From NCBI GenBank assembly GCA_029974595.1, contig JARKRC010000048.1:1-59072 (forward strand): a DNA stretch of 59,072 nucleotides. Reading direction: 5' to 3'. The position numbers and the translations under genes are program-made. Each line of letters begins with the position of its first letter. The stretch's first letter is position 1. The notes under the pieces are model-generated. The model worked only from the letters and a program-made list of their open reading frames with translations, was not told where the DNA came from and made no database searches. Below are positions 1 through 59,072 of this stretch, piece by piece. Source of the DNA: Ereboglobus sp. GTDB taxonomy: Bacteria > Verrucomicrobiota > Verrucomicrobiia > Opitutales > Opitutaceae.

Positions 1-68
1 AAAGTCGATCAAGGCCGAGTCGTTTCCAAGCCGGCCTCAATCCACCTGCGCTTCGCTTCGGGGCGGGC

Positions 69-231
69 AGGGGCGTTCGCCCCTCCCCTGCGCCCCTCCC
101 CGAAACTTATGGTTTCCTTCAGCGGAATACCGATACGTGTCTTCGGAACACGGGCAGGATGCCCGTGCCACTCAACCCAACGCCGCTTCACCTCAATGGA
201 TTTTTTCCGTGCTTCCGTGTTTCCGTGATTT
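69..231. repeat. Intergenic hairpins and CCGTG array, composite repeat copy 1
   Basis: The stretch 1-252 holds no convincing gene. It contains a 7-bp-arm hairpin AGGGGCG-TT-CGCCCCT at 69-84, a second hairpin CACGGGC-AGGAT-GCCCGTG at 149-167, and an array of TTCCGTG-like units of 7-8 bp at about 203-231. The 24 bases at 148-171 are an exact reverse complement of 27295-27318, and the CCGTG array matches 27196-27222 in reverse orientation with about one mismatch. Hairpin and array therefore recur together, which points to one composite dispersed element. It could act as a bidirectional terminator or as a non-autonomous repeat; the sequence does not decide. Confidence 0.7.
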
Positions 232-252
232 ATAAACTCAGTGGGCTGCTTG

Positions 253-441
253 TTATTTCTTTTTGTTATCCTTAATAATCGCGATAACCATGCCGATGCA
301 AAAAAGGAATAGCAGCAGTCCTCCAATTCGGATGCTTATTCCTGTATACGGTATTCCACGATAAATCGTGCGACCACTTGTTAACATCGCGATGCCCAAA
401 AGTGAGCCAAAAACCAAGATAGCGAACTTAATAAAACTCAT
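253..441 (-). CDS. Small two-helix membrane protein, unknown function
   Basis: A 62-residue frame starting MSFIKFAILV encodes two hydrophobic segments, roughly residues 4-22 and 38-56, separated by a short basic loop (SGRTIYRG), and ends in a charged tail DNKKK. This is the layout of a small inner-membrane protein. No family is recognised. The gene and the 155 bp in front of it are clearly more AT-rich than the neighbouring genes, which could mean recent acquisition. It stands alone between a repeat-bearing spacer and the acetyl-esterase gene, which lies upstream on the same strand. The membrane pattern supports coding, but length and lack of homology keep confidence moderate. Nothing else is seen in 442-596. 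Confidence 0.5.
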   Translation of the reverse strand: MSFIKFAILVFGSLLGIAMLTSGRTIYRGIPYTGISIRIGGLLLFLFCIGMVIAIIKDNKKK

Positions 442-596
442 ATTTTATATTTATGCACCAGTAATAGCAGGTGACATTAGTTTTCATAGGGCATTATCAT
501 TTATGAAATTCAAATATAGTTTTTGCCAGGATAGACGAAACTAATTCCTGATACTCCTCTCTTTGCAAGCTTTCACGCCTGCCCCGCCCCGCGAAA

Positions 597-1982
597 TCAC
601 TCCGCCTTCACCGGCAGTTTCAAGAAATCCGCGATCCACGCGTTCACGGCTTCGGAGGCCTCCGGCACCGCCGGATGTCCCGCGATCAGCGACAACACGA
701 GCGTCTTCGGCGCCTTGATCTGGTTGTAAGCTGCGAACATCGAGGTCGGCGGGCACGTCTCGTCATTGTAGCCCCACGAATACACGCCGGGAACCTTGAT
801 GCGCTTCGCGAAATTCACCGCGTCATAATAACTCGTCGTCTCGAGTTTCTGAGGATTTTCCGCATGGAAATTCCTGCCCGTCTTCCAATCCGGACGGAAC
901 ATGTGCGGCCAGCCGCCCGCGCGGCCGTGCAGATAGCCCGTCACGTCGCAATACGCCGGAAACTGCGCCGCGCAGGCCGTCACGCGCGCATCGAGCGCCG
1001 TCGTCACGATCGTCAGCTGCCCGCCTTGCGAGCCGCCCATGACCGCGAGATCCTTTCCATTCCAGTTCGGCAGCGAGGTGAGAAAATCATTCGCGCGCAC
1101 GCAGCTCAGGTAAACGCGGCGGTAGTAATACGCATCCTTGTTGTCCAAATTATACAGGTGATAGCCATTGAGCGTGCTGCTCCGCATCTGGTCGTAAAGT
1201 TCCGGCGGCAGGTTCACCGGAATGCCGTGGATGCCCACGTTGAGCGTGATCGCGCCGCGCTCGGCCATGCGCGTGTCCACCGGCACATACGGCCGCACGC
1301 CCGCGCCCGGCACGCGCAAAATCGCCGGATATTTTCCGGGGGCGACCGGCTCGCACAAAATCCCGTAGAACCGGCTCACGTATTGCCCGCCCGCCGAGCC
1401 CACCGTGCGAAAGCTCACATGATAAACATTGACCGACGGCGTGCAGTATTCAGGCAGGAGCGTGCGCTTCGCATCCATCGGAATCTTCGCCAGCTCGGCC
1501 TTCCCCGCGTCCCAGAACGCGTCAAAATCCCCCGGCTCGACCTGCGTCGGCTGGATTTTTTCCGGCTCGAAACCCGCCGTCGCCAGCCCGCGATAGTTCT
1601 TTCCGCCCACGTTGGCCGTCACCACGCAGCGCAAAAAACCCGGCTCCTTCATCGTCCCGCCGTCGATTACCAGCCCGCCCGCGGGCACGGACGCCGTCAC
1701 CTCGTCCGCCGGCAGCATGTCCGGCCCCACGCGATACGAAACCGCCACGCCTTCGAGCGGCTCGCTGTCGGCCATGACCGTCACGGTGAATTTCGCCTTC
1801 TCGCCAACCTTGTAAGACCAATCACGATGGTCAGGCGACACCACGATCTGCACCGCCGCCACGCGCTTTTGCGCAACCGCCGGCACGGGCGAAATTTCAG
1901 CCGTCTCCGGCGCCGCAAAGGCTCCTGCCGAGCCAATCACACAAAAGGCAACAAAACGGGTAAGCATTTTTTTGATAAGCAT
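597..1982 (-). CDS. Secreted acetyl xylan esterase / cephalosporin-C deacetylase-like hydrolase
   Basis: This 461-residue protein begins with a signal peptide (MLIKKMLTRF, hydrophobic core, likely cleavage after AFA near residue 23). An N-terminal beta-rich domain (about 45-140) is followed by an alpha/beta hydrolase of the AXE1 type (about 145-457). The nucleophile elbow GGSQG places the catalytic Ser at about 318, and the probable triad partners are Asp 407 (GYNDETCPP) and His 436 (AGHPA). Members remove acetyl groups from xylan and other polysaccharides or oligosaccharides. Export and the nearby rhamnosidases fit a role in deacetylating a complex glycan. It is divergent from the gene starting at 2158 and has no operon partner apart from the small gene downstream. 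A second Met at residue 6 is an alternative start. Substrate is not visible. Confidence 0.87.
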   Translation of the reverse strand: MLIKKMLTRFVAFCVIGSAGAFAAPETAEISPVPAVAQKRVAAVQIVVSPDHRDWSYKVGEKAKFTVTVMADSEPLEGVAVSYRVGPDMLPADEVTASVPAGGLVIDGGTMKEPGFLRCVVTANVGGKNYRGLATAGFEPEKIQPTQVEPGDFDAFWDAGKAELAKIPMDAKRTLLPEYCTPSVNVYHVSFRTVGSAGGQYVSRFYGILCEPVAPGKYPAILRVPGAGVRPYVPVDTRMAERGAITLNVGIHGIPVNLPPELYDQMRSSTLNGYHLYNLDNKDAYYYRRVYLSCVRANDFLTSLPNWNGKDLAVMGGSQGGQLTIVTTALDARVTACAAQFPAYCDVTGYLHGRAGGWPHMFRPDWKTGRNFHAENPQKLETTSYYDAVNFAKRIKVPGVYSWGYNDETCPPTSMFAAYNQIKAPKTLVLSLIAGHPAVPEASEAVNAWIADFLKLPVKAE

Positions 1983-2157
1983 AGTGCGCCTCTTTTACGA
2001 CACCCCCCGCGCAAAACAAGCGCGCAACACATCGACCGGTAAAATTCTCTTTGAAATAAGTCTCGGCAAACCCCGCGCGATTTGGGATGCGTTGCGCCTC
2101 GCCAATTGTATCGGCAAAACACCATTTTCACACTTCACCCTCCACACTTTTCACCAC

Positions 2158-3945
2158 ATGCCCATCTGGGAATACAAAGTCATCACAAGCGGCGTTCACG
2201 GCTTCGCCACACCCGCGCTCCTCGAATCCTACCTCAACAATCTCGGCAAGGACGAATGGGAGATCGTCAACTATCTCCCCTCCCCCGCAAATCCCCTCGC
2301 CTTCACCGGCCTCGTCCGCCGCCCCACGCAACGCGACTGGACTCCCCCCGCCGCCCTCGTCAGCGCGCCGCCTGCTGTTGAACTGAAGCCCCAATCCCCC
2401 GCTCCCGGGTCGGCCAAAACCGAAACGCCCAAGGATGCAGCAGCCGAGACGTCCGCCGTCGCGCCTTCCGATTCCGAAACCTCAATTCTCAAGTCCGAAA
2501 CCACCGCGCCCGCCGCCGCCAGCACTCTCCGCCCCGTCCGCGACACCGAGCGCGACCTCGACCCCGACGCGGAGGACGACGAAGACGACGACGCTGACGA
2601 ATGGGACAACCTCGATCTCGACGACGACCTCCCGACTTTCTTCGACGCGCTCAAGCCCCACATGCGCAACAACCAAAAAGGCCCCGGCCAGTCCGTCGCC
2701 GTTGACTACCTCTCGAAACGCTGGGAGCTGCGCGAAGTCGAAATCCTCGGCGCGCTCAAGGAATGCGGCCTCACCATTCCCGAAACCGAGGACGCCGAAC
2801 CCGAATACTTCGAGTTCGAGGACGATCTCTTCTGGGTGAACCGCAACAATCGCGGCCAGTATTTTATCAACACCCGCGAAAAACCGCGCCCCGTCTTCCG
2901 CACCGTCGCCGCCACGCCGCTCTCCCCCGACGACCCCGCCTACGCCGAACTCGCCGCCGAGCGCGCGGAGGAAAAAACCCGCATCGAAAAACGCAATGCC
3001 GAGCGCGCCGCCCAGCAGGCCGCTGCAGCCGCCCGCGCCGAGGAAGCCGCCAAACGCCGCGCCGAAGCCCAGGCCGCAAAGGACAGCGCCACCCCCGAAT
3101 CCGGCGCCGAACAACCCGCCGCCGGCGACGCAGCCCAATCCGAACCGGATTCCGCCCCCCCCGACGCCGCATCCGACAAGCCTCTCCTCGACCGCATCCG
3201 CCCCATGATGCGCCGCAACCGCCACGGCCCCGGTTATTCCGGCAGCATCGGTTTCCTTGCCCGCGCCCTGAAAACCACCGATGCCGACCTCGCAGCGCAA
3301 CTCACCGCGCTCGGCCTCCACATTCCCGCCGCCTCCAACGAAAAACCCACCTTCGTTGAAATCGGCGCCATGCTCTACTGGCTCAACAAGGACAATCGCG
3401 GAAACATCTGGATCAACGCCCGCGAAAACAAAAACGGCGCGAAAAAACCCGCCGGACAGCCGCCCGCCATTTCGGAACCTTCCGCCGCGCCGGAAGAAAA
3501 GCCCGGGGCGCAACAAGAGCAACTCGACCTCCCCCCTGTCGAAGCCGCAGACGCCTCCGCTCCCGCCGCCGCAACAGAACCCGCCCCGGAACCCGTGCCC
3601 ACCGCCGGCGCCAGTCCGCTTGCCGCCGTCCGCCCGCTCCTCAAGCCCAACAAACGCGGCAGCGGCGTCTCCGGCGAAGTCGGCTACCTCGCGCGCGCTC
3701 TCGAACAAAACGAAACCGAGTTCGTCGCCGCGCTCACCAACGCCGGCCTCGTTGTTCCGCCCGGCGCTGACACCAAGCCGACATTCGTCGAACACGAGGG
3801 CGAGATTTTCTGGTTCAGCTTCTACGAAAAAGACGGCGTCACCTCGGTCTGGCTCAACGCCAAGCCCTCCAGGAAAAGCAAGGCCGGGGGAAAAACCACC
3901 CGGGCTCCGCGCACCCGCAAGCCCAAGGCCGACTCCGGCGAATAA
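2158..3945 (+). CDS. DUF4177-like protein with three repeated winged-helix-like modules
   Basis: The 595-residue product starts MPIWEYKVIT; I chose this ATG because the text after it matches the short DUF4177-type fold (WEYKV... LNNLGKDEWEIV...), while codons upstream look non-coding. After an acidic, Ala/Pro-rich linker come three copies of an ~85-residue module at about residues 158-240, 341-425 and 487-580. Each has a basic N/R-x-x-G-x-G stretch (NQKGPG, NRHGPG, NKRGSG), a helical part ending in a CGLTIP/LGLHIP/AGLVVP turn, and a hairpin ending in W.N..NRG...INARE or a variant of it. The module looks like a winged helix, so nucleic-acid binding is a reasonable inference. Low-complexity Ala/Glu/Pro linkers separate the modules. 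It ends 5 bp before rsmD. Exact function unknown. Confidence 0.8.
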   Translation: MPIWEYKVITSGVHGFATPALLESYLNNLGKDEWEIVNYLPSPANPLAFTGLVRRPTQRDWTPPAALVSAPPAVELKPQSPAPGSAKTETPKDAAAETSAVAPSDSETSILKSETTAPAAASTLRPVRDTERDLDPDAEDDEDDDADEWDNLDLDDDLPTFFDALKPHMRNNQKGPGQSVAVDYLSKRWELREVEILGALKECGLTIPETEDAEPEYFEFEDDLFWVNRNNRGQYFINTREKPRPVFRTVAATPLSPDDPAYAELAAERAEEKTRIEKRNAERAAQQAAAAARAEEAAKRRAEAQAAKDSATPESGAEQPAAGDAAQSEPDSAPPDAASDKPLLDRIRPMMRRNRHGPGYSGSIGFLARALKTTDADLAAQLTALGLHIPAASNEKPTFVEIGAMLYWLNKDNRGNIWINARENKNGAKKPAGQPPAISEPSAAPEEKPGAQQEQLDLPPVEAADASAPAAATEPAPEPVPTAGASPLAAVRPLLKPNKRGSGVSGEVGYLARALEQNETEFVAALTNAGLVVPPGADTKPTFVEHEGEIFWFSFYEKDGVTSVWLNAKPSRKSKAGGKTTRAPRTRKPKADSGE

Positions 3946-3950
3946 TCTCC

Positions 3951-4529
3951 ATGCGCATAAGCGGCGGCAAAGCACGAGGCATCCCCCTTGCGGTTCCGAA
4001 AGGCGACACCGTGCGCCCGGCCACCGACGGCCTCCGCCAATCCGTCTTTTCCAGCATGGCCTCGCGCGTCCCCGGCGCGCATTTCCTCGACCTGTGCGCC
4101 GGCAGCGGAGCCTACGGGCTTGAAGCCGTCAGCCGCGGCGCCGCCTCCGGCATCTTCGTCGAAAAAAGCGCGAAAGCCGCCGCCTGCCTCCGCGCCAACA
4201 TCGCCGCCGTCTGCAAAAGCGCCGCCCACGACGAACGCTCCCTCCATGTCTCCCAATGCGACCTCGCCGCGTGGACGCCCCCCCCCGGAGCCCCGCCGCC
4301 CGACCTCGTCTTCATTGACCCGCCTTACGAAATCATCGAACGCCTCGCGCCTCTCTTTTTCTCCAGGCTCCCGGACTGGCTCGGCGCGAGCAAAGACCCC
4401 GTGATCGTCTTCGAAATGCCCGGCGAACTCACGCTCGACGCCCCGCCCGGCTGGACTCTCGTCAAACGCCTCGGCGGCAAAGCCCCCCGCCAGCCCACCG
4501 TCTGCCTCTATCTGCGCGAAAAACGCTAA
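3951..4529 (+). CDS. rsmD: 16S rRNA (guanine(966)-N(2))-methyltransferase RsmD
   Basis: The 192-residue protein has the RsmD family layout: MRISGGKARG at the N-terminus, the conserved RPATDGLRQSVFSSM segment, the SAM-binding FLDLCAGSGAYGLEAVSRGA motif I around residues 44-63, and the catalytic DPPY motif at about 123-126 that binds the target guanine N2. RsmD methylates G966 of 16S rRNA in the small subunit. Length is typical. It follows the three-module gene by 5 bp and precedes another RNA methyltransferase by 12 bp, so the three genes probably share a transcript. Confidence 0.92.
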   Translation: MRISGGKARGIPLAVPKGDTVRPATDGLRQSVFSSMASRVPGAHFLDLCAGSGAYGLEAVSRGAASGIFVEKSAKAAACLRANIAAVCKSAAHDERSLHVSQCDLAAWTPPPGAPPPDLVFIDPPYEIIERLAPLFFSRLPDWLGASKDPVIVFEMPGELTLDAPPGWTLVKRLGGKAPRQPTVCLYLREKR

Positions 4530-4541
4530 ACCTCCATTGCA

Positions 4542-5798
4542 GTGGCCAAGAAAAAACGCTTCAACGACCATCCCTTACGTTATCACGAGGAAATCGAGCT
4601 CGAAATCCACACGCTGACCAATCTCGGCGTCGGGCTCGGTCGCGTCGCGCTGCCCGGCGGCGGCGCGGATGCCGCGCCCGCGTGGGTCGTCATGGTGCCG
4701 TTCACGCTGCCCGGCGAGCGCGTCCGCGCCCGCGTTTTCCGCAACCACAAAAATTACTCCGAGGCCGATCCGCTCGAAATCCTGACGCCCTCCCCCCATC
4801 GCATCGCCCCGCGCTGCCCGATTTTCGGAAGCTGCGGCGGCTGCCAGTATCAAAACTTTGAATACAACGAACAGCTCGCCTGGAAAGGCCGCCAGGTCGG
4901 CGAGCTTCTCCGCCACATGGCCGGCATCGAGTTCCCGGTAAATCCCGTCATCGGCTCGCCGCTGCAATACGGCTATCGCTCGAAAATCACCCCGCACTTC
5001 AACACGCCCAAATCGGATGCGCCCGCGGAACTCCCCATCGGCTTCCTCCGCCAAGGCACCCGCTTCGACATTCTCGATGTTCCCCGCTGCGACATCGCCA
5101 CCGATGCCATCAACGAACGCCTCGCCGAAGTCCGTGCCGGCATCCGCGCCCGCGCCGCCGCGGGCGGGTTCACGCGCGGCGCGACTCTCCTCCTGCGCGA
5201 CGCCGGCGGCGAAGTCACCACCGACTACGACCGCGTCATCAACGAGCGCGTCGGCGACATCACGCTGCATTTCCTCGCCCGCGATTTTTTCCAGAACAAC
5301 CCGTCCATCCTCCCCGCGTTCACCGGCTACGTCCGCGAGCAGGCCGCCGCCTCCGGCGCGCGCCATCTCGTGGACGCCTATTGCGGCAGCGGGCTCTTCG
5401 CGCTCACCGCCGCGCGCGCCTTCGAGCGCGTCGCGGGCATCGAGATCAGCGAAAGCTCGATCCGGTTCGCCCGCGAAAACGCCTCCGCGAACAGCATCGC
5501 CAACGTCACCTTCCGCGCAGGCGACGCCTCCGCGATTTTCGCCGGGCTCGATTTTCCGCCGCGCGACACCGTCGTCGTCATCGATCCGCCCCGCAAGGGT
5601 TGTGACGAGAAATTCCTCTCCCAGCTTTTTGCCTTCGCCCCCCGCGCCGTCGTTTACGTGAGTTGCGATCCCGCCACGCAGATGCGCGACCTCGCGCATT
5701 TCACCGCATGCGGCTACAAGCTCGCCGCCGTGCAACCCTTCGACCTCTTCCCTCAGACACGCCACCTCGAATGCGTCATCACGCTGCACGCAGCCTGA
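4542..5798 (+). CDS. rlmD: 23S rRNA (uracil-C5)-methyltransferase, RlmD/RumA family
   Basis: The 418-residue protein has an N-terminal TRAM-like beta-barrel (about 10-75), then the iron-sulfur signature C92-x5-C98-x2-C101 (CPIFGSCGGC), a middle domain, and a C-terminal SAM methyltransferase with VDAYCGSGLFAL, IDPPRKGCD and the catalytic YVSCDPAT loop (Cys about 375). This is the RumA/RlmD arrangement for C5 methylation of uracil in 23S rRNA. The family also includes RlmC and TrmA, so the exact position is an inference; the cluster of cysteines favours the iron-sulfur RlmD branch. The start is GTG, 12 bp after rsmD. It ends 12 bp before a strong palindrome. Confidence 0.87.
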   Translation: MAKKKRFNDHPLRYHEEIELEIHTLTNLGVGLGRVALPGGGADAAPAWVVMVPFTLPGERVRARVFRNHKNYSEADPLEILTPSPHRIAPRCPIFGSCGGCQYQNFEYNEQLAWKGRQVGELLRHMAGIEFPVNPVIGSPLQYGYRSKITPHFNTPKSDAPAELPIGFLRQGTRFDILDVPRCDIATDAINERLAEVRAGIRARAAAGGFTRGATLLLRDAGGEVTTDYDRVINERVGDITLHFLARDFFQNNPSILPAFTGYVREQAAASGARHLVDAYCGSGLFALTAARAFERVAGIEISESSIRFARENASANSIANVTFRAGDASAIFAGLDFPPRDTVVVIDPPRKGCDEKFLSQLFAFAPRAVVYVSCDPATQMRDLAHFTACGYKLAAVQPFDLFPQTRHLECVITLHAA

Positions 5799-5809
5799 CG
5801 CCGGCCGTT

Positions 5810-5834
5810 GTTTGTAACGTATTACGTTACAAAC
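5810..5834. repeat. Perfect palindrome 1, core half-site TTGTAACGTA
   Basis: A 12-bp-arm palindrome centred on T5822, with half-site GTTTGTAACGTA and its exact complement. It starts 12 nt after the stop codon of the RlmD-like gene. It shares ten core bases per arm with the second palindrome 68 bp away. There is no T-run after it, so it is not a classical intrinsic terminator; it could be a regulator-binding site, an RNA hairpin or a dispersed repeat. Confidence 0.75.
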
Positions 5835-5873
5835 TGCCGGTATCGCGGCTCGCACGAGGCATCGGAAAATCAA

Positions 5874-5906
5874 GGTCTGTTGTAACGTAATACGTTACAA
5901 CAGACC
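5874..5906. repeat. Perfect palindrome 2, 16-bp arms, same core
   Basis: A 33-nt perfect palindrome centred on A5890, with arms GGTCTGTTGTAACGTA and the exact complement. It lies 30 nt beyond the stop codon of the minus-strand phosphoesterase gene. The core TTGTAACGTA is identical to palindrome 1 and the single centre base is complementary (A versus T), so the pair also forms an inverted repeat with itself. One palindrome sits behind each of two convergent genes. Function is not shown by the sequence. Confidence 0.75.
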
Positions 5907-5935
5907 CCGCGCCGGCAGCCTGCCGGGCTCCGGGC

Positions 5936-7240
5936 TCAGAATGTCACGGCGGCCAGTTCTTTTCCGTCCAGATCGCAGGCGGTCAGCTTCAGGCCCGAGG
6001 AGGTCACATGGCCGCGAACCAGCCGCGCGCGCTCCTTTTCCGGACCGCCGCCCGTGATTTGCGCATAGGGAAATTCGGCATTCGCAGGAATGTGCACCCA
6101 GCGATGAACGTGGGCCGAGATGATGACGCGCACGCCCCATTTCACCAATGACGCGTGCCACGCATCCCTGCCGCGTTTGCTGAAGCGGTCAAAGCCCGCC
6201 GGCTTCGCAAAATAATCCTGCGGCTTCTCGTCGGTCCAGCGCAGCGGAATGTGACAGAACACGACCTTCACCGGCGCGTTTTTGATTTCCGGGCGCTCGA
6301 TGACTTTTTCAAGCCAGCGAGCCTGTTCCTCGATGAGCGGCTCGAACGAGACAAGCCCCCGAAAACTCGAATGCCTGTCGGGTTTGTCCTCGCCCGTGTC
6401 CAGCACGATCGCGCCCAGCGGCCCGCTGCGAAACGCGTAAAACGGACGCGCCACGCCGCCTTCGTGCGTGTCAGGGAAATCCACATAATCGACGACCTTG
6501 TTCGCCCAGACGCCGCGCACGTCGTGATTGCCGCGCGTCAGGAAAATCGGCGGCCCTTTCGCCAGGTCAACAACCCCGGCCGGATGCACATAGGTATCAG
6601 GGATCAGATCCGCCTCGTTGTTGTTCCGCTGTGTGATGTCGCCGTTCCAAACGAGGAAATCCACCTGCCGCGCGCCCTCGCCCGCCGTCAATGCGGAGAG
6701 GCGCTTGATCGTGGGCAGGTTTTGGTGCGTGTCATTCCACATCACAAAGCTCGTTTCCGCCGCGGAGGGCGCGAGCGTGGTGAATGAATAGACAGCCGTA
6801 TAAACGGGCGGCGGTTCCGGGGGCGGATTCTGCGAGCCGGCCTTGGCCGAGCCCGGCGCAAGGGCGATGCTCGCGGCGCGCCACCAATAGCGCGTGCCGG
6901 CGGCAAGCCCCTTCAAGCGCACCTTGAGCACGCGCTCGTCGTGCGGGGTGTAGCCCATCGCGTCGCCGCCGCTTCGCAGGTTCAGGTTTTCCGGATCGGC
7001 GCCATACTCGACCCAGCCGCGCGCGGCGCCGTTGACCGTCCAGACGATGCAAACCGAATCCGCCGTGGGCGCAAAGACCGCGGGCGTGCCGCGGATGAGC
7101 GGCTTTGCCGGCCCGGCAGCCGCCTCCGCTTTCGGCGCGTCCGCGCCCTTGGCGATTGATCCGCCCGCGGCTGCGAGCAGCCCTGCGCTTCCGACCAGTT
7201 TTACGAAATCCCTGCGTCCAACGTGTGTTTGTTTAGTCAT
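5936..7240 (-). CDS. Tat-exported purple-acid-phosphatase-like metallophosphoesterase
   Basis: The 434-residue product opens with a twin-arginine signal (GRRDFVKLVGSAG at 8-20, then an Ala/Gly-rich core), so it is likely exported folded through Tat. A fibronectin-like N-terminal domain (about 50-155, ending VYSFTT) is followed by a calcineurin-type metal site: D170-x-H172, GD at 200-201, GNHD at 237-240, then CHIP and SAHVHRW nearer the C-terminus. These are the metal ligands of purple acid phosphatase relatives, which cleave phosphomonoesters or diesters. It is the last gene of the minus-strand run that begins at the autotransporter, 52 bp after an EEP-family gene. Substrate unknown. Confidence 0.87.
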   Translation of the reverse strand: MTKQTHVGRRDFVKLVGSAGLLAAAGGSIAKGADAPKAEAAAGPAKPLIRGTPAVFAPTADSVCIVWTVNGAARGWVEYGADPENLNLRSGGDAMGYTPHDERVLKVRLKGLAAGTRYWWRAASIALAPGSAKAGSQNPPPEPPPVYTAVYSFTTLAPSAAETSFVMWNDTHQNLPTIKRLSALTAGEGARQVDFLVWNGDITQRNNNEADLIPDTYVHPAGVVDLAKGPPIFLTRGNHDVRGVWANKVVDYVDFPDTHEGGVARPFYAFRSGPLGAIVLDTGEDKPDRHSSFRGLVSFEPLIEEQARWLEKVIERPEIKNAPVKVVFCHIPLRWTDEKPQDYFAKPAGFDRFSKRGRDAWHASLVKWGVRVIISAHVHRWVHIPANAEFPYAQITGGGPEKERARLVRGHVTSSGLKLTACDLDGKELAAVTF

Positions 7241-7292
7241 GATATGTTTTTATATTTTGGGTGATTGGTTTTATTAAAAATGCCGCGGCCCG

Positions 7293-8243
7293 TCATTTCG
7301 CGGCCTTTGCCGGCGCGGAGATCAAAACCTTGGCGGAAACAAAATAATGGTCGCTCGGATATTTTCCGTCCTTCGAGTCCGTGATCACTTCCGCGTCCGC
7401 CGCCGCGACGGGGCCGCGCATGAAGATATGATCGATGCGCAGATCCTTGCGCAGCTTTGCGAGGGTCAGCTTTTTTGCGTATTCCGGGCCCTGGAAAGCA
7501 TGCGCGGTAAAGCCGCGATAACCGGCGGGGTGAACGGCATCGTAGGTGTCGGCCCAGCCGGCTTGTCTTATGATCTCGTAAACCGGGTTGTCGCCGTGCG
7601 CATTAAAATCCCCGGCGAAGAGCTGTGGAAACGCCTCCGGATAAAACGCGCTTTCCGCCACGATCATTTTGACCTGCTCGACGCGCGCGCCCTGGGACTT
7701 GTGGTCGAGATGCGTGTCTATCACGCGAAATTCGACGCTGGTCGCGCGATCCTTGAGGCGCACCCAATTGGCGTGCCTCGCGCGCGCCGTTTCCCACGAC
7801 GAGCTGCCGGGCAGGTGCGGCGTTTCCGAGAGCCAGTAACCGCCCGCCGAGACGAACTCGTAGCGTTTCTTGGAGAACATGATCACGTTTTTCGCGATGC
7901 CGTGGTAGCCCTCCGTGTGCGCGTCCATTTCCGGCCCGGCAAAGCCGAAGAATGCGTATTCGGGAAAAAACTTCCGCATGTCTTCATCCTGCACGCGCAG
8001 GACTTCCTGCATGCACACGATGTCGGGATTGCGCGAACGAATCACTTCCGCGCAGAAATCCCTGCGCGCAGCCCAGCCGTTTCCGTTCGCGTCGTCCTCG
8101 GGCAGCGCGACGCGTATGTTGCACGAGAGCACCGTGTGCGGGGCGCGCTCCGGGGCGGGAGCGGCGGCGAGACTTCCGGCAAATGGCAGCGCAGCGAGGG
8201 CCGCGATGAGGATTGATTTCAGATTTCTGAGGGTGGTTTTCAT
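7293..8243 (-). CDS. Secreted endonuclease/exonuclease/phosphatase (EEP) family hydrolase
   Basis: The 316-residue protein has a Sec signal peptide (basic start, core ILIAALAALPFAG, cleavage near AAA at 28). The mature part is a DNase-I/EEP fold: VLSCNIR with Asn at about 42, MQE with catalytic Glu at about 80, IDTHLDH, FAGDFNAHG, RIDHIF and the final SDH motif (YPSDHYFVSAKV). The family hydrolyses phosphodiesters or phosphomonoesters in DNA, sphingomyelin, inositol phosphates and others, using Mg2+. Its ATG overlaps the TGA of the upstream EEP gene (ATGA), so the two paralogues are probably translationally coupled. Confidence 0.87.
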   Translation of the reverse strand: MKTTLRNLKSILIAALAALPFAGSLAAAPAPERAPHTVLSCNIRVALPEDDANGNGWAARRDFCAEVIRSRNPDIVCMQEVLRVQDEDMRKFFPEYAFFGFAGPEMDAHTEGYHGIAKNVIMFSKKRYEFVSAGGYWLSETPHLPGSSSWETARARHANWVRLKDRATSVEFRVIDTHLDHKSQGARVEQVKMIVAESAFYPEAFPQLFAGDFNAHGDNPVYEIIRQAGWADTYDAVHPAGYRGFTAHAFQGPEYAKKLTLAKLRKDLRIDHIFMRGPVAAADAEVITDSKDGKYPSDHYFVSAKVLISAPAKAAK

Positions 8244-9181
8244 TGTGTTTGGCTTTCTATAAACTCCATTTCGGCGGAGACGAAATAATGATCGCTCGGA
8301 TAGCGCCCGCCGATGCTGTCGCGAATCACTTCCGAGGCCAGCGTCCTGAGCGCGCCGCGCCGGAGGACAAAATCAATTTTTTTCCGCACCGCGCCCTCCG
8401 GCTCGGCGGCAAAGGCCGCGCCGCGAAACTGGTGCGCGGTGAGGCCGGGATCGCGCCCGCCGTTGATCTCGGCAAACGTGTCGATCCAGCCGCCGTTGCG
8501 GAGAATCGCCATCGCCTTGCTGTCGGCGGATGAATTGAAATCGCCGCAAAAAATCTGCGGCATATCGCCGAACAATTCGGCGCCGAGGCGGACCGCGACC
8601 TTCGCGCCGTTTTCCCGGGCCTCGCGGCTCAGGTAATCGAAATGGGTGTTCCAGATGACAAACACCTTTCCGTTTTTCCTGTCCTTGAGCTTCACCCAGT
8701 TTGCATAGCGCGGCCCGGAGGAGCCCCAGTCCTTCGAGCCTTTTACGTGAGGCGTTTTCGAGAGCCAGAATCCGCCGCCGTCCAGTTTCTCAAAGCGCGC
8801 GGTCGAATATAAAATCGGGTTGCTCGGTATGACGGGCTCGCGATTGCCGATGCCGAAATAGACAAACCCGGGCATCGCCGACAGCACATCCTCGATCTGC
8901 GGAAGGCGCGCCTCCTGGCAGCAGATGATGTCGGCCTTTTGAGCGAGCAGCACGCGGACACAAGTCTCCTTGCGCTGCTTCCAGCCGAAGCCCGCCCTGT
9001 CATCCTCCTTCTTCGGATGACGGATGTTGGCGGTGACGACCCGGATGGAGGCGTCGGACTTTCGCTCGCGGATGACGAGTTCGTCGTGCTTGACCGCGCC
9101 GTTTGCGAGCAGCGGCAAAACCAAGGCGAGCGCGAAACAGGCAAACCCGCCCGGCGCAAGGCGGCAGAAGGGCTTTCCCAT
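8240..9181 (-). CDS. Second secreted EEP-family hydrolase
   Basis: The product is about 313 residues from the ATG at 9181, which has an AGGGA-type ribosome site 8 nt ahead; another ATG at 9187 overlaps the upstream stop codon. A signal peptide (MGKPFCRLAPGG, hydrophobic core ending LLANG) leads into an EEP domain with VVTANIRHP, CCQEARL (catalytic Glu), WNTHFDY, FCGDFNS, KKIDFVL and PSDHYFVSAEM. It is a paralogue of the next gene and shares the same motif order. Two coupled copies may differ in substrate. Position between phosphoesterase genes supports extracytoplasmic phosphoester cleavage. Confidence 0.85.
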   Translation of the reverse strand: MGKPFCRLAPGGFACFALALVLPLLANGAVKHDELVIRERKSDASIRVVTANIRHPKKEDDRAGFGWKQRKETCVRVLLAQKADIICCQEARLPQIEDVLSAMPGFVYFGIGNREPVIPSNPILYSTARFEKLDGGGFWLSKTPHVKGSKDWGSSGPRYANWVKLKDRKNGKVFVIWNTHFDYLSREARENGAKVAVRLGAELFGDMPQIFCGDFNSSADSKAMAILRNGGWIDTFAEINGGRDPGLTAHQFRGAAFAAEPEGAVRKKIDFVLRRGALRTLASEVIRDSIGGRYPSDHYFVSAEMEFIESQTQ

Positions 9182-9183
9182 TG

Positions 9184-11106
9184 TCATTTCCCTGCTTTTT
9201 CCGCGACGGCATTGACGCGGAATGTGCGAGGCCCGGTCTTCACCGTCTTCTTGCCGTCGGAGACTTCGGCATACCATTCATACGATGAGCCGGGGGCGAG
9301 ATTGTCCCATACGCACTCGGTGTTTTTGCCCGATTTGACCGTCATGCGGTTCAGCTCGGTGAAGTTTTCCACCTTCGTGCCGAAATTATAATCCAGCGAA
9401 TAATCGCTCGCCGGGTCGGCGCGCCATTCGTTGAGGAAGGGCGAATAGGTTTTTACATAAATGCGATTCTGGCGCGGAGAGAGCGTCACGATGCCGAGGA
9501 ATCCCTTTCCGCCATCGCCATCGAACTGGAAATCCTGCACTATTCCGTAAACGGTATTGCCGTTATATACATCGGTGCGGCGTCCTTCGCCGGTAATATG
9601 TCCGCCGGCGATGAACGTGAGGTTGGGGAAGCCCTTGAGCGCTTCGTGGATGGCCTTGCCGTCCGGCGAATAAGGTGATTCGAGGCCGGGAACCATTGTA
9701 TAATGGGTGATTACAAACGCCCGCCGGTCCATGTGTTTCCTGATCACGCCGGCGGCCCATTTGAGCAAGTCGGGATCCTTGCGCGGACGCATGTATTCCA
9801 TGCTTATGACAATGCCCTTTTCCTGTCCGGCATCAAAGAGCACATAGTAGTTGTTGTTATCCTTTCCGTAGTGACCGCCGTAATAGCTTTTGCCCTCAAA
9901 GTGCGGGACTCCGAAATATTTATTATAATAATTCGCCGTGCCGCCGTCGCCGCCGGGGTGTTTCTGGTCGTGATTCCCAACGGCAAGACAATACGGCACG
10001 CCCTGCGGCAGGCCTGTGAGCGCGGGGTTTTCCAGCTTGTAAAGGGCGCTGGAAGCGCGCTGCCATTGCACTTCGTCAACATCGCCCTGGTCCGAAATGT
10101 CGCCGAGATGAAACACGCACGCGATGTTTTGTTGTTTTGCGACTTTTATAATCCAGGCAACCTGCGCCTCCAGCATGGGCATGGTTCCGCCATGACGCTC
10201 CCGCGTGTAATACTGGGTGTCGGGCATGAGTACGATCGAATAATCCGGGGCAGCCTCGGCTTGTTTGCGCCCGTAGAAGACGACGTTGAGCGAGTCGTTG
10301 TCGGTGTCGGTGGCCTGCAGGTTCAGCGCGGCGGCGGCGCCCGTGGTTCTCGATTTTCCCAATGAAGCCGAAAGCCCGTCGATGCGCGGGGCTTTGTTGG
10401 AAGGATCGGCATCGAAGGTCACGATCAACTCGGGCCTCTGCTCCGGCGAAGTCATTTTGGATGAGCAAAAGCCGTAATTATCGCTTTGCGTGCGGACATT
10501 GTGCAGCACCCAGCCGTAATTCGGCGCGCCTTCGGCCCAAGCGCGCAGCGACTTCGTCACATCGACTTCGTAGTATTGGTTTTTATTATAAAACACATTG
10601 CTCGCATCGGGTGCGGCAACGGCATCGCGTCCGTTCAGGCGCACGCCGTCGCGCCCCCATGCGGCGGCGTTCCAAGTCGCGTTCTCTTTCCAAGGCACGA
10701 GCATGCGGTTGAAAAGAATCCGGTGGGCGCTCGTTTCACGGCCCGAATAAATGCGCAGGATTGCCTTGGTAATCCCGGCGCCGGGCGGGATTTGGCCGGG
10801 ACGCTGTCCGATGATGTCGCGAAACTGCACAAGCACCTGCTGCGCCTCGTCATCCTTGGGCCTTTCCACGATCAGAACCTTGCCGGTTGATGTCGCATTG
10901 GGCTTTGCCTTGGCAATGCCCGCTTCGAGCGCGCCCGCGTAACCGTTGACGCCGTTTTGGAAACGCACCGTGCGCGTTTCCATGGAAACAGTCGTCGCGA
11001 TGTCCGCCGCGGTTGCGATGCAGGCCGCGAAAGTGGCGAAGACAATCGCCGCCCACATGGCGCGGCGATTGTGCGTGTTTTTCAAGCAGGTGGTCGTGGT
11101 GTTCAC
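9184..11106 (-). CDS. Exported metallophosphoesterase with N-terminal DNRLRE-type domain
   Basis: The 640-residue protein starts at GTG 11106 (basic n-region, core IVFATFAACIATA); an ATG at 11058 is possible. Residues about 50-240 form a beta-sandwich of the DNRLRE/CBM96-like kind (ILRIYSG, WNAAAWG, YYEVDVTKSLRAWAEGAPNYGWVL), often used for binding polymers. Residues about 280-540 are a calcineurin-like phosphoesterase: LMPDTQYY, HLGDISDQGD, VGNHDQKHPGG, ITHYTMV and AGGHITGEG. A C-terminal fibronectin-like part (YEWYAEVSDGKKTVKTGPRTF) completes it. It follows the FAD oxidoreductase by 26 bp and overlaps the region of the next start. Likely a surface or periplasmic phosphatase/diesterase. Confidence 0.87.
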   Translation of the reverse strand: MNTTTTCLKNTHNRRAMWAAIVFATFAACIATAADIATTVSMETRTVRFQNGVNGYAGALEAGIAKAKPNATSTGKVLIVERPKDDEAQQVLVQFRDIIGQRPGQIPPGAGITKAILRIYSGRETSAHRILFNRMLVPWKENATWNAAAWGRDGVRLNGRDAVAAPDASNVFYNKNQYYEVDVTKSLRAWAEGAPNYGWVLHNVRTQSDNYGFCSSKMTSPEQRPELIVTFDADPSNKAPRIDGLSASLGKSRTTGAAAALNLQATDTDNDSLNVVFYGRKQAEAAPDYSIVLMPDTQYYTRERHGGTMPMLEAQVAWIIKVAKQQNIACVFHLGDISDQGDVDEVQWQRASSALYKLENPALTGLPQGVPYCLAVGNHDQKHPGGDGGTANYYNKYFGVPHFEGKSYYGGHYGKDNNNYYVLFDAGQEKGIVISMEYMRPRKDPDLLKWAAGVIRKHMDRRAFVITHYTMVPGLESPYSPDGKAIHEALKGFPNLTFIAGGHITGEGRRTDVYNGNTVYGIVQDFQFDGDGGKGFLGIVTLSPRQNRIYVKTYSPFLNEWRADPASDYSLDYNFGTKVENFTELNRMTVKSGKNTECVWDNLAPGSSYEWYAEVSDGKKTVKTGPRTFRVNAVAEKAGK

Positions 11107-11132
11107 TGGATGATGCAGTTTGCGTTGACGGA

Positions 11133-12512
11133 TCAGCTTCTGAGATAGGCTCCGCTCGCGCGCAGCGTGGCGCGCAGTTTCGCCACATCAAGCGACGCCG
11201 GAGCGACGCCATCGGTAACACTCAGAGCGGCGGCGCGCCCGGCGGCCTCGCCGATGGCCATGCAGGTGGACATCACGCGCGTGCCGGCCATCGCCTCGTG
11301 CGTCGTGCCGATGCAGCGGCCCGCGACGAGGAGGTTGCCGATTTTCTGCGGGAGCAGCGAGCCGTAGGGAATGTCGTAACAGTCGCCGCACCATTCGAGC
11401 GTGCAGTCGTTGTCGTTGGGCCGGTGGATGTCGATCGGGTAGCTGCCGACGGCGACGGCGTCGTCGAACTTGCGGCATGAGAGCAGGTCGTCGCGGTTGA
11501 GCATGTAGCGTCCGGTGACGCGGCGGGTTTCGCGAATGCCAAGGAACGGCGCGGTCATCGAGAACCATGCGTTTTCAAAGCCGGGCACGTAATTGATCAG
11601 GTATTTCGCAATGCCCTCGATTTGTTTGCGCGCGGTGATTTCGCCCTGCGTGAGGCTGTGCGAATCGGAGCCGTCGATGTCTTTCACGCGGGTCATGTTG
11701 ATCCATGCCTCGCCGCGGCGGATGCCGGTGATGATGATCGTACGGTCGGTCGGAACGGGAATGCCGTCGGCGCGCGCCTTCTGGATGAGGTTGCGGAGGC
11801 CGACCGTGATGAAGCGGCTGTTTTTCCCGAAATAGTCGGGCGGAATAAAATCCATCTGATAATCGCCCGGCTCGCCCGCAATGCTTTGGCGGAGTTTGTC
11901 GGTGTCCACATTGTCGATGCGGAACATGAGCGTGGGAGGCTGCATGCCGCCGTTTGCGTCGCCTTTTTCGCAGGGCGCGCCCGCTTGGAACGTCACGTCG
12001 GCGTCGCCCGTGCAGTCGATGACGCGTCTGGCGAGGATGGCCTCGCGGCGGCCCTTGCACTGGAAAATGCAGCCTTTGATGACGTCGTCTTCCACAATCG
12101 CGTCGGCAAACATGCTGTAGAACTGCACATCGACCCCGGCCTGGAGCAGCATGTCGAGCGCGACGGTTTTCACCATTTCGGGATCGATGATGGTGAGGCT
12201 CACGTGCAGCGGGCAGGCTTGATGGTCGCTGGCGGCGTCGAGCGCCTTCATGCGATCCATGAGTTTTTGCGGAAGCCCTTTTATGATGAGCTCCTTTTTC
12301 TGGCTCAGGAAGCCGAGGATGGGCAGGCCGATCGTGAGATTGCCGCCCACATGGCTGCGCCCCTCGACGAGCGTCACCTTCACGCCGCTTTCAGCCGCGG
12401 CAAGCGCGGCCATGATGCCCGCCGGGCCTCCGCCGACGACGAGGACATCGGTTTCCTTGTATATTGGCGTTTCGCGGGCCGGTTCGGTGATTGTATTATT
12501 TGCGTTTTTCAT
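11133..12512 (-). CDS. FAD-dependent oxidoreductase (FAD_oxidored family)
   Basis: The 459-residue protein has an FAD Rossmann motif at the N-terminus, DVLVVGGGPAGIMAALAAAE (about 23-42), followed by EGRSHVGGN and the typical CTGDADV and GRCIGTTHEAMAGTRVM segments near the middle and C-terminus. This matches the PF12831-type FAD oxidoreductases that are abundant in planctomycetes, verrucomicrobia and Bacteroidetes and occur in carbohydrate loci. There is no signal peptide, so it acts in the cytoplasm, probably on the solute brought in by the neighbouring MFS transporter. Genes on both sides lie within 45 bp. Substrate unknown. Confidence 0.88.
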   Translation of the reverse strand: MKNANNTITEPARETPIYKETDVLVVGGGPAGIMAALAAAESGVKVTLVEGRSHVGGNLTIGLPILGFLSQKKELIIKGLPQKLMDRMKALDAASDHQACPLHVSLTIIDPEMVKTVALDMLLQAGVDVQFYSMFADAIVEDDVIKGCIFQCKGRREAILARRVIDCTGDADVTFQAGAPCEKGDANGGMQPPTLMFRIDNVDTDKLRQSIAGEPGDYQMDFIPPDYFGKNSRFITVGLRNLIQKARADGIPVPTDRTIIITGIRRGEAWINMTRVKDIDGSDSHSLTQGEITARKQIEGIAKYLINYVPGFENAWFSMTAPFLGIRETRRVTGRYMLNRDDLLSCRKFDDAVAVGSYPIDIHRPNDNDCTLEWCGDCYDIPYGSLLPQKIGNLLVAGRCIGTTHEAMAGTRVMSTCMAIGEAAGRAAALSVTDGVAPASLDVAKLRATLRASGAYLRS

Positions 12513-12552
12513 GTCTCGATTTGTTTATAGGGTTTGAAGTTTGAATATTATA

Positions 12553-13800
12553 TCAAGCAGTCGACGCGGGTTTTTCCTTTCTCGCCATTGTCCACAGGAT
12601 GAGCGAGGCCAGCAAGTGCAGGCCCGCCATGGCGGTGAAGATGGCGGCGGGATTTGCGTCGTCGAGATGCTTGCCGACAAAAAAATTGAAGAGCACGGAG
12701 CCGAATGCCCCGCAGCCGGCGGCGATGCCGAGCGCGCCGCTGACGTTGCGGGTCGGAAACGTCTCCGTCATCATCACCGGCACGGTGAAAAGCCAGCTCA
12801 GGCAGATGGCGCACACGAGGCTGAAGATGGCGATGACGATAAACGGATTCGCGATGTGCGGAGTGAGCGCAAAAACGGGCATGAGGACGGCGATGGCGGT
12901 GAGCATGAGCTTGCGCGCGCGCAGCGGATCCATGCCGCCGCGCACCATGCGGTCGGAAATCATGCCGCTCGCGATGCCTCCAATCGCGGCGAACAAAAAC
13001 GGAATCCAGCCGAAGAGGCCGACCTGCCTCTCGGTAAGGCCGGCGGTTTTCAGGTAGCCGGGCAGCCAGAACAGGCAGAAATACCAGACCGGATCGCTGA
13101 TGAAGCGCACGAGGATGACGCCCCAGAGCGTGCGGGTTTTCCAGAGTTGCGGCCAGGTGAAGGCCGGCTCCTGCGCGGTGGAAACCGAGCCGGTGTTTTC
13201 CGCCAGCACCTCCGGCGGCGGGTTGCGATAAAACACGAGCCACAACGCGCCGACGATCAGTCCGAGCACGCCGGGCACGATGAAGGCGGCGCGCCAGTCG
13301 AAGCTCTCCTTCAGCCCCACGAGCAGGGGCGCGGCGACGACCATTCCGATCGTGCCGCCCGCCACGCACAGGCTGTTCGCGGTGGCGCGGAGTTTTTTTG
13401 GAAACCACTCCGTGACCACGCGCAACTGCGCGGCGTAGGCCATGGGCTCCGCGGCGCCGAGCAGTGCGCGGCACACGCCGAACGTCCATGCCACCCGCGT
13501 GAAGGCAGCCGCGATGCACGCGGCGGACCACACGACGATGCCGCCGCACATCATCCGCCGCACGCCGTCGCCCCGCCCGAAGCGATCGATGAGCCAACCT
13601 GACACCGGATACATCAGCGCATAAAAAACGATGAACACATTGGCAATCCAGGCGTAGCCTATATTGTTCAGGCCGAAGAGCGTTTTGATTTCCTTTTCAA
13701 GGAATGAAAGCGTCACCCGGTCGATATAGTTGAGCACCATGGCCGCGAAGATGATCGCGACGATGATCCAGCGGCGACGGTTTGGGATTAATGAAAACAT
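12553..13800 (-). CDS. MFS transporter, anion:cation symporter (hexuronate-like) family
   Basis: From the ATG at 13800 the protein has 415 residues: MFSLIPNRRRW then 12 predicted membrane segments. An in-frame ATG at 13923 would add 41 polar residues and is less likely. Features of the ACS family are the YIDRVTLS segment in helix 1, the GWLIDRFGRGDGVRR loop between helices 2 and 3, and EWFPKKLRATANS. Members import hexuronates, galactonate, phthalate and similar organic anions. Placed between the FAD oxidoreductase (40 bp) and nucleoside hydrolase (73 bp) genes, it probably imports a product of the exported enzymes. Confidence 0.87.
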   Translation of the reverse strand: MFSLIPNRRRWIIVAIIFAAMVLNYIDRVTLSFLEKEIKTLFGLNNIGYAWIANVFIVFYALMYPVSGWLIDRFGRGDGVRRMMCGGIVVWSAACIAAAFTRVAWTFGVCRALLGAAEPMAYAAQLRVVTEWFPKKLRATANSLCVAGGTIGMVVAAPLLVGLKESFDWRAAFIVPGVLGLIVGALWLVFYRNPPPEVLAENTGSVSTAQEPAFTWPQLWKTRTLWGVILVRFISDPVWYFCLFWLPGYLKTAGLTERQVGLFGWIPFLFAAIGGIASGMISDRMVRGGMDPLRARKLMLTAIAVLMPVFALTPHIANPFIVIAIFSLVCAICLSWLFTVPVMMTETFPTRNVSGALGIAAGCGAFGSVLFNFFVGKHLDDANPAAIFTAMAGLHLLASLILWTMARKEKPASTA

Positions 13801-13873
13801 TGTGGAATTGTGGAAATGTAGCTGCGCGGAGAAATGCGCGCGCGACGGGCGCGACGGCGTTGTTATGTTTGCG

Positions 13874-14902
13874 TCAGCGTTTGGCTTTTCCCGCGCCGGG
13901 TTTGCGGGATACGCGTTCGGCAAAGATGTTTCGCAAGGCTTCGCTTTGCTCCCCGGTCACGGTCAGGTAGATATCGGGCCCCGTCGCATCAGCCGTGAAT
14001 GGCGTGGCGCCTTTTCCAACGATGCTCACGCAGCCTTTTTCGGATTTTCCAAACAGGGCCGAATCGGGAAAAACCGCATACCACGCGCTGGTCAGATCCC
14101 AGCAAGGGCGCTCGTGCGGCGTCGGAATATAACGCTGGTAGGAATCGCGAATGATATGACCCGGCGGCAGCGTTTCATCGATGCACTTCGCAGGAAACAA
14201 AACCGCCTTGCCGATTTCAAAACCGCTCCACACGCGCGGAGTAGGCCAATGGGCGACGACATGCCGGGCGGCGGGCACGTCGAGTTTCACGTTAAACTCC
14301 GCATATTTCTGATCCTTGAAATTGCCGGCCATGAGCGAGAGGAAACGCACTTTTTCCTTAACGAGCGTCATGCCGTCCTTCGGGCTGATGTCGTCGGATC
14401 CGCTCTTCAGCAGATCGGCCATGTTGGTAAACATGCCGACTTGCACGATGACCACGCTGCCGGGCTTGGCGTCCGCGAGGGTTTTCCTCAAAAGACGCAG
14501 CGCGCCGGGGGCTTTTGCGGCGTCAAACCCGCCGCGCGGGGCATGGGCGCCTTCCGCCAGCGAAAGGAAATCCCGCTCCTTGCGAAAGCCTTCCGCGGGC
14601 GAGTTTGGATTGATCCCGATGGGGATGCCCGGATGTCCGTATGCTTCATTGATCGCCTGCGTATAGGGCGCGGCAAGTTTGTGCGGAATGGTGAGCGTGA
14701 TGGCGAGAATCTCGCATTTGCCCTCGTCCTGCAAGGTGTTCAGAATCGCGAGCGCGAGCGCGTCATCGACGTCATTGCCCATGTCGGTGTCGAATATCAG
14801 CTTCACCGGTTCCGACGCGGCAAAAACCGGCGCGGATGCGCAAACGCCAAGTGCCAGTGTGAAAAGCAGGACGATGTGATGGAGTCTCATGGTTGTTGGC
14901 AT
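13874..14902 (-). CDS. Exported inosine/uridine-preferring nucleoside hydrolase-like protein
   Basis: The product has 342 residues from ATG 14902, or 338 from ATG 14890; both leave a signal peptide (MRLHHIVLLFTLALGV, cleavage near VFA-AS). The calcium-binding signature of nucleoside hydrolases is present as DTDMGNDVDDALAL, followed by EILAITLTIPH and VVIVQVGMFTN. The family hydrolyses the N-glycosidic bond of nucleosides to base plus ribose. An exported member is unusual, since the classical enzymes are cytoplasmic, and suggests nucleoside cleavage in the periplasm. It starts 24 bp after the autotransporter stop codon and precedes the MFS gene, supporting a common transcript. Confidence 0.85.
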   Translation of the reverse strand: MPTTMRLHHIVLLFTLALGVCASAPVFAASEPVKLIFDTDMGNDVDDALALAILNTLQDEGKCEILAITLTIPHKLAAPYTQAINEAYGHPGIPIGINPNSPAEGFRKERDFLSLAEGAHAPRGGFDAAKAPGALRLLRKTLADAKPGSVVIVQVGMFTNMADLLKSGSDDISPKDGMTLVKEKVRFLSLMAGNFKDQKYAEFNVKLDVPAARHVVAHWPTPRVWSGFEIGKAVLFPAKCIDETLPPGHIIRDSYQRYIPTPHERPCWDLTSAWYAVFPDSALFGKSEKGCVSIVGKGATPFTADATGPDIYLTVTGEQSEALRNIFAERVSRKPGAGKAKR

Positions 14903-14926
14903 GTGCTTGCTGCGGTTCAAATTCGT

Positions 14927-17900
14927 TTAGAAGGCGTGGCGGTAGCCGAGGCTCACCGACCAGGGTTTTTGATAGCAGTCGCCTGTCGCAAACTCGTAGT
15001 CGAAGTAGAGCTGGCCTGCGGTTGTCGGACGCCAGATGAGACCAAGGCCCGCTTCGGCGCGAGTGCCATCGACATTCGGGCGCCAGCGGCTGCCCGCTTG
15101 GATTTCGCCTCCGGAACTCTCTTCATGAGAGGCTCCGAGGCGGCCCGAGAGTTCCATCACGCCTTGGGAGATCGCCCAGAGGCGTCCGGCTTTAACGCTG
15201 GCGCGCAGGCGTGTGATCGCTATGTCCTTGCCGGTCACTTCGAGGATGTTCGCTCCCGTGGTGCGGTAGTCGCCGCGTTCGAGGCGCGCGATCGAAGCCT
15301 GGGCAACGGGCTCGGCGAACCAGCCTTTGCCGATTGCACGGTCAAGAGCGATGCGTTTGCCCAGTTCGAGGGACGCGCCGAGCGCGTCGTCGCGGTGGTC
15401 CCCGGTCGTGGTGTTGCCGCTTTGGTCCGCGCTGTTGAGTTCATTTTTGTAGCGCACGGCGGCGAGGGTCAGGTTCGCGAACCAGCCGTTGTCGTGCAGC
15501 CAGGCGGCGTAGAGGCCGAGACCTGTCTGGATGCTTTCGCCGTCGGCCGTGCCGGTGCCTTCCCGGGGGCGGAAGTCCTGCGTGGCCCGTCCGTAGCCGG
15601 CGTAAGCGCCGATCACCAAACGCGCGGAGGTCAGGGGCAGTGTTTTGTCCGCTCCCAATTCGAAGCCGTAGAGTTCCATCTTGAAGGCGCGCATATCCGT
15701 CCCCGAGCTCAGGCGGGCCTGCTCGGCTCGGGCCCGGGCCCAGAGCGCAAACTCGCCGGAGGGCGCCTTGCCGGCCCCGCGCAGTTCGCCGAGGCGGCGG
15801 GCGAGGTTGTCCTGCGAGGCGAACCACATGAGGCTTTGCGCGCCGGGGACGCCGCGGATCGCGTCGTTGATGCCGGCTTCGCCGTTGGTCGCGAGGATGA
15901 TGTTGCCGCCGGAAGCCGGGACAATCGCGTAGTTGGTGCCGGCGTAGTCGAGGCCGCCGGTGAAGGTCGCGGTGTTGGAGCCCGAGATGGTCGCAAGGGC
16001 CGGCGCGGGGCCGCCGTGCGGCGCGGTCGCGTCGGGGGAGGCCGTCAGGTTGATGTGGTGCGCTCCGGTCGCGTTTCCAAGGACGATCAGCCGGTCGCTT
16101 TCGCCGGTGCCGGGATTGACCGTCATGTGCAACGCGCCGTTTCCGGAGAGGCTGCCGACTTTCACCGTGCGGTAGGTCATGCCCGAAGGCGGGGCGGCAA
16201 GGATGCCCGGGGGCGTCACAGGAACGGTCGCGGGGCTGCCAAAGTCGAGCGCGCCGTTGTTTGCCAGCGAGCCGAAGGTGTGCGTGGCCGGGCCGCCGAG
16301 CCGGATTGTGCCCGAGTTGATCGCCAGCGTTCCGGTGAAGGTGTTTTGCGCGCTCAGGACAAGCGTGCCCGCTCCTTCCTTCGTGAGGGATTTTTTGTCC
16401 CAGCCGGGGGCCGCCTCTCCGAGGCGGTCGCCCAAGGGCGTGTCCACCTCGAAGGTTTGGCCTTCGGCCAGGGTAAAGGTGCCGTGCGCCGATGAGGGCG
16501 CGTTCCACGCCAGACGGTAGGCGGCGCGGTAGGTCGCGTAGCCCGTATCGGCGTCCGTTTCGATGAAGCCGCCCGGCAGCAGGTAATCCGGCGCGCTTCC
16601 GCCCATGCCGGTGATGGAGGTGAAGCCGCCGTGGATTGCGCCCGAGGTCGCGGTGAGGATGAGCACGCCCGCGTCGGAGAGCTCGCTCGACTTGGCGACA
16701 GGCGCGTAGTTGAGGCCCGCGCCGGTGAGGTTCAGGCTGCCCGAGAGCACCGCGCTGCCGGCGGTGATGTAGGGCGTCGTGCGCGCGGAGTCGAGCTCGA
16801 TGCCCAGCGTGCCGCGAACGCCCTGCTTGTATTCGCCATCGACGGTCATTGAGCCGGTCGAGGCGATGTTGAGGATGCCCGTGCCCGAGTTTGCGATGAT
16901 GACGCTGCCATTTCTCGCGGCAAAGTAGCCCGCAAGGTTGAGCGTGCCGAGGGAACTCCCGCTGTGACCGACGGACAGGGCGCGGATGTCGAGCGCGGTC
17001 CCGCTGGTGATCACCGTGCCGGTCGCCTCAATCGTCATCGTGTCCGTGCCTTGGTAGCCGACATAGAGGTTTGCGTTGGAGGCCGAGTTGCGGGTGCCCG
17101 TGTCGAGGAAGCCGCGGACGATGATGCCGCCCGCGCTGCCGGCATAGCGCGCGCTCAGCAGGAAGTCGTTGTTGCCACCGCCGCGGATGATCATCGTGCC
17201 GGTTTGCTCGATCACGAGCGTGCCGGTGCCGTAGCTGCCGACTTCATTCGCGCTGCCGGAGACCAGCCACACGCCCGAGACGCTGGCAAAGCCTTGCGCG
17301 CCCGTGCCGGAGCCAAGAATCACATTGCCGCTCATGACCGTGCCGGTCGCCGCGATGGCGACGTAGCCAGCGGAGGCGTTGGCGTTGGCGATGGTCAGGT
17401 TGCCCGCCCTGTCGAAGAAGCCCGCGACCGTGAGCGTGCCGCTGGAGCCGGCTTGGTTGGCGACGTAGGTGTTTCCCGCGACGGTGATCGTGCCGGTCGG
17501 GGTGATGGCGAGTGAGCCAACGCCGGACTGGCCCACCGCGAGATTGCCGGTGATGCCAAAGAATCCGGCAACAGTGGCCGTGCCGCTGCCTCCCGCAACG
17601 CTGCCGATGTAGCTGGTGCCCGCGTTGCTGACCGTGCCCGTCGGCGCGATGTCGAGGGAGCCGGCGCCGTTGTAGCCCACCGCGAAGCTGCCGGTGACAG
17701 CGAGCAGGCCCGCGACATTGGCCCTGCCATTGGAACCGGCGGCGTTGCCGATATAGCTGGCGGCCCCGGCTGTCACCCTGCCGGTCGCGGCGATGTCGAG
17801 CGTGCCCGCGCCGGTGGAGCCGACCGCGAGGCTGCCGGTGGCGGAGAGCAATCCGGCGACAGTAGCCGTGCCGCTGGAATTCGCGCCGTTGCCGAGGTTG

Positions 17901-20900
17901 ACGAAAGTGGCCGTCTTCACCGTGCCCGTGCTGGCGATGCTGAGAAGGCCGGTGCTGCCCGCCGCGTTGCCGAGGTTGAGGTTTGCCGCGATGTTCCAGA
18001 AGCCCGCCACGTCGGCGATGCCCGTCGAGCTCGCCTGCCACCCGAGCGCCGTGGTGTCGGAGTTGACGACGCCGCCCTGTGCGATGTTGAGGCTGCCCGC
18101 GCCGTTCATGCCGACCGCGAGATTGCCGGTGATGTTGAGCAGGCCCGCGACATTGGCGGTGCCGCTGGATCCGGCGGCGTTGGCGATGTAGCCGATGCCC
18201 GTGACTTGGACCGTGCCGGTCGGGGCGATGGCGAGCACGCTGCCGGTAGCATTGGCGTTCTGGCCGAGGTAGAGGTTGCCGCCGGCCTTCGCGAGGCCCT
18301 CGACGGCGAGCGTGCCGGAGGCTCCCGCGTCGTAGCCAATCGATATGCCGCCGGTGACATTGAGGGTGCCGGTCGAGCCGATGGTCGCGACGCCCCGGCT
18401 GCCGTCATAGACGCCGATGTAGATGTTGCCGTTGGTGCCGAGGTAGCCGTTGACGCGCGCGGTGCCCGAACCGTAGGAGCCGACGTGGATGTGGCTGCTC
18501 GCGGTCGCTGTGCCGCCGTTTTCAATGATGAGGGTGCCCGATGTCGCCACCTCGCCAGCGGCTCCGCCGCCGATGCGCAGGTAGCTCGCGGTCTGGTTGT
18601 AAACGCCGCCGGTCTTGACTTGGAGGAGGCCGGAGCCCGCGCCCGCGTTGCCGACAATGGTCTCCGCGCCTTGATTGACACGACCACCGCTTTCGACGGC
18701 AAGGACGCCGGAGCCGTCCTTGCCGATGAAGAGCGTTCCGGTGCTGGCCAAGGTGCCCGCGACGGTGAGCGCGGCGGCATCGCCGGAGGTGGCGCTGACC
18801 TGGACGCCGGCCGCGGAAAGGACGCCCGCGGGAGCGATTGTCAGCGCGCCCTTGTCGATGACGGCCGCGCCGGTGAAGCTGGCGGGGCCGCCGAGGGTGA
18901 GCGAGCCGGGGCCGGCCTTGTGCATCTCCACGGCCGTGAGCGCGACGTTGATCGTGGCGCTCGCGGAGGGCGTGGTGACGTTGATGTTCGCCGTGCCGCC
19001 GCTGGTGAGCGTGCCCGTGCCGTTGAGGATGTAGCCGGCGGTGTCGAATTGCAGCCCGGAGATGCTCTGCAGGCCCGAAACGTTCACCGTGCCCGAGCCG
19101 GCGTTGAAGACGCCGACCGCGCCGGAGTTCCACGCGACGGGCGAGCCGGAGCGCACCCATGTCGTGCTTGCGGCATCCCAGACGCCGTCGCCGGTCTGCC
19201 AGTAGAGGAAGTCAACATCGGCCGAACCGATCGCCAGGGTGATGGAGCCGGGCGCGAGCGAGGCGGTGAGCGTGCTGGAGAGCGTGAAGTCCATGCCGGC
19301 GACCGTCCACAAGCCGAGGTTGGCCGCGCCGGTGATGTCGGTGTAATTGGCGAGGGTGTAAACGCCCGGGATGTCGGGAATCGAGATGCCGCCGCGGTCG
19401 ATCAGGAAGGAACCGCCACCCGCGAGGATGAGCGTGCCCGAGACGTCGAGCACGTGCGCACCCCCCAGCGAATACTGCCAGACCGCGCCGTCGGAGAGCG
19501 TGACATTGCCGGAGGCCGCGAGCGCGGCCGAGCGCAGGTCAAGCGTGCTTCCCGCGGCGAGGGAGAGGTTGTTGACGGTGCCCGTCGCCATCGGGCGGAT
19601 GATCGCCCCGCCGCCAACAGTGATCAGCCCGCCGAGGCGCACGCCGTCGGTCGAGCCGGGCTTGGGGCCGAGGATGAGCGAGCCTCCTTGCACGGCGAGC
19701 GTGCCGGCAAACGCCGCGCTGTCGTTGGCGAGCACGAGACTGCCCGTGCCGAGCTTGGCGAGCGCCGCCCCGGAGCTTCCGGCAAAGGCGTTGGTCGCGG
19801 TCACTGAGAACGCCTGCGTGTCGAAGCTGAGCGCGCTCCCGCCGAGGTCGAGCGTGGGGATATTGGAGAAGAAGTCGGTGCCGCTCGCCGCCGCGCGGAT
19901 GGTGCCACCGTTAAAGACCAGCGTCGCGCCGCCCGCGCCCGCCGCGATCTGGCGGGTTTCCAGCACGCCGCCGTCCAGGACCAGCGTGCCGTTGGCGGTG
20001 GCTGCGGAGCCGATGACGGTGCTGTTGGCGATGATCGTGCCACCGGAAACGAGGTCGAGGACGCCGGTGCCAGACTGTCCGACGTTGAGGGAGTTGGCGA
20101 GGAGATAGCCGCCGATCATCGCGGTGCCGGAGCTGCCGGCGTCGAAGCCGACGTAGGTGGTGCCACCGGCGATTATCGAGCCGCTCGATTCGAGATAGAG
20201 CGCGCCGGAGCCGGTAAGTCCCACCGACAGGTTCGTGCCCACGTCGAGAAGTCCGCGCACCGTGAGCGTGCCGGAGGAGCCGGCTGCCGCGCCGACGCGG
20301 AAATAGCTGGCGTTTTTGACCGTGCCGGTCTGTCCGATGATGACGACATTGTTGAGACTGTCGGCGATGTAGCCCATCTGGATATACGTCCCCGCCGTCC
20401 AGGAACCGTCGATGACGGCGGTGCCCGAGCCTCCGGTGTTGCGTCCGAGCATGGCGTTGGCCGTGTTGGTCAGGGACGCGCCCTCGGCGATATACAAATA
20501 ACCGGTGCCGTAATTGCCGACGTAGAAGGTGTCCGCGCTGACGGTGCCGCCAGTGAGGATGCGCAGCGCGGCCTCGGTGCCCAAGGCGGCGCCGATGGAA
20601 AGCGTGCTGGTGCCTAGGGTGCCGGCGACGACGAGCGTCCCGCTGGAGCCCGCCTGGTTGGCGATGTAGCTGCCGCCGCCAACACGGACGGCTCCCGTGG
20701 AGGCGATGTCGAGCACGCCCGCGCCACCCTGTCCGACCGCAAGATTTGTGGTGATGTCGAGCAACCCGGCAACAAACGCCGTGCCGCTGGAACCCGCCAG
20801 ATTGCCGACATAGGCGGTGTTCGCTACCTTTACCGTGCCCGTGGACGCGACATCGAGCACGCCGATGCCGCTCTGCCCGACCCCAAGATTTGTGGTGACG

Positions 20901-23900
20901 TCAAGCAACCCGGCAACAAACGCCGTGCCGGTGGCACCCGCCAGGTTGCCGATATAGCCGCTGTTTCCGACCTTTACCGTGCCCGTGGAGGCAATGTCGA
21001 GCACGCCCTGGCCGCCTGCGTCAACGCCGATGTAGGCGGTCCCGCTGGTGCCGAGGTAACCCGCGACGCGAGCCGTGCCCGAGCCATGCGAGCCGATCTG
21101 AATCTCGCGCGTCGAGGTGGCCGTGCCGCCGCTTTCGACGATCAACGCGCCGGAACCGGTGCTGCCCACAAAGAGCGTGCCCGTGTTGTTCAGCACGCCC
21201 GCGACGGCGAGCGTGGCCGGAGTGGAGACGGTGGAGCTGACTTGAATCTCGGATGCCGAGAGCACGCCCGCCGGGGCGACTGCCAGGGAGCCGCTGTCAA
21301 CGGCGACGAGGCCGCCGATCGTCGCGACGCCGCCAAGCGTCACCGCGCCGGGACCTGCCTTGCGGAGCGCGTCGGCGGCAAGCGCGGTGTTGATCGTCGC
21401 GGCGACGCCCGCGGTGGTGACATTGATGTTCGCCGTGCCTCCCGCCGCGAGCGTGCCCGTGCCGCCGAGGACGTAGCCGTCGCTGTCGAATTGCAGGCCC
21501 GAGAAAGTTTGCACGCCGCTGACATCCACCGCGCCCGCGCCCGCGTTGAAAATGCCCAGCGCGCCGGAGTTCCACAGCGCCGCCGTGCCGGAGCGAATCC
21601 ACGACGCGGTCGCCGCGTCCCACGTGCCGGCACCGCCCTGCCAGTAGAGGAAATCAAGGCCCGCGTAGCCGATTTCGAGGATGAGCGAGCCGGGCGTCGA
21701 GGTGGTGTTGAAGGTGGACTGCGTAGCAAAGTCCACGCCCGTGACGAACCACGAGGCGAGGTTTCCCGTCCCGGTGATCGTCGCATAGGTGGCCAGCGTG
21801 TAGGCCCCGGGGATGTCGCCGTATTCCAATATCCCGCGGTCGAGGAGCAGCGTGCCGCCGCCGCCGAAGGCGAGCGCGCCGGTGGCGCCAAGCTCGTTCT
21901 TTCCGGTGAGCGAGTAGAACCATGTCGCCCCGTCCGCGAAGGTCACGTTGGCGGCTGCGAGCGGGCCGTTGCGCAGGTCGAGCGTCGCGCCGTTGAGGAT
22001 GTTGAGCTGTCCGCCGATCTTGGCGGCCGCATTGCCGACGAGCGAGCCGGCGCGAATGTTCGTCGTGCCCGCGTAGGCGGAGCTGTCGGCGGTGAGCGTC
22101 AGCGCGCCCGCGCCGAGTTTGTTGAGGACCGCGCCGGAGCTACCCGCGAAGGCGTTGGTCGCCGTGACCGCGAAGGCCTGCGTGTCGAGGTTGAGCGCGC
22201 CCGCGCCAAGGTTGAGCACCGCCATGTTGAGGAAGTCGGCCGTGGCCGCCGACGCGCGCAGCGTGCCGCCGTTGAAGACGAAGGCCGCCGCGCCCTCACC
22301 CCGCGCGAGCTGGCGCGTTTCGAGAACGCCGCCGTTGAGCGCGAGCGTGCCGGTCCCCGCTGTCGTGCCCCCGATGATGGTCGTGCCGCCCACGATCACC
22401 GAGCCGCCGGACTGGACATCGAGGACACCCGTGCCCGAGTTGCCGATCGTGAGGTTCGTGCCGACCTGCCAGAGTCCGGCGATCGTGGCCGCGCCCTTTG
22501 AGTTGGCCGAGTTTCCTATGCCAGCCGAGCCCTCGACGAGCATCGAGCCGCCGGACAGGACGTTGAGGTAGCCGTTGCCGCCGTAGCCCACCATCATGCG
22601 GCCTTTGTTGACGAGGAACGTGCCGGCGAGATTGAGCGTGCCGGCGGTGTTGGCGTTATTGGCGATCATCAGCACCATGGTGTCCCCGCCGGTGCCGGTG
22701 CCGATGACCGTGCCGGTGCTCTCGACGTTCATCACTCCGCTGCCGGTGTGCGCGATGTAAATGTTGGCGTTGGTGGCGTTGTTGCGGGTGCCGGTGTCGA
22801 GGAGGCCTCTGACCGTGACCTGGCCGTAACCGCCCGCCGCGCGCCCGAGGACGAGGTAATCGTTATTGACCCCGTTGCGCAGAATCACGGTGCCGGATTC
22901 CGTGATGACGAGCGAGCCCGCACCCGTGTAGCCGACATTGAAGTCGCTGGCGTTGGCCTTGAGAAGCCCCGCGACGGTGCCCGAGGCGACCGAGCCCGCG
23001 ATGTTGCCCATGCGGACGGCGCCGTTGAGCTCCATCGTGCCCGTGGACTTGACGTTGAGGGACGTCGTGCCGGCATTCATGTAGAGATAGCCGGTGCTGA
23101 GGTAGCCACCGACCGAGATGCTGCCCGAACTCTCCGCTGCGCCGCCGACGACGACATTGCCCGCGATGATTGCCGTGCCGGTCTCGGTGACATTGAGGTA
23201 GCCTTTGCCCAGGTTCCCAAGGAGCACCGTGTTGCTGACAGTGAGAACCCCGGAAATGGTGGCGGTGCCGGAACCGGTGGCCTCGTAGCCGATGTAGGCG
23301 AGGCCCCTGACGGTGGTGGTGCCGCCGGACTCGACGAGAAGTGTGCCCTCGCCCGCGAAGCCCACGCTCAGATTGTCACCCATGTCGAGAAGTCCCCTGG
23401 TAATGATGGTGCCGGACGATCCCACGGCATTGGCGATGCGAACATGCGTGGCAGCCGCGACCGTGCCGGTCTGCCCGATGATGAGGGTGTTGTCGCGGCT
23501 GTCTGCAATGTAGCCCATGTAAATATAGGTGCCAGCCGTCCAAGAGCCGTCGATAACGGCCGTGCCCGAGCCGCCCGTGTAGCGGCCAAACATGGCGTTG
23601 GCAGTGTTGGTCAGGGCCGCACCCTCGGCGACATGGAGATAACCCGTGCCGTATTGGCCAACATAGAAGGTGGTGGCGTTGACGGTGCCGCCGGTGAGGA
23701 TGCTGAGCGTGCCCGTCGTGTTAACGGTGCCGCCGATGGAGATCGTAGCGGCGTTCATTACGCCGCCGGTGAGGACTCTGACCTCGCCCGAGCTGCCAGC
23801 CACGTTGCCGATGACAATCGAGTCGGTTAGGCGCCATGTGTTGGAAACCATGATGGCTGCGTTGTCGCCGGCAGCGAGGCCGAGGCCGGTCCTCCCGGAA

Positions 23901-24148
23901 GCGACGCTGCTGGTGATGAAGAGGGTGCCGCTGGCGAGGTTCATGGCGTCAGCGTTGGCGCGGGTGGTGAGGGTGGTCAGGGCGGCGTCGGAATACCAGT
24001 TGTTGAGGGTGATCGCCCCGGTGCCGCCGCCCCAATAGACATCGGCGGCGATGGCGCGGGGCGCAAGGATGGCGGCAAGGAACAGAAGGGCCGCGACAGG
24101 GCCCGCAAGGCTGAGACTGAGGCTTGGTTTTCCTGAGGTGGTGTTCAT
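14927..24148 (-). CDS. Giant autotransporter (type Va) with repeat-built passenger
   Basis: From ATG 24148 the protein has 3073 residues and starts with a signal peptide (MNTTSGKPSLSLSLAG, long hydrophobic core ending PRAIAA). An ATG at 24298 further up would add a non-signal-like leader. The passenger (about 30-2780) is a Gly/Ser/Thr-rich beta-helix made of ~48-residue units of the type GSSGTATVAGLL...NLAVG.SG.G.LDIA.TGTV, with PATR-like motifs such as LNKLGAGALTL, LAKLGTGSLVL and LTKEGAGTLVLS. Residues about 2790-3073 form the autotransporter beta-barrel (FALWARARAEQ ... WSVSLGYRHAF, final Phe). It should display the passenger on the cell surface. Large internal duplications are annotated separately. 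It heads the minus-strand run of phosphoester-processing genes. Confidence 0.93.
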   Translation of the reverse strand: MNTTSGKPSLSLSLAGPVAALLFLAAILAPRAIAADVYWGGGTGAITLNNWYSDAALTTLTTRANADAMNLASGTLFITSSVASGRTGLGLAAGDNAAIMVSNTWRLTDSIVIGNVAGSSGEVRVLTGGVMNAATISIGGTVNTTGTLSILTGGTVNATTFYVGQYGTGYLHVAEGAALTNTANAMFGRYTGGSGTAVIDGSWTAGTYIYMGYIADSRDNTLIIGQTGTVAAATHVRIANAVGSSGTIITRGLLDMGDNLSVGFAGEGTLLVESGGTTTVRGLAYIGYEATGSGTATISGVLTVSNTVLLGNLGKGYLNVTETGTAIIAGNVVVGGAAESSGSISVGGYLSTGYLYMNAGTTSLNVKSTGTMELNGAVRMGNIAGSVASGTVAGLLKANASDFNVGYTGAGSLVITESGTVILRNGVNNDYLVLGRAAGGYGQVTVRGLLDTGTRNNATNANIYIAHTGSGVMNVESTGTVIGTGTGGDTMVLMIANNANTAGTLNLAGTFLVNKGRMMVGYGGNGYLNVLSGGSMLVEGSAGIGNSANSKGAATIAGLWQVGTNLTIGNSGTGVLDVQSGGSVIVGGTTIIGGTTAGTGTLALNGGVLETRQLARGEGAAAFVFNGGTLRASAATADFLNMAVLNLGAGALNLDTQAFAVTATNAFAGSSGAVLNKLGAGALTLTADSSAYAGTTNIRAGSLVGNAAAKIGGQLNILNGATLDLRNGPLAAANVTFADGATWFYSLTGKNELGATGALAFGGGGTLLLDRGILEYGDIPGAYTLATYATITGTGNLASWFVTGVDFATQSTFNTTSTPGSLILEIGYAGLDFLYWQGGAGTWDAATASWIRSGTAALWNSGALGIFNAGAGAVDVSGVQTFSGLQFDSDGYVLGGTGTLAAGGTANINVTTAGVAATINTALAADALRKAGPGAVTLGGVATIGGLVAVDSGSLAVAPAGVLSASEIQVSSTVSTPATLAVAGVLNNTGTLFVGSTGSGALIVESGGTATSTREIQIGSHGSGTARVAGYLGTSGTAYIGVDAGGQGVLDIASTGTVKVGNSGYIGNLAGATGTAFVAGLLDVTTNLGVGQSGIGVLDVASTGTVKVANTAYVGNLAGSSGTAFVAGLLDITTNLAVGQGGAGVLDIASTGAVRVGGGSYIANQAGSSGTLVVAGTLGTSTLSIGAALGTEAALRILTGGTVSADTFYVGNYGTGYLYIAEGASLTNTANAMLGRNTGGSGTAVIDGSWTAGTYIQMGYIADSLNNVVIIGQTGTVKNASYFRVGAAAGSSGTLTVRGLLDVGTNLSVGLTGSGALYLESSGSIIAGGTTYVGFDAGSSGTAMIGGYLLANSLNVGQSGTGVLDLVSGGTIIANSTVIGSAATANGTLVLDGGVLETRQIAAGAGGATLVFNGGTIRAAASGTDFFSNIPTLDLGGSALSFDTQAFSVTATNAFAGSSGAALAKLGTGSLVLANDSAAFAGTLAVQGGSLILGPKPGSTDGVRLGGLITVGGGAIIRPMATGTVNNLSLAAGSTLDLRSAALAASGNVTLSDGAVWQYSLGGAHVLDVSGTLILAGGGSFLIDRGGISIPDIPGVYTLANYTDITGAANLGLWTVAGMDFTLSSTLTASLAPGSITLAIGSADVDFLYWQTGDGVWDAASTTWVRSGSPVAWNSGAVGVFNAGSGTVNVSGLQSISGLQFDTAGYILNGTGTLTSGGTANINVTTPSASATINVALTAVEMHKAGPGSLTLGGPASFTGAAVIDKGALTIAPAGVLSAAGVQVSATSGDAAALTVAGTLASTGTLFIGKDGSGVLAVESGGRVNQGAETIVGNAGAGSGLLQVKTGGVYNQTASYLRIGGGAAGEVATSGTLIIENGGTATASSHIHVGSYGSGTARVNGYLGTNGNIYIGVYDGSRGVATIGSTGTLNVTGGISIGYDAGASGTLAVEGLAKAGGNLYLGQNANATGSVLAIAPTGTVQVTGIGYIANAAGSSGTANVAGLLNITGNLAVGMNGAGSLNIAQGGVVNSDTTALGWQASSTGIADVAGFWNIAANLNLGNAAGSTGLLSIASTGTVKTATFVNLGNGANSSGTATVAGLLSATGSLAVGSTGAGTLDIAATGRVTAGAASYIGNAAGSNGRANVAGLLAVTGSFAVGYNGAGSLDIAPTGTVSNAGTSYIGSVAGGSGTATVAGFFGITGNLAVGQSGVGSLAITPTGTITVAGNTYVANQAGSSGTLTVAGFFDRAGNLTIANANASAGYVAIAATGTVMSGNVILGSGTGAQGFASVSGVWLVSGSANEVGSYGTGTLVIEQTGTMIIRGGGNNDFLLSARYAGSAGGIIVRGFLDTGTRNSASNANLYVGYQGTDTMTIEATGTVITSGTALDIRALSVGHSGSSLGTLNLAGYFAARNGSVIIANSGTGILNIASTGSMTVDGEYKQGVRGTLGIELDSARTTPYITAGSAVLSGSLNLTGAGLNYAPVAKSSELSDAGVLILTATSGAIHGGFTSITGMGGSAPDYLLPGGFIETDADTGYATYRAAYRLAWNAPSSAHGTFTLAEGQTFEVDTPLGDRLGEAAPGWDKKSLTKEGAGTLVLSAQNTFTGTLAINSGTIRLGGPATHTFGSLANNGALDFGSPATVPVTPPGILAAPPSGMTYRTVKVGSLSGNGALHMTVNPGTGESDRLIVLGNATGAHHINLTASPDATAPHGGPAPALATISGSNTATFTGGLDYAGTNYAIVPASGGNIILATNGEAGINDAIRGVPGAQSLMWFASQDNLARRLGELRGAGKAPSGEFALWARARAEQARLSSGTDMRAFKMELYGFELGADKTLPLTSARLVIGAYAGYGRATQDFRPREGTGTADGESIQTGLGLYAAWLHDNGWFANLTLAAVRYKNELNSADQSGNTTTGDHRDDALGASLELGKRIALDRAIGKGWFAEPVAQASIARLERGDYRTTGANILEVTGKDIAITRLRASVKAGRLWAISQGVMELSGRLGASHEESSGGEIQAGSRWRPNVDGTRAEAGLGLIWRPTTAGQLYFDYEFATGDCYQKPWSVSLGYRHAF
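16890..18190 (-). repeat. Tandem ~145-bp units in the autotransporter passenger
   Basis: In this part of the autotransporter gene the text recurs about every 135-150 bp (about 48 codons). Recurring DNA landmarks on the plus strand are GTGCCGCTGGAGCCGG-like stretches near 17440, 17580, 17727 and 17866. The encoded consensus is an IGN.AGSSGTA turn, a VAGLL strand, a NLAVG strand and an LDIA.TGTV strand. The regular unit suggests beta-helix coils, and near-identical DNA makes the array prone to copy-number change by recombination. Unit borders are approximate. Confidence 0.75.
18370..20530 (-). repeat. Autotransporter super-repeat, copy B
   Basis: This block encodes the same ordered series of segments as 21000-23670. 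Landmarks are TFYVG.YGTGYL with GSWTAGTYI.MGYIADS (20320-20530), TQAFSVTATNAFAGSSGA (about 19780-19830), LYWQTGDGVWDAASTTW (about 19150-19210), LQFDTAGYILNGTGTL and SGGTANINVTT (about 18970-19050), and YGSGTARVNGYLGTNG (about 18430-18490). Copies have diverged by substitutions and by loss or gain of ~48-residue units, since corresponding landmarks are 2.4 to 3.1 kb apart. Ends are approximate. Confidence 0.75.
21000..23670 (-). repeat. Autotransporter super-repeat, copy A
   Basis: First copy of the long duplication in the passenger. Landmarks are TFYVGQYGTGYL with GSWTAGTYIYMGYIADS (about 23500-23660), TQAFAVTATNAFAGSSGA (about 22140-22190), LYWQGGAGTWDAATASW (about 21590-21650), LQFDSDGYVLGGTGTL with GGTANINVTT, and HGSGTARVAGYLGTSG (about 21040-21100). 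It is about 500 bp longer than copy B because it holds extra coil units. Ends are approximate. Confidence 0.75.
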
Positions 24149-24531
24149 GCAATCGGTTTTTTTAGGGACGTGGAGGTGTGTCGGCTGGGCGAAATAATGA
24201 TGCAGGAGGCGGTGCATGGGATGTGTCGGGCTGGAGGGAGGCTGGTGACGGGAGAAAGGCGGGATGGATAAAGGCCCGCATGTTGGGAGCAGAAGCAAGC
24301 CATTGTCACCAGTAATAATTATTCAATTCGGGCTTCATGTTTCTCGGGATGAAAGGGCGCTGATATTCGAGGGAGAAATGCGGGCGGGAAACGCGCGTGC
24401 GTTTTGCCGATAAAACGAGGCATTTGCACTCGTGATATTTATTCACAATGCGGAAGGCGGAACGCTCTTGCCCTGTCCCTTTGCGCGCATTGTCTGAAAC
24501 ACGCCCGGCTTTTCCCGCGGCAGACGACTCC
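24149..24531. other. Divergent promoter region between autotransporter and rhamnosidase genes
   Basis: This 383-bp spacer separates two divergent start codons and must hold promoters for both, but I could not place convincing -35/-10 pairs. Two AT-rich islands stand out in GC-rich surroundings, at about 24310-24330 (contains AATAATTATTCA) and 24430-24450 (contains ATTTATTCACA). Both include TATTCA, and the first shares 11 of 12 bases with the palindrome at the start of the SorC-type regulator gene. The second contains a DnaA-box-like TTATTCACA at 24439-24447. They are candidate operators only. Confidence 0.45.
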
Positions 24532-27183
24532 ATGAAAAAAGAACCCTCCTCCCGCCTCGCCCTCCGCGCAATCCACGCCAGCCTCGGCCTGCTGGCTGTG
24601 ATCGCCTTGGCCAGCCCGGCGGCCCATGCCAAGCCGGCTCATTCGCTCACGATGGGCGAGGGCTTCGTCAATCCGCTCGGGTTCCACGACCCGTCGCCGG
24701 CGCTGTCATGGAAATTGCCCGATGGCGTCAAAAGGCAGACCGCCTATCGCATGGAGATCAAGTCGGGTGCGACGCGGTGGGATGGCGGCTGGGTCGAGTC
24801 GTCGCAATCGGTTTTCGTTCCACATGCGGGCAAGCCGCTCATGTCGCGGCAGCGCGGCGAGTGGCGCGTGCGTTTCCGCGCTGAAAACGGACGCGACTCG
24901 GGCTGGAGCGATTACGCTCGCTTCGAGATGGGTTTGCTCTCCAACGACGACTGGACGGCGCGCTGGATCCGCCCGCAACTGGGCGACAACGCCGTCACCC
25001 GCACGCGCGAGCCCGTCGCATGGCTGCGACGCCAGTTTGCCGTTTCACCGAAAGCCATTTCACAGGCGCGCCTCTACGTGACGGCGCGCGGCCTGTTTCA
25101 CGTTTTCCTCAATGGCAAGGCCGTTGGCCGCGATTATTTCGCCAACGGCTGGACTTCCTACAAACACCGCATCGACACGCTCACCTACGATGTGACGGAG
25201 CAACTGCGCCGCGGCGAAAACAACATCTCCGCCATGCTCGGCGCCGGCTGGTATGCGGGCCGCGTCGGCTGGAGGCTTAAGAAACAGGACCCCACCGCCA
25301 TCCCCGAACTCCTGCTGCAACTGGAAATCACCTACAAGGACGGCACGACCGCGACGGTCGCCTCAGACGGAGGCTGGGAGGGCACCTACGAAGGGCCGCT
25401 CGTTTCGTCGGCCATTTACGACGGTGAAATCTACGACGCGCGCCGCGCCAACTCCGGCTGGAGCCCCGTCGTCGTGAATCCCGACATCGGCCCCGCGCGC
25501 CTCACGCCCAAGCCCTTCGCGCCCGTGCGCGTGACGCAGACCCTGCCCGTGCAGGCGATCACCGAACCGGAGCCGGGGCGCTTCGTGTTCGATCTCGGGC
25601 AGAACATGGTCGGCTGGCCGCGCCTCAACATTTCCGTCGAAAAAGACCGCGCCATCACCATCCGCTTCGCCGAAATGCTCAACAAGGATGGCACACTTTA
25701 CACTGCAAACTACCGCTCCGCCAAATCCAGCGCCGTTTACATCCCCGCAAAGGACGGCTCCGTCGAGTGGGAGCCCGCGTTCACGTTTTTCGGATTTCGC
25801 TACTTGGAGCTGTCAGGCCTGCCCCCGGGCGCCAAACCGGACAAAAGCTGGGTGACCGGCATGGTGCTCCATTCCGACCTGCGCCCCATCGGCAGCTTCA
25901 GCTCCTCGCACGCAAAACTCAACCAGCTCCAGAGCAACATCGTCTGGGGACAGCGCGGCAACTTCCTCGACATCCCGACCGACTGTCCGCAGCGCGACGA
26001 ACGCCACGGCTGGCTCGGCGATGCCCTCGTCTTCTGCCCCACCTCGATGTTCAATTACGATTGCCACGCATTCTGGAAGAGCTGGCTCGGCTCGATGCGC
26101 GACCAGCAATACGCCGACGGACGCCTCCCCTGCGTCATCCCCGACATGCGCGGCCCGGGCCGCAGCAGCCCCGGCTGGAACGACGCCGCCGTCTTCATCC
26201 CGTGGGATGTGTATGTGCGCACCGGAGACCTTTCCATGCTCGCCGAAAACTATCCCATGATGGAAAAACTCGCCGCGTGGTATCGCACGAAATGCGTGGA
26301 CGGCCTCTCCGCAAAAACCACCGGCTACGGCGACTGGCTCCAGCCGTATTCAAAAAACAACATCCGCGACGGCAACACCTCCAAGGACTACCTCGCCGCC
26401 GCATATTTCGCCCGCGACCTGCAAATCCTCGCCGACTCCGCCCGCTTGCTTGGCCGCGCCGACGACGAAAAACGCCACGCCGCCGAGCTCGTCACGCTGA
26501 AAAAAGCCTTCGTGAAAAAATACTTCGACGCCGACGGACGCCTGCAAGGCATTACCGAAACGCAGACCGCGTATCTACTCGCCATCGACTTTGCCCTCAT
26601 CCCCGCCGACATGGTGAAAAAAGCCGCCGCGCATCTCGAACGCCTCATCGTGGACGAAGCGCAGGGACATTTACGCACCGGTTTTCTCGGCACGCCGCTC
26701 ATCGCCGGAGTGCTCGACCGGACGGGCCGCGCGGGCCTCGCCGTCGAACTGCTCTTCAAGGAAACCTACCCGTCGTGGTTCTACCCCATCAACCAGGGCG
26801 CGACCACCATGTGGGAACGCTGGAACAGCTACACGCATGCCGAGGGGTTTGGCGACGCCTCGATGAACTCGTTCAATCACTACGCCTATGGCGCGATCGG
26901 CCAATGGATGTATGAACGCATCGCCGGCCTCGCGCCGGACCCCGCGCATCCCGGCTACAAACATTTCTTTGTGCGTCCGCTGCCCGCCGCCCCGCTCGAC
27001 CATGCGCGCGCCGAACTCGACACACCCTACGGCAAGGCCGTGAGCGGCTGGATTAGGAAAAATGGAAAACTCCACATGGAAGTCATCGTCCCGCCCAACA
27101 CGACGGCGACGATCGAGTTTCCCTCAGATCGCAAACCCGAGACCGTCGAAGCCGGCACGCACCGCTACGAAGTGGAGTTGTAG
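24532..27183 (+). CDS. Exported GH78 alpha-L-rhamnosidase
   Basis: The 883-residue protein starts at ATG 24532, giving a clean signal peptide (MKKEPSSRLALRAI, core LGLLAVIALASPAAHA). The order is an N-terminal fibronectin/accessory sandwich domains (FDLGQNMVGWPRLNI within a beta domain), an (alpha/alpha)6 catalytic barrel with the family hallmark DCPQRDERHGWLGD at about residues 484-497, NQGATTMWERWNSY towards the end of the barrel, and a C-terminal beta domain. GH78 enzymes remove terminal alpha-L-rhamnose by inversion; the hallmark motif contains the acidic catalytic residues. It is divergent from the autotransporter and convergent with the GH106 gene cluster, and it probably works on the same rhamnose-bearing polymer. 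Length is typical. Confidence 0.93.
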   Translation: MKKEPSSRLALRAIHASLGLLAVIALASPAAHAKPAHSLTMGEGFVNPLGFHDPSPALSWKLPDGVKRQTAYRMEIKSGATRWDGGWVESSQSVFVPHAGKPLMSRQRGEWRVRFRAENGRDSGWSDYARFEMGLLSNDDWTARWIRPQLGDNAVTRTREPVAWLRRQFAVSPKAISQARLYVTARGLFHVFLNGKAVGRDYFANGWTSYKHRIDTLTYDVTEQLRRGENNISAMLGAGWYAGRVGWRLKKQDPTAIPELLLQLEITYKDGTTATVASDGGWEGTYEGPLVSSAIYDGEIYDARRANSGWSPVVVNPDIGPARLTPKPFAPVRVTQTLPVQAITEPEPGRFVFDLGQNMVGWPRLNISVEKDRAITIRFAEMLNKDGTLYTANYRSAKSSAVYIPAKDGSVEWEPAFTFFGFRYLELSGLPPGAKPDKSWVTGMVLHSDLRPIGSFSSSHAKLNQLQSNIVWGQRGNFLDIPTDCPQRDERHGWLGDALVFCPTSMFNYDCHAFWKSWLGSMRDQQYADGRLPCVIPDMRGPGRSSPGWNDAAVFIPWDVYVRTGDLSMLAENYPMMEKLAAWYRTKCVDGLSAKTTGYGDWLQPYSKNNIRDGNTSKDYLAAAYFARDLQILADSARLLGRADDEKRHAAELVTLKKAFVKKYFDADGRLQGITETQTAYLLAIDFALIPADMVKKAAAHLERLIVDEAQGHLRTGFLGTPLIAGVLDRTGRAGLAVELLFKETYPSWFYPINQGATTMWERWNSYTHAEGFGDASMNSFNHYAYGAIGQWMYERIAGLAPDPAHPGYKHFFVRPLPAAPLDHARAELDTPYGKAVSGWIRKNGKLHMEVIVPPNTTATIEFPSDRKPETVEAGTHRYEVEL

Positions 27184-27195
27184 TCCATTTCAAGT

Positions 27196-27270
27196 AAATC
27201 ACGGAAACACGAAAGCACGGAAGAAAATAGGATATAGAAAACAGAATATAGTATATAGAATATAGAAGCC
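27196..27270. repeat. Heptamer arrays (ACGGAAA-type and AATATAG-type)
   Basis: Directly behind the GH78 gene, 27196-27222 carries three CACGGAAA-like units that match 203-231 in reverse orientation with about one mismatch. It is followed at about 27226-27270 by AATATAG, TATATAG and AATATAG heptamers. The second array is absent from the copy near the window start, so it looks inserted between the first array and the hairpin. The region is non-coding. Confidence 0.65.
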
Positions 27271-27294
27271 GAAGGGGCAATGCCGACGGATTGG

Positions 27295-27480
27295 GTGGCA
27301 CGGGCATCCTGCCCGTGTGGCTTGGGAGGGTCGGGTGGGATGGGCGACCCGCCCATGTTCCGAAAGACACGGGCTGGAAGCCCGTGCCACCCGACCCGCT
27401 CGGCTTTCGAACCTCTGATCTCTGTCCTCCGTCCGACCTCCGTGTCCTCTGTGACTCCGTGGTGAACTCCTCCGTCGTGA
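27295..27480. repeat. Three GC hairpins and CTCCGTG-like array, composite repeat copy 2
   Basis: Hairpins with 7-bp arms lie at 27299-27317 (CACGGGC-ATCCT-GCCCGTG), 27340-27356 (ATGGGCG-ACC-CGCCCAT) and 27368-27386 (CACGGGC-TGGAA-GCCCGTG). The first is part of a 24-bp exact match to the reverse complement of 148-171. From about 27415 to 27480 follow repeated CCTCCGT/CTCCGTG-like units. The stretch separates the convergent GH78 and GH106 genes, so besides being a dispersed repeat it may end transcription from both sides. Confidence 0.65.
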
Positions 27481-27494
27481 ACGCTTCGACGCTT

Positions 27495-30400
27495 TTACTC
27501 CGCGCCCGAAGCCTTCACGACCGCCCGGATGACCACCGGGCCGGCCAAGCCGGACGGCAGGATCGGTGAGTCCTTGTCGTAGTGCTTCCATGTCGTGAAC
27601 GTGACCCGGCCCACCGGGCTGCGTTCGCCGCGGAGGAACCAGTCGGGATACGCCTTCAATCCGAAACCGCGCCTGCGCGGCACCCTCGTCCACTCGCGAT
27701 CCGCGGGCAGCTGCTCGTCCCCGATGAGGCGGTTCACCCAAGTGTTGGTGACGGCAATCTCCAGCGCATTCACGCCATCACGCACCGCATCCGTGATATC
27801 CACCCGGAAAGGCGGCTTCCAAAGCGTGCCGAGATTGCGGCCGTTGAGCTTCACCTGCGCGATCACCTGCACGTCTCCCAAATCCAGCCACAAGCGGCGG
27901 TTTCCGCCGCGCAATCCGGCGGGCATGACAAAGGTTTTCCCATAGGTCGCCGTGCCCGAAAAATATTTCACGCCGGGCAGCGTGTGCTCGCTCCACAAAA
28001 CAGCGCCGGGCAATTCCACCCCGGCGGGAGCGCCCCACCCTTCGGGAAAACGCAGCGTCCACGCGCCCGCGATGGGAAACGGCGCCGGCGCCGGCCCGGT
28101 TTCGCAATCGAACACGCGGCCATCGGCCCGGCGAACGTGGTAGCGACCGGGCGCGTCCGCCCAGACAACCGGCCTGCCATTTTCGATGGTCACCTCGACG
28201 ACGCCCCGCGTGGAATCCGCGGGCTTCGAATCGTTCCCGGATGTGTTTTGCGCGAGCGCCTTTGAAGCGGACTCCTTCGGCATCGTGCGCATCAGCGCGG
28301 CAATCTCCGCCTCGCTCAGCGCGCGATCAAACAATTTCACGTCCGAATGCTCGCCGGCAAACACGGAGGCGCGCGCATCCCGCGTCTCATCAACCGCGCC
28401 CCGCGCGGTGAAAACCGAGCGGAACCCCTTTCGCGCAAGGCGGCCGTTGAGATAGAGCGCCGGGCGTCCGTCCTGATACACAACCGCGACATGCGTCCAG
28501 TCCGCAAGCGACACCGGTTGAACCAGCGTCGCCACGAAATGGAGCGCGCTGTGCTCAAGCACGCAGACGACGTTCCTGCCAATCGCAAGCCCCGTGCCCG
28601 CCGCGGAATCATCCAGGTAACGCTCCACGCCCTGCGGCGGGAAAAGCAGGTCGTTGCGCGTGATGCGCAAGGCCGAGGTGCCCGCAAAATCCTCGGCAGG
28701 CACATCCATGTCCGCCGCGGGCTTCACCCAGACGGCGTAGCTGAAGTTGCCGGCAACGCCCCGCGCATCGCGATTGTCCGTCGCATCCGGAGCTGTTTTT
28801 TCCTCTGCATTTCCCGCGTCGATCAGCACGTCCCGCCCGCGGGAAACCGTGACGATTCGCGAGGCATCCGGCGGCGCGTCTTTTTGAAAGACGACAAAAA
28901 CCGATTCGCGCGGCCCCAGCCTGAGCGGCATCCGCGCATGCCCGCCGTCTGTCTCATAAACCGGAATCTCTTCGATGGAACCGCGCTCCGGGTGCCATAA
29001 TTGCGGCCTGCCCTTGCCAGCGCGGAAAACCGCGCGCACATCGACCGCCTCTGCTTCGAGGTTTGCCACGAAATAAATCTCCCGCTCCGGCGTCGTGCGG
29101 TGGATGAAATGCACGCGCGGCCCGGATTTTGCCGGGGGGGAAGCGTCGTCCTCGTATTTGTTTTCCCGATACACGAAGTCCGGCGTCGCGCCCGCGTCCA
29201 GCAGCGTCTCCGCCAGCGAGCGCCCCCACACCACGCGGCCCCTGCCGAATTTCCGCTCCTTGACGCGCACGCCGTCACAGTCGCCCCAAACCTCCGCGAC
29301 GAGTTTGCGCACCTCCGCGTCGCACGCCGGATAATCGCGGAGGCTCGGCGAGCGCAACGGCGGCGCGCCAAACACGGTCGCGCCATCGCGCACGAGGTCG
29401 CGCAGTCTGCCCAGGAGCGCGGGCGTCATCAGGCGCTGTTGCGGCATGACAAGCACGCGGTAGCTCATGCCGTCGGGCAGCGTCAGCCTGCCGTCCTTCA
29501 CGGACATGCGCGTGAGCACGACCTCGCCGGAGCAGAAATCGTAATCGTAGCCTTTCGGCGGCGCGGGCATCACCTCCTTGAGCAAGGGCGGATTTTTTAT
29601 CCCCTCCTCGCTTTGCAAATAACAAATGTCCGCGACAAACAGCCCCTGCCGCAGCATGTGCTGGCAGCGCGCGACATAGTCGTGCCACGGGCGGCTCTGC
29701 TCCCACCAGGTCGCGGTGCGTTCGTATTCCCATCCCCACGGCCCCATCGTCATGCCGGGTTTGCGATCATCGGTCCACGGCTGCAACGAATAACGGTGGA
29801 CGATAAAGTGATTGATGCCCGCGCAAAACGCCGCGTCCCCCACCGCCTTCGCCGCGTAGGGATGAAGCCGGTGCTTGCTGTTCAAATCGGTCGCGGTGAA
29901 CGCCTCCGCGGCGATGACGGTTTTCCCGTAAATGTGTCCCGCCGACGCCATCATCTTCACGCTCGTATGCAGGTTTTCGGGATCGGGCGACACCCAGAAT
30001 TCGCCCATGGGAAGATCCGCGCGGCCCGTGTAGGTCAACGGGTCGAAAGGCCCGTTCCGATAGCCCTCCAGCGAAAAGAACTTTCCATGTTTGCGCGCGA
30101 GCGCGGCCATGCGGCCGGCGTAGTTTTCGTTCAGCAAATCCGAAATCGTGCGGCGCATGTCCCAGAGGAAACGCTCGCTCATGCCGGCGTCGCCGACGAC
30201 CCGCCCCGTGAGCGCGGGCAGCCACGGCAGCAGATCGTAGCCGCGCAGCCGCTCAAACTCGCTGCGGAAGCGCGCCGTCCAATTCTGGTAGCCGACCTCC
30301 CAGCTGTCGATGTGCACGCCGGCAAAGGCGCCGGCGCCCGTGCCCGCGGCATCGGTGGTCGCGATGAGTTTTCCAAGAAATCCGTCGAAATGTTTGTCGA

Positions 30401-31628
30401 GCGCGGCGGCGCTGAGTTTGTCCACTTCCAACCCGCGCGCGTCGGACGGCGCGGGATAATTGTTTTTGCCGGTCGATGTGTGTCCGAAACGCAAAATCGT
30501 CCAGTCGCCTTCCGGCACGCTCCACTGCAAATGCCCGTCGCGAAGGCGCGCCGTCAGATCGAGTATTTTATTTTTGGATACGCTCATACCCGCCGTCGCC
30601 CCGGGGGCGTCCGCCGGCGACGCCGCGAGGCCAAGGCCGGATTTCTTCGCGTAGTCATCGATGCGGAACACCGGCGACAGCGTGATTTCGTTGACCCGCA
30701 GGCCATCGAGCGAGGCGTCGTTGCCGCTCAGGACGACGCGAAAGATTTTCGCCTTCGCCGGCGCGAATTCCTTCGCGGGGGAATTGGCGTGCGTGCGCGC
30801 GATCTCGCGAAAAACGCGCCCGTCATCGGACGCCTGCAATGCGCACAGGATGCGGGCCGTGGCGCCCGGTTTGCGCTTCGCAAACCCGACCGTGACTTCC
30901 AGCGAGCAGGCCTCGTAAGGCTCCGGAAAGGCAAACTGCACATACGGCCATTCGTCGCCGTTGTTCGGACGGCCCAGAAGCGCGCCCGATTTTTTTCCGC
31001 CATCGGCGAGCGCGGAAAGCTCCGCCGCCGTCGCGCCGGCATTTGTTGTGATCACCGGTTTGTGGTCGCGCATCGCGCCTGTTTCCGAAACCGGAGTGGG
31101 AAAGGCGAGCACGGCGATGTCGCGATAAAATCCCTCGATCGTCTGCGGCTGTTCCAGCGCGGCGTCAAAGGCGGCCGGGCCCGACACGCGCCGCTCCGTC
31201 CAGACGACTTTTTGCATGGAATTTTCCGGCGTGTTCCACGGGCCGCCCGAACCGGTCCAGCCGGGGTCGTTGTTCATGATCATTTGCAGGCCGAGCCGTT
31301 TCGCCTCGCTTGTCGCAAAGGCAAACATGTCGCGCCACTCCTGCGTGACCATCCGCACCGGGCCTTTCGGCACGCCTTGATCGACCTCCATGATCAGGAC
31401 GCCCGCGATGCCCGCGCGCTTCATCGCCTCCAGGTCGGCGGTGATGCCTTCGCGCGTGATGTTGCCATCCGACCAGAACCAGAAAACCCACGCGCGCGCG
31501 TCGTCGGGCGGGCTGGCGAAAGCGCGTTCGAACGCGGCGGGCTCATGCGCGAGGCTCGCCGGCGAAAAAGACTGAGAGAGAGAAATTGCCGACAGGCACG
31601 CGGCAAACAAGACGGGGACGGATTTCAT
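27495..31628 (-). CDS. Exported GH106-type alpha-L-rhamnosidase with LamG-like insert
   Basis: The 1377-residue protein has a signal peptide (MKSVPVLFAACLSAISLS) and opens with the GH106 hallmark: FASPPDDARAWVFWFWSDGN followed by DLEAMKRAGIAGVLIMEVDQG and NNDPGWTGSGGPW. The catalytic part runs to about residue 850. A concanavalin/LamG-like domain (NFSYAVWVKPA ... LYLNGRLARKGF ... KLFDRALSEAEIAALM, about 960-1130) is present before the C-terminal galactose-binding sandwich (KYFSGTATYGKTF, NGRNLGTLWKPPFRVDITDAV, NTWVNRLIGDEQLP). GH106 enzymes remove alpha-L-rhamnose from pectic RG-II and other glycans. It is the last gene of the ten-gene operon, 39 bp after the previous gene. Confidence 0.88.
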   Translation of the reverse strand: MKSVPVLFAACLSAISLSQSFSPASLAHEPAAFERAFASPPDDARAWVFWFWSDGNITREGITADLEAMKRAGIAGVLIMEVDQGVPKGPVRMVTQEWRDMFAFATSEAKRLGLQMIMNNDPGWTGSGGPWNTPENSMQKVVWTERRVSGPAAFDAALEQPQTIEGFYRDIAVLAFPTPVSETGAMRDHKPVITTNAGATAAELSALADGGKKSGALLGRPNNGDEWPYVQFAFPEPYEACSLEVTVGFAKRKPGATARILCALQASDDGRVFREIARTHANSPAKEFAPAKAKIFRVVLSGNDASLDGLRVNEITLSPVFRIDDYAKKSGLGLAASPADAPGATAGMSVSKNKILDLTARLRDGHLQWSVPEGDWTILRFGHTSTGKNNYPAPSDARGLEVDKLSAAALDKHFDGFLGKLIATTDAAGTGAGAFAGVHIDSWEVGYQNWTARFRSEFERLRGYDLLPWLPALTGRVVGDAGMSERFLWDMRRTISDLLNENYAGRMAALARKHGKFFSLEGYRNGPFDPLTYTGRADLPMGEFWVSPDPENLHTSVKMMASAGHIYGKTVIAAEAFTATDLNSKHRLHPYAAKAVGDAAFCAGINHFIVHRYSLQPWTDDRKPGMTMGPWGWEYERTATWWEQSRPWHDYVARCQHMLRQGLFVADICYLQSEEGIKNPPLLKEVMPAPPKGYDYDFCSGEVVLTRMSVKDGRLTLPDGMSYRVLVMPQQRLMTPALLGRLRDLVRDGATVFGAPPLRSPSLRDYPACDAEVRKLVAEVWGDCDGVRVKERKFGRGRVVWGRSLAETLLDAGATPDFVYRENKYEDDASPPAKSGPRVHFIHRTTPEREIYFVANLEAEAVDVRAVFRAGKGRPQLWHPERGSIEEIPVYETDGGHARMPLRLGPRESVFVVFQKDAPPDASRIVTVSRGRDVLIDAGNAEEKTAPDATDNRDARGVAGNFSYAVWVKPAADMDVPAEDFAGTSALRITRNDLLFPPQGVERYLDDSAAGTGLAIGRNVVCVLEHSALHFVATLVQPVSLADWTHVAVVYQDGRPALYLNGRLARKGFRSVFTARGAVDETRDARASVFAGEHSDVKLFDRALSEAEIAALMRTMPKESASKALAQNTSGNDSKPADSTRGVVEVTIENGRPVVWADAPGRYHVRRADGRVFDCETGPAPAPFPIAGAWTLRFPEGWGAPAGVELPGAVLWSEHTLPGVKYFSGTATYGKTFVMPAGLRGGNRRLWLDLGDVQVIAQVKLNGRNLGTLWKPPFRVDITDAVRDGVNALEIAVTNTWVNRLIGDEQLPADREWTRVPRRRGFGLKAYPDWFLRGERSPVGRVTFTTWKHYDKDSPILPSGLAGPVVIRAVVKASGAE

Positions 31629-31667
31629 GATTTTTGGGAGGTTGTGATTGAGGTTTTTCGCCCGCGC

Positions 31668-34600
31668 TCAGTTCGTTTCCCGAAAAATTCGCACGGGGCC
31701 GAGCAGGCCCGACGCGAGCAAGGGCGACTTGGGATTGATGACGATGTTGGTGTCGGTCAGCCGTTTTTCCGGCGGCAGCGCGGCGTCGCCGATCAGGCGG
31801 TTGCGCCACTCGTTGACGACCTCGATTTCAAGGAGGTTTTCGCCGTCCTTCACGGCATCCGTGATATCGACGCGCCACGGCGACGTCCACACCGTGCCGA
31901 GGTCGCGGCCATTGAGCCGCACGCCGGCGATGTTCTTTACGACGCCGAGGTCGAGGTGCAGCCGGGGGTTCGCGCCGCGCTGCTTTTTGTAATCAAAACG
32001 TTTTAGATAAAACGCCGCGCCGGAGTAATACTTTATGCCCTCCTCGGGGCGGTTCGTCCAATCCTCCAGTTGCTCAAACTCGACCTCCGCCGGACCGCCC
32101 CACGCCGGATCGAACTTTACCGTCCACGGGCCGGTCAGTTCGCGCGCGAAGGTGTACTCCGCGAAATTGCGCGCGCCAGGTTTCGCGCCGGGAATCGTGG
32201 GCTTCGCCGGAAACACGACAAAGAACGACTGGAAGGGCGCGAACGTGAGCGAAACAATCGTGCGCCCGCGCGCGACGCGATGCGCCGCGGGGCGTGTCGA
32301 GCCATCGACCGGATTCCAGATTTCGGGCGCGCGGCCGGTTACGCGGAAACTGCATTCCTGCGTCTGCGCGCAATTCGCCTGGTTCGCGACAAAATAGATT
32401 TCCGCGCCAGGAGAGCTGCGGTGGATGAAATCCATGCCCGTGCCGCTCTTGTTGGAGACACCCGTGGAAAGCGCGGCGGCCTCCGCGTTTTCCGAGCAGG
32501 CAAAATCCGGCCCGATGCCGTCCTTCGCGAGAATCTCCCGCAGCGGCGCGCCCCAGAAGACGCGGCCCCGTCCGTATTTGTTCATCGTGCGCGTCCTGCC
32601 GTCGCAGGCGCCCCATATTTCCCGCGCGAGCCGCGCCACGGTGTCGTCCGATGCCGGATGGTTTTTCAAACCGGGATCGCGTTTTGGCGGCGGCCCCGAA
32701 ATCGTCGCGCCCGCCTCGACGAGCGCCCTGATCTTTTCCAAGACCTCGACCGGCATGCGGTCGGTTTCGGGCAGCACGAGGACGGCGTAGCTCATGCCGT
32801 CGGGCAGGACCATGCGCCCGTCGCGCACGGAGACGCGCGTGAGCAGCACCTCGGCGTTGCACGCGTCGTAATCGTAGCCGAAGCCGAGCGTGGGCACGAT
32901 GTGTTTCGGCGGAACGATGTTCGGCGCCCAGTCGCCGTTGTAGAGGAGCGCGTCGGCGACGAACAACCCCTGCCGCAGCAGGTGATGGCAGCGGCCCAGG
33001 TATTTCAAAAACGCGCCCGAGTGATGCCACCAGGTGACATTCGGGTTGAAGTGCGTGCCCGCATAATACTCGTAGCCCGGTTTTCCGGCGGAGAGTTTCG
33101 TGGCCGACGTCGTGTGAACGACGATCATGTTGATGCCCTCGCAAAACGCGCGGTCGGCGGATTGCTTGAGCATCGCGGGCGCGTCCTGCCATTGGCGCAT
33201 GGCGGTGAAGGATTCCGCCGGCGCGAGTTTGCGCCCGTAAATATGCGCCGCGGACGCGACCATCTTGGTGACCTTGTTCTGCCCGTCCTCAAGGCGCGAC
33301 TCGCCATAGCGGAGCTTCGGATCGAGGCCGCCCGGCTCGTCGTGCCTCGTCCCGAGCCAGAACTCGCCCATGGGGCGGTCGGCGCGCCCGAGGTTCTTCA
33401 AGGTGTCCATGCACATGGTGCCGGAGCGGCTCGGCCCGGCGGATTCGTGCTGCGCCTCCATGCCGAGCTCGTGGCATTTTTTCCCGAAATACGCATAGTG
33501 CCTGTCGGCCATGCAATCCGCGACGGTCTTCCGGTAATCATACAAAAAGCGGTCGGATATTTCCGCGCTGCCGACAATGAAGCCGTTCAACACCGGCGTG
33601 TAGGGACGCGGATCGTAACCGCGCCGTTCCTTGAATTCCTCCAATATGTTTTCCGTCCAGTTGGGAAATCCGTCCTCGAAACTGTCGCTGCAAAAATATT
33701 TCAGCGTATTGCGTCCGTTGACCTTCCCGCCTTCGAGGAAAATCTTCCCGAGTTTTTCGAATTGGATGTCCACCGGCTTGCTCGCGAGCCAGTCAACCGA
33801 GAGGCCGTCGCCTTCCGGCGGGGCGATCATGAGGCGCGAGCCGGTCATGCGGTGCCCCGTGCGCACGATCACCCAGCGGCCCGGAGGTACGTCCCAGTCG
33901 AGACGCCCGTCCGTGCTCATGCGCGAAGTCAGATCTACCACGCCGCCCGGCGGGATGGGCTTGTCCGCGGGTTGCCCGATCCACGGGACGAGCGTCGGCT
34001 CCACGACCTCGGAGCAGCGCGCGTGATTGCTGGCGTCCCTGCGATTTGTTTTCGCGGGCAAAAGCTCAAGGCGCTCCTTGTCGCTGAAGCGCGCCGCGTC
34101 GTCCGTGTCGTCGCGAAACGCCACCACGCAGGTGTCGCGGTAATCCAGTTTTTCGAGCGGCAGGTCAATGTAGGCCTTGTAGCCGGGCGGATTAAAAACC
34201 TTGTCGTAGCCGTCGCGGTTTCCCGGGAGCGGGAGCGCGCCGGAAAATTTTTGCGGCCCCGTGACGACATGCCGCGACTGCAAGAACCAGCGGCCCGAAT
34301 CGCGCGGCTCGATCCACGGCCCGCCCATGCACCAGCCGCCGCTCAGGTTGACGCCGAACTCGATTCCAAGCCGGTCGGCCTCGCGGACGGCGTGCCTGTA
34401 TAATTCCATCCACTCGTCCGACAAAAATTTGACACCCTTGCGCCGCTTCTCCGGTGCGCCGAGGTTGGTGGAGTTCACGAACAGCACGCTGCCGATGCCC
34501 TTCGCAGCAAACTCCTCAAGGTCGCGCGTGATCCCCGCGCGGTCCACCTGCCCGTCGAGCCACCACCAGTAACCGCCCGGTCGCGCCGAATCCGGCACGC

Positions 34601-34748
34601 TCGCAAACGCCTTCGCAAGCTCCGCCGCCCCCGCATCGCCGGCGTCCGGGATTTGGGCGGCGGGCACGTTTGCAAACAAACCCGAGCGGCATGCCGCGAG
34701 CGACACGCCCGCCATCGAGCTGATTTTAATAAAGTCCCTGCGTTTCAT
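31668..34748 (-). CDS. GH106-type alpha-L-rhamnosidase with Tat-like signal
   Basis: From ATG 34748 the protein has 1026 residues. The N-terminus MKRRDFIKISSMAG is a twin-arginine signal, with a Cys at about 19 (LAACRSG) that may be a lipobox. Then follow FASVPDSARPGGYWWWLDGQVDRAGITRDLEEFAAKGIGSVLFVNS and NLSGGWCMGGPW, the GH106 N-terminal signature, and near the end the conserved KYYSGAAFYLKRF, NGRDLGTVWTSPWRVDITDAV and NEWRNRLIGDAALP. It lacks the LamG insert of its downstream paralogue and is therefore shorter. Use of Tat rather than Sec, unlike its two paralogues, is notable. It is separated by 102 bp from the gene before it and 39 bp from the one after it. Confidence 0.88.
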   Translation of the reverse strand: MKRRDFIKISSMAGVSLAACRSGLFANVPAAQIPDAGDAGAAELAKAFASVPDSARPGGYWWWLDGQVDRAGITRDLEEFAAKGIGSVLFVNSTNLGAPEKRRKGVKFLSDEWMELYRHAVREADRLGIEFGVNLSGGWCMGGPWIEPRDSGRWFLQSRHVVTGPQKFSGALPLPGNRDGYDKVFNPPGYKAYIDLPLEKLDYRDTCVVAFRDDTDDAARFSDKERLELLPAKTNRRDASNHARCSEVVEPTLVPWIGQPADKPIPPGGVVDLTSRMSTDGRLDWDVPPGRWVIVRTGHRMTGSRLMIAPPEGDGLSVDWLASKPVDIQFEKLGKIFLEGGKVNGRNTLKYFCSDSFEDGFPNWTENILEEFKERRGYDPRPYTPVLNGFIVGSAEISDRFLYDYRKTVADCMADRHYAYFGKKCHELGMEAQHESAGPSRSGTMCMDTLKNLGRADRPMGEFWLGTRHDEPGGLDPKLRYGESRLEDGQNKVTKMVASAAHIYGRKLAPAESFTAMRQWQDAPAMLKQSADRAFCEGINMIVVHTTSATKLSAGKPGYEYYAGTHFNPNVTWWHHSGAFLKYLGRCHHLLRQGLFVADALLYNGDWAPNIVPPKHIVPTLGFGYDYDACNAEVLLTRVSVRDGRMVLPDGMSYAVLVLPETDRMPVEVLEKIRALVEAGATISGPPPKRDPGLKNHPASDDTVARLAREIWGACDGRTRTMNKYGRGRVFWGAPLREILAKDGIGPDFACSENAEAAALSTGVSNKSGTGMDFIHRSSPGAEIYFVANQANCAQTQECSFRVTGRAPEIWNPVDGSTRPAAHRVARGRTIVSLTFAPFQSFFVVFPAKPTIPGAKPGARNFAEYTFARELTGPWTVKFDPAWGGPAEVEFEQLEDWTNRPEEGIKYYSGAAFYLKRFDYKKQRGANPRLHLDLGVVKNIAGVRLNGRDLGTVWTSPWRVDITDAVKDGENLLEIEVVNEWRNRLIGDAALPPEKRLTDTNIVINPKSPLLASGLLGPVRIFRETN

Positions 34749-34850
34749 TATGTCTTGATCCTTGTGTTGTGGTGTTGTGAGGGGGAGACGCGTTTTCAGG
34801 CGTGCGGAGTTTGGCGGAAAATGTGGGTGTCGGCCGGGTGGCAAACCGCA

Positions 34851-37800
34851 TCAGCGGGGGGCGGTGATGATTTTTGTGTGAACGAGGCGCATTTCGCCGA
34901 TGAGGCCGGAGGGGAGCGAGCCGTGCTTCCACGGGTAGTAGTCGCCGGCGGCGGGTGCGGAGGCGCTGTCGGGGTAGTGCGTTTGCATGGAAACGGCCCA
35001 GGTGAGGCGTTCGTTTTTGGGCAGGGTGGCATCGTAAAGGCAGCGGTTGACCCACGTGTTGGCGACGGTGATGTCGAGCGTGTTGGCTCCGGCGCGGAGA
35101 TAGCCGGTGACGTCGAGGCGGTAGGGCGGGCGCCAAAGGATGCCGGCGGAGCGGCCGTTGACGCGCACTTGCGCGACCTCGGCAACCTGCTCGATTTCGA
35201 GATAAACGCGTTCGGTTTCGGCAGCGGGCGCGGCGGGGAGCTCGAAGGTAGTCGAGTAGGTGGCCGCGCCGGAATAGTGTTTCACTCCGGGTTCGGGGCG
35301 TTCGGTCCAGGAGACGAGCCGGTCGAAACGCACCGGGGCGGCGGGCGCGCCCCACTTGGAATCGAAGGCGACGGCAAAGGGACCCGCAATGACGCGGGGC
35401 GCGGGGATGTCGGCGGCGGCAAGCGTGAAGCGCGCGCCGGCGCCGGTCTCGATGTCGAGCGCGCCGGGCACGGCGAACTCGGCGGCGAGGCGTCCGTTGC
35501 TCGCGACAAAGAGGCGCGGGGCGCGGCGGAGCGCGGGTTTCTGGGCTTCCGCCAGCGCCTCCGTCAACTCGGCGGGGGGGGAGGCGCGCGGGAGCATGAC
35601 ATAGGCGGCGGCGCGGCCCTTGAAGCCGGGGTGGATGCCGGCGGGCGGGCGCACGGCGCGGCCCGAAGAGCGCGCGGCGGCGGCAACTTTCTCGCCGTTC
35701 ACGTAGAGCGCGGGAATGTTGTTTTTATAGACGACAGCGACGCGCGCGCCGTCGGGGACGGGATGGTCCCATACGATGATGCTGTTGCGATAGCGCCTGC
35801 CGTGCTCGAAGACGGCGATGGAGTTTTTGCCGATGCTCAGGCCGGCGCAGGCGGCGCGAGTGTCGTCGAGCTTCAGGTGCATTTGCTCGGGGTAGAGGGC
35901 GAAGTTTTCGCCGTTTTCGGAGAGAATGCCGGAGGCGGCGGCGCGTGTGACGCGGCGGTTCACAGCGGGGCTGACGGTGACGGCGAAGGCGAAGTCGCCG
36001 GTGACGGCGGTGTATTCGGGAGCCGCGCCCGCGGGAGGGGCGGCGGGAACGGGGAAGATTTGCGCGCCCTCGTAGCGGATGCTTGCAGCGGGAGCGGCGG
36101 CGGCGTTTTTCGGCGTGAAGACGACGAAGACGCCTTCGAGGGCTTCGAGCGAAAGCGGCAGCAGGGTGCGTCCGTCTTTTTCGAGGGCGGCGGGGGCCGG
36201 TTCGGCCATGCCGGTCTCGGGGTGCCAGAGGGCGGCGGTTTTGCCGGTGACGGCGAAGGAGGCCACGCCGGCAAGGGGGCGCGCGGATTCGCGGTTGGCG
36301 ATCCAGAACCATTCCGCGCCGCCCGCGTGCTCGCGATGGAGCCAAGCGGCGGGTGAGAGGGGCGAAGGTTTCTCGGAAACGGCAGAGCCTTCGGGAGTGA
36401 AGGTGAACGCCTCGGAGAGGGCGAGCGCGGCGGCGGCCTCGGCGGGAGTGTGCCCGACGAGGAGGCGTCCGCCGCCGATCGGGCGGGTGGCGCGGCGTCC
36501 GTCGCCGAAGAGTTCGTCGGCGAGGGCGCGCCAGCGCGCGGCGGCGGCGGGCCCGCCGGTGAGCGAGGGGTTGGAGGCGGGTTTCTTTTCTGCCGAGATG
36601 GTCGCGCCGGCGGCGGCGAGCTGACGCAGTTTTTCGAGGGTTTCGAGGCGGAGGGTGGTGTCCGGCGAGACGACGAGGAGGACGTAGCTCATGCGTCCAG
36701 GGCTGACGAGTCTGCCGTTTTCAACGCGAAGAAAATCGCGGAGCCCGTCGCCGTTGATGACATCGTAATGGTGCGGGAAGGCGGGCGCGATGGTGGCCCT
36801 GCCGGAGGGAATTTCGTCGGCATACAGATACAGCACGCGCGCGGCGTATTTGCCCTGCTGGAGCATGTATTGGACACGGGAGATGTAGTCGAACCACGGG
36901 CGCGCGAACGGCCACCAGGGCATTTTGCGATTCTGGGCGATGCCCCAGGGTTCCATCTGCCAGCCGGGCGCGCGCTCGTCGGGCTGGTGGGTGTAGGTGT
37001 GGAAGACGGCGAGGTTGGGGCCGGCGAAGAGGAGCGCGTCGAGCGTGCCCTTGAGCGTCCATGGCGTCTGGGCCCAGTTGCCCTTCACGCTGGTGAGCGC
37101 CTCGCAGGTGACGAGGCGCTTGCCGTAGAAGTGGGCGGCACTGGACGGCTCGCGGGTGCGGTGGGTGGTGTTGGAAGGCTCGTTGCCGAGGATGTCGCGG
37201 ATGCCGGCGACGATGCCCGGCTCGCGCGGCACCTGCCATCCCTCGGTCATGGGATAGTCGGCGACGCGGAAGGAGTTCATGGGGTCGCGCATGAAGGAGC
37301 CGCCGGCGGGCTCGGTCTCGTATTTGAGGCCGGCGGCGCGGGCTCGGGAGCCCATGACGCCGTAAAAGTTTCTCATGACGAGCGAGGAGAAGGCGCGGCG
37401 GAGGTCGCGGAGGAAGTTTTCCGTCGTATCCAAATCCTGGATGCACTCGCCGGCGAAGACGGGCAGCCAGGGGATGATGTCGTAGCCGTTCTCGGCGCGG
37501 AAATAGGCGGGGAAGTTTTCCGTCCAGTTCTGATGGCCGGCCTCCCAGGAGTCGGTCTCGATGACGGAAAACGTTTTTCCGGCGAGCGGGCCGGCGGCGG
37601 CGATCATTTTCGAGGGGTAGGAATCGAAGTGGTGGTTGACGGCGGACGGCTCGAACTTGTCCACCTCCAGACCGCGCCCGGCGGGCGTGGCGGGCGAGAC
37701 GGTTTTGCCGGTGGTGGTGTGGCTGGCGCGCATGACGATCCACTCGCCGGCGGGAACGCGCCAGCGAAGCGTGAGCGGGGCGGCGCCGCCGGCGCCGGCG

Positions 37801-39050
37801 GTGGCAGCGGTGAGGTTGAGGATTTCGCCGGGCTGGAGCGTAAACGATTCCGGAAGCACCGGCGCAGGCGGGCGGAAGTCGCCGCGGTGCTCCATCATGC
37901 CCGCCTTGGGAGCGAGGTTTTCGACGGCGTGCGCGGCGCGCGAGTGCTCGCCGGGCGCGAGGAGCTCGATCTCGGAGAGGTGCAGTTCGCTTTCGCGCGC
38001 GGCGTTGCGGCTCGCGGCCTGCCCGGCGGCGCGGTGGCGGACGATCCGCCAGAAACGCGCGCGGCGGGGCGCGAACGAGGCGTTGAGGTCGCCCTGGAGA
38101 AATTTCAGTTCGAGCACTTTTTCAAAACGCTCGCCATCGTCGGACGCCTCAAGAAACACGTTTTTCGGCAGGGGCAGGCTGCGGCTCCACTGCGTCTCGG
38201 CGAAAATGCCGGCGGCCTCGAACGGCTCGGCAAACTCCAGCGTGACACCGACAGGCGCGTCCGCGGGCGCGCGGGCGAGGTCGCAGTCGAGGCGCACACC
38301 GCGCCGCGCCGCCTCGCCGTCGAACAGCGCGGCGAACGCCCCGCCATCGGCGGAGAGGGAGGCTTCGTCGCCGGTGTTTCGCACGCGCGTGTGTTCGTTG
38401 GCCGGATACGCGCGGCGAAGGACGCCCGGGCGGTGCATGGCGAGGAACGCGGGGCGTTTCGCGGGCCAGGCAAGGACGGCGATGCCGCGCGAAAAGCCGA
38501 GGCGCGCTTCGAGCGGCGGGAGGGCGATGGTTTGCTCCGCGCCGGCGGCGGCACCGGTGACGCGGACGAGCTGCCACGTGAGCTCCTGCATGGATTGCTC
38601 CGGGGCGATCCACGGGCCGCCGGCCTCGGACCAGCCGTCGCAGTTGTGGATGCCGATTTCGAGACCATGCCGCGCGGCGGTCTCGACGGTGAAGCGGAAC
38701 GTGTCGAACCACTCCGGCGAGCCGAAGAGGAGCGGCCCCTGCGTCTTGCTGTTGACGGAAAAGATGCGCGCGCCGCCGAGACCGTTGTCGGCCATCGCCT
38801 GAAGATCGGCGGCGATGCCGGCGCGGGAGACATTGCCATTGATCCAGTGCCACCAGGTTTGCGGTCGCGCGGAGCCGGTGGGCGCGGCGAACGCGGAGGC
38901 CTCGGGCGCGAAGGCGGGCAGGTCGGGATTGTGCGTGGTGTAACGGTAGAAGTCGCTGTCGGCGGGCTTTGCCGGCGCAGCGGCTGCAGGGGCGGCGACG
39001 AGGAACAGGGAAAGCGCAAGAACGGGGATGCGGGGTGCGATGGGTTTCAT
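34851..39050 (-). CDS. Large exported GH106-type alpha-L-rhamnosidase
   Basis: From ATG 39050 the product has 1399 residues with a Sec signal (MKPIAPRIPVLALSLFLVAA, AAAAPA). It carries the GH106 signature RPQTWWHWINGNVSRAGIAA then DNGLGGARIFSVNS and HNCDGWSEAGGPW, an ETDSWEAGHQNW motif in the catalytic barrel, a LamG-like part (FAFAVTVSPAV ... ALYVNGEKVAAA) and the C-terminal HYSGAATYSTTF ... NTWVNRCLYDATLP sandwich. Its ATG overlaps the sulfatase stop codon (ATGA), so the two are translationally coupled. That coupling suggests the sulfatase and this rhamnosidase act on the same chain, for instance removal of a sulfate before rhamnose release. Rhamnose specificity is inferred from family membership. 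Confidence 0.88.
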   Translation of the reverse strand: MKPIAPRIPVLALSLFLVAAPAAAAPAKPADSDFYRYTTHNPDLPAFAPEASAFAAPTGSARPQTWWHWINGNVSRAGIAADLQAMADNGLGGARIFSVNSKTQGPLLFGSPEWFDTFRFTVETAARHGLEIGIHNCDGWSEAGGPWIAPEQSMQELTWQLVRVTGAAAGAEQTIALPPLEARLGFSRGIAVLAWPAKRPAFLAMHRPGVLRRAYPANEHTRVRNTGDEASLSADGGAFAALFDGEAARRGVRLDCDLARAPADAPVGVTLEFAEPFEAAGIFAETQWSRSLPLPKNVFLEASDDGERFEKVLELKFLQGDLNASFAPRRARFWRIVRHRAAGQAASRNAARESELHLSEIELLAPGEHSRAAHAVENLAPKAGMMEHRGDFRPPAPVLPESFTLQPGEILNLTAATAGAGGAAPLTLRWRVPAGEWIVMRASHTTTGKTVSPATPAGRGLEVDKFEPSAVNHHFDSYPSKMIAAAGPLAGKTFSVIETDSWEAGHQNWTENFPAYFRAENGYDIIPWLPVFAGECIQDLDTTENFLRDLRRAFSSLVMRNFYGVMGSRARAAGLKYETEPAGGSFMRDPMNSFRVADYPMTEGWQVPREPGIVAGIRDILGNEPSNTTHRTREPSSAAHFYGKRLVTCEALTSVKGNWAQTPWTLKGTLDALLFAGPNLAVFHTYTHQPDERAPGWQMEPWGIAQNRKMPWWPFARPWFDYISRVQYMLQQGKYAARVLYLYADEIPSGRATIAPAFPHHYDVINGDGLRDFLRVENGRLVSPGRMSYVLLVVSPDTTLRLETLEKLRQLAAAGATISAEKKPASNPSLTGGPAAAARWRALADELFGDGRRATRPIGGGRLLVGHTPAEAAAALALSEAFTFTPEGSAVSEKPSPLSPAAWLHREHAGGAEWFWIANRESARPLAGVASFAVTGKTAALWHPETGMAEPAPAALEKDGRTLLPLSLEALEGVFVVFTPKNAAAAPAASIRYEGAQIFPVPAAPPAGAAPEYTAVTGDFAFAVTVSPAVNRRVTRAAASGILSENGENFALYPEQMHLKLDDTRAACAGLSIGKNSIAVFEHGRRYRNSIIVWDHPVPDGARVAVVYKNNIPALYVNGEKVAAAARSSGRAVRPPAGIHPGFKGRAAAYVMLPRASPPAELTEALAEAQKPALRRAPRLFVASNGRLAAEFAVPGALDIETGAGARFTLAAADIPAPRVIAGPFAVAFDSKWGAPAAPVRFDRLVSWTERPEPGVKHYSGAATYSTTFELPAAPAAETERVYLEIEQVAEVAQVRVNGRSAGILWRPPYRLDVTGYLRAGANTLDITVANTWVNRCLYDATLPKNERLTWAVSMQTHYPDSASAPAAGDYYPWKHGSLPSGLIGEMRLVHTKIITAPR

Positions 39051-40552
39051 GGTGTCGGCGGATTGGAAATCGGAAGGAAAACGGCGCGCGGTTTTTCCGC
39101 AACGGCAGGCGGCGGCTCCGCCTCGGCGCGCAGGGCGGCGCAACGCTCGCGCATAAGCTCCAGTTGTTTCGCGGCGGCGCTTTTGCCGGCGAGGTTGTCG
39201 AGTTCGAGCGGATCGTTTTCGAGATCGAAAAGCTCCTCGACGACGGGCGACTCGGACGGCCAGCGCACATATTTCCACTTCGCGCCCACCACGCCCTCGC
39301 TCGGCGGGATGATTTTCGGAAGCGTGCGGTGCTCGTAATAAAACTCGGTGCGCCAATCCGCCGGCGCGCGGCCCTCGATCCACGGACGCAGCGACCTGCC
39401 CTGCATCGCGCCGGGCGCGGGCACACCCGCGTAGTCGAGCATCGTCTGCGCGTAATCTATGTTCAGTGCCATGCATGGGATGCGGCTGGCTGCGCGTTTT
39501 TCGCGGACGGGCGGCGCGATCACGAGCGGCACGCGCACGTCCTCCGCGTAGATATACCATTTGTCCGACATGCCCCGGTCGCCGAGCGCGAAGCCGTTGT
39601 CGGAGGTGAATATTATCAATGTGTTTTCGAGCATTCCGCGCCGTTCGAGTTCGTCCAGAATGCGGCCAATCTCGCGGTCCATTCCGGTTATCAGGCGATA
39701 AATGTCGCGGGTCGTCGCGAGCGCCATGTCGTCATTGGCAAAACGCACCTGCCAGCGTTTGCGCCCCTCGGATGTTTTCACCGGCGCGGGCAGTTTTTCA
39801 AAGGCTTCCGCCGTCGCCGTGGGCTGCGGCGGGATGGCTGCGTCCTTATACAAATCCTCATCGCGCGAATCGGGCGGGAACTCGCGCGGCGCGCGGTCCT
39901 GCGCATGGGGGGCCTTGAAGCCGATATTCAGCATCCAGGGTTTTCCCTCGGGCACGGTCGCGAGAAACTCCAGGGCCTGGTCGCCGATGCGCTTCGTGAG
40001 ATGCTCCGGCGAGTCTTTTTCGAAATAGCGGAGATTGCCCGGACGCGAGCGCCAGAAATCGAAATCGTGCGAGGGCAAATCCTGCGGTTTTCCGCCGACG
40101 CCGAACTTGCCGATCATGCCCGTGTAATATCCGGCGGCGCGGAGCAGATGCGGATAACTGTGCTCCCAGGGTTCGCGTCCGATCGGGTCGGAAAAGTTCC
40201 AAATGCCGTGCGCGCGTCCGTGCTGGCCGGTGAACATGCTGGCGCGGCTGACGACGCAAATCGCGGTCGTCACATGGGCGTTTTCAAAAACCGCGCCCCG
40301 CGCGGCGAGGCGGTCGAGGGCGGGCGTTTGTATGATCCTGTTTCCGGCGAAACCGAAGGCGTCGGCCCGCGCGTCGTCGGCGAGGATGAAGAGTATGTTA
40401 GGCGCGTCCCGGCGCGGCACAACCGGTTTTTCGGCCTGCGCCGCCGCCATCGAGGCGGACAGGGCCATTGCCGAGACAAGGGCGGCGGCCCTTGCGGGGA
40501 CGGCGCTCGCAGCCGCCACCGGCGGAGTGTGTGCCTGCCGCTTTCGCGTCAT
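39047..40552 (-). CDS. Exported S1-family sulfatase
   Basis: The start at ATG 40552 gives 501 residues with a signal peptide (MTRKRQAHTPP, Ala-rich core to AAAQA). Longer in-frame starts run into the glpD coding region and are unlikely. Metal-binding DD is at about 59-60 (NILFILADDARADAFG), and the sulfatase signature is C99-V-V-S-R (ICVVSRASMFTGQHG), followed by GKFGVGG, DNGFALGDRG and a C-terminal part. The usual formylglycine site is C-x-P/A-x-R; here the third position is Val. The Cys can still be the modified residue. The enzyme would remove sulfate from a glycan outside the cytoplasm. It is 26 bp after glpD and overlaps the GH106 start by 4 bp. Confidence 0.87.
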   Translation of the reverse strand: MTRKRQAHTPPVAAASAVPARAAALVSAMALSASMAAAQAEKPVVPRRDAPNILFILADDARADAFGFAGNRIIQTPALDRLAARGAVFENAHVTTAICVVSRASMFTGQHGRAHGIWNFSDPIGREPWEHSYPHLLRAAGYYTGMIGKFGVGGKPQDLPSHDFDFWRSRPGNLRYFEKDSPEHLTKRIGDQALEFLATVPEGKPWMLNIGFKAPHAQDRAPREFPPDSRDEDLYKDAAIPPQPTATAEAFEKLPAPVKTSEGRKRWQVRFANDDMALATTRDIYRLITGMDREIGRILDELERRGMLENTLIIFTSDNGFALGDRGMSDKWYIYAEDVRVPLVIAPPVREKRAASRIPCMALNIDYAQTMLDYAGVPAPGAMQGRSLRPWIEGRAPADWRTEFYYEHRTLPKIIPPSEGVVGAKWKYVRWPSESPVVEELFDLENDPLELDNLAGKSAAAKQLELMRERCAALRAEAEPPPAVAEKPRAVFLPISNPPTP

Positions 40553-40578
40553 GCGAGCGCCTTTCCGTGTGTTTCCGT

Positions 40579-42072
40579 TCAGCTCTTGGCCGGGTGTCCG
40601 GCGCGGCAGAACGTCTTGGCGGCCTCGGCGTGGTATTCGGCGAGCTGTTTCGCCTTTTCCTCGGGAGTCCAGCCGGCGGCCTGCGCCATCCAGTCCGCAA
40701 CCTCGGCGGCGCGGGCTTCCATGTTGGGATGGTAATAGTGCCAGCTCGTGCGCCTGAAGAGGACGTCGGTGAGCGTGATCGCCCACTCGTTTTCAACGTA
40801 ATGTTTGACGGCCTCGCTGCCGTAGGCGGCGGGAATGATGCCGCTGTAAGCCTCGGCCTCGGCGGCGGGGAGCAGGGGCTCCTTCGCAGTGCGACAGGGC
40901 TTCGCGTCGGCTTTCAGGAACTTGACGATCTGGTCAACGCCCTGTTGCGCCATGAGGCGGTAGGTGGTGAGCTTGCCGCCGGCGATGTCCCACCAACCCT
41001 CGGTCGGGTTCTTGATCTGGTGGGCGCGCGAGGTGTCGGACGGCGTGCCGTCCTTGTTCGCGATGAGAGGGCGGAGGCCCGACCACGAGCTGATGATGTC
41101 CTCGTGGGAGAGTTTCACCGGGGGGAAGGTCTTGTTTACCGTGTGGAGCACGTAGTCGATGTCCTCGACGTCCACGCGCACGTCCTCGGGACGCGCATCG
41201 TAGTCGGTGTCGGTCGTGCCGATGATGAGGCGCTCGCCCCAGGGGATGATGAAGAGGATGCGCTTGCCCTCGACCATGGTGACGGCTTCCGGCACGTTGA
41301 GGCGCTTGCGATCGACGACGATGTGAATGCCCTTGGTGAGGCGCAGTTTCACGGCGCTGTGCGGCATGGCCTCGGCCCAGGGGCCGGCGGCGTTGAGGAT
41401 CGCGCGCGATTGCACGGTCATCGTGCGGCCCGTGAGCGTGTCCTCGATCGTGCAGTTCCACAGATCGCCCTCGCGCTTGGCGTCAACGAAACGCGTGTAG
41501 TTGGAAATGATCGCGCCGGACTTCACCGCCGAGCGGAGCGTGTCGAGCGTGAGGCGCGCGTCGCTGGTGAGCGCATCGAAATAACGCACCGAACCGCGAA
41601 GGTTTTCGGGATCGATGCCGGGGAGCTTTTGCATGGTCTCCTCTTTTGTATAACCGCGCGAGGGCTCGAAGTTGCGCCCGCCGCAGAGCAAGTCATACAT
41701 TTTCACGCCAATGCGCATCTGCCACATGGGGCGGCGCAGGTATTTGTATACGGGGAAAATGAAGCCGAGCGGCTGCCCGAGGTGCGGTGCGATGTTGTGC
41801 ACGACTTTCTTTTCGACGCTCGATTCATGCACGAGGCCGACGCGGCCTTGTTCGAGATAACGCAGCCCGCCGTGCAAAAGACGGCTGGAACGGCTGCTCG
41901 TGCCGTAGGAGAAGTCATAGCGATCGACAAGGCCGATGCGCAGTCCGCGCATGGCGGCGTCTCGCGCGACGCCGCTGCCAACGATGCCTCCGCCCACAAC
42001 GAGCAGATCAAGCGGTTTTTCTGTGAATTGGCGGAAAGTGGATTCCCGCTTTTGTGCAATATTAGTGTTCAT
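40579..42072 (-). CDS. glpD: FAD-dependent glycerol-3-phosphate dehydrogenase
   Basis: The 497-residue protein has the GlpD/GlpA pattern: a dinucleotide-binding fold PLDLLVVGGGIVGSGVARDA at about 20-39, then RYDFSYGTSSRSSRLLHGGLRYL, a substrate domain with TKGIHIVVDRKRL, LIIGTTDTDYDA and WSGLRPL, and a C-terminal helical domain. It oxidises sn-glycerol 3-phosphate to dihydroxyacetone phosphate and passes electrons to quinone at the inner membrane. It lies 34 bp after the HAD phosphatase gene and 26 bp before the sulfatase gene, so it is co-transcribed with both the glycerol-phosphate genes and the polysaccharide genes. Confidence 0.93.
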   Translation of the reverse strand: MNTNIAQKRESTFRQFTEKPLDLLVVGGGIVGSGVARDAAMRGLRIGLVDRYDFSYGTSSRSSRLLHGGLRYLEQGRVGLVHESSVEKKVVHNIAPHLGQPLGFIFPVYKYLRRPMWQMRIGVKMYDLLCGGRNFEPSRGYTKEETMQKLPGIDPENLRGSVRYFDALTSDARLTLDTLRSAVKSGAIISNYTRFVDAKREGDLWNCTIEDTLTGRTMTVQSRAILNAAGPWAEAMPHSAVKLRLTKGIHIVVDRKRLNVPEAVTMVEGKRILFIIPWGERLIIGTTDTDYDARPEDVRVDVEDIDYVLHTVNKTFPPVKLSHEDIISSWSGLRPLIANKDGTPSDTSRAHQIKNPTEGWWDIAGGKLTTYRLMAQQGVDQIVKFLKADAKPCRTAKEPLLPAAEAEAYSGIIPAAYGSEAVKHYVENEWAITLTDVLFRRTSWHYYHPNMEARAAEVADWMAQAAGWTPEEKAKQLAEYHAEAAKTFCRAGHPAKS

Positions 42073-42106
42073 GGAAGAATTGGTGTTAAGGGTTAATATT
42101 CGTGAT

Positions 42107-42922
42107 TTATTTGCAATTCATAAGGAGATTTCCGAGCTCGGCGAGGGTCGGCACAACAACGTCTGGTTTCACAGTCGATTTCGCCACGTCGTCCTCGGTC
42201 GCCTCGCCGCTAAGAACGAGCACGCCGACGGCGCCCGCGCGCTCCGCCATGCGAATGTCCGTGTAAAGCCGGTCGCCGACCATCGCTATTTCGTCCGGGC
42301 GCAGGCCGTGGCGGTTCAAGATCCCTTCGAGCATGGTCGGGTCGGGCTTGCCGAGGGTGATGTCGGGGGCGCGTCCCGTCGCGTGTTCGATGGCAGCGCA
42401 CATCGAGCCGCAATCGACGAGCACGGTCGGCAGGTCGGTCGGGCAGACGCGGTCGGAATTCGTGGCGATGTAGGGGATGCCCTGCTTCGCCCACCAGGAG
42501 GCGCGGCACAGGCGCGAATAGACGAGCGTCATGTCAAACCCCACGACAAGGGCGTCGGGCAGGTCGTCCGCGGAATCGGACGCGCTTTCAAAGCCGCCCT
42601 TGGCGAACTCCTCGATCATGCTGGGCGTGCCGAGCATGAACAGGCGGCGGAACGCCGGGTGTTTTCTTTTTATATAATCCACCGCGGCCTGGGCCGTTGT
42701 ATATAATTGTTCGGGCACGGCCTCGATGCCGATCTTGTGCAGATGCTGCAAATAGGCGGCGGAGCTTTTGGAGGGATTGTTTGTGAGGAACGTGTAGCCC
42801 ACATTCCTGCCCGCGAGCCCGTCGAGGAACGGCTTTGTCCAAGGGAAGAGCGTTCCGCCCTTGTAAATGGTGCCGTCCATGTCGAGGACGACGTGCTTGA
42901 TGCGTTTCAGATCAGGGTTCAT
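42107..42922 (-). CDS. HAD-IIA family phosphatase (NagD/glycerol-phosphate phosphatase-like)
   Basis: The 271-residue protein has the HAD nucleophile motif VVLDMDGTIYKG (Asp14 and Asp16), the second motif FLTNNPSKS, a type IIA cap in the middle, and the Mg2+ site MVGDRLYTDIRMAERAG near the C-terminus. HAD-IIA enzymes dephosphorylate small phosphates such as 4-nitrophenyl phosphate, UMP (NagD), phosphoglycolate or glycerol phosphate. Lying 9 bp after a GlpT-like transporter and 34 bp before glpD, it most plausibly acts on glycerol phosphates or a by-product of the pathway. Substrate choice is inference from context. Confidence 0.88.
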   Translation of the reverse strand: MNPDLKRIKHVVLDMDGTIYKGGTLFPWTKPFLDGLAGRNVGYTFLTNNPSKSSAAYLQHLHKIGIEAVPEQLYTTAQAAVDYIKRKHPAFRRLFMLGTPSMIEEFAKGGFESASDSADDLPDALVVGFDMTLVYSRLCRASWWAKQGIPYIATNSDRVCPTDLPTVLVDCGSMCAAIEHATGRAPDITLGKPDPTMLEGILNRHGLRPDEIAMVGDRLYTDIRMAERAGAVGVLVLSGEATEDDVAKSTVKPDVVVPTLAELGNLLMNCK

Positions 42923-42931
42923 GGAATTGGA

Positions 42932-44335
42932 TCAGTTGGCGGCTGTTTTTTCCTCGTAGCCGTCGGCCTTGGCATTCCACATCAGCATAAAGACGCCCGT
43001 GCCCACCACCGCCATGCCGATGATGGCGATGTAAGCGTTGTCCCAGCCGTAGTGCTGGGCCACGTAACCGAAGCCGACGCCGGACACCGCTGTGCTGGCG
43101 TAGCCGAATATGCCCGTGAGGCCGTTGGCAGTCGCCGCGGCCTTTTTTGTGGCCTGGTTGGCCGCCGCGATGCCGATGAGCGCCTGCGGCCCGTAGATGA
43201 AGAAACCTGTCGCGCAGAGAACCGCAAAAAGCATCCATGACGACGCGCCCGACGGGATCATCCAGAGCAGGACGGCGCAAATCGTGGCGCCGAGCATGCA
43301 AAACACGCAGGTGCGATGCGCGCGGCCTTTCAAAAAACGATCCGTGGCCCAGCCCGCCACAAGCATGCCGGCGATGCCCGCAATCTCAAACAGCGCCACC
43401 ATCCAGCCCGCGTGCGCCAGGCTCACGCCCTTGGATTGCTTGAGCAGCGTCGGACCCCAGTCGAGCACCGAGAAGCGCACGATATAGACGAAGAAATTGG
43501 CGAAACCGAGAATCCAGATGAGCGGATTGCCGAACACTTTTTCACGCAAAAACGCCCTGTATTCAGCCGACTTCTCGACTTTTTTCTTCAGCTTTACCGT
43601 GGTGCCTTCCAACTCGGGCAGGCCTACGGAGCTCGGGGTGTCGCGCAAAAACACGAACAGCATGATGGAGCCGACCATGGCAATGCCCGCGGGTATCCAG
43701 AAGCACCAGCGCCACGCGCCGGTGTGATGCGCGCCCTCTCCCATGTGGTTCATGATGTAGCCGCAAAGAATAACGACCAGACCCGCGCCGATGGAGTGCG
43801 ACGTGTTCCAAACCGACATCTTTGTGGCCAGCTCGCGGGGCGGAATCCAGTGCGTGAGCAGTCGCGCGCAAGGCGGGAAACCCGTGCCTTGCAGGGCTCC
43901 GTTGACGAGCCACGTCATGCCCAGGAACAGGATGAGCACATTCGTGAAACCCGGCCCTGATGGCTGGCCGGATATCCATGAGGCGATATCCACGCCGAAA
44001 CCGAACGCAAAGTTCGACAGCGCGCACAACGCCAGGCCCGTCGCCATGTAGAGGCGGGCGTTGCAGCGGTCGGCGAAAATGCCGTTCACGAAACGCGAGA
44101 CGCCATAGATCACGCCGTTGAGCGTGAGATAGATGCCGAGATTGGTTTTCGAAATGCCCAGGTCCGTCTCCATGCCGGGCATGGCCATGCTGAAGTTTTT
44201 GCGGACAAAATAATACAGCGCATAACCGATCATGGTCAGCAAGATGGTACGCGTCTGCCAGTAGCGAAACCGCGATTGGATTTCAGGATTTGCCACGGCG
44301 TTTTGCGTGTTCGGGTTGCTGTTGTCTGCGGTCAT
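42932..44335 (-). CDS. glpT: Glycerol-3-phosphate transporter, GlpT/OPA family
   Basis: The 467-residue membrane protein has 12 predicted helices and the organophosphate:Pi antiporter signature: RYWQTRTILLTMIGYALYYF then VRKNFSMAMPGM, and GVSRFVNGIFADRCNARLYM between helices 2 and 3, both close to GlpT. A long central cytoplasmic loop (GTTVKLKKKVEKSAEYRAFL) separates the halves. Members exchange inner-membrane glycerol 3-phosphate, hexose phosphate or phosphoglycerate for phosphate. The operon context (glycerophosphodiesterase, two glycerol-phosphate dehydrogenases) supports glycerol phosphate. Gaps are 24 bp before it and 9 bp after it. Confidence 0.89.
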   Translation of the reverse strand: MTADNSNPNTQNAVANPEIQSRFRYWQTRTILLTMIGYALYYFVRKNFSMAMPGMETDLGISKTNLGIYLTLNGVIYGVSRFVNGIFADRCNARLYMATGLALCALSNFAFGFGVDIASWISGQPSGPGFTNVLILFLGMTWLVNGALQGTGFPPCARLLTHWIPPRELATKMSVWNTSHSIGAGLVVILCGYIMNHMGEGAHHTGAWRWCFWIPAGIAMVGSIMLFVFLRDTPSSVGLPELEGTTVKLKKKVEKSAEYRAFLREKVFGNPLIWILGFANFFVYIVRFSVLDWGPTLLKQSKGVSLAHAGWMVALFEIAGIAGMLVAGWATDRFLKGRAHRTCVFCMLGATICAVLLWMIPSGASSWMLFAVLCATGFFIYGPQALIGIAAANQATKKAAATANGLTGIFGYASTAVSGVGFGYVAQHYGWDNAYIAIIGMAVVGTGVFMLMWNAKADGYEEKTAAN

Positions 44336-44359
44336 GCGCGTTTTGATTTATGTTGTTTG

Positions 44360-45751
44360 TTATTGTTTGATTTCCCAGACGCCGCCGGAGCCGAAGAGGC
44401 CGTCGAGACAGGGAGCGAAGAGACCGGTGCGCGTAGCCACGTCGAGGACGGTGAAGCGGCGGCGGATATGATAGGCTTTGTGAAAACTGTCGCGAAGACG
44501 CGCGCGCGAAATGCCGATTTGCTCCGGCTCCACGGGCGCGCCGACGGCGGAGAGACGGCGCTTGATTTCGTCGCCGGGTATCAGTTGCGCGGACAACCGC
44601 CGCACGATCTCCGGCCATTTTTCCTTCAACAGGTCCAGCTGCTTGCGAAGCTGGTCGGCATCCACGTATTTCGCGCCGGTTTCGCGCACGGCGGTGTCGG
44701 TGAAATCGCTCGACGCAAACTCCGTCCGCACCTGTTGCAGCACGGTCTCCTTCGAAGGCCACGCGGCGCACAGGGCGTCCACGTCCAGCTTCGCCATGTC
44801 GATGCGCATCATCTGCTCATAGAACAAGGTGACGGTGCGCGTCGCGACGCCGACCTTGAAGCCGTGCGAGGGAGCCGCGCCGTTGTGCGTGTGGTGCTCC
44901 ATGTCCCAAAGATGGCTGAACTGGTGCTCCGCGCCCGACGCCGGGCGGCTGCTCTTCGACCATTGCATCGCAAAACCGCCGAGCATCAGCCCTTCGGTCA
45001 GGCCGCTGATCGCGGCAACATCCCCGGCCCGCGCGCCCGCCGGATCGGCGAGCGCATCGCGCAGGCCTCCCTGGACGATATTCCACGCGCCTTGGTCGAT
45101 CGCCTCTTCGCCGAGCGCGTCGGCAAGGATCCAGTCGGCCCCGGCGGTTATTTTCGCAAGCAGATCGGCATAGCCCGACGCCGTCATGTCGGACGGCGCC
45201 TGTTTGATGATGTCGATATCCGCCACGACGGCCTGCGGAGCGGGGCAATTGAAAGTCTGTTTCGCGCCTTCGTGCGTGATCGACGCGCCAAAGGCCGTGT
45301 AGCCGTCCATCGACGACGCCGTGGCGACGCAGAGATACTGGCGGCCCACGCGATGCGAGGCGAGCTTGGTGAGGTCGTTTATCGTGCCCGAGCCGACGGC
45401 GACGGCAATCGCGTCGTGCTGGCGCAGCGACGCCTCAAGCCGGTCCACGAACGAGGACTGCGCATACAGGTCGGGATCGGAAAACACAAACGGCTCGCGC
45501 TGCGCAACGCCGTCGGCGGCAAGCCCTGCGCGCACGGCGTCGCCGGCCACGCGCATCGTGTTGAGGTCGCCCACCACGACGGCGGTGCGTCCGGGAAATT
45601 GCGCCCGAAAAACTTCGCACACCCGCGAGATTGCGCCGCCGGCGACAACGAGCGTCTTGGTTTCACGGGCCATCGCGAGCGCTTCGTCGAGCGAGAGCCT
45701 GGCGGCGGAGGATTGGGCTTGGGCGTTTTCGGGTTTTGACTGGTTGTCCAT
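44360..45751 (-). CDS. egsA: sn-glycerol-1-phosphate dehydrogenase (EgsA/AraM family)
   Basis: The 463-residue protein is an iron-type alcohol-dehydrogenase-fold enzyme of the G1P dehydrogenase branch: TLVVAGGAISRV, the nucleotide-binding VGSGTINDLTK segment, VATASSMDGYTAFGASIT, and metal-ligand Asp/His segments including ADLLAKITAGADW and SHLWDMEHHTHNG. These enzymes interconvert dihydroxyacetone phosphate and sn-glycerol 1-phosphate with NAD(H). In Bacillus the enzyme feeds G1P into a prenyl-glyceryl phosphate; in archaea into membrane lipids. Here it sits between a glycerophosphodiesterase (76 bp) and a GlpT-like transporter (24 bp), next to GlpD, so catabolic oxidation of G1P to DHAP is as likely as synthesis. 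Confidence 0.9.
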   Translation of the reverse strand: MDNQSKPENAQAQSSAARLSLDEALAMARETKTLVVAGGAISRVCEVFRAQFPGRTAVVVGDLNTMRVAGDAVRAGLAADGVAQREPFVFSDPDLYAQSSFVDRLEASLRQHDAIAVAVGSGTINDLTKLASHRVGRQYLCVATASSMDGYTAFGASITHEGAKQTFNCPAPQAVVADIDIIKQAPSDMTASGYADLLAKITAGADWILADALGEEAIDQGAWNIVQGGLRDALADPAGARAGDVAAISGLTEGLMLGGFAMQWSKSSRPASGAEHQFSHLWDMEHHTHNGAAPSHGFKVGVATRTVTLFYEQMMRIDMAKLDVDALCAAWPSKETVLQQVRTEFASSDFTDTAVRETGAKYVDADQLRKQLDLLKEKWPEIVRRLSAQLIPGDEIKRRLSAVGAPVEPEQIGISRARLRDSFHKAYHIRRRFTVLDVATRTGLFAPCLDGLFGSGGVWEIKQ

Positions 45752-45827
45752 TGTATGGGTTGAGAAAAATACGGGTTTTTTTGTGAACGGATTTGTTTTC
45801 AGGAATGGCGGAGGCTGCCGGGATGGA

Positions 45828-46784
45828 TCACCTGGCGGCCTTCTTTTTTCCGGCGTAGTAGGCTTTGATCTCGCGCATCGTCACATCGGGATAATCCGTG
45901 GCGAACGATTGGACCCCGAGATCGAGCAGCGTCGCATACACTGTCGGATCGTCGGTGTAGGGCAGCGTCTGGAAATTGATGCCGTGGCGGCGCATCCGCT
46001 CTCCGAGCTTGATGATGAACTCGCGCGAGTGAGTGAACGGCTCCGCGAGCGCGTCCCCGGACTTTTTGTCCTTGTTGGGGAAAATATGGAGCTGCATCTG
46101 CGTGAGACCCTCGAAGTTTGTCTTTTCGAGCTCGTCCATCAGCTTGGTGATCCTGGCCTCGTCGCCGCGCATCCACAGGAGGGTCTCCGATTCCGGCACG
46201 AGTTTTTTCCATTCGGCGTGCAGTTCCGGTTTCGACGAGGTGAAGATGACCTGCTTCGCGACGCCGTATTCCTTCACCAGCGCGGCGAGCTGCTTGAGAT
46301 CGACGGTCTTGATATCGAGATAAAAACCGCGTTCGGGACGGTTGCGAATCATCTCGAACAATTCCGACATCTTCGGCGTGCGGCGGCCCACGAAGGCGTC
46401 GCCTTTCCAGGAGCCGACATCGAGTTTCGAGAGGAAATCGTAGGTGACGTCCTCGACGCCCTGCTTCGCGAGCTCGGGGCTGGCGTCTTTCACGACGCGC
46501 TTGAAATTCTTGTCGTGAAACGACACGATCACGCCGTCCTTGGTGGTGCGCACGTCGGCCTCGGGAATCGTCCCGTGTTTCCAGCCGATCTCGAATGACT
46601 CGATGGTGTTTTCCTCGGCGAGAAATCCCGCGCCGCGGTGGGATTGGACGATGAATTGGTCGAGCGGCACATGGTCGGTGACGTTCCACTTGCTCACGGG
46701 AGCGGATGATTGGTTGCAAGCCGCCGTCGCAGCGAGCATGAGCATCGCGCCCAAGGTCGCGGCCAGTCTTCCCGTATTTTTCAT
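45828..46784 (-). CDS. Exported glycerophosphodiester phosphodiesterase, probable lipoprotein
   Basis: The 318-residue product has a lipoprotein-like signal (MKNTGRLAATLGAMLMLAAT, then AACNQSS with a lipobox Cys at about 23). The mature part is a GDPD TIM barrel: QSHRGAGFLAEENTIESFE, EADVRTTKDGVIVSFHDKNFKR and FYLDIKTVDLKQL, which contain the general acid/base His pair and the metal-binding Glu/Asp. GDPD enzymes release glycerol phosphate from glycerophosphodiesters; a surface or periplasmic member can work on lipid headgroups or wall polymers. Its ATG overlaps the regulator stop codon (ATGA). It would generate the substrate for the transporter and dehydrogenases downstream. Confidence 0.9.
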   Translation of the reverse strand: MKNTGRLAATLGAMLMLAATAACNQSSAPVSKWNVTDHVPLDQFIVQSHRGAGFLAEENTIESFEIGWKHGTIPEADVRTTKDGVIVSFHDKNFKRVVKDASPELAKQGVEDVTYDFLSKLDVGSWKGDAFVGRRTPKMSELFEMIRNRPERGFYLDIKTVDLKQLAALVKEYGVAKQVIFTSSKPELHAEWKKLVPESETLLWMRGDEARITKLMDELEKTNFEGLTQMQLHIFPNKDKKSGDALAEPFTHSREFIIKLGERMRRHGINFQTLPYTDDPTVYATLLDLGVQSFATDYPDVTMREIKAYYAGKKKAAR

Positions 46785-47770
46785 TTTTTCGCCTTTCTTG
46801 CTTTTGTTTTTTTGCCCGCCGGACGCACCTCGGCCAGCAGCGCGCGCGCCCCTGGCTCATCGATCACAAGCCCCTTCAAAAATCCTCCGCGCACCGCCCC
46901 GAGGATGGAAGCCGTGCGATCCGAGCCGGAAACGATTCCGATCACATTTGAAATCTTGCGCAGCTGCGCGAACTGCACGCTCATCACCAGATCGCGCCAT
47001 GAGGTGTCGCACTCGTCTCCATCAGCGTCGTAAAAGCGCCCGCATATTTCGCCGACGGCGCCCGCCTCGCGCAATTCCTCGATGGCCTGCGCGTCGAACA
47101 CACCCCGCTCGATGAAAACCGAATTCTCCAGCGTGCCGACGCCCACGAGCGCCACGTTCGCGCTGTTAAGCTGGTTGTGCACGGCGAGCACCTGGTCGAG
47201 TTTCATCAGCGCGTCGCGCATCTTTTTCTCCGACACATACGCCGGCGTGTTCATCGCGACGAAAGCCCCGCCAAGACGCTGCGCGATCACGCGCCCGATT
47301 TCCTGGGAGTCGAACTCGTTCACGGCCGAATCCACGCTGCCCATCGACTGCACGACGGTGAGCATCTTGTTGCCCGGCTGCGGCAGGCTGTGCGCGAGCG
47401 CGTGAATCGTGCGCCCGCCGGCAACCGCGATCACCGAGCCCGGACGGATCAATTCCGCCACAAACGGCGCTGCAAAAAGGGCAACTGATTTGCGCAAGTC
47501 CGCCTTGCCAAGACCGCCCGCCATTTTGATGACAATCGCGGTTTCAAGGCCAAGCTGGACGCGCAGGCGCGCCTCGAGATCCTTGTCCCGCGGGTCGTAA
47601 TCCGCAACCGTGATGCGCACGATCCCCTGCTCCCTGGCCATTGCGAGCAAACGGGATACCTTTGCCTGAGAAACCTTTACGAATTTAGCGACTTCGCTCT
47701 GCCCCAGCCCGTCCACGTAATAAAGGCGGGCGGCCAAGTGTAATTGCTCGTCTGAATAACTATTCAGCAT
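46781..47770 (-). CDS. SorC/DeoR-type transcriptional regulator with sugar-binding domain
   Basis: The 329-residue protein has an N-terminal helix-turn-helix (about 5-55: ARLYYVDGLGQSEVAKFVKVSQAKVSRLLAMAREQGIV) and a C-terminal SorC-type ligand domain (about 60-310, with PGSVIAVAGGRTIHAL and VALVGVGTL). SorC regulators bind phosphorylated sugars or polyols and control their own operons. It is the first gene of the ten-gene run and overlaps the glycerophosphodiesterase gene by 4 bp, so the inducer is plausibly a glycerol phosphate, DHAP or a sugar phosphate. A perfect palindrome covers its first codons and a TTGACA promoter lies just ahead, which suggests autoregulation. Confidence 0.9.
   Translation of the reverse strand: MLNSYSDEQLHLAARLYYVDGLGQSEVAKFVKVSQAKVSRLLAMAREQGIVRITVADYDPRDKDLEARLRVQLGLETAIVIKMAGGLGKADLRKSVALFAAPFVAELIRPGSVIAVAGGRTIHALAHSLPQPGNKMLTVVQSMGSVDSAVNEFDSQEIGRVIAQRLGGAFVAMNTPAYVSEKKMRDALMKLDQVLAVHNQLNSANVALVGVGTLENSVFIERGVFDAQAIEELREAGAVGEICGRFYDADGDECDTSWRDLVMSVQFAQLRKISNVIGIVSGSDRTASILGAVRGGFLKGLVIDEPGARALLAEVRPAGKKTKARKAKK
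47752..47767 (-). promoter_or_regulatory. Palindrome CTGAATA-N2-TATTCAG, candidate autoregulatory operator
   Basis: The 16-bp palindrome has perfect 7-bp arms and covers codons 2-7 of the SorC-type regulator gene, just downstream of the proposed promoter. Binding there would block transcription of the whole operon. An 11-of-12 match to its AATAACTATTCA half is found at about 24314-24325 before the GH78 and autotransporter genes. Operator function is inference. Confidence 0.45.
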
Positions 47771-47781
47771 TTGTATTAAAA

Positions 47782-47810
47782 ATTAATGATTTCGGGTCAT
47801 GCCTTGTCAA
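47782..47810 (-). promoter_or_regulatory. Sigma-70-like promoter of the regulator operon
   Basis: Read on the minus strand, TTGACA (47810-47805) is a perfect -35 box and ATTAAT (47787-47782) is a fair -10 box with 17-bp spacing. The expected transcription start, near 47775, is only about five bases before the ATG at 47770, and no ribosome binding site is seen, so the transcript may be nearly leaderless. Confidence 0.5.
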
Positions 47811-47908
47811 GAGGCATCTGCCCCGGGCCGGGCTGGCGGATCGCAAAAAAGGCCGCCGGGCACGCTTATTCTTGCCAAGGCAAACGCTTGCCCTCTTCAC
47901 GTTCGCCG

Positions 47909-49066
47909 ATGCCATCCGCCTTCTTCGTTTTTTTTCTGACCGGTTATGTGCTTCTCTGCGCCTACGTGTTCGTGCGTGTGACGCAATCGCTGCCCAAAAT
48001 CCGCTGGCTCCGCATCGTGTGCCTCGCGTGCCTCGCAATCCTGGCCGCCGGCTTTTTCGGCGGCTGGGCGTTCCGCGAAACCACGCTCGCCGGATTTCCC
48101 GTCGGCCACTGGCTGCGCACCTTGGGCGTCACCTGGATGATCACCCTGCCCTACTGGGTCGTGGCGTGCGTCTTTTGGGATGCCCTGCGGCTCGCAAACA
48201 AGCTCTGGCACATTTTCCCCGCGCGTGTCCGCACGGACTACGCGCGTGCAAAACTCCTCGCGCTCGCGGCCACGCTCGCAACCGTGGCCGTTGTATTCAT
48301 GATCGGATACAATCGGTTCACCCGCCCCGTCGTCACGCCCCTCCACATAAAGATAAACAAACCCCTCGGAGGCGAATTCGCCGGTTCCGGCAAGGTGCTC
48401 CGCATCGCCGTCGCAAGCGATCTCCACATTGGCGACATCATCGGGAGGGAACGCGTCCGCGATTACGTCTCCCGCATCAACGCCCTCCGCCCAAACATCA
48501 TCCTCCTGCCCGGCGACGTCATCGACCGCAGCGTGGAACCGCTCGAAAAGCAAGGCATCGGCGCCGAACTCGAAAAACTCCACGCCCCCCTCGGCGTCTT
48601 TGCCGTCCTCGGCAACCACGAAAAATACGCCGATGCCCGCCGCAGCCTCGATTTTTTGGAAAGACACAGCATCCGCGTCCTCTACGACGAAGTCGTCCCC
48701 CTGGCCAAGGGCGCCTTTTATCTCGCCGGACGCGCCGACTACAGCATCACGCCGCGTAAATCCCTCGACGAAATCCTCGCGGGCATCGACCCCTCGCGCC
48801 CGGTCATCCTCATGGATCACCAGCCGCGCAATCTCGAGCGCTCCCAAGCCGCCGGAATCGACCTGCAATTCTCCGGCCACACCCACGCCGGACAAATCTG
48901 GCCCGTCACCTGGATCGTGCGCTTCCTCTACGAAGTTCCCCACGGTTACGCCCGCAAAGGCGACTTCCAGCTCTACGTGACCTCCGGCCTCGGCCTCTGG
49001 GGATTTCCTGCCCGCATCGGCTCGCGCTCCGAGATCGTGGACGTGACAGTCGAGTTTTTGCGGTGA
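47909..49066 (+). CDS. Membrane-anchored metallophosphoesterase (YkuE/YaeI-like)
   Basis: From ATG 47909 the protein has 385 residues; a longer frame to 47786 runs through the regulator promoter and is not convincing. Four hydrophobic segments occupy about 1-135 (FFVFFLTGYVLLCAYVFV, IVCLACLAILAAGFFGG, WMITLPYWVVACVFW, LALAATLATVAVVFMIGY). The catalytic domain follows: VASDLHIGD, LLPGDVIDRS, VLGNHEKY, MDHQPR and SGHTHAGQIW, a full set of calcineurin-type metal ligands. YkuE-type relatives act on phosphoesters of membrane or lipid substrates such as UDP-diacylglucosamine. It is divergent from the SorC-type regulator and convergent with dut. Substrate unknown. Confidence 0.87.
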   Translation: MPSAFFVFFLTGYVLLCAYVFVRVTQSLPKIRWLRIVCLACLAILAAGFFGGWAFRETTLAGFPVGHWLRTLGVTWMITLPYWVVACVFWDALRLANKLWHIFPARVRTDYARAKLLALAATLATVAVVFMIGYNRFTRPVVTPLHIKINKPLGGEFAGSGKVLRIAVASDLHIGDIIGRERVRDYVSRINALRPNIILLPGDVIDRSVEPLEKQGIGAELEKLHAPLGVFAVLGNHEKYADARRSLDFLERHSIRVLYDEVVPLAKGAFYLAGRADYSITPRKSLDEILAGIDPSRPVILMDHQPRNLERSQAAGIDLQFSGHTHAGQIWPVTWIVRFLYEVPHGYARKGDFQLYVTSGLGLWGFPARIGSRSEIVDVTVEFLR

Positions 49067-49150
49067 ACTCCGGCGGCGTATTCAGGGCATTTTCGTCCCA
49101 AGTCGCTGCAGGATTCAAAAATCACGCGAAAGCGCGAGGAAACTGAAGAA

Positions 49151-49573
49151 TCATTTCCCCGTGCTCCCAAACCCGCCCGCGCCGCGCTTTGTTTCGTCCA
49201 ATTCGCTCACCTCGACCGGCGTCGGATACGAGATTTTCTCGATTATAAACTGCGCAATCCGGTCGCCCTTCCTGAACGCGACTTTCGCTTGCGACGTGTT
49301 TAACAACACAATCCCCAGCTCCCCGCGATACGCCTCGTCCACGACGCCCGCGAGGCAATGCACGCCCAGCTTCCACGCATTGCCCGAGCGATCCGCGACG
49401 CGCCCGTAATGCCCCTCCGGCACCGCCACCGCGAGCCCCGTCTTCGCCAGAAAACGCTGTCCCGGCTCGATTGAAAAATCCTCGGCTGAATATAAATCCA
49501 GACCCGCATCGGTCGGATTGGCGCGGGTCGGAAGCGTGGCATTCGGGGACAGTTTTTTGAATTGGATGATCAT
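49151..49573 (-). CDS. dut: Deoxyuridine 5'-triphosphate nucleotidohydrolase (dUTPase)
   Basis: The 140-residue protein from ATG 49573 is a trimeric-type dUTPase. Motif 1 is TDAGLDLYSAED, motif 2 DRSGNAWKLGV, motif 3 GVVDEAYRGELGIVL, motif 4 FRKGDRIAQFII and motif 5 RGAGGFGSTG, the flexible P-loop-like tail (the usual Ser after RG is Ala here). It hydrolyses dUTP to dUMP and pyrophosphate, keeping uracil out of DNA and supplying dTMP synthesis. Longer in-frame starts add residues without homology. It is divergent from mraZ and convergent with the metallophosphoesterase gene; no terminator is obvious in 49067-49150. Confidence 0.93.
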   Translation of the reverse strand: MIIQFKKLSPNATLPTRANPTDAGLDLYSAEDFSIEPGQRFLAKTGLAVAVPEGHYGRVADRSGNAWKLGVHCLAGVVDEAYRGELGIVLLNTSQAKVAFRKGDRIAQFIIEKISYPTPVEVSELDETKRGAGGFGSTGK

Positions 49574-49758
49574 GGGAAAAAAGGATGTGTTGCGTGTTCT
49601 CGCGCACGACGTTTGCGCCATCACGCGCAAAAGCAAACCCAACATCGCGCCGCTCCAACTCCATTTTTGCGCCTCTTCCGGGCGAAATTCGCGCTTTTCC
49701 GAGCCTTTGTCGCGACAGCTGCAATTCCCAAGCTCCCTCCGGCCCGCCCCCCTCCAAG

Positions 49759-49783
49759 TTGTTCACAAGCCCTTGTGAATAAA
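49759..49783. promoter_or_regulatory. Inverted DnaA-box-like pair upstream of mraZ
   Basis: The spacer 49574-49875 between divergent dut and mraZ contains TTGTTCACA at 49759-49767 and, inverted, TGTGAATAA at 49775-49783, whose complement TTATTCACA fits the DnaA box TTATNCACA exactly. The central 18 bp form a palindrome with 8-bp arms (TTCACAAG). An A-run follows on the plus strand, so it is not an intrinsic terminator for either gene. DnaA binding is a guess from the motif. Confidence 0.4.
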
Positions 49784-49821
49784 AAAACTAGTGCAAATCT
49801 CTTTTAGGAATTGACCCCTGG

Positions 49822-49856
49822 TGGGAGAAAGTGGGAGAAAGTGCATCGAAATGGGA
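49822..49856 (+). promoter_or_regulatory. MraZ operator: TGGGA boxes at 10-bp spacing
   Basis: TGGGA occurs at 49822, 49832 and 49852, with a degenerate TGCAT at 49842, giving boxes exactly 10 bp apart over four turns. MraZ is known to bind direct TGGGN repeats separated by 5 nt in front of mraZ and to repress the dcw cluster. The last box ends 19 bp before the mraZ ATG, so the cluster is probably autoregulated in the standard way. Confidence 0.85.
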
Positions 49857-49875
49857 GCCAAACCGGCTTCACGAC

Positions 49876-50334
49876 ATGACCACACAAGGAAAAGCAATCT
49901 ATTCCGGCTCACCGCGCCACACCCTCGACGACAAGAATCGGGTCACGATTCCGTCGACATGGCGCAGCGTGCACCCCGAAGGAGCGCAGTTCCTCGCGAT
50001 CCCGCAAAACGGCGGCATCATGATCCTCTCGCCGGCCAAGGTCGCCCACATCATGGAGCAGGTTGAAAAAGTCCCCTCCACCGACGACGAAACCCAAGCC
50101 GCCCTCCAGCGCTTTTTCGCCCGCGCCAACACCTTCAGCTTCGACAAGCAGGGCCGCATGCCGCTCATCGAGGCGCATCGCAATTACGCCGCCATCAACA
50201 AGGACGTCGTCCTCGTCGGAGCCGGGGCCAATTTCGTCATCTATAACCCCGAAACATGGGCCAAGGTCCTGGCCGCCCAGGAAAACGAACAGGCGAAGAA
50301 GGACGCCCGGATCCTCACCTCCTTCGGTATCTAA
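49876..50334 (+). CDS. mraZ: Transcriptional regulator MraZ
   Basis: The 152-residue protein from ATG 49876 starts MTTQGKAIYSGSPRHTLDDK and has two SpoVT/AbrB-like halves: RHTLDDKNRVTIPSTWR (about 13-30) and FSFDKQGRMPLIEAHR (about 80-95), the repeated MraZ core. A GTG/ATG further up at 49831 would overlap the operator boxes and is unlikely. MraZ is a ring-forming DNA-binding protein that represses its own dcw operon through TGGGN boxes, which are present directly upstream. It heads the cluster and is followed by a short unknown frame and rsmH. Confidence 0.93.
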   Translation: MTTQGKAIYSGSPRHTLDDKNRVTIPSTWRSVHPEGAQFLAIPQNGGIMILSPAKVAHIMEQVEKVPSTDDETQAALQRFFARANTFSFDKQGRMPLIEAHRNYAAINKDVVLVGAGANFVIYNPETWAKVLAAQENEQAKKDARILTSFGI

Positions 50335-50346
50335 ACGCGCACGAAC

Positions 50347-50601
50347 ATGGTCACGCCCAACGATGCCACACCCCCCGCGCAAACCACCTTGCCGCACGCC
50401 ACGCACCGCCTCGATGGCAGCGTGAGCGCGCGCCTCTGGCACTTCCGCCTGATGCGCGCCTCCCTCCGCTCCGGCATCAACCCCGCCGCGTTTGCCTTCC
50501 GCTGGGCGAGCTTCCGCCCCCTCCCCGCTCGCACGACAGGCACGCGCTCCCTCCCGTCCAGCGACACCCGGCATGACGCCGGGGCGCGCAACTCCGCATG
50601 A
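50347..50601 (+). CDS. Small basic protein between mraZ and rsmH, unknown function
   Basis: The 84-residue frame ([20 protein letters not shown] ...) begins 12 bp after the mraZ stop codon and ends 19 bp before the rsmH start, so it fills the gap exactly as a gene would. The product is rich in Arg, Ala, Ser and Pro, has no membrane segment and resembles no family I know. A segment [20 protein letters not shown] may be helical. An alternative reading is that this is an untranslated spacer, or that rsmH starts further up at 50492 in another frame. Confidence 0.42.
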
Positions 50602-50620
50602 ACCGCAAGGAAGCATCGCC

Positions 50621-51547
50621 ATGTCGCCCGGACACCAACCCGTTCTCCTCAATGAAGTGATTGCGCTTCTCGCCCCGCGCGCCGGAGGCCGTTATCTCGA
50701 CGGCACCTTTGGCGGCGGCGGCCACGCCCGCGCCATCCTCGAAGCCGCGCCCGGCTCCCTCGTCTTCGCATTCGATCGCGACCCCGCCGCGGCTCCCCGC
50801 GCCGAAAACCTCGCCCGCGAATTTCCCGACCGTATCCAATTGACGAATACCGATTTTGCCCGCCTCGCCGATCTCCCCGACGGCATCGCAAACCTCGACG
50901 GCGCGCTCTTCGACCTCGGCCTCTCCTCCTTCCAGCTCGACGAAACCGGACGCGGCTTCTCCTTCCGCGCCGACGCCCCCGCGGACATGCGCATGGACAC
51001 CCGCGCCGGCGCGCCCGCCTCCGCCTGGCTCGAAACCGCGCCCGTGGCCGACATCGCCCGCGCCATCCGCGACTACGGCGAAGAGCACAACTGGCGCCGC
51101 GTCACGCGCGCCATCCTCTCCGCGCGCGGTTCCGGCGCCCTCGCCCGCACCGCCTCGCTCGCCGCCGTCATCTCCGACGCCATCCCCGCACGCGAACGCC
51201 ACACCTCCAAAATCCATCCCGCCACCCGCGCCTTCCAAGGCATCCGCATCGCCATCAACGACGAACTCTCCTCCATCGAACGCGCCCTTCCCGCCGCCTT
51301 TGAGCGCCTCGCTCCCGGCGGAGTCCTCTGCGTCATCAGTTTTCATTCCCTCGAAGACCGCATCGTCAAAACCCTCTTCCGCCGGCTCTGCGGCCAGCCC
51401 GAAAACGCCGCCGATTCCCGTCCGCAGCAATTCCGCCAGAAGACCGCCGAACCGCTCACGCGCAAACCGGCTGTTCCCTCCGAAACCGAACTCGAAGCCA
51501 ACCCGCGCAGCCGCTCCGCCAAGCTCCGCGCCATCCGCAAACTCTGA
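50621..51547 (+). CDS. rsmH: 16S rRNA (cytosine(1402)-N(4))-methyltransferase RsmH
   Basis: The 308-residue protein ([17 protein letters not shown]) has the RsmH/MraW family features: [10 protein letters not shown], the SAM motif [34 protein letters not shown], the inserted helical domain, [20 protein letters not shown] and the late [13 protein letters not shown]. It methylates N4 of C1402 in 16S rRNA. The start at 50621 has AAGGA about 9 nt ahead, and the N-terminus aligns with the family; a longer frame from 50492 adds only unrelated sequence. Position after mraZ is the usual dcw order. Confidence 0.95.
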
Positions 51548-51571
51548 AATCTCAAAATCCACTCCTTCTCC

Positions 51572-52015
51572 ATGAACTTCTCCAACCGCCGCCAAGCCTT
51601 CATCAGCAATCTCGCCGCCATCATGCTGGCGACCTTCTTCTGCCTCGGCGCATCCACCTTCGCCGTCGTCTGGCAGCAGCAAAGCAATGTCCGCATCGCG
51701 AAAGAAAACAACAACCTCGAAAACCGCATCGCGAGCCTCCAGCGCCACCAGACCGAGCTCAACAACAAGATCGCCTCCGAACAGACGCTCGAAGTGCTGA
51801 ACCGCCGCAACGCCGAGTTCCGCCTCAACCTCGCCGCCGTGAGTGAACAGCAAATCGTACGCGTCACCCGCGACCCGAAGATACTCCTCGACATGAAGCG
51901 CAACATGGAGCGCATCGGCTATCTCCCCGCGACCGGCGCCCCCGCCCTCGCGCGCCCCGCTTCCGACGCCGACACGCGCGCCCCCATCATCCGCTTCGTC
52001 AACATCTCCCGCTAA
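51572..52015 (+). CDS. ftsL: FtsL-like cell division membrane protein
   Basis: The 147-residue protein has a short cytoplasmic N-terminus (MNFSNRRQAFISN), one membrane segment (about 14-33, LAAIMLATFFCLGASTFAVV) and a periplasmic coiled coil (about 36-75, QQQSNVRIAKENNNLENRIA onwards), then a variable tail. Sequence similarity to FtsL is weak as always in this family, but topology, size and location between rsmH and ftsI are those of FtsL, which forms the FtsQLB complex and activates septal peptidoglycan synthesis. It starts 24 bp after rsmH. Confidence 0.75.
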   Translation: MNFSNRRQAFISNLAAIMLATFFCLGASTFAVVWQQQSNVRIAKENNNLENRIASLQRHQTELNNKIASEQTLEVLNRRNAEFRLNLAAVSEQQIVRVTRDPKILLDMKRNMERIGYLPATGAPALARPASDADTRAPIIRFVNISR

Positions 52016-52041
52016 AAAATCATCGCACACGCCATCCCGAC

Positions 52042-52087
52042 GGAGCGGCAGCTCCCCTCCTTCATTCGTAAATCGTAATTCGTAATT
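52042..52087. repeat. GC hairpin plus ATTCGTA heptamer array before ftsI
   Basis: The ftsL-ftsI spacer has the hairpin GGAGC-GGCA-GCTCC (52042-52055), then CCTCCTTC and an array of ATTCGTA, AATCGTA, ATTCGTA, ATT heptamers (52064-52087) ending 13 nt before the ftsI ATG. Its reverse complement agrees with the left array of the mraY-murD spacer at 27 of 28 positions. Only one arm is present here. Confidence 0.75.
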
Positions 52088-52100
52088 TCCCCTCGTCGCC

Positions 52101-54005
52101 ATGCCCAAAGGCTTCGCATCCAACGCCCGAATGCTTTTCCTCGCCGTGTGCATCTTTGCGCTCTTCGGCGTGGTGCCTGCGCGCTTTGTCTGGTTGCACG
52201 CCATTGACCGCGACCAGCGTGTCACGAAAGCCGGCGACGCCCGCCGCAAATACGACATCGAACTCTCCCGCCGCGGCGACATCATCGACGCCCGCGGCGA
52301 CACCCTCGCCACCAGTCGTTCTCTCGTCCAGATCGCCGTCGATCCCAACGTCCACGATCCCGCCGAAAACGCGAAGTGGGCGCAGCTCGCCGCCCTCATC
52401 GGCATCCCCCAGGCCGAGCTCGACCGCATTTGCTCCACCAAGACCCGCACCATCACCCCCGCGCCCGAACCCGCCGCCGCAAACACCGTCGCCCCCGCTC
52501 CCCTCGGCGTGAGGCTCGACCTCCTCGACGACGACACCGAAACCACGATCGGCGACAACGGCGTCACCGAGAAAAAAATCCGCTTTGCCTGGCTCTGCCG
52601 CGACGGCGTCACCGAGGATGTCAACGACAAGATCAACAAGCTCGGCATCAAAAAAGGCCTCATCCAGAAACGCATCTACGAGCGCTCCTATCCGCACAAC
52701 CAGCTCGCCGCGCACCTCATCGGTTTCGTCAACAAGGAACAAAAACCCGTCACCGGCATCGAGGCCTATTTCGACAGCTACCTCAAGGGCATCGACGGCT
52801 GGCGCGAATCCGAGAAAGACGCCCGCCGTCGCGAACTCGTCCAGTTCCGCTCCCGCGAAGTCCCCGCCTCCGACGGCTACACCGTAAAACTCACCATCGA
52901 CTCCGTCATCCAGAAATGGGCCGAGGAGGAACTCGCCTCCATCGCCGCCAAGTTCGCCCCTCCGCACGCCACCATTATCATAAGTGATGCGCAAACCGGC
53001 GCCCTCCTCGCCCTCGCGAATCATCCCACCTTCAACCCCAACGAATACAACAAGGCCGCCCCCGACGACATGGCCAATTTCGCCATCGCCTCCTACGTCG
53101 AGCCCGGCTCCACTTTCAAGATCGTCGCCGCCTCCGGCGCCCTCAACGACGGACTCGTCACGCCCGACACCCGCTTCGACTGCTCCTCTACCAGCGTCGA
53201 ATACAAAGGCCGGAAACTCTCCCTCATGGCCGACGACCACCGCTGGGATCACGCACTCACCGTCGCCGAAATCATCTCCCACTCCAGCAATCGCGGCGCC
53301 GCCCTTCTGGCCATGCGCCTCGGCGACCAGCGCTTTTATGACTACGTCCGCGCCTTTGGCTTCGGCGCGCGCACCGGCTTCCCTCTCGGCGGCGAAATCT
53401 ACGGCGCCATAAATCCGATCAACAAATGGAGCGGCATCGACATCACCCGCATCCCCGCCGGCTACTCCATCGGCGCGACCCCGCTCCAAATCCACTACGC
53501 CATGGCCGCCATCGCCAGCGGCGGCGAACTCGTCACCCCGCAGCTCGTCTCCGAAGTTCGCAAGCCCGACGGCGAACTCGCCTTCCAGTTCGGCAGGGAA
53601 GTCCGCCGCCGTGTCATCAGCCCCGAAACGGCCCGCATCATGCGCAGCCTCCTCGAACGTGTCGTTTCCTCCGATGGCACCGCCGGCAAAATCGCCCTCC
53701 CCGGCTACGAGTTCGCCGGCAAAACCGGCACCGCCCAGAAACTCATCGACGGCCGCTATTCCAAGAAAAACCACGTCGCTTCCTTCTCCGGCTTCTTCCC
53801 CTCCAGCGCTCCCCGCGTCGTCATCACCGTGATCATCGACGACGCCAGTCTTCCCGACGGACGCTCCGCCTATGGAGGCACCGTCGCCGCGCCCAGCTTC
53901 CGGCACCTCGCCGAAAAACTCATCCCGTATCTCAACATCAAACCGATCCCCGGCAACACGCCCTCCCTCCTGCGCCCGAACACCGCCGTCGCCAACAACC
54001 GCTAA
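52101..54005 (+). CDS. ftsI: Peptidoglycan D,D-transpeptidase FtsI (PBP3)
   Basis: The 634-residue class B penicillin-binding protein has one N-terminal membrane segment (about 9-28), a dimerisation domain beginning RRGDIIDARGDTLATS, and a transpeptidase domain with the three catalytic motifs S337-T-F-K340 (EPGSTFK), S395-S-N397 (SHSSNRG) and K541-T-G543 (AGKTGTAQ). It cross-links septal peptidoglycan as part of the divisome with FtsW and FtsL. Residues about 115-165 form an extra acidic stretch. It follows ftsL by an 85-bp spacer that carries a hairpin and a heptamer array. Confidence 0.95.
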   Translation: MPKGFASNARMLFLAVCIFALFGVVPARFVWLHAIDRDQRVTKAGDARRKYDIELSRRGDIIDARGDTLATSRSLVQIAVDPNVHDPAENAKWAQLAALIGIPQAELDRICSTKTRTITPAPEPAAANTVAPAPLGVRLDLLDDDTETTIGDNGVTEKKIRFAWLCRDGVTEDVNDKINKLGIKKGLIQKRIYERSYPHNQLAAHLIGFVNKEQKPVTGIEAYFDSYLKGIDGWRESEKDARRRELVQFRSREVPASDGYTVKLTIDSVIQKWAEEELASIAAKFAPPHATIIISDAQTGALLALANHPTFNPNEYNKAAPDDMANFAIASYVEPGSTFKIVAASGALNDGLVTPDTRFDCSSTSVEYKGRKLSLMADDHRWDHALTVAEIISHSSNRGAALLAMRLGDQRFYDYVRAFGFGARTGFPLGGEIYGAINPINKWSGIDITRIPAGYSIGATPLQIHYAMAAIASGGELVTPQLVSEVRKPDGELAFQFGREVRRRVISPETARIMRSLLERVVSSDGTAGKIALPGYEFAGKTGTAQKLIDGRYSKKNHVASFSGFFPSSAPRVVITVIIDDASLPDGRSAYGGTVAAPSFRHLAEKLIPYLNIKPIPGNTPSLLRPNTAVANNR

Positions 54006-54014
54006 CCGAAAAAG

Positions 54015-54181
54015 TAAGAATTAAGATTTAAGAATTAAGAAGTGACAAACCTCCCAACCCACGCACCGCAACAATCACACCCGCAACATCACACCTCTCA
54101 TCACATCATTTCTGCGCGGCAAAGCCGCGCGCTGTCGGGCACGCAGCGCCCCACTTCTTAATTCTTAAATCTTAATTCTTA
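54015..54181. repeat. Perfect 30-bp inverted heptamer arrays in the ftsI-murE spacer
   Basis: The left arm 54015-54044 and right arm 54152-54181 are exact reverse complements over 30 bp. Each arm is built from 7-bp units of the AATTAAG/ATTTAAG kind. The 107 bp between them contain a GC hairpin GCGCGGC-AAA-GCCGCGC (54114-54130). The right arm ends 11 nt before a possible ATG at 54193. In RNA the arms would form a long AU-rich stem enclosing the hairpin. Confidence 0.85.
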
Positions 54182-54357
54182 ATTTCCCACTCATGCTCAG
54201 CTATCTCACACAGGATCACTTTCTCATAAATGCCTTCCGCGACACGCCCGCCGCGGCCATGCTCGACCTCGCCTCCGCAAAACCCGCCCGCGCCCGCCGC
54301 ATGCCCGCCCGCTCGCCCCGCGCGATCAAACCGCAACACATAAACAACATCTTCAAA

Positions 54358-55848
54358 ATGGCACCGAAACTCTCCGACTACTTCAAGGATGGCGAAATCA
54401 TCGCCAGCAAAGGCCCGCTCGACCGCCCCATCTCCGGCATTGTCATGGACTCCCGCCGTGTCGTTCCCGGCAATCTCTACTTCGCGCTCCCCGGCCTCCG
54501 CACCGACGGCGGTGAATACATCGACGAAGCCATCAACCACGGCGCCGTCGCCATCGTCACCAACAAGCTCCCCCTCCACGCCCCCGGCAAAGCCACCTTT
54601 ATCCAGGTTGCCGACCCCCGCGCCCAGCTCGCCCGCGTTTCCCAGCGCTACTACCGTTTTCCCGACCGCGACATGTCCGTCATCGGCGTCACCGGCACCA
54701 ACGGCAAAACCACCGTCACGCATCTCCTGAAACACCTCCTCAATGGCGACCAGCGCATCGGCCTCATCGGCACCATCAATTATGATCTCGGCGCCCGCAC
54801 CGTCCCCTCCTTCAAAACGACGCCCGAATCGATCGACATCTACGGAATGCTCGCCCAGATGCGCGACGCCGGCTGCCGCCAAGCCGTCATGGAAGTCTCC
54901 TCGCACGGCATCGACCAGAACCGCGTGCTCGGCATGAGCTTCTCCGCCGCCGTTTTCACCAACCTCACGCGCGACCACCTCGACTACCACAAAAACCTCG
55001 ACGCCTACTTCGACGTCAAAACCCGCCTATTCACTGGCGAAACCGGCGCGCAACCCAAGCTCGCCGTCATCAACCTCGACGACCCGCGCGGCCCCGAACT
55101 CGTCAAGCGCATCTCCGCCGGCCCCGGAGTAAAAATCCTCACCTACGGCGAATCGAAAGACGCCGACATTCGCGCCGAAAACATCTCCCTCAATTTCAAG
55201 AACACCACCTTCCGCCTCGTCTGGCCCGGCGGCGCCCTCGACATCGACAGCCCCCTCATCGGACGCTACAACGTTTCCAATCTCCTCGCGGCCATCGCCA
55301 CCGCCATCGGCCTCGGACGCGATCCGCTCGTCATTATGTCGCGCCTGAAAACCTTCAACGGCGTCGCAGGCCGCATGGAACGCATCGAGACCGGCCAGCC
55401 TTTCAACGCGCTCGTCGATTACGCGCACACCGACGACGCTCTGCGCAACGCCCTCGGCATGCTCCGCGCCATCACACCGGGCCGCCTCCTCGTCGTCTTC
55501 GGCTGCGGCGGCAACCGCGACCGCGCCAAGCGCCCCCTCATGATGCGCGCCGTGCAGGAATTCGCCGACCACGCCTTCGCCACCGCCGACAATCCCCGCG
55601 GCGAGTCCCTCCAGCAAATCTTCAACGACATGAAAACCGGCGTCACCGCGCCTGAAAAACTCACCTGGATCGAGGATCGCCGCCGCGCCATCAGCCTCGC
55701 GCTCGACATGGCAAAACCCGGCGACTGCCTCATCGTCGCGGGCAAGGGCCACGAATCCTACCAGGAATTCGCCGACACCGTGATCCCCTTCGACGACCGG
55801 CAGACCCTCCGCGAACTCATCTCCCTCAAAACACTCAAAGCCCAATGA
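54358..55848 (+). CDS. murE: UDP-N-acetylmuramoyl-L-alanyl-D-glutamate--2,6-diaminopimelate ligase MurE
   Basis: From ATG 54358 the protein has 496 residues, the usual MurE length, starting MAPKLSDYFKDGEI. An in-frame ATG at 54193, 11 nt after the repeat arm, would add 55 residues (MLSYLTQDHF...) with no MurE counterpart; it cannot be excluded. Domains are the N-terminal SGIVMDSRRVVPGNLYFALPG, the ATP loop GVTGTNGKTTVTHLL (about 110-124), SSHGIDQNRV, TNLTRDHLDYH with the carbamylated-Lys region, and the C-terminal D411-N-P-R414 motif that selects meso-diaminopimelate. It adds meso-DAP to UDP-MurNAc-Ala-Glu in the cytoplasm. Confidence 0.93.
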   Translation: MAPKLSDYFKDGEIIASKGPLDRPISGIVMDSRRVVPGNLYFALPGLRTDGGEYIDEAINHGAVAIVTNKLPLHAPGKATFIQVADPRAQLARVSQRYYRFPDRDMSVIGVTGTNGKTTVTHLLKHLLNGDQRIGLIGTINYDLGARTVPSFKTTPESIDIYGMLAQMRDAGCRQAVMEVSSHGIDQNRVLGMSFSAAVFTNLTRDHLDYHKNLDAYFDVKTRLFTGETGAQPKLAVINLDDPRGPELVKRISAGPGVKILTYGESKDADIRAENISLNFKNTTFRLVWPGGALDIDSPLIGRYNVSNLLAAIATAIGLGRDPLVIMSRLKTFNGVAGRMERIETGQPFNALVDYAHTDDALRNALGMLRAITPGRLLVVFGCGGNRDRAKRPLMMRAVQEFADHAFATADNPRGESLQQIFNDMKTGVTAPEKLTWIEDRRRAISLALDMAKPGDCLIVAGKGHESYQEFADTVIPFDDRQTLRELISLKTLKAQ

Positions 55849-55849
55849 A

Positions 55850-55959
55850 ATTTTCGATTTTCGATTCTCGATTTTCGATTGGGAGCTGTCGCTCCCAGCT
55901 GCGAATTTCCAATCGCGCGGCAGCGCGTAATCGAAAATCGAGAATCGAAAATCGAAAAT
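55850..55959. repeat. Perfect 31-bp inverted heptamer arrays in the murE-murF spacer
   Basis: Arms 55850-55880 and 55929-55959 are exact reverse complements over 31 bp, made of ATTTTCG and ATTCTCG heptamers. The left arm begins 1 nt after the murE stop codon and the right arm ends 8 nt before the murF GTG. The 48-bp loop has a hairpin GGGAGC-TGTC-GCTCCC (55881-55896) and a second GCGCGGCAGCGC stretch. Spelling differs from the ftsI-murE element although the design is the same. Confidence 0.87.
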
Positions 55960-55967
55960 AACCACCC

Positions 55968-57395
55968 GTGCCATCATTCGACCCATCCCAACTCGCCACC
56001 TGGACAGACGGTCATTGGACCGCCCTGCCCCGCGGCGTGCTGACCGGGTTCTCGCACGACACGCGCGCCCTCCGCGCAGGCGATGTTTTTGTCGCGCTCC
56101 GCACGGGCAAACGCGACGGCCACGATTTTCTCCCCGCCGCGCAAACCGCTGGCGCCTCCGCCGCCATTGTTTCCACGCCAAACCCCGGCCTCGCGCTCCC
56201 GCAACTCGTCGTCGCCGACCCGCTCGCCGCCTTTCAAAAAATCGCCGCCACGCATCGCGCCGCCTTTCAAGCCGCCGGCGGCATCGTCATCGGTATCTCC
56301 GGCAGCGCGGGCAAAACCTCCACAAAAAATCTCCTCGCCGGCATCCTCCGTCCCGCGGGCGTCCTCGCCACCGAAGGAAATCTCAACAATCACATCGGCG
56401 TCCCTCTCACGCTCACACGCCTCGACCCCGCGCTCCACAGATACGCCGTGATCGAAGTCGGCATCAGCGCCCCCGGCGAAATGGAAACCCTCACCGCCAT
56501 GATCGCGCCCGACCACGCAATCATCACGATGGTCGCCCCCGCCCATACCCAGGACCTCGGCGACATCGATGGCGTCGCCCGCGAAAAAGCCGTGCTACTC
56601 GAACACGTCAAAGCAAACGGCATGCGCATCTTTCCATCTGATTGCTTAAAATTCAGTGCGTTTGCGACGCTCTCCACTGGAATCGCATTACGTCGGACCA
56701 CGCTTGATACAGTTCGTCTCATGACAGTGCCTACGTGCGCAAAACGTATTTTTGCGAATGTTTCGTTAACGTTCATGGCAAAAAATACTGGGCTAACCTT
56801 ATCGGTTAATAGTGATTCTCCTCTTCATGATTATACGCTCCGATGCGCCTCCCTCGGCATGGCCCAAAATGCCGCGCTCGCCATCACGCTTGCGCTGCAT
56901 CTCGGCGTATCCGATTCCCAAATACAATCCGCCCTCGCCTCTTGGAAACCCGCGAAATGGCGCGGCGAAATTCTCCGCGACTCCGACGGACGCCTCTTTT
57001 ATCTCGATCTCTACAACGCAAACCCCGCCTCGATGGCCGACGCGCTCGACGCCTTTTCCCGCGTCGCCCCGGCGGGCATGCCCCGCCTCTACGTCATCGG
57101 CTGCATGGAGGAACTCGGCCCCGACGCCGCGCGCCACCACCGCGAGCTCGGCCAAAACCTTTCGCAATTTCTCCGCCCCCGGGACGAAGCGCTCCTCATC
57201 GGCGACCTCGCGCCCTGCATCGCGGCGGGCATCACTCCGCCTTCCTCGAAAATCATAATTGCGAGCGCTTCATCCGAAATCGCCGCCCGCATCGCCGCTT
57301 TTCAAGGGGCAATCTTCCTGAAAGGCAGCCGCCGCCACGCGCTCGAAAACGCGCTGCCCGCCAGCCTCCTCTCCGCGACCGCACAACCATGTTGA
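55968..57395 (+). CDS. murF: UDP-N-acetylmuramoyl-tripeptide--D-alanyl-D-alanine ligase MurF
   Basis: The 475-residue protein starts at GTG 55968, 8 nt after the repeat arm. It has the N-terminal FSHDTRALRAGDVFVAL, the ATP loop GISGSAGKTSTKN (about 109-121; Ser-Ala replace the commoner Thr-Asn), GNLNNHIGVPLTL, the central domain and the DLYNANPASM motif typical of MurF. It adds D-Ala-D-Ala to the UDP-MurNAc tripeptide. Codons about 223-294 (56637-56850) are strikingly AT-richer than the rest, encode a diverged stretch and remain in frame. The last 7 bases overlap the mraY start, a sign of coupling. Confidence 0.93.
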   Translation: MPSFDPSQLATWTDGHWTALPRGVLTGFSHDTRALRAGDVFVALRTGKRDGHDFLPAAQTAGASAAIVSTPNPGLALPQLVVADPLAAFQKIAATHRAAFQAAGGIVIGISGSAGKTSTKNLLAGILRPAGVLATEGNLNNHIGVPLTLTRLDPALHRYAVIEVGISAPGEMETLTAMIAPDHAIITMVAPAHTQDLGDIDGVAREKAVLLEHVKANGMRIFPSDCLKFSAFATLSTGIALRRTTLDTVRLMTVPTCAKRIFANVSLTFMAKNTGLTLSVNSDSPLHDYTLRCASLGMAQNAALAITLALHLGVSDSQIQSALASWKPAKWRGEILRDSDGRLFYLDLYNANPASMADALDAFSRVAPAGMPRLYVIGCMEELGPDAARHHRELGQNLSQFLRPRDEALLIGDLAPCIAAGITPPSSKIIIASASSEIAARIAAFQGAIFLKGSRRHALENALPASLLSATAQPC

Positions 57396-58510
57396 GTTAT
57401 CTTGCAGACCTTGAAAATCACATCGGCCCGCTGCGCCTGCTGCGGTTTATCACGGTGCGCGCCTTCCTCGGTGCGGGCACGGCCGCGCTCATAGGCTTCA
57501 TCGTCGGGCCCTGGCTCATCCACCGCCTCCGCATTTTGAAATTCGGGCAGCATTACGATGATGATCGCACGGGCGATCTGGCGGTGCGCTTCGACAAAAA
57601 AAACACGCCCACGATGGGCGGCCTCCTTATTTTTGCGTCCGTCTTCGGCAGCACGCTCCTCTGGGCGCGTCCGAACATCTGGATCCTCACGGCGATGTTT
57701 GTCTATGCCGCGCTCACCGCGGTCGGATTCCGTGACGACTACCTCAAGGTTGTCCGCAAAAGTCGCGACGGCATTTCCTCGCGGGAAAAAATATTCTGGC
57801 AGACACTCATCACGATGGGCGCCCTCGGCGCGCTTTTGCTCCATCCCATGAGCGCGGCCAAAATCAGCCAGCTGTGGGTTCCCTTCATCAAGACGCCCGT
57901 GTTTCTCTTCACCGGCGCATTCGGCGCATTCGCGCTCCTTGCGATGATGTTTTTCTGGATCGTCGGCTTCAGCAACGCCATCAACCTCACCGACGGGCTG
58001 GACGGCCTTGCGATGGGCTGCACGATCACCGTCGCGCTCGTTTACGGCATCATGGCTTACGCCGCCGGCAACGCCATCGTCTCCGAATACCTCCTCATCA
58101 GCTTCGTTCCCGGCACATCAGAGCTCACGGTCGTGTGCACCTCGCTCGTCGGCGCGGGCCTCGCCTTCCTCTGGTACAACTCGCACCCCGCGGAAGTTTT
58201 CATGGGCGACACCGGCTCGCTCGCCCTCGGCGGCCTGATCGGCGTGATCGCCTTCATGGTGCAGCAGCCCTTCACGCTCATCATCGTAGGCGGCGTCTTT
58301 GTCGCCGAAGCCTGCTCCGTGCTCATTCAGGTCGGCTGGTTCAAGTTCACCCGCCGCAAATACGGCGAGGGACGCCGCGTTTTCCTCATGGCGCCCATTC
58401 ACCACCACTTCCAAAAACGCGGCTGGCCCGAAACCAAGGTCGTCGCCCGTTTCTGGATCATCTCGCTGATGGCCGCCCTCGCCGGCCTGGCCACGCTCAA
58501 GCTCCGTTAA
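57389..58510 (+). CDS. mraY: Phospho-N-acetylmuramoyl-pentapeptide-transferase MraY
   Basis: The 373-residue membrane enzyme starts at ATG 57389, overlapping murF by 7 nt. It has about ten membrane helices and the MraY signatures: DDDRTGDLAVRFDKKNTPTM then GGLLIF near residue 50-75, the Asp-rich FRDDYLKV, NAINLTDGLDGLAMG, FMGDTGSLALGG and HHHFQKRGWPETKVVARFW. It transfers phospho-MurNAc-pentapeptide from UDP to undecaprenyl phosphate, making lipid I at the inner membrane. An upstream continuation of the frame overlaps murF and is not coding. Confidence 0.95.
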   Translation: MLSYLADLENHIGPLRLLRFITVRAFLGAGTAALIGFIVGPWLIHRLRILKFGQHYDDDRTGDLAVRFDKKNTPTMGGLLIFASVFGSTLLWARPNIWILTAMFVYAALTAVGFRDDYLKVVRKSRDGISSREKIFWQTLITMGALGALLLHPMSAAKISQLWVPFIKTPVFLFTGAFGAFALLAMMFFWIVGFSNAINLTDGLDGLAMGCTITVALVYGIMAYAAGNAIVSEYLLISFVPGTSELTVVCTSLVGAGLAFLWYNSHPAEVFMGDTGSLALGGLIGVIAFMVQQPFTLIIVGGVFVAEACSVLIQVGWFKFTRRKYGEGRRVFLMAPIHHHFQKRGWPETKVVARFWIISLMAALAGLATLKLR

Positions 58511-58513
58511 GCC

Positions 58514-58608
58514 ATTTACAATTTACGAATTACGATTTACGAATGAAGAACCAAATACAAGCCATACACCCGGCGCGGCAGCGCCTCCTTCAATCGTAAA
58601 TCGTAATT
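58514..58608. repeat. Inverted ATTTACG heptamer arrays in the mraY-murD spacer
   Basis: The left array ATTTACA-ATTTACG-AATTACG-ATTTACG begins 3 nt after the mraY stop codon. The right array (58588-58608) is a 20-of-21 reverse complement of 58528-58548 and ends 12 nt before the murD ATG. Between them is GCGCGGCAGCGC (about 58574-58585) followed by CTCCTTC, the same wording as in the ftsL-ftsI spacer. Confidence 0.8.
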
Positions 58609-58620
58609 CCGCCCGTTTTC

Positions 58621-59072
58621 ATGCCTCTTCAAATTCCCGACCACATCAAACCGCTCCTCGAAAAACCCGCCGCCGTCCTCGGAGGCGGACGCAGCGGCGC
58701 GGCCATCCTCGCGCTCCTCGCCAAACTCGGGGCCAAGGGCCTGCTCTACGACGAAAAACTCAAGGACACCAAACACGTCTTCACCGCCACGCAGGCCCGC
58801 GCGCACCCGCTCGTCATTTTCAGCCCCGGTTTTGCCGCGGGCCACAAATGGATCGCCGCCGCACGCAAAGCCGGTTGCGAAACCCTCGGCGAACTCGACT
58901 TCGCCAGCCTCTTCTGGCGCGGCAAAATCATCGCCATCACCGGCACCAACGGCAAGACCACCCTCACGGAATTCCTCACGCACGCCCTCCGCGGCATCAG
59001 ACGCCACACCACGGCGGCCGGCAACGTGGGCTTCCCCTTCAGCGCGCTCGTTGACCGCACCGACGGCGGCAC
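58621..59072 (+). CDS. murD: UDP-N-acetylmuramoyl-L-alanine--D-glutamate ligase MurD, 5' part
   Basis: The gene starts at ATG 58621 (MPLQIPDHIKPLLEKPAAVL) and runs off the window after about 150 codons. The N-terminal Rossmann domain contains VLGGGRSGAAILALLAKLGA, typical of MurD, followed by IFSPGF and the Mur ligase ATP loop IIAITGTNGKTTLTEFL at about 103-119, then AAGNVGFPFS. It adds D-Glu to UDP-MurNAc-L-Ala. It lies 110 bp after mraY, separated by a heptamer-array repeat, in normal dcw order; ftsW would be expected next. Confidence 0.9.
   Translation, partial: MPLQIPDHIKPLLEKPAAVLGGGRSGAAILALLAKLGAKGLLYDEKLKDTKHVFTATQARAHPLVIFSPGFAAGHKWIAAARKAGCETLGELDFASLFWRGKIIAITGTNGKTTLTEFLTHALRGIRRHTTAAGNVGFPFSALVDRTDGG

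Follow-up and report, generated by a model that had tools for sequence, protein, structure and literature searches.

In E. coli, the glp system comprises GlpQ, GlpT and GlpD, that is, an exported phosphodiesterase, a carrier and a glycerol-3-phosphate (G3P) dehydrogenase. The Ni-dependent sn-glycerol-1-phosphate (G1P) dehydrogenase AraM of Bacillus subtilis (PDB 9h4x) is encoded in the arabinose operon, next to the HAD phosphatase AraL. Bacterial uptake of G1P was described only in 2025, for the marine GpxB and UgpB systems; these import G1P/G3P through ABC transporters, which PMC12718374 calls the only known G1P transporters. Bacterial G1P dehydrogenases (G1PDHs) are treated as membrane-lipid history in the accessible sections of two surveys (PMC5059525, PMC6431249), one of which reports G1PDH from no more than two of the 12 FCB phyla it covered (PMC6431249). 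The other lists Bacteroidetes among the carriers, so the presence of G1PDH in Bacteroidota is not new (PMC5059525).

Here we describe a locus in Ereboglobus sp. that shares the phosphodiesterase, carrier and G3P dehydrogenase of the E. coli system, but adds a G1PDH, a HAD-IIA phosphatase and a SorC-type regulator in one run. Like the marine systems, it would allow bacterial use of both enantiomers, but through a predicted MFS carrier instead of ABC transporters. In the literature searched, which was thin on subscription journals, no report of this gene set was found.

A ten-gene run comprises two modules

The window (the whole stretch of 59,072 nucleotides analysed) contains a minus-strand run of ten genes, 47770 to 27495 (Table 1). 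All spacings are ≤102 bp; from SorC on, the gaps are -4, 76, 24, 9, 34, 26, -4, 102 and 39 bp, with ATG 40552, 39050 and 34748 chosen as start codons of the sulfatase, GH106a and GH106b. The sulfatase ATG thereby lies 26 bp after GlpD, and ATGA overlaps join SorC to GDPD (46781-46784) and the sulfatase to GH106a (39047-39050). This confirmed the initial annotation, which had reported ten tightly spaced same-strand genes with two such overlaps; its gene families were also upheld by domain models, with several equivalog cut-offs missed (G1PDH, MFS, GlpD). The run consists of two modules, A (SorC to GlpD) and B (sulfatase and three GH106 enzymes). We infer that the ten genes are co-transcribed. 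Promoter and terminator scans of 38800-47900 (1 site vs 1.8 expected and 17 vs 11.7 expected, respectively) were uninformative on operon limits.

Table 1. Features of the locus, with coordinates in the window and supporting matches
Feature	Coordinates	Strand	Evidence
Operator-like palindrome TGAATANNTATTCAGCAT over SorC start codon	47753..47770	+	
SorC-type regulator, gene 1 of module A	46781..47770	-	PF04198 210 bits
GDPD (glycerophosphodiester phosphodiesterase)	45828..46784	-	PF03009 74 bits
sn-Glycerol-1-phosphate dehydrogenase, long, 463 aa	44360..45751	-	PF13685, NF002022, fold match
GlpT-like organophosphate transporter (MFS)	42932..44335	-	GlpT 1pw4 E 1.9e-74; PgtP/GlpT models
HAD-IIA phosphatase	42107..42922	-	TIGR01460 over cut-off; nearest solved structure 1vjr
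GlpD-type FAD glycerol-3-phosphate dehydrogenase, ends conserved module A	40579..42072	-	PF01266; NF008899
Sulfatase with leader, gene 1 of module B	39047..40552	-	PF00884, PF16347
GH106 enzyme a	34851..39050	-	PF17132 532 bits
GH106 enzyme b	31668..34748	-	PF17132 591 bits
GH106 enzyme c with laminin-G domain	27495..31628	-	PF17132 690 bits, PF13385
GH78 alpha-L-rhamnosidase, convergent with module B	24448..27183	+	PF17389 and four more GH78 domains
Phosphoesterase cluster: PAP-like, two EEP, CBM96-metallophosphoesterase, FAD oxidoreductase, MFS	5936..13923	-	

The GH106 assignments are not due to chance: PF17132 matched all three predicted enzymes nearly full length and over cut-off (E 4e-159, 4.7e-177 and 4.7e-207). 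GH106b has a leader that looks Tat-like. Type I sulfatases carry the formylglycine site C/S-x-P/A-S-R; the corresponding stretch here reads CVVSR, with Cys, Ser and Arg in place and Val at the third position. Clustered GH106 enzymes are also found in the rhamnosidase loci of G001, G002, G003 and G078, but here the cluster sits behind a glycerol-phosphate module and no SusC/SusD pair was present among the proteins scanned of the window. SusC/SusD-like genes occur in some Bacteroidota G1PDH loci.

The dehydrogenase resembles AraM

The AlphaFold model of the G1PDH (pLDDT 93) gave AraM as the best PDB fold match, with archaeal G1PDHs close behind. AraM was also the nearest solved structure by sequence; the two proteins are 24% identical when aligned by fold. 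The score on NF002022 was 166 bits, below the cut-off of 413. D196, H276, H296 and the SRxASGAEH stretch, which we take to be the catalytic residues, were invariant in 30 homologues. Fold and conserved residues place the predicted dehydrogenase in the G1PDH (EgsA/AraM) branch. In both systems the G1PDH lies near a HAD-IIA phosphatase, but the present protein is ~70 residues longer than the 395-residue AraM chain and, unlike AraM of the arabinose operon, is accompanied by GDPD, a GlpT-like carrier and GlpD.

A search found no PcrB in the genome (the control search gave matches in 7 of the 14 genomes, with 5 of them above cut-off), and a separate GpsA is encoded on contig 37. Since the model is nearest AraM and PcrB was not found in the genome, the set is best read as catabolic, feeding both G1P and G3P into DHAP; the dehydrogenase would then convert G1P to DHAP. 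The earlier proposal that both enantiomers meet at DHAP thus gains support from the AraM-like model, GlpD and the negative PcrB search. A biosynthetic role, supplying G1P to a lipid or surface polymer, or activity on another polyol phosphate seems improbable. PMC12718374 does describe G1PDH as reducing DHAP to G1P, and FGGY kinases neighbour G1PDH-HAD in some Bacteroidota; however, an exported GDPD, an importer and GlpD belong to the same set, and G1P lipid synthesis is disfavoured by the failure to find PcrB in this genome.

Other proteins of module A and a putative operator

All PgtP/GlpT models scored the MFS carrier below their cut-offs (TIGR00712, glpT, 316.6 vs 632.55 bits). Its VRKNF, SVWNxxH and YxxR stretches align with Arg45, His165 and Arg269 of GlpT, presumably the substrate-site positions. 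The HAD-IIA protein exceeded the TIGR01460 cut-off (131.8 vs 100.15 bits), and GlpD was over cut-off on Pfam DAO and DAO_C and missed those of NCBIfam (NF008899, 339 vs 360; NF009906, 311 vs 352). In GDPD, the HRG and ExD...H stretches align with solved GDPDs, and the domain and the catalytic HR, E, D and H are present, their roles being those given in PMC7086022. Its leader looks like that of an exported protein, possibly a lipoprotein.

The palindrome TGAATANNTATTCAGCAT is the sole exact match in the genome, and several relatives have the motif ahead of their SorC start as well. Here the site covers SorC codons 1-6, and constraint on the coding sequence may therefore play a part. An operator-like site is also found at G000:C4:70525, 55 bp upstream of the start codon (ATG) of a GDPD paralogue elsewhere in the genome. 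Module B has no palindrome match within 3 mismatches, and control of module B by SorC through a site of its own was rejected.

With gene families, arrangement, module conservation, the negative PcrB search and a similar island in a second genus computed, we infer substrates, dehydrogenase direction and regulation as follows. Exported GDPD would split glycerophosphodiesters and the GlpT-like carrier would import the glycerol phosphate. G1PDH would oxidise G1P and GlpD would oxidise G3P, both yielding DHAP. SorC would control module A, probably via the palindrome at its own start, and HAD-IIA probably dephosphorylates excess C3 phosphates, a role assigned with low confidence. Overall, it is likely that the six genes at 47770-40579 are a glycerol-phosphate catabolic module, in a region that probably serves to scavenge either glycans that carry phosphate or the debris of glycerophospholipids.

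Module A recurs in Opitutaceae and its G1PDH-MFS-HAD part in Bacteroidota

The order SorC, GDPD, G1PDH, GlpT-like MFS, HAD-IIA, GlpD recurs in Opitutaceae, and G1PDH-MFS-HAD recurs in Bacteroidota. We counted loci with ≥3.5 kb downstream among the 80 best of 199 relatives; a few of these 80 are contigs that also belong to genomes of the family sample. MFS and HAD genes both lay close to G1PDH at 13 of the 18 such loci from Verrucomicrobiota and at 36 of the 47 from Bacteroidota. In the family sample, which takes 200 genomes out of a larger group, GDPD was found ≤10 kb from G1PDH at 18/32 family loci vs 2/40 grid windows, both of which contain a G1PDH. FGGY kinases adjoin G1PDH-HAD in some Bacteroidota.

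Departures from the order were also observed. Two same-genus genomes (L131, L132) have no MFS between G1PDH and HAD, and L130 and L133 carry SorC-MFS-HAD-GlpD without G1PDH or GDPD, showing that the enantiomer branches can be separated. L147 and L144 have a module-type GlpD without HAD and G1PDH matches.

Relatives of the Ereboglobus type live in insect guts with methanogens, which would suit recycling of archaeal ether lipids as the source of G1P. Such recycling by bacteria has been proposed for the sea (PMC12718374). We regard this source as very unlikely here, because no ether-lipid cleaving enzyme was recognised among the proteins scanned and the gene set is found in Bacteroidota too.

Linkage of the modules is restricted, with a similar island in another genus

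Linkage in relatives had been set beforehand as one test of whether the glycerol-phosphate and rhamnosidase genes belong together. A sulfatase or GH106 gene followed the module-type GlpD in 0/22 other loci, within the stretches fetched (≥10 kb downstream in 15 of the 22). These 22 were taken from 23 others with GlpD >50% identical, the exception being G115:C15, which is split in two. In the comparison with the nearest relative, similarity extends no further than the end of GlpD. GH106 was present in 2/45 named-relative loci, none downstream on the same strand, and operon-level linkage occurred only in this genome among the loci examined. Rhamnosidases near long-G1PDH loci were not significantly enriched in the family (5/32 vs 3/40 grid windows, p 0.24, tblastn 1e-15), in a count whose flanks cover about 479 of 640 kb and which retains one rhamnosidase-bearing grid window that is itself a G1PDH locus. 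At 1e-15, GH78-like (PF17389) and GH106 matches, kept out of this count, occurred in at least 163/200 and at least 110/200 family genomes, indicating that rhamnosidases are common. A single conserved ten-gene operon is not supported, given the relatives without module B in the stretches fetched and the similarity ending at GlpD, and the lack of significant enrichment also speaks against it.

These results give some weight, short of an even chance, to phospholipid scavenging, in which the head groups of phosphatidylglycerol and cardiolipin would supply both G1P and G3P, with the rhamnosidases as unrelated neighbours for another glycan. Module A occurs without rhamnosidases in the other loci examined, rhamnosidase proximity was not significant, and phosphatidylglycerol keeps a Gro1P entity (PMC7086022). 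The opposing evidence comes from another genus, where a 57-kb island of G048 unites module A, homologues of GH106b and GH106c, homologues of the phosphodiesterase cluster and a second SorC-GDPD-MFS-G1PDH set, and thus two G1PDH sets. It holds homologues of 13/20 genes tested from the window (best four matches per query), including 5/6 of the cluster at 5936..13923. In relatives the two halves were thus not seen as one operon, but they were seen together in this island, whose similar gene content shows that such a neighbourhood is more than a feature of a single assembly. G100, of the same genus as G048, has the sulfatase-GH106a pair.

The five rhamnosidase-bearing loci were the present one, one on contig 6 of the same genome (L149), two in G048 (L201, L202) and one in G036 (L135/L017), where the rhamnosidase lies upstream on the other strand. 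The second G1PDH locus of the present genome carries GH78. This pairing, repeated in G048, and the ten tightly spaced genes would fit a single locus for a rhamnose polysaccharide of the streptococcal kind bearing G1P; that sn-Gro-1-P occurs on such rhamnan, as the initial annotation had stated, is documented in PMC11754754. We nevertheless consider it unlikely, as operon-level linkage was limited to this genome among the loci examined, no enzyme for GlcNAc or glucose side chains was among the Pfam matches of the ten genes, and a sulfatase would not be expected for the streptococcal polymer. Dismantling of Gram-positive LTA (Gro1P) and WTA (Gro3P) by exported phosphodiesterases is doubtful to a similar degree: several phosphoesterase families lie nearby and the enantiomeric WTA and LTA would fit one module with both dehydrogenases, but intact LTA is not cut by B. 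subtilis GlpQ (both PMC7086022).

Implications

The passage from glycerol-phosphate genes into rhamnose-cutting genes hints at a diet of phosphate-decorated cell-wall sugars. The two sets may serve one polymer; several substrates are possible, among them a rhamnose polymer decorated with G1P. More tentatively, and with the odds against it, Verrucomicrobiota and Bacteroidota may share glycan-phosphate loci, in which a long G1PDH and an MFS carrier of G1P/G3P serve to strip and burn G1P and sugars (here rhamnose) of bacterial wall polymers. If true, these would include the first G1P importer of the MFS type and, to our knowledge, the first pathway for consuming GroP-decorated rhamnan. The recurring GDPD, carrier and both dehydrogenases, in a genome in which no PcrB was found, point to a testable catabolic role, and the recurring set suggests that bacteria in two phyla use wall polymers or lipids that carry phosphate as food.

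Conservation of the glycerol-phosphate genes

The draft genome (4.07 Mb, 77 contigs, 96.4% complete) contains the window as contig 15, and annotation of the window bore out the ten genes and their spacing, initially read as one operon linking both glycerol-phosphate enantiomers to rhamnose-polymer breakdown. Relatives of the long-type sn-glycerol-1-phosphate dehydrogenase (G1PDH) were limited to the best 80 of 199, by title 28 from Verrucomicrobiota and 52 from Bacteroidota; the nearest named records among them were MAG Gx485_bin97 (77%) and Ereboglobus sp. PH5-10 (69%), both Opitutaceae (Verrucomicrobiota). Neighbours were counted only among those of the 80 loci with sufficient flank. On this basis, SorC lay upstream of G1PDH in 18 of 24 Verrucomicrobiota loci and GDPD in 14 of 24, MFS and HAD were both nearby in 13 of 18, and GlpD followed downstream in 10 of 17. 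The Bacteroidota loci had MFS and HAD both nearby in 36/47, GDPD upstream in 19/48, a divergent DeoR in 19/48 and SorC in 0/48; GlpD lay downstream in 1/44 and upstream in some. With a threshold of 1e-80, a long G1PDH was present in 24 of 200 family genomes, at 32 loci in all; GDPD lay within 10 kb at 18 of the 32, compared with two among 40 grid windows, each of them itself containing a G1PDH. Judged from these neighbourhoods, the glycerol-phosphate half of the locus (module A, from SorC to GlpD) is well supported through conservation.

Two loci (L130, L133) have SorC-MFS-HAD-GlpD sets in which G1PDH and GDPD were looked for and not found; these may be a variant of the module that serves G3P only. 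Two others (L151, L153) hold more G1PDH copies, with two GDPD-like genes and a class II aldolase alongside on the other strand.

A structure model of the dehydrogenase (pLDDT 93) matched, in order, AraM (9h4x), 3ce9 (from Clostridium, labelled as a glycerol dehydrogenase) and the M. jannaschii G1PDH. The GlpT alignment spans nearly the whole length of the window MFS, and family motifs are present in the GDPD and HAD. From the known reactions of these families, it would follow that both enantiomers lead to DHAP. Synthesis of G1P lipids by this genome is unlikely, because a search of it did not find PcrB and a GpsA gene is present on contig 37 besides that on contig 6.

A candidate SorC operator

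Genome-wide, the palindrome TGAATANNTATTCAGCAT has one mismatch-free site, which is at the SorC start. Allowing one mismatch adds a single site, 55 bp ahead of the ATG (start chosen by us) of a GDPD paralogue that is 51% identical to the window GDPD; four sites have two mismatches, and the reversed pattern has none in the genome. The palindrome stands ahead of the SorC start in some relatives and over the start codon in others, and in these latter its presence may reflect conservation of the N-terminal codons; some relatives examined had no good match.

Features in and beyond the window
Feature	Location	Content
Phosphoesterase cluster	window 5936-14920 (-)	PAP-like, two EEP, CBM96-metallophosphoesterase, FAD oxidoreductase, MFS, nucleoside-hydrolase-like gene
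Very long autotransporter-like reading frame	window 14927-24298	3123 aa; PATR and pertactin matches
Cell-wall run near the glycerol-phosphate module	window 52101-58510	PBP, two Mur ligases, MraY-like gene
Operator-like palindrome ahead of GDPD paralogue	L196 6526-6599, own contig 4	
Second G1PDH locus	L149 1-19767, own contig 6	DeoR, GDPD, GpsA-like, metallophosphoesterase, MBL-domain protein, similar adjoining protein without Pfam match, SASA esterase, GH78, GlpT-like MFS, PF04185 phosphoesterase
Island of G048 (another genus)	5090-5147 kb of one chromosome	includes module A

The rhamnosidase genes

GlpD is separated by 26 bp from the sulfatase that opens module B (sulfatase, GH106a, GH106b, GH106c), and a promoter and terminator scan was uninformative on any boundary there. 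Of 23 other loci with a module-type GlpD (>50% identity), 22 were examined by tblastn at 1e-8; none matched the sulfatase, GH106 or GH78 in the fetched stretch, which in 15 reached 10 kb or more beyond GlpD. A few (L134, L144, L147) lack other module genes. Similarity to the nearest relative (84%, 5.1 kb) stops 19 bp short of the GlpD end, at window position 40598, and that relative's contig continues only 448 bp past GlpD. Among 45 named loci from the best 80 of 199 with at least 9 kb on both sides, GH106 occurred in two, and downstream on the same strand in none. GH106b and GH106c occur together in G001, G002, G003 and G078 of the family sample, on fetched stretches without module A genes, and the sulfatase-GH106a pair was found in G100.

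Within the G048 island, 13 of 20 window genes tested have matches at 49% identity or more. Its MFS (84%) and FAD oxidoreductase (83%) are counterparts of window 11133-13923, and five genes of the phosphoesterase cluster have homologues there; a metallophosphoesterase matched the window query at 54%, and the best EEP matches reached 58% and 65%. GH106b (78%), GH106c (67%) and another GH106 are present, as are an FGGY kinase, an arabinose-isomerase-like gene and two TonB plug-domain genes, with SorC-GDPD-MFS-G1PDH on the other strand. GH106a matched only other GH106 types there (34%); the sulfatase, GH78, nucleoside-hydrolase, PAP-like and 47786 metallophosphoesterase queries had no island match at 1e-15, and the four best autotransporter matches all lay outside it. 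In 19 grid windows of the same genome, among the four best matches per query, MFS and SorC matches fell in a window overlapping a second SorC-MFS-HAD-GlpD set, and the remainder were FAD oxidoreductase (24%), GH78 (28-32%) and autotransporter.

Parts of the island are scattered in genomes of the window's own genus. About 42 kb separate the GH106 cluster of G001 from a G1PDH with phosphoesterase genes nearby; G002 has three G1PDHs, none on the contig of its GH106c-b cluster; the G003 assembly is fragmented. As a neighbourhood, the rhamnose link of the initial annotation is borne out in two genera; as an operon it is not conserved in the GlpD and same-strand surveys, and any functional tie would be hypothetical.

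A second dehydrogenase locus and the Bacteroidota loci

The second G1PDH of the window's genome is 53% identical to the first. G048 has a similar set (G1PDH, GpsA-like, GDPD, MFS) with a GH78 84% identical to that on contig 6; beside the G001 and G002 copies of the contig-6-type set, no GH78 was found in the 18 kb fetched. In the window's genome there are four GH78-like matches; its GH106 genes number about nine, a figure derived from 12 partial matches.

A GH78-type catalytic domain protein occurs in 4 of the 52 Bacteroidota loci (L034, L055 and the almost identical L054 and L074), scoring 66-87 bits in the three scanned. Several Bacteroidota G1PDH loci also carry SusC/SusD-like genes, metallophosphoesterases, and EEP or purple-acid-phosphatase-like genes. 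The gene content of these loci supports a broader theme of phosphate-bearing substrates rather than any particular polymer.
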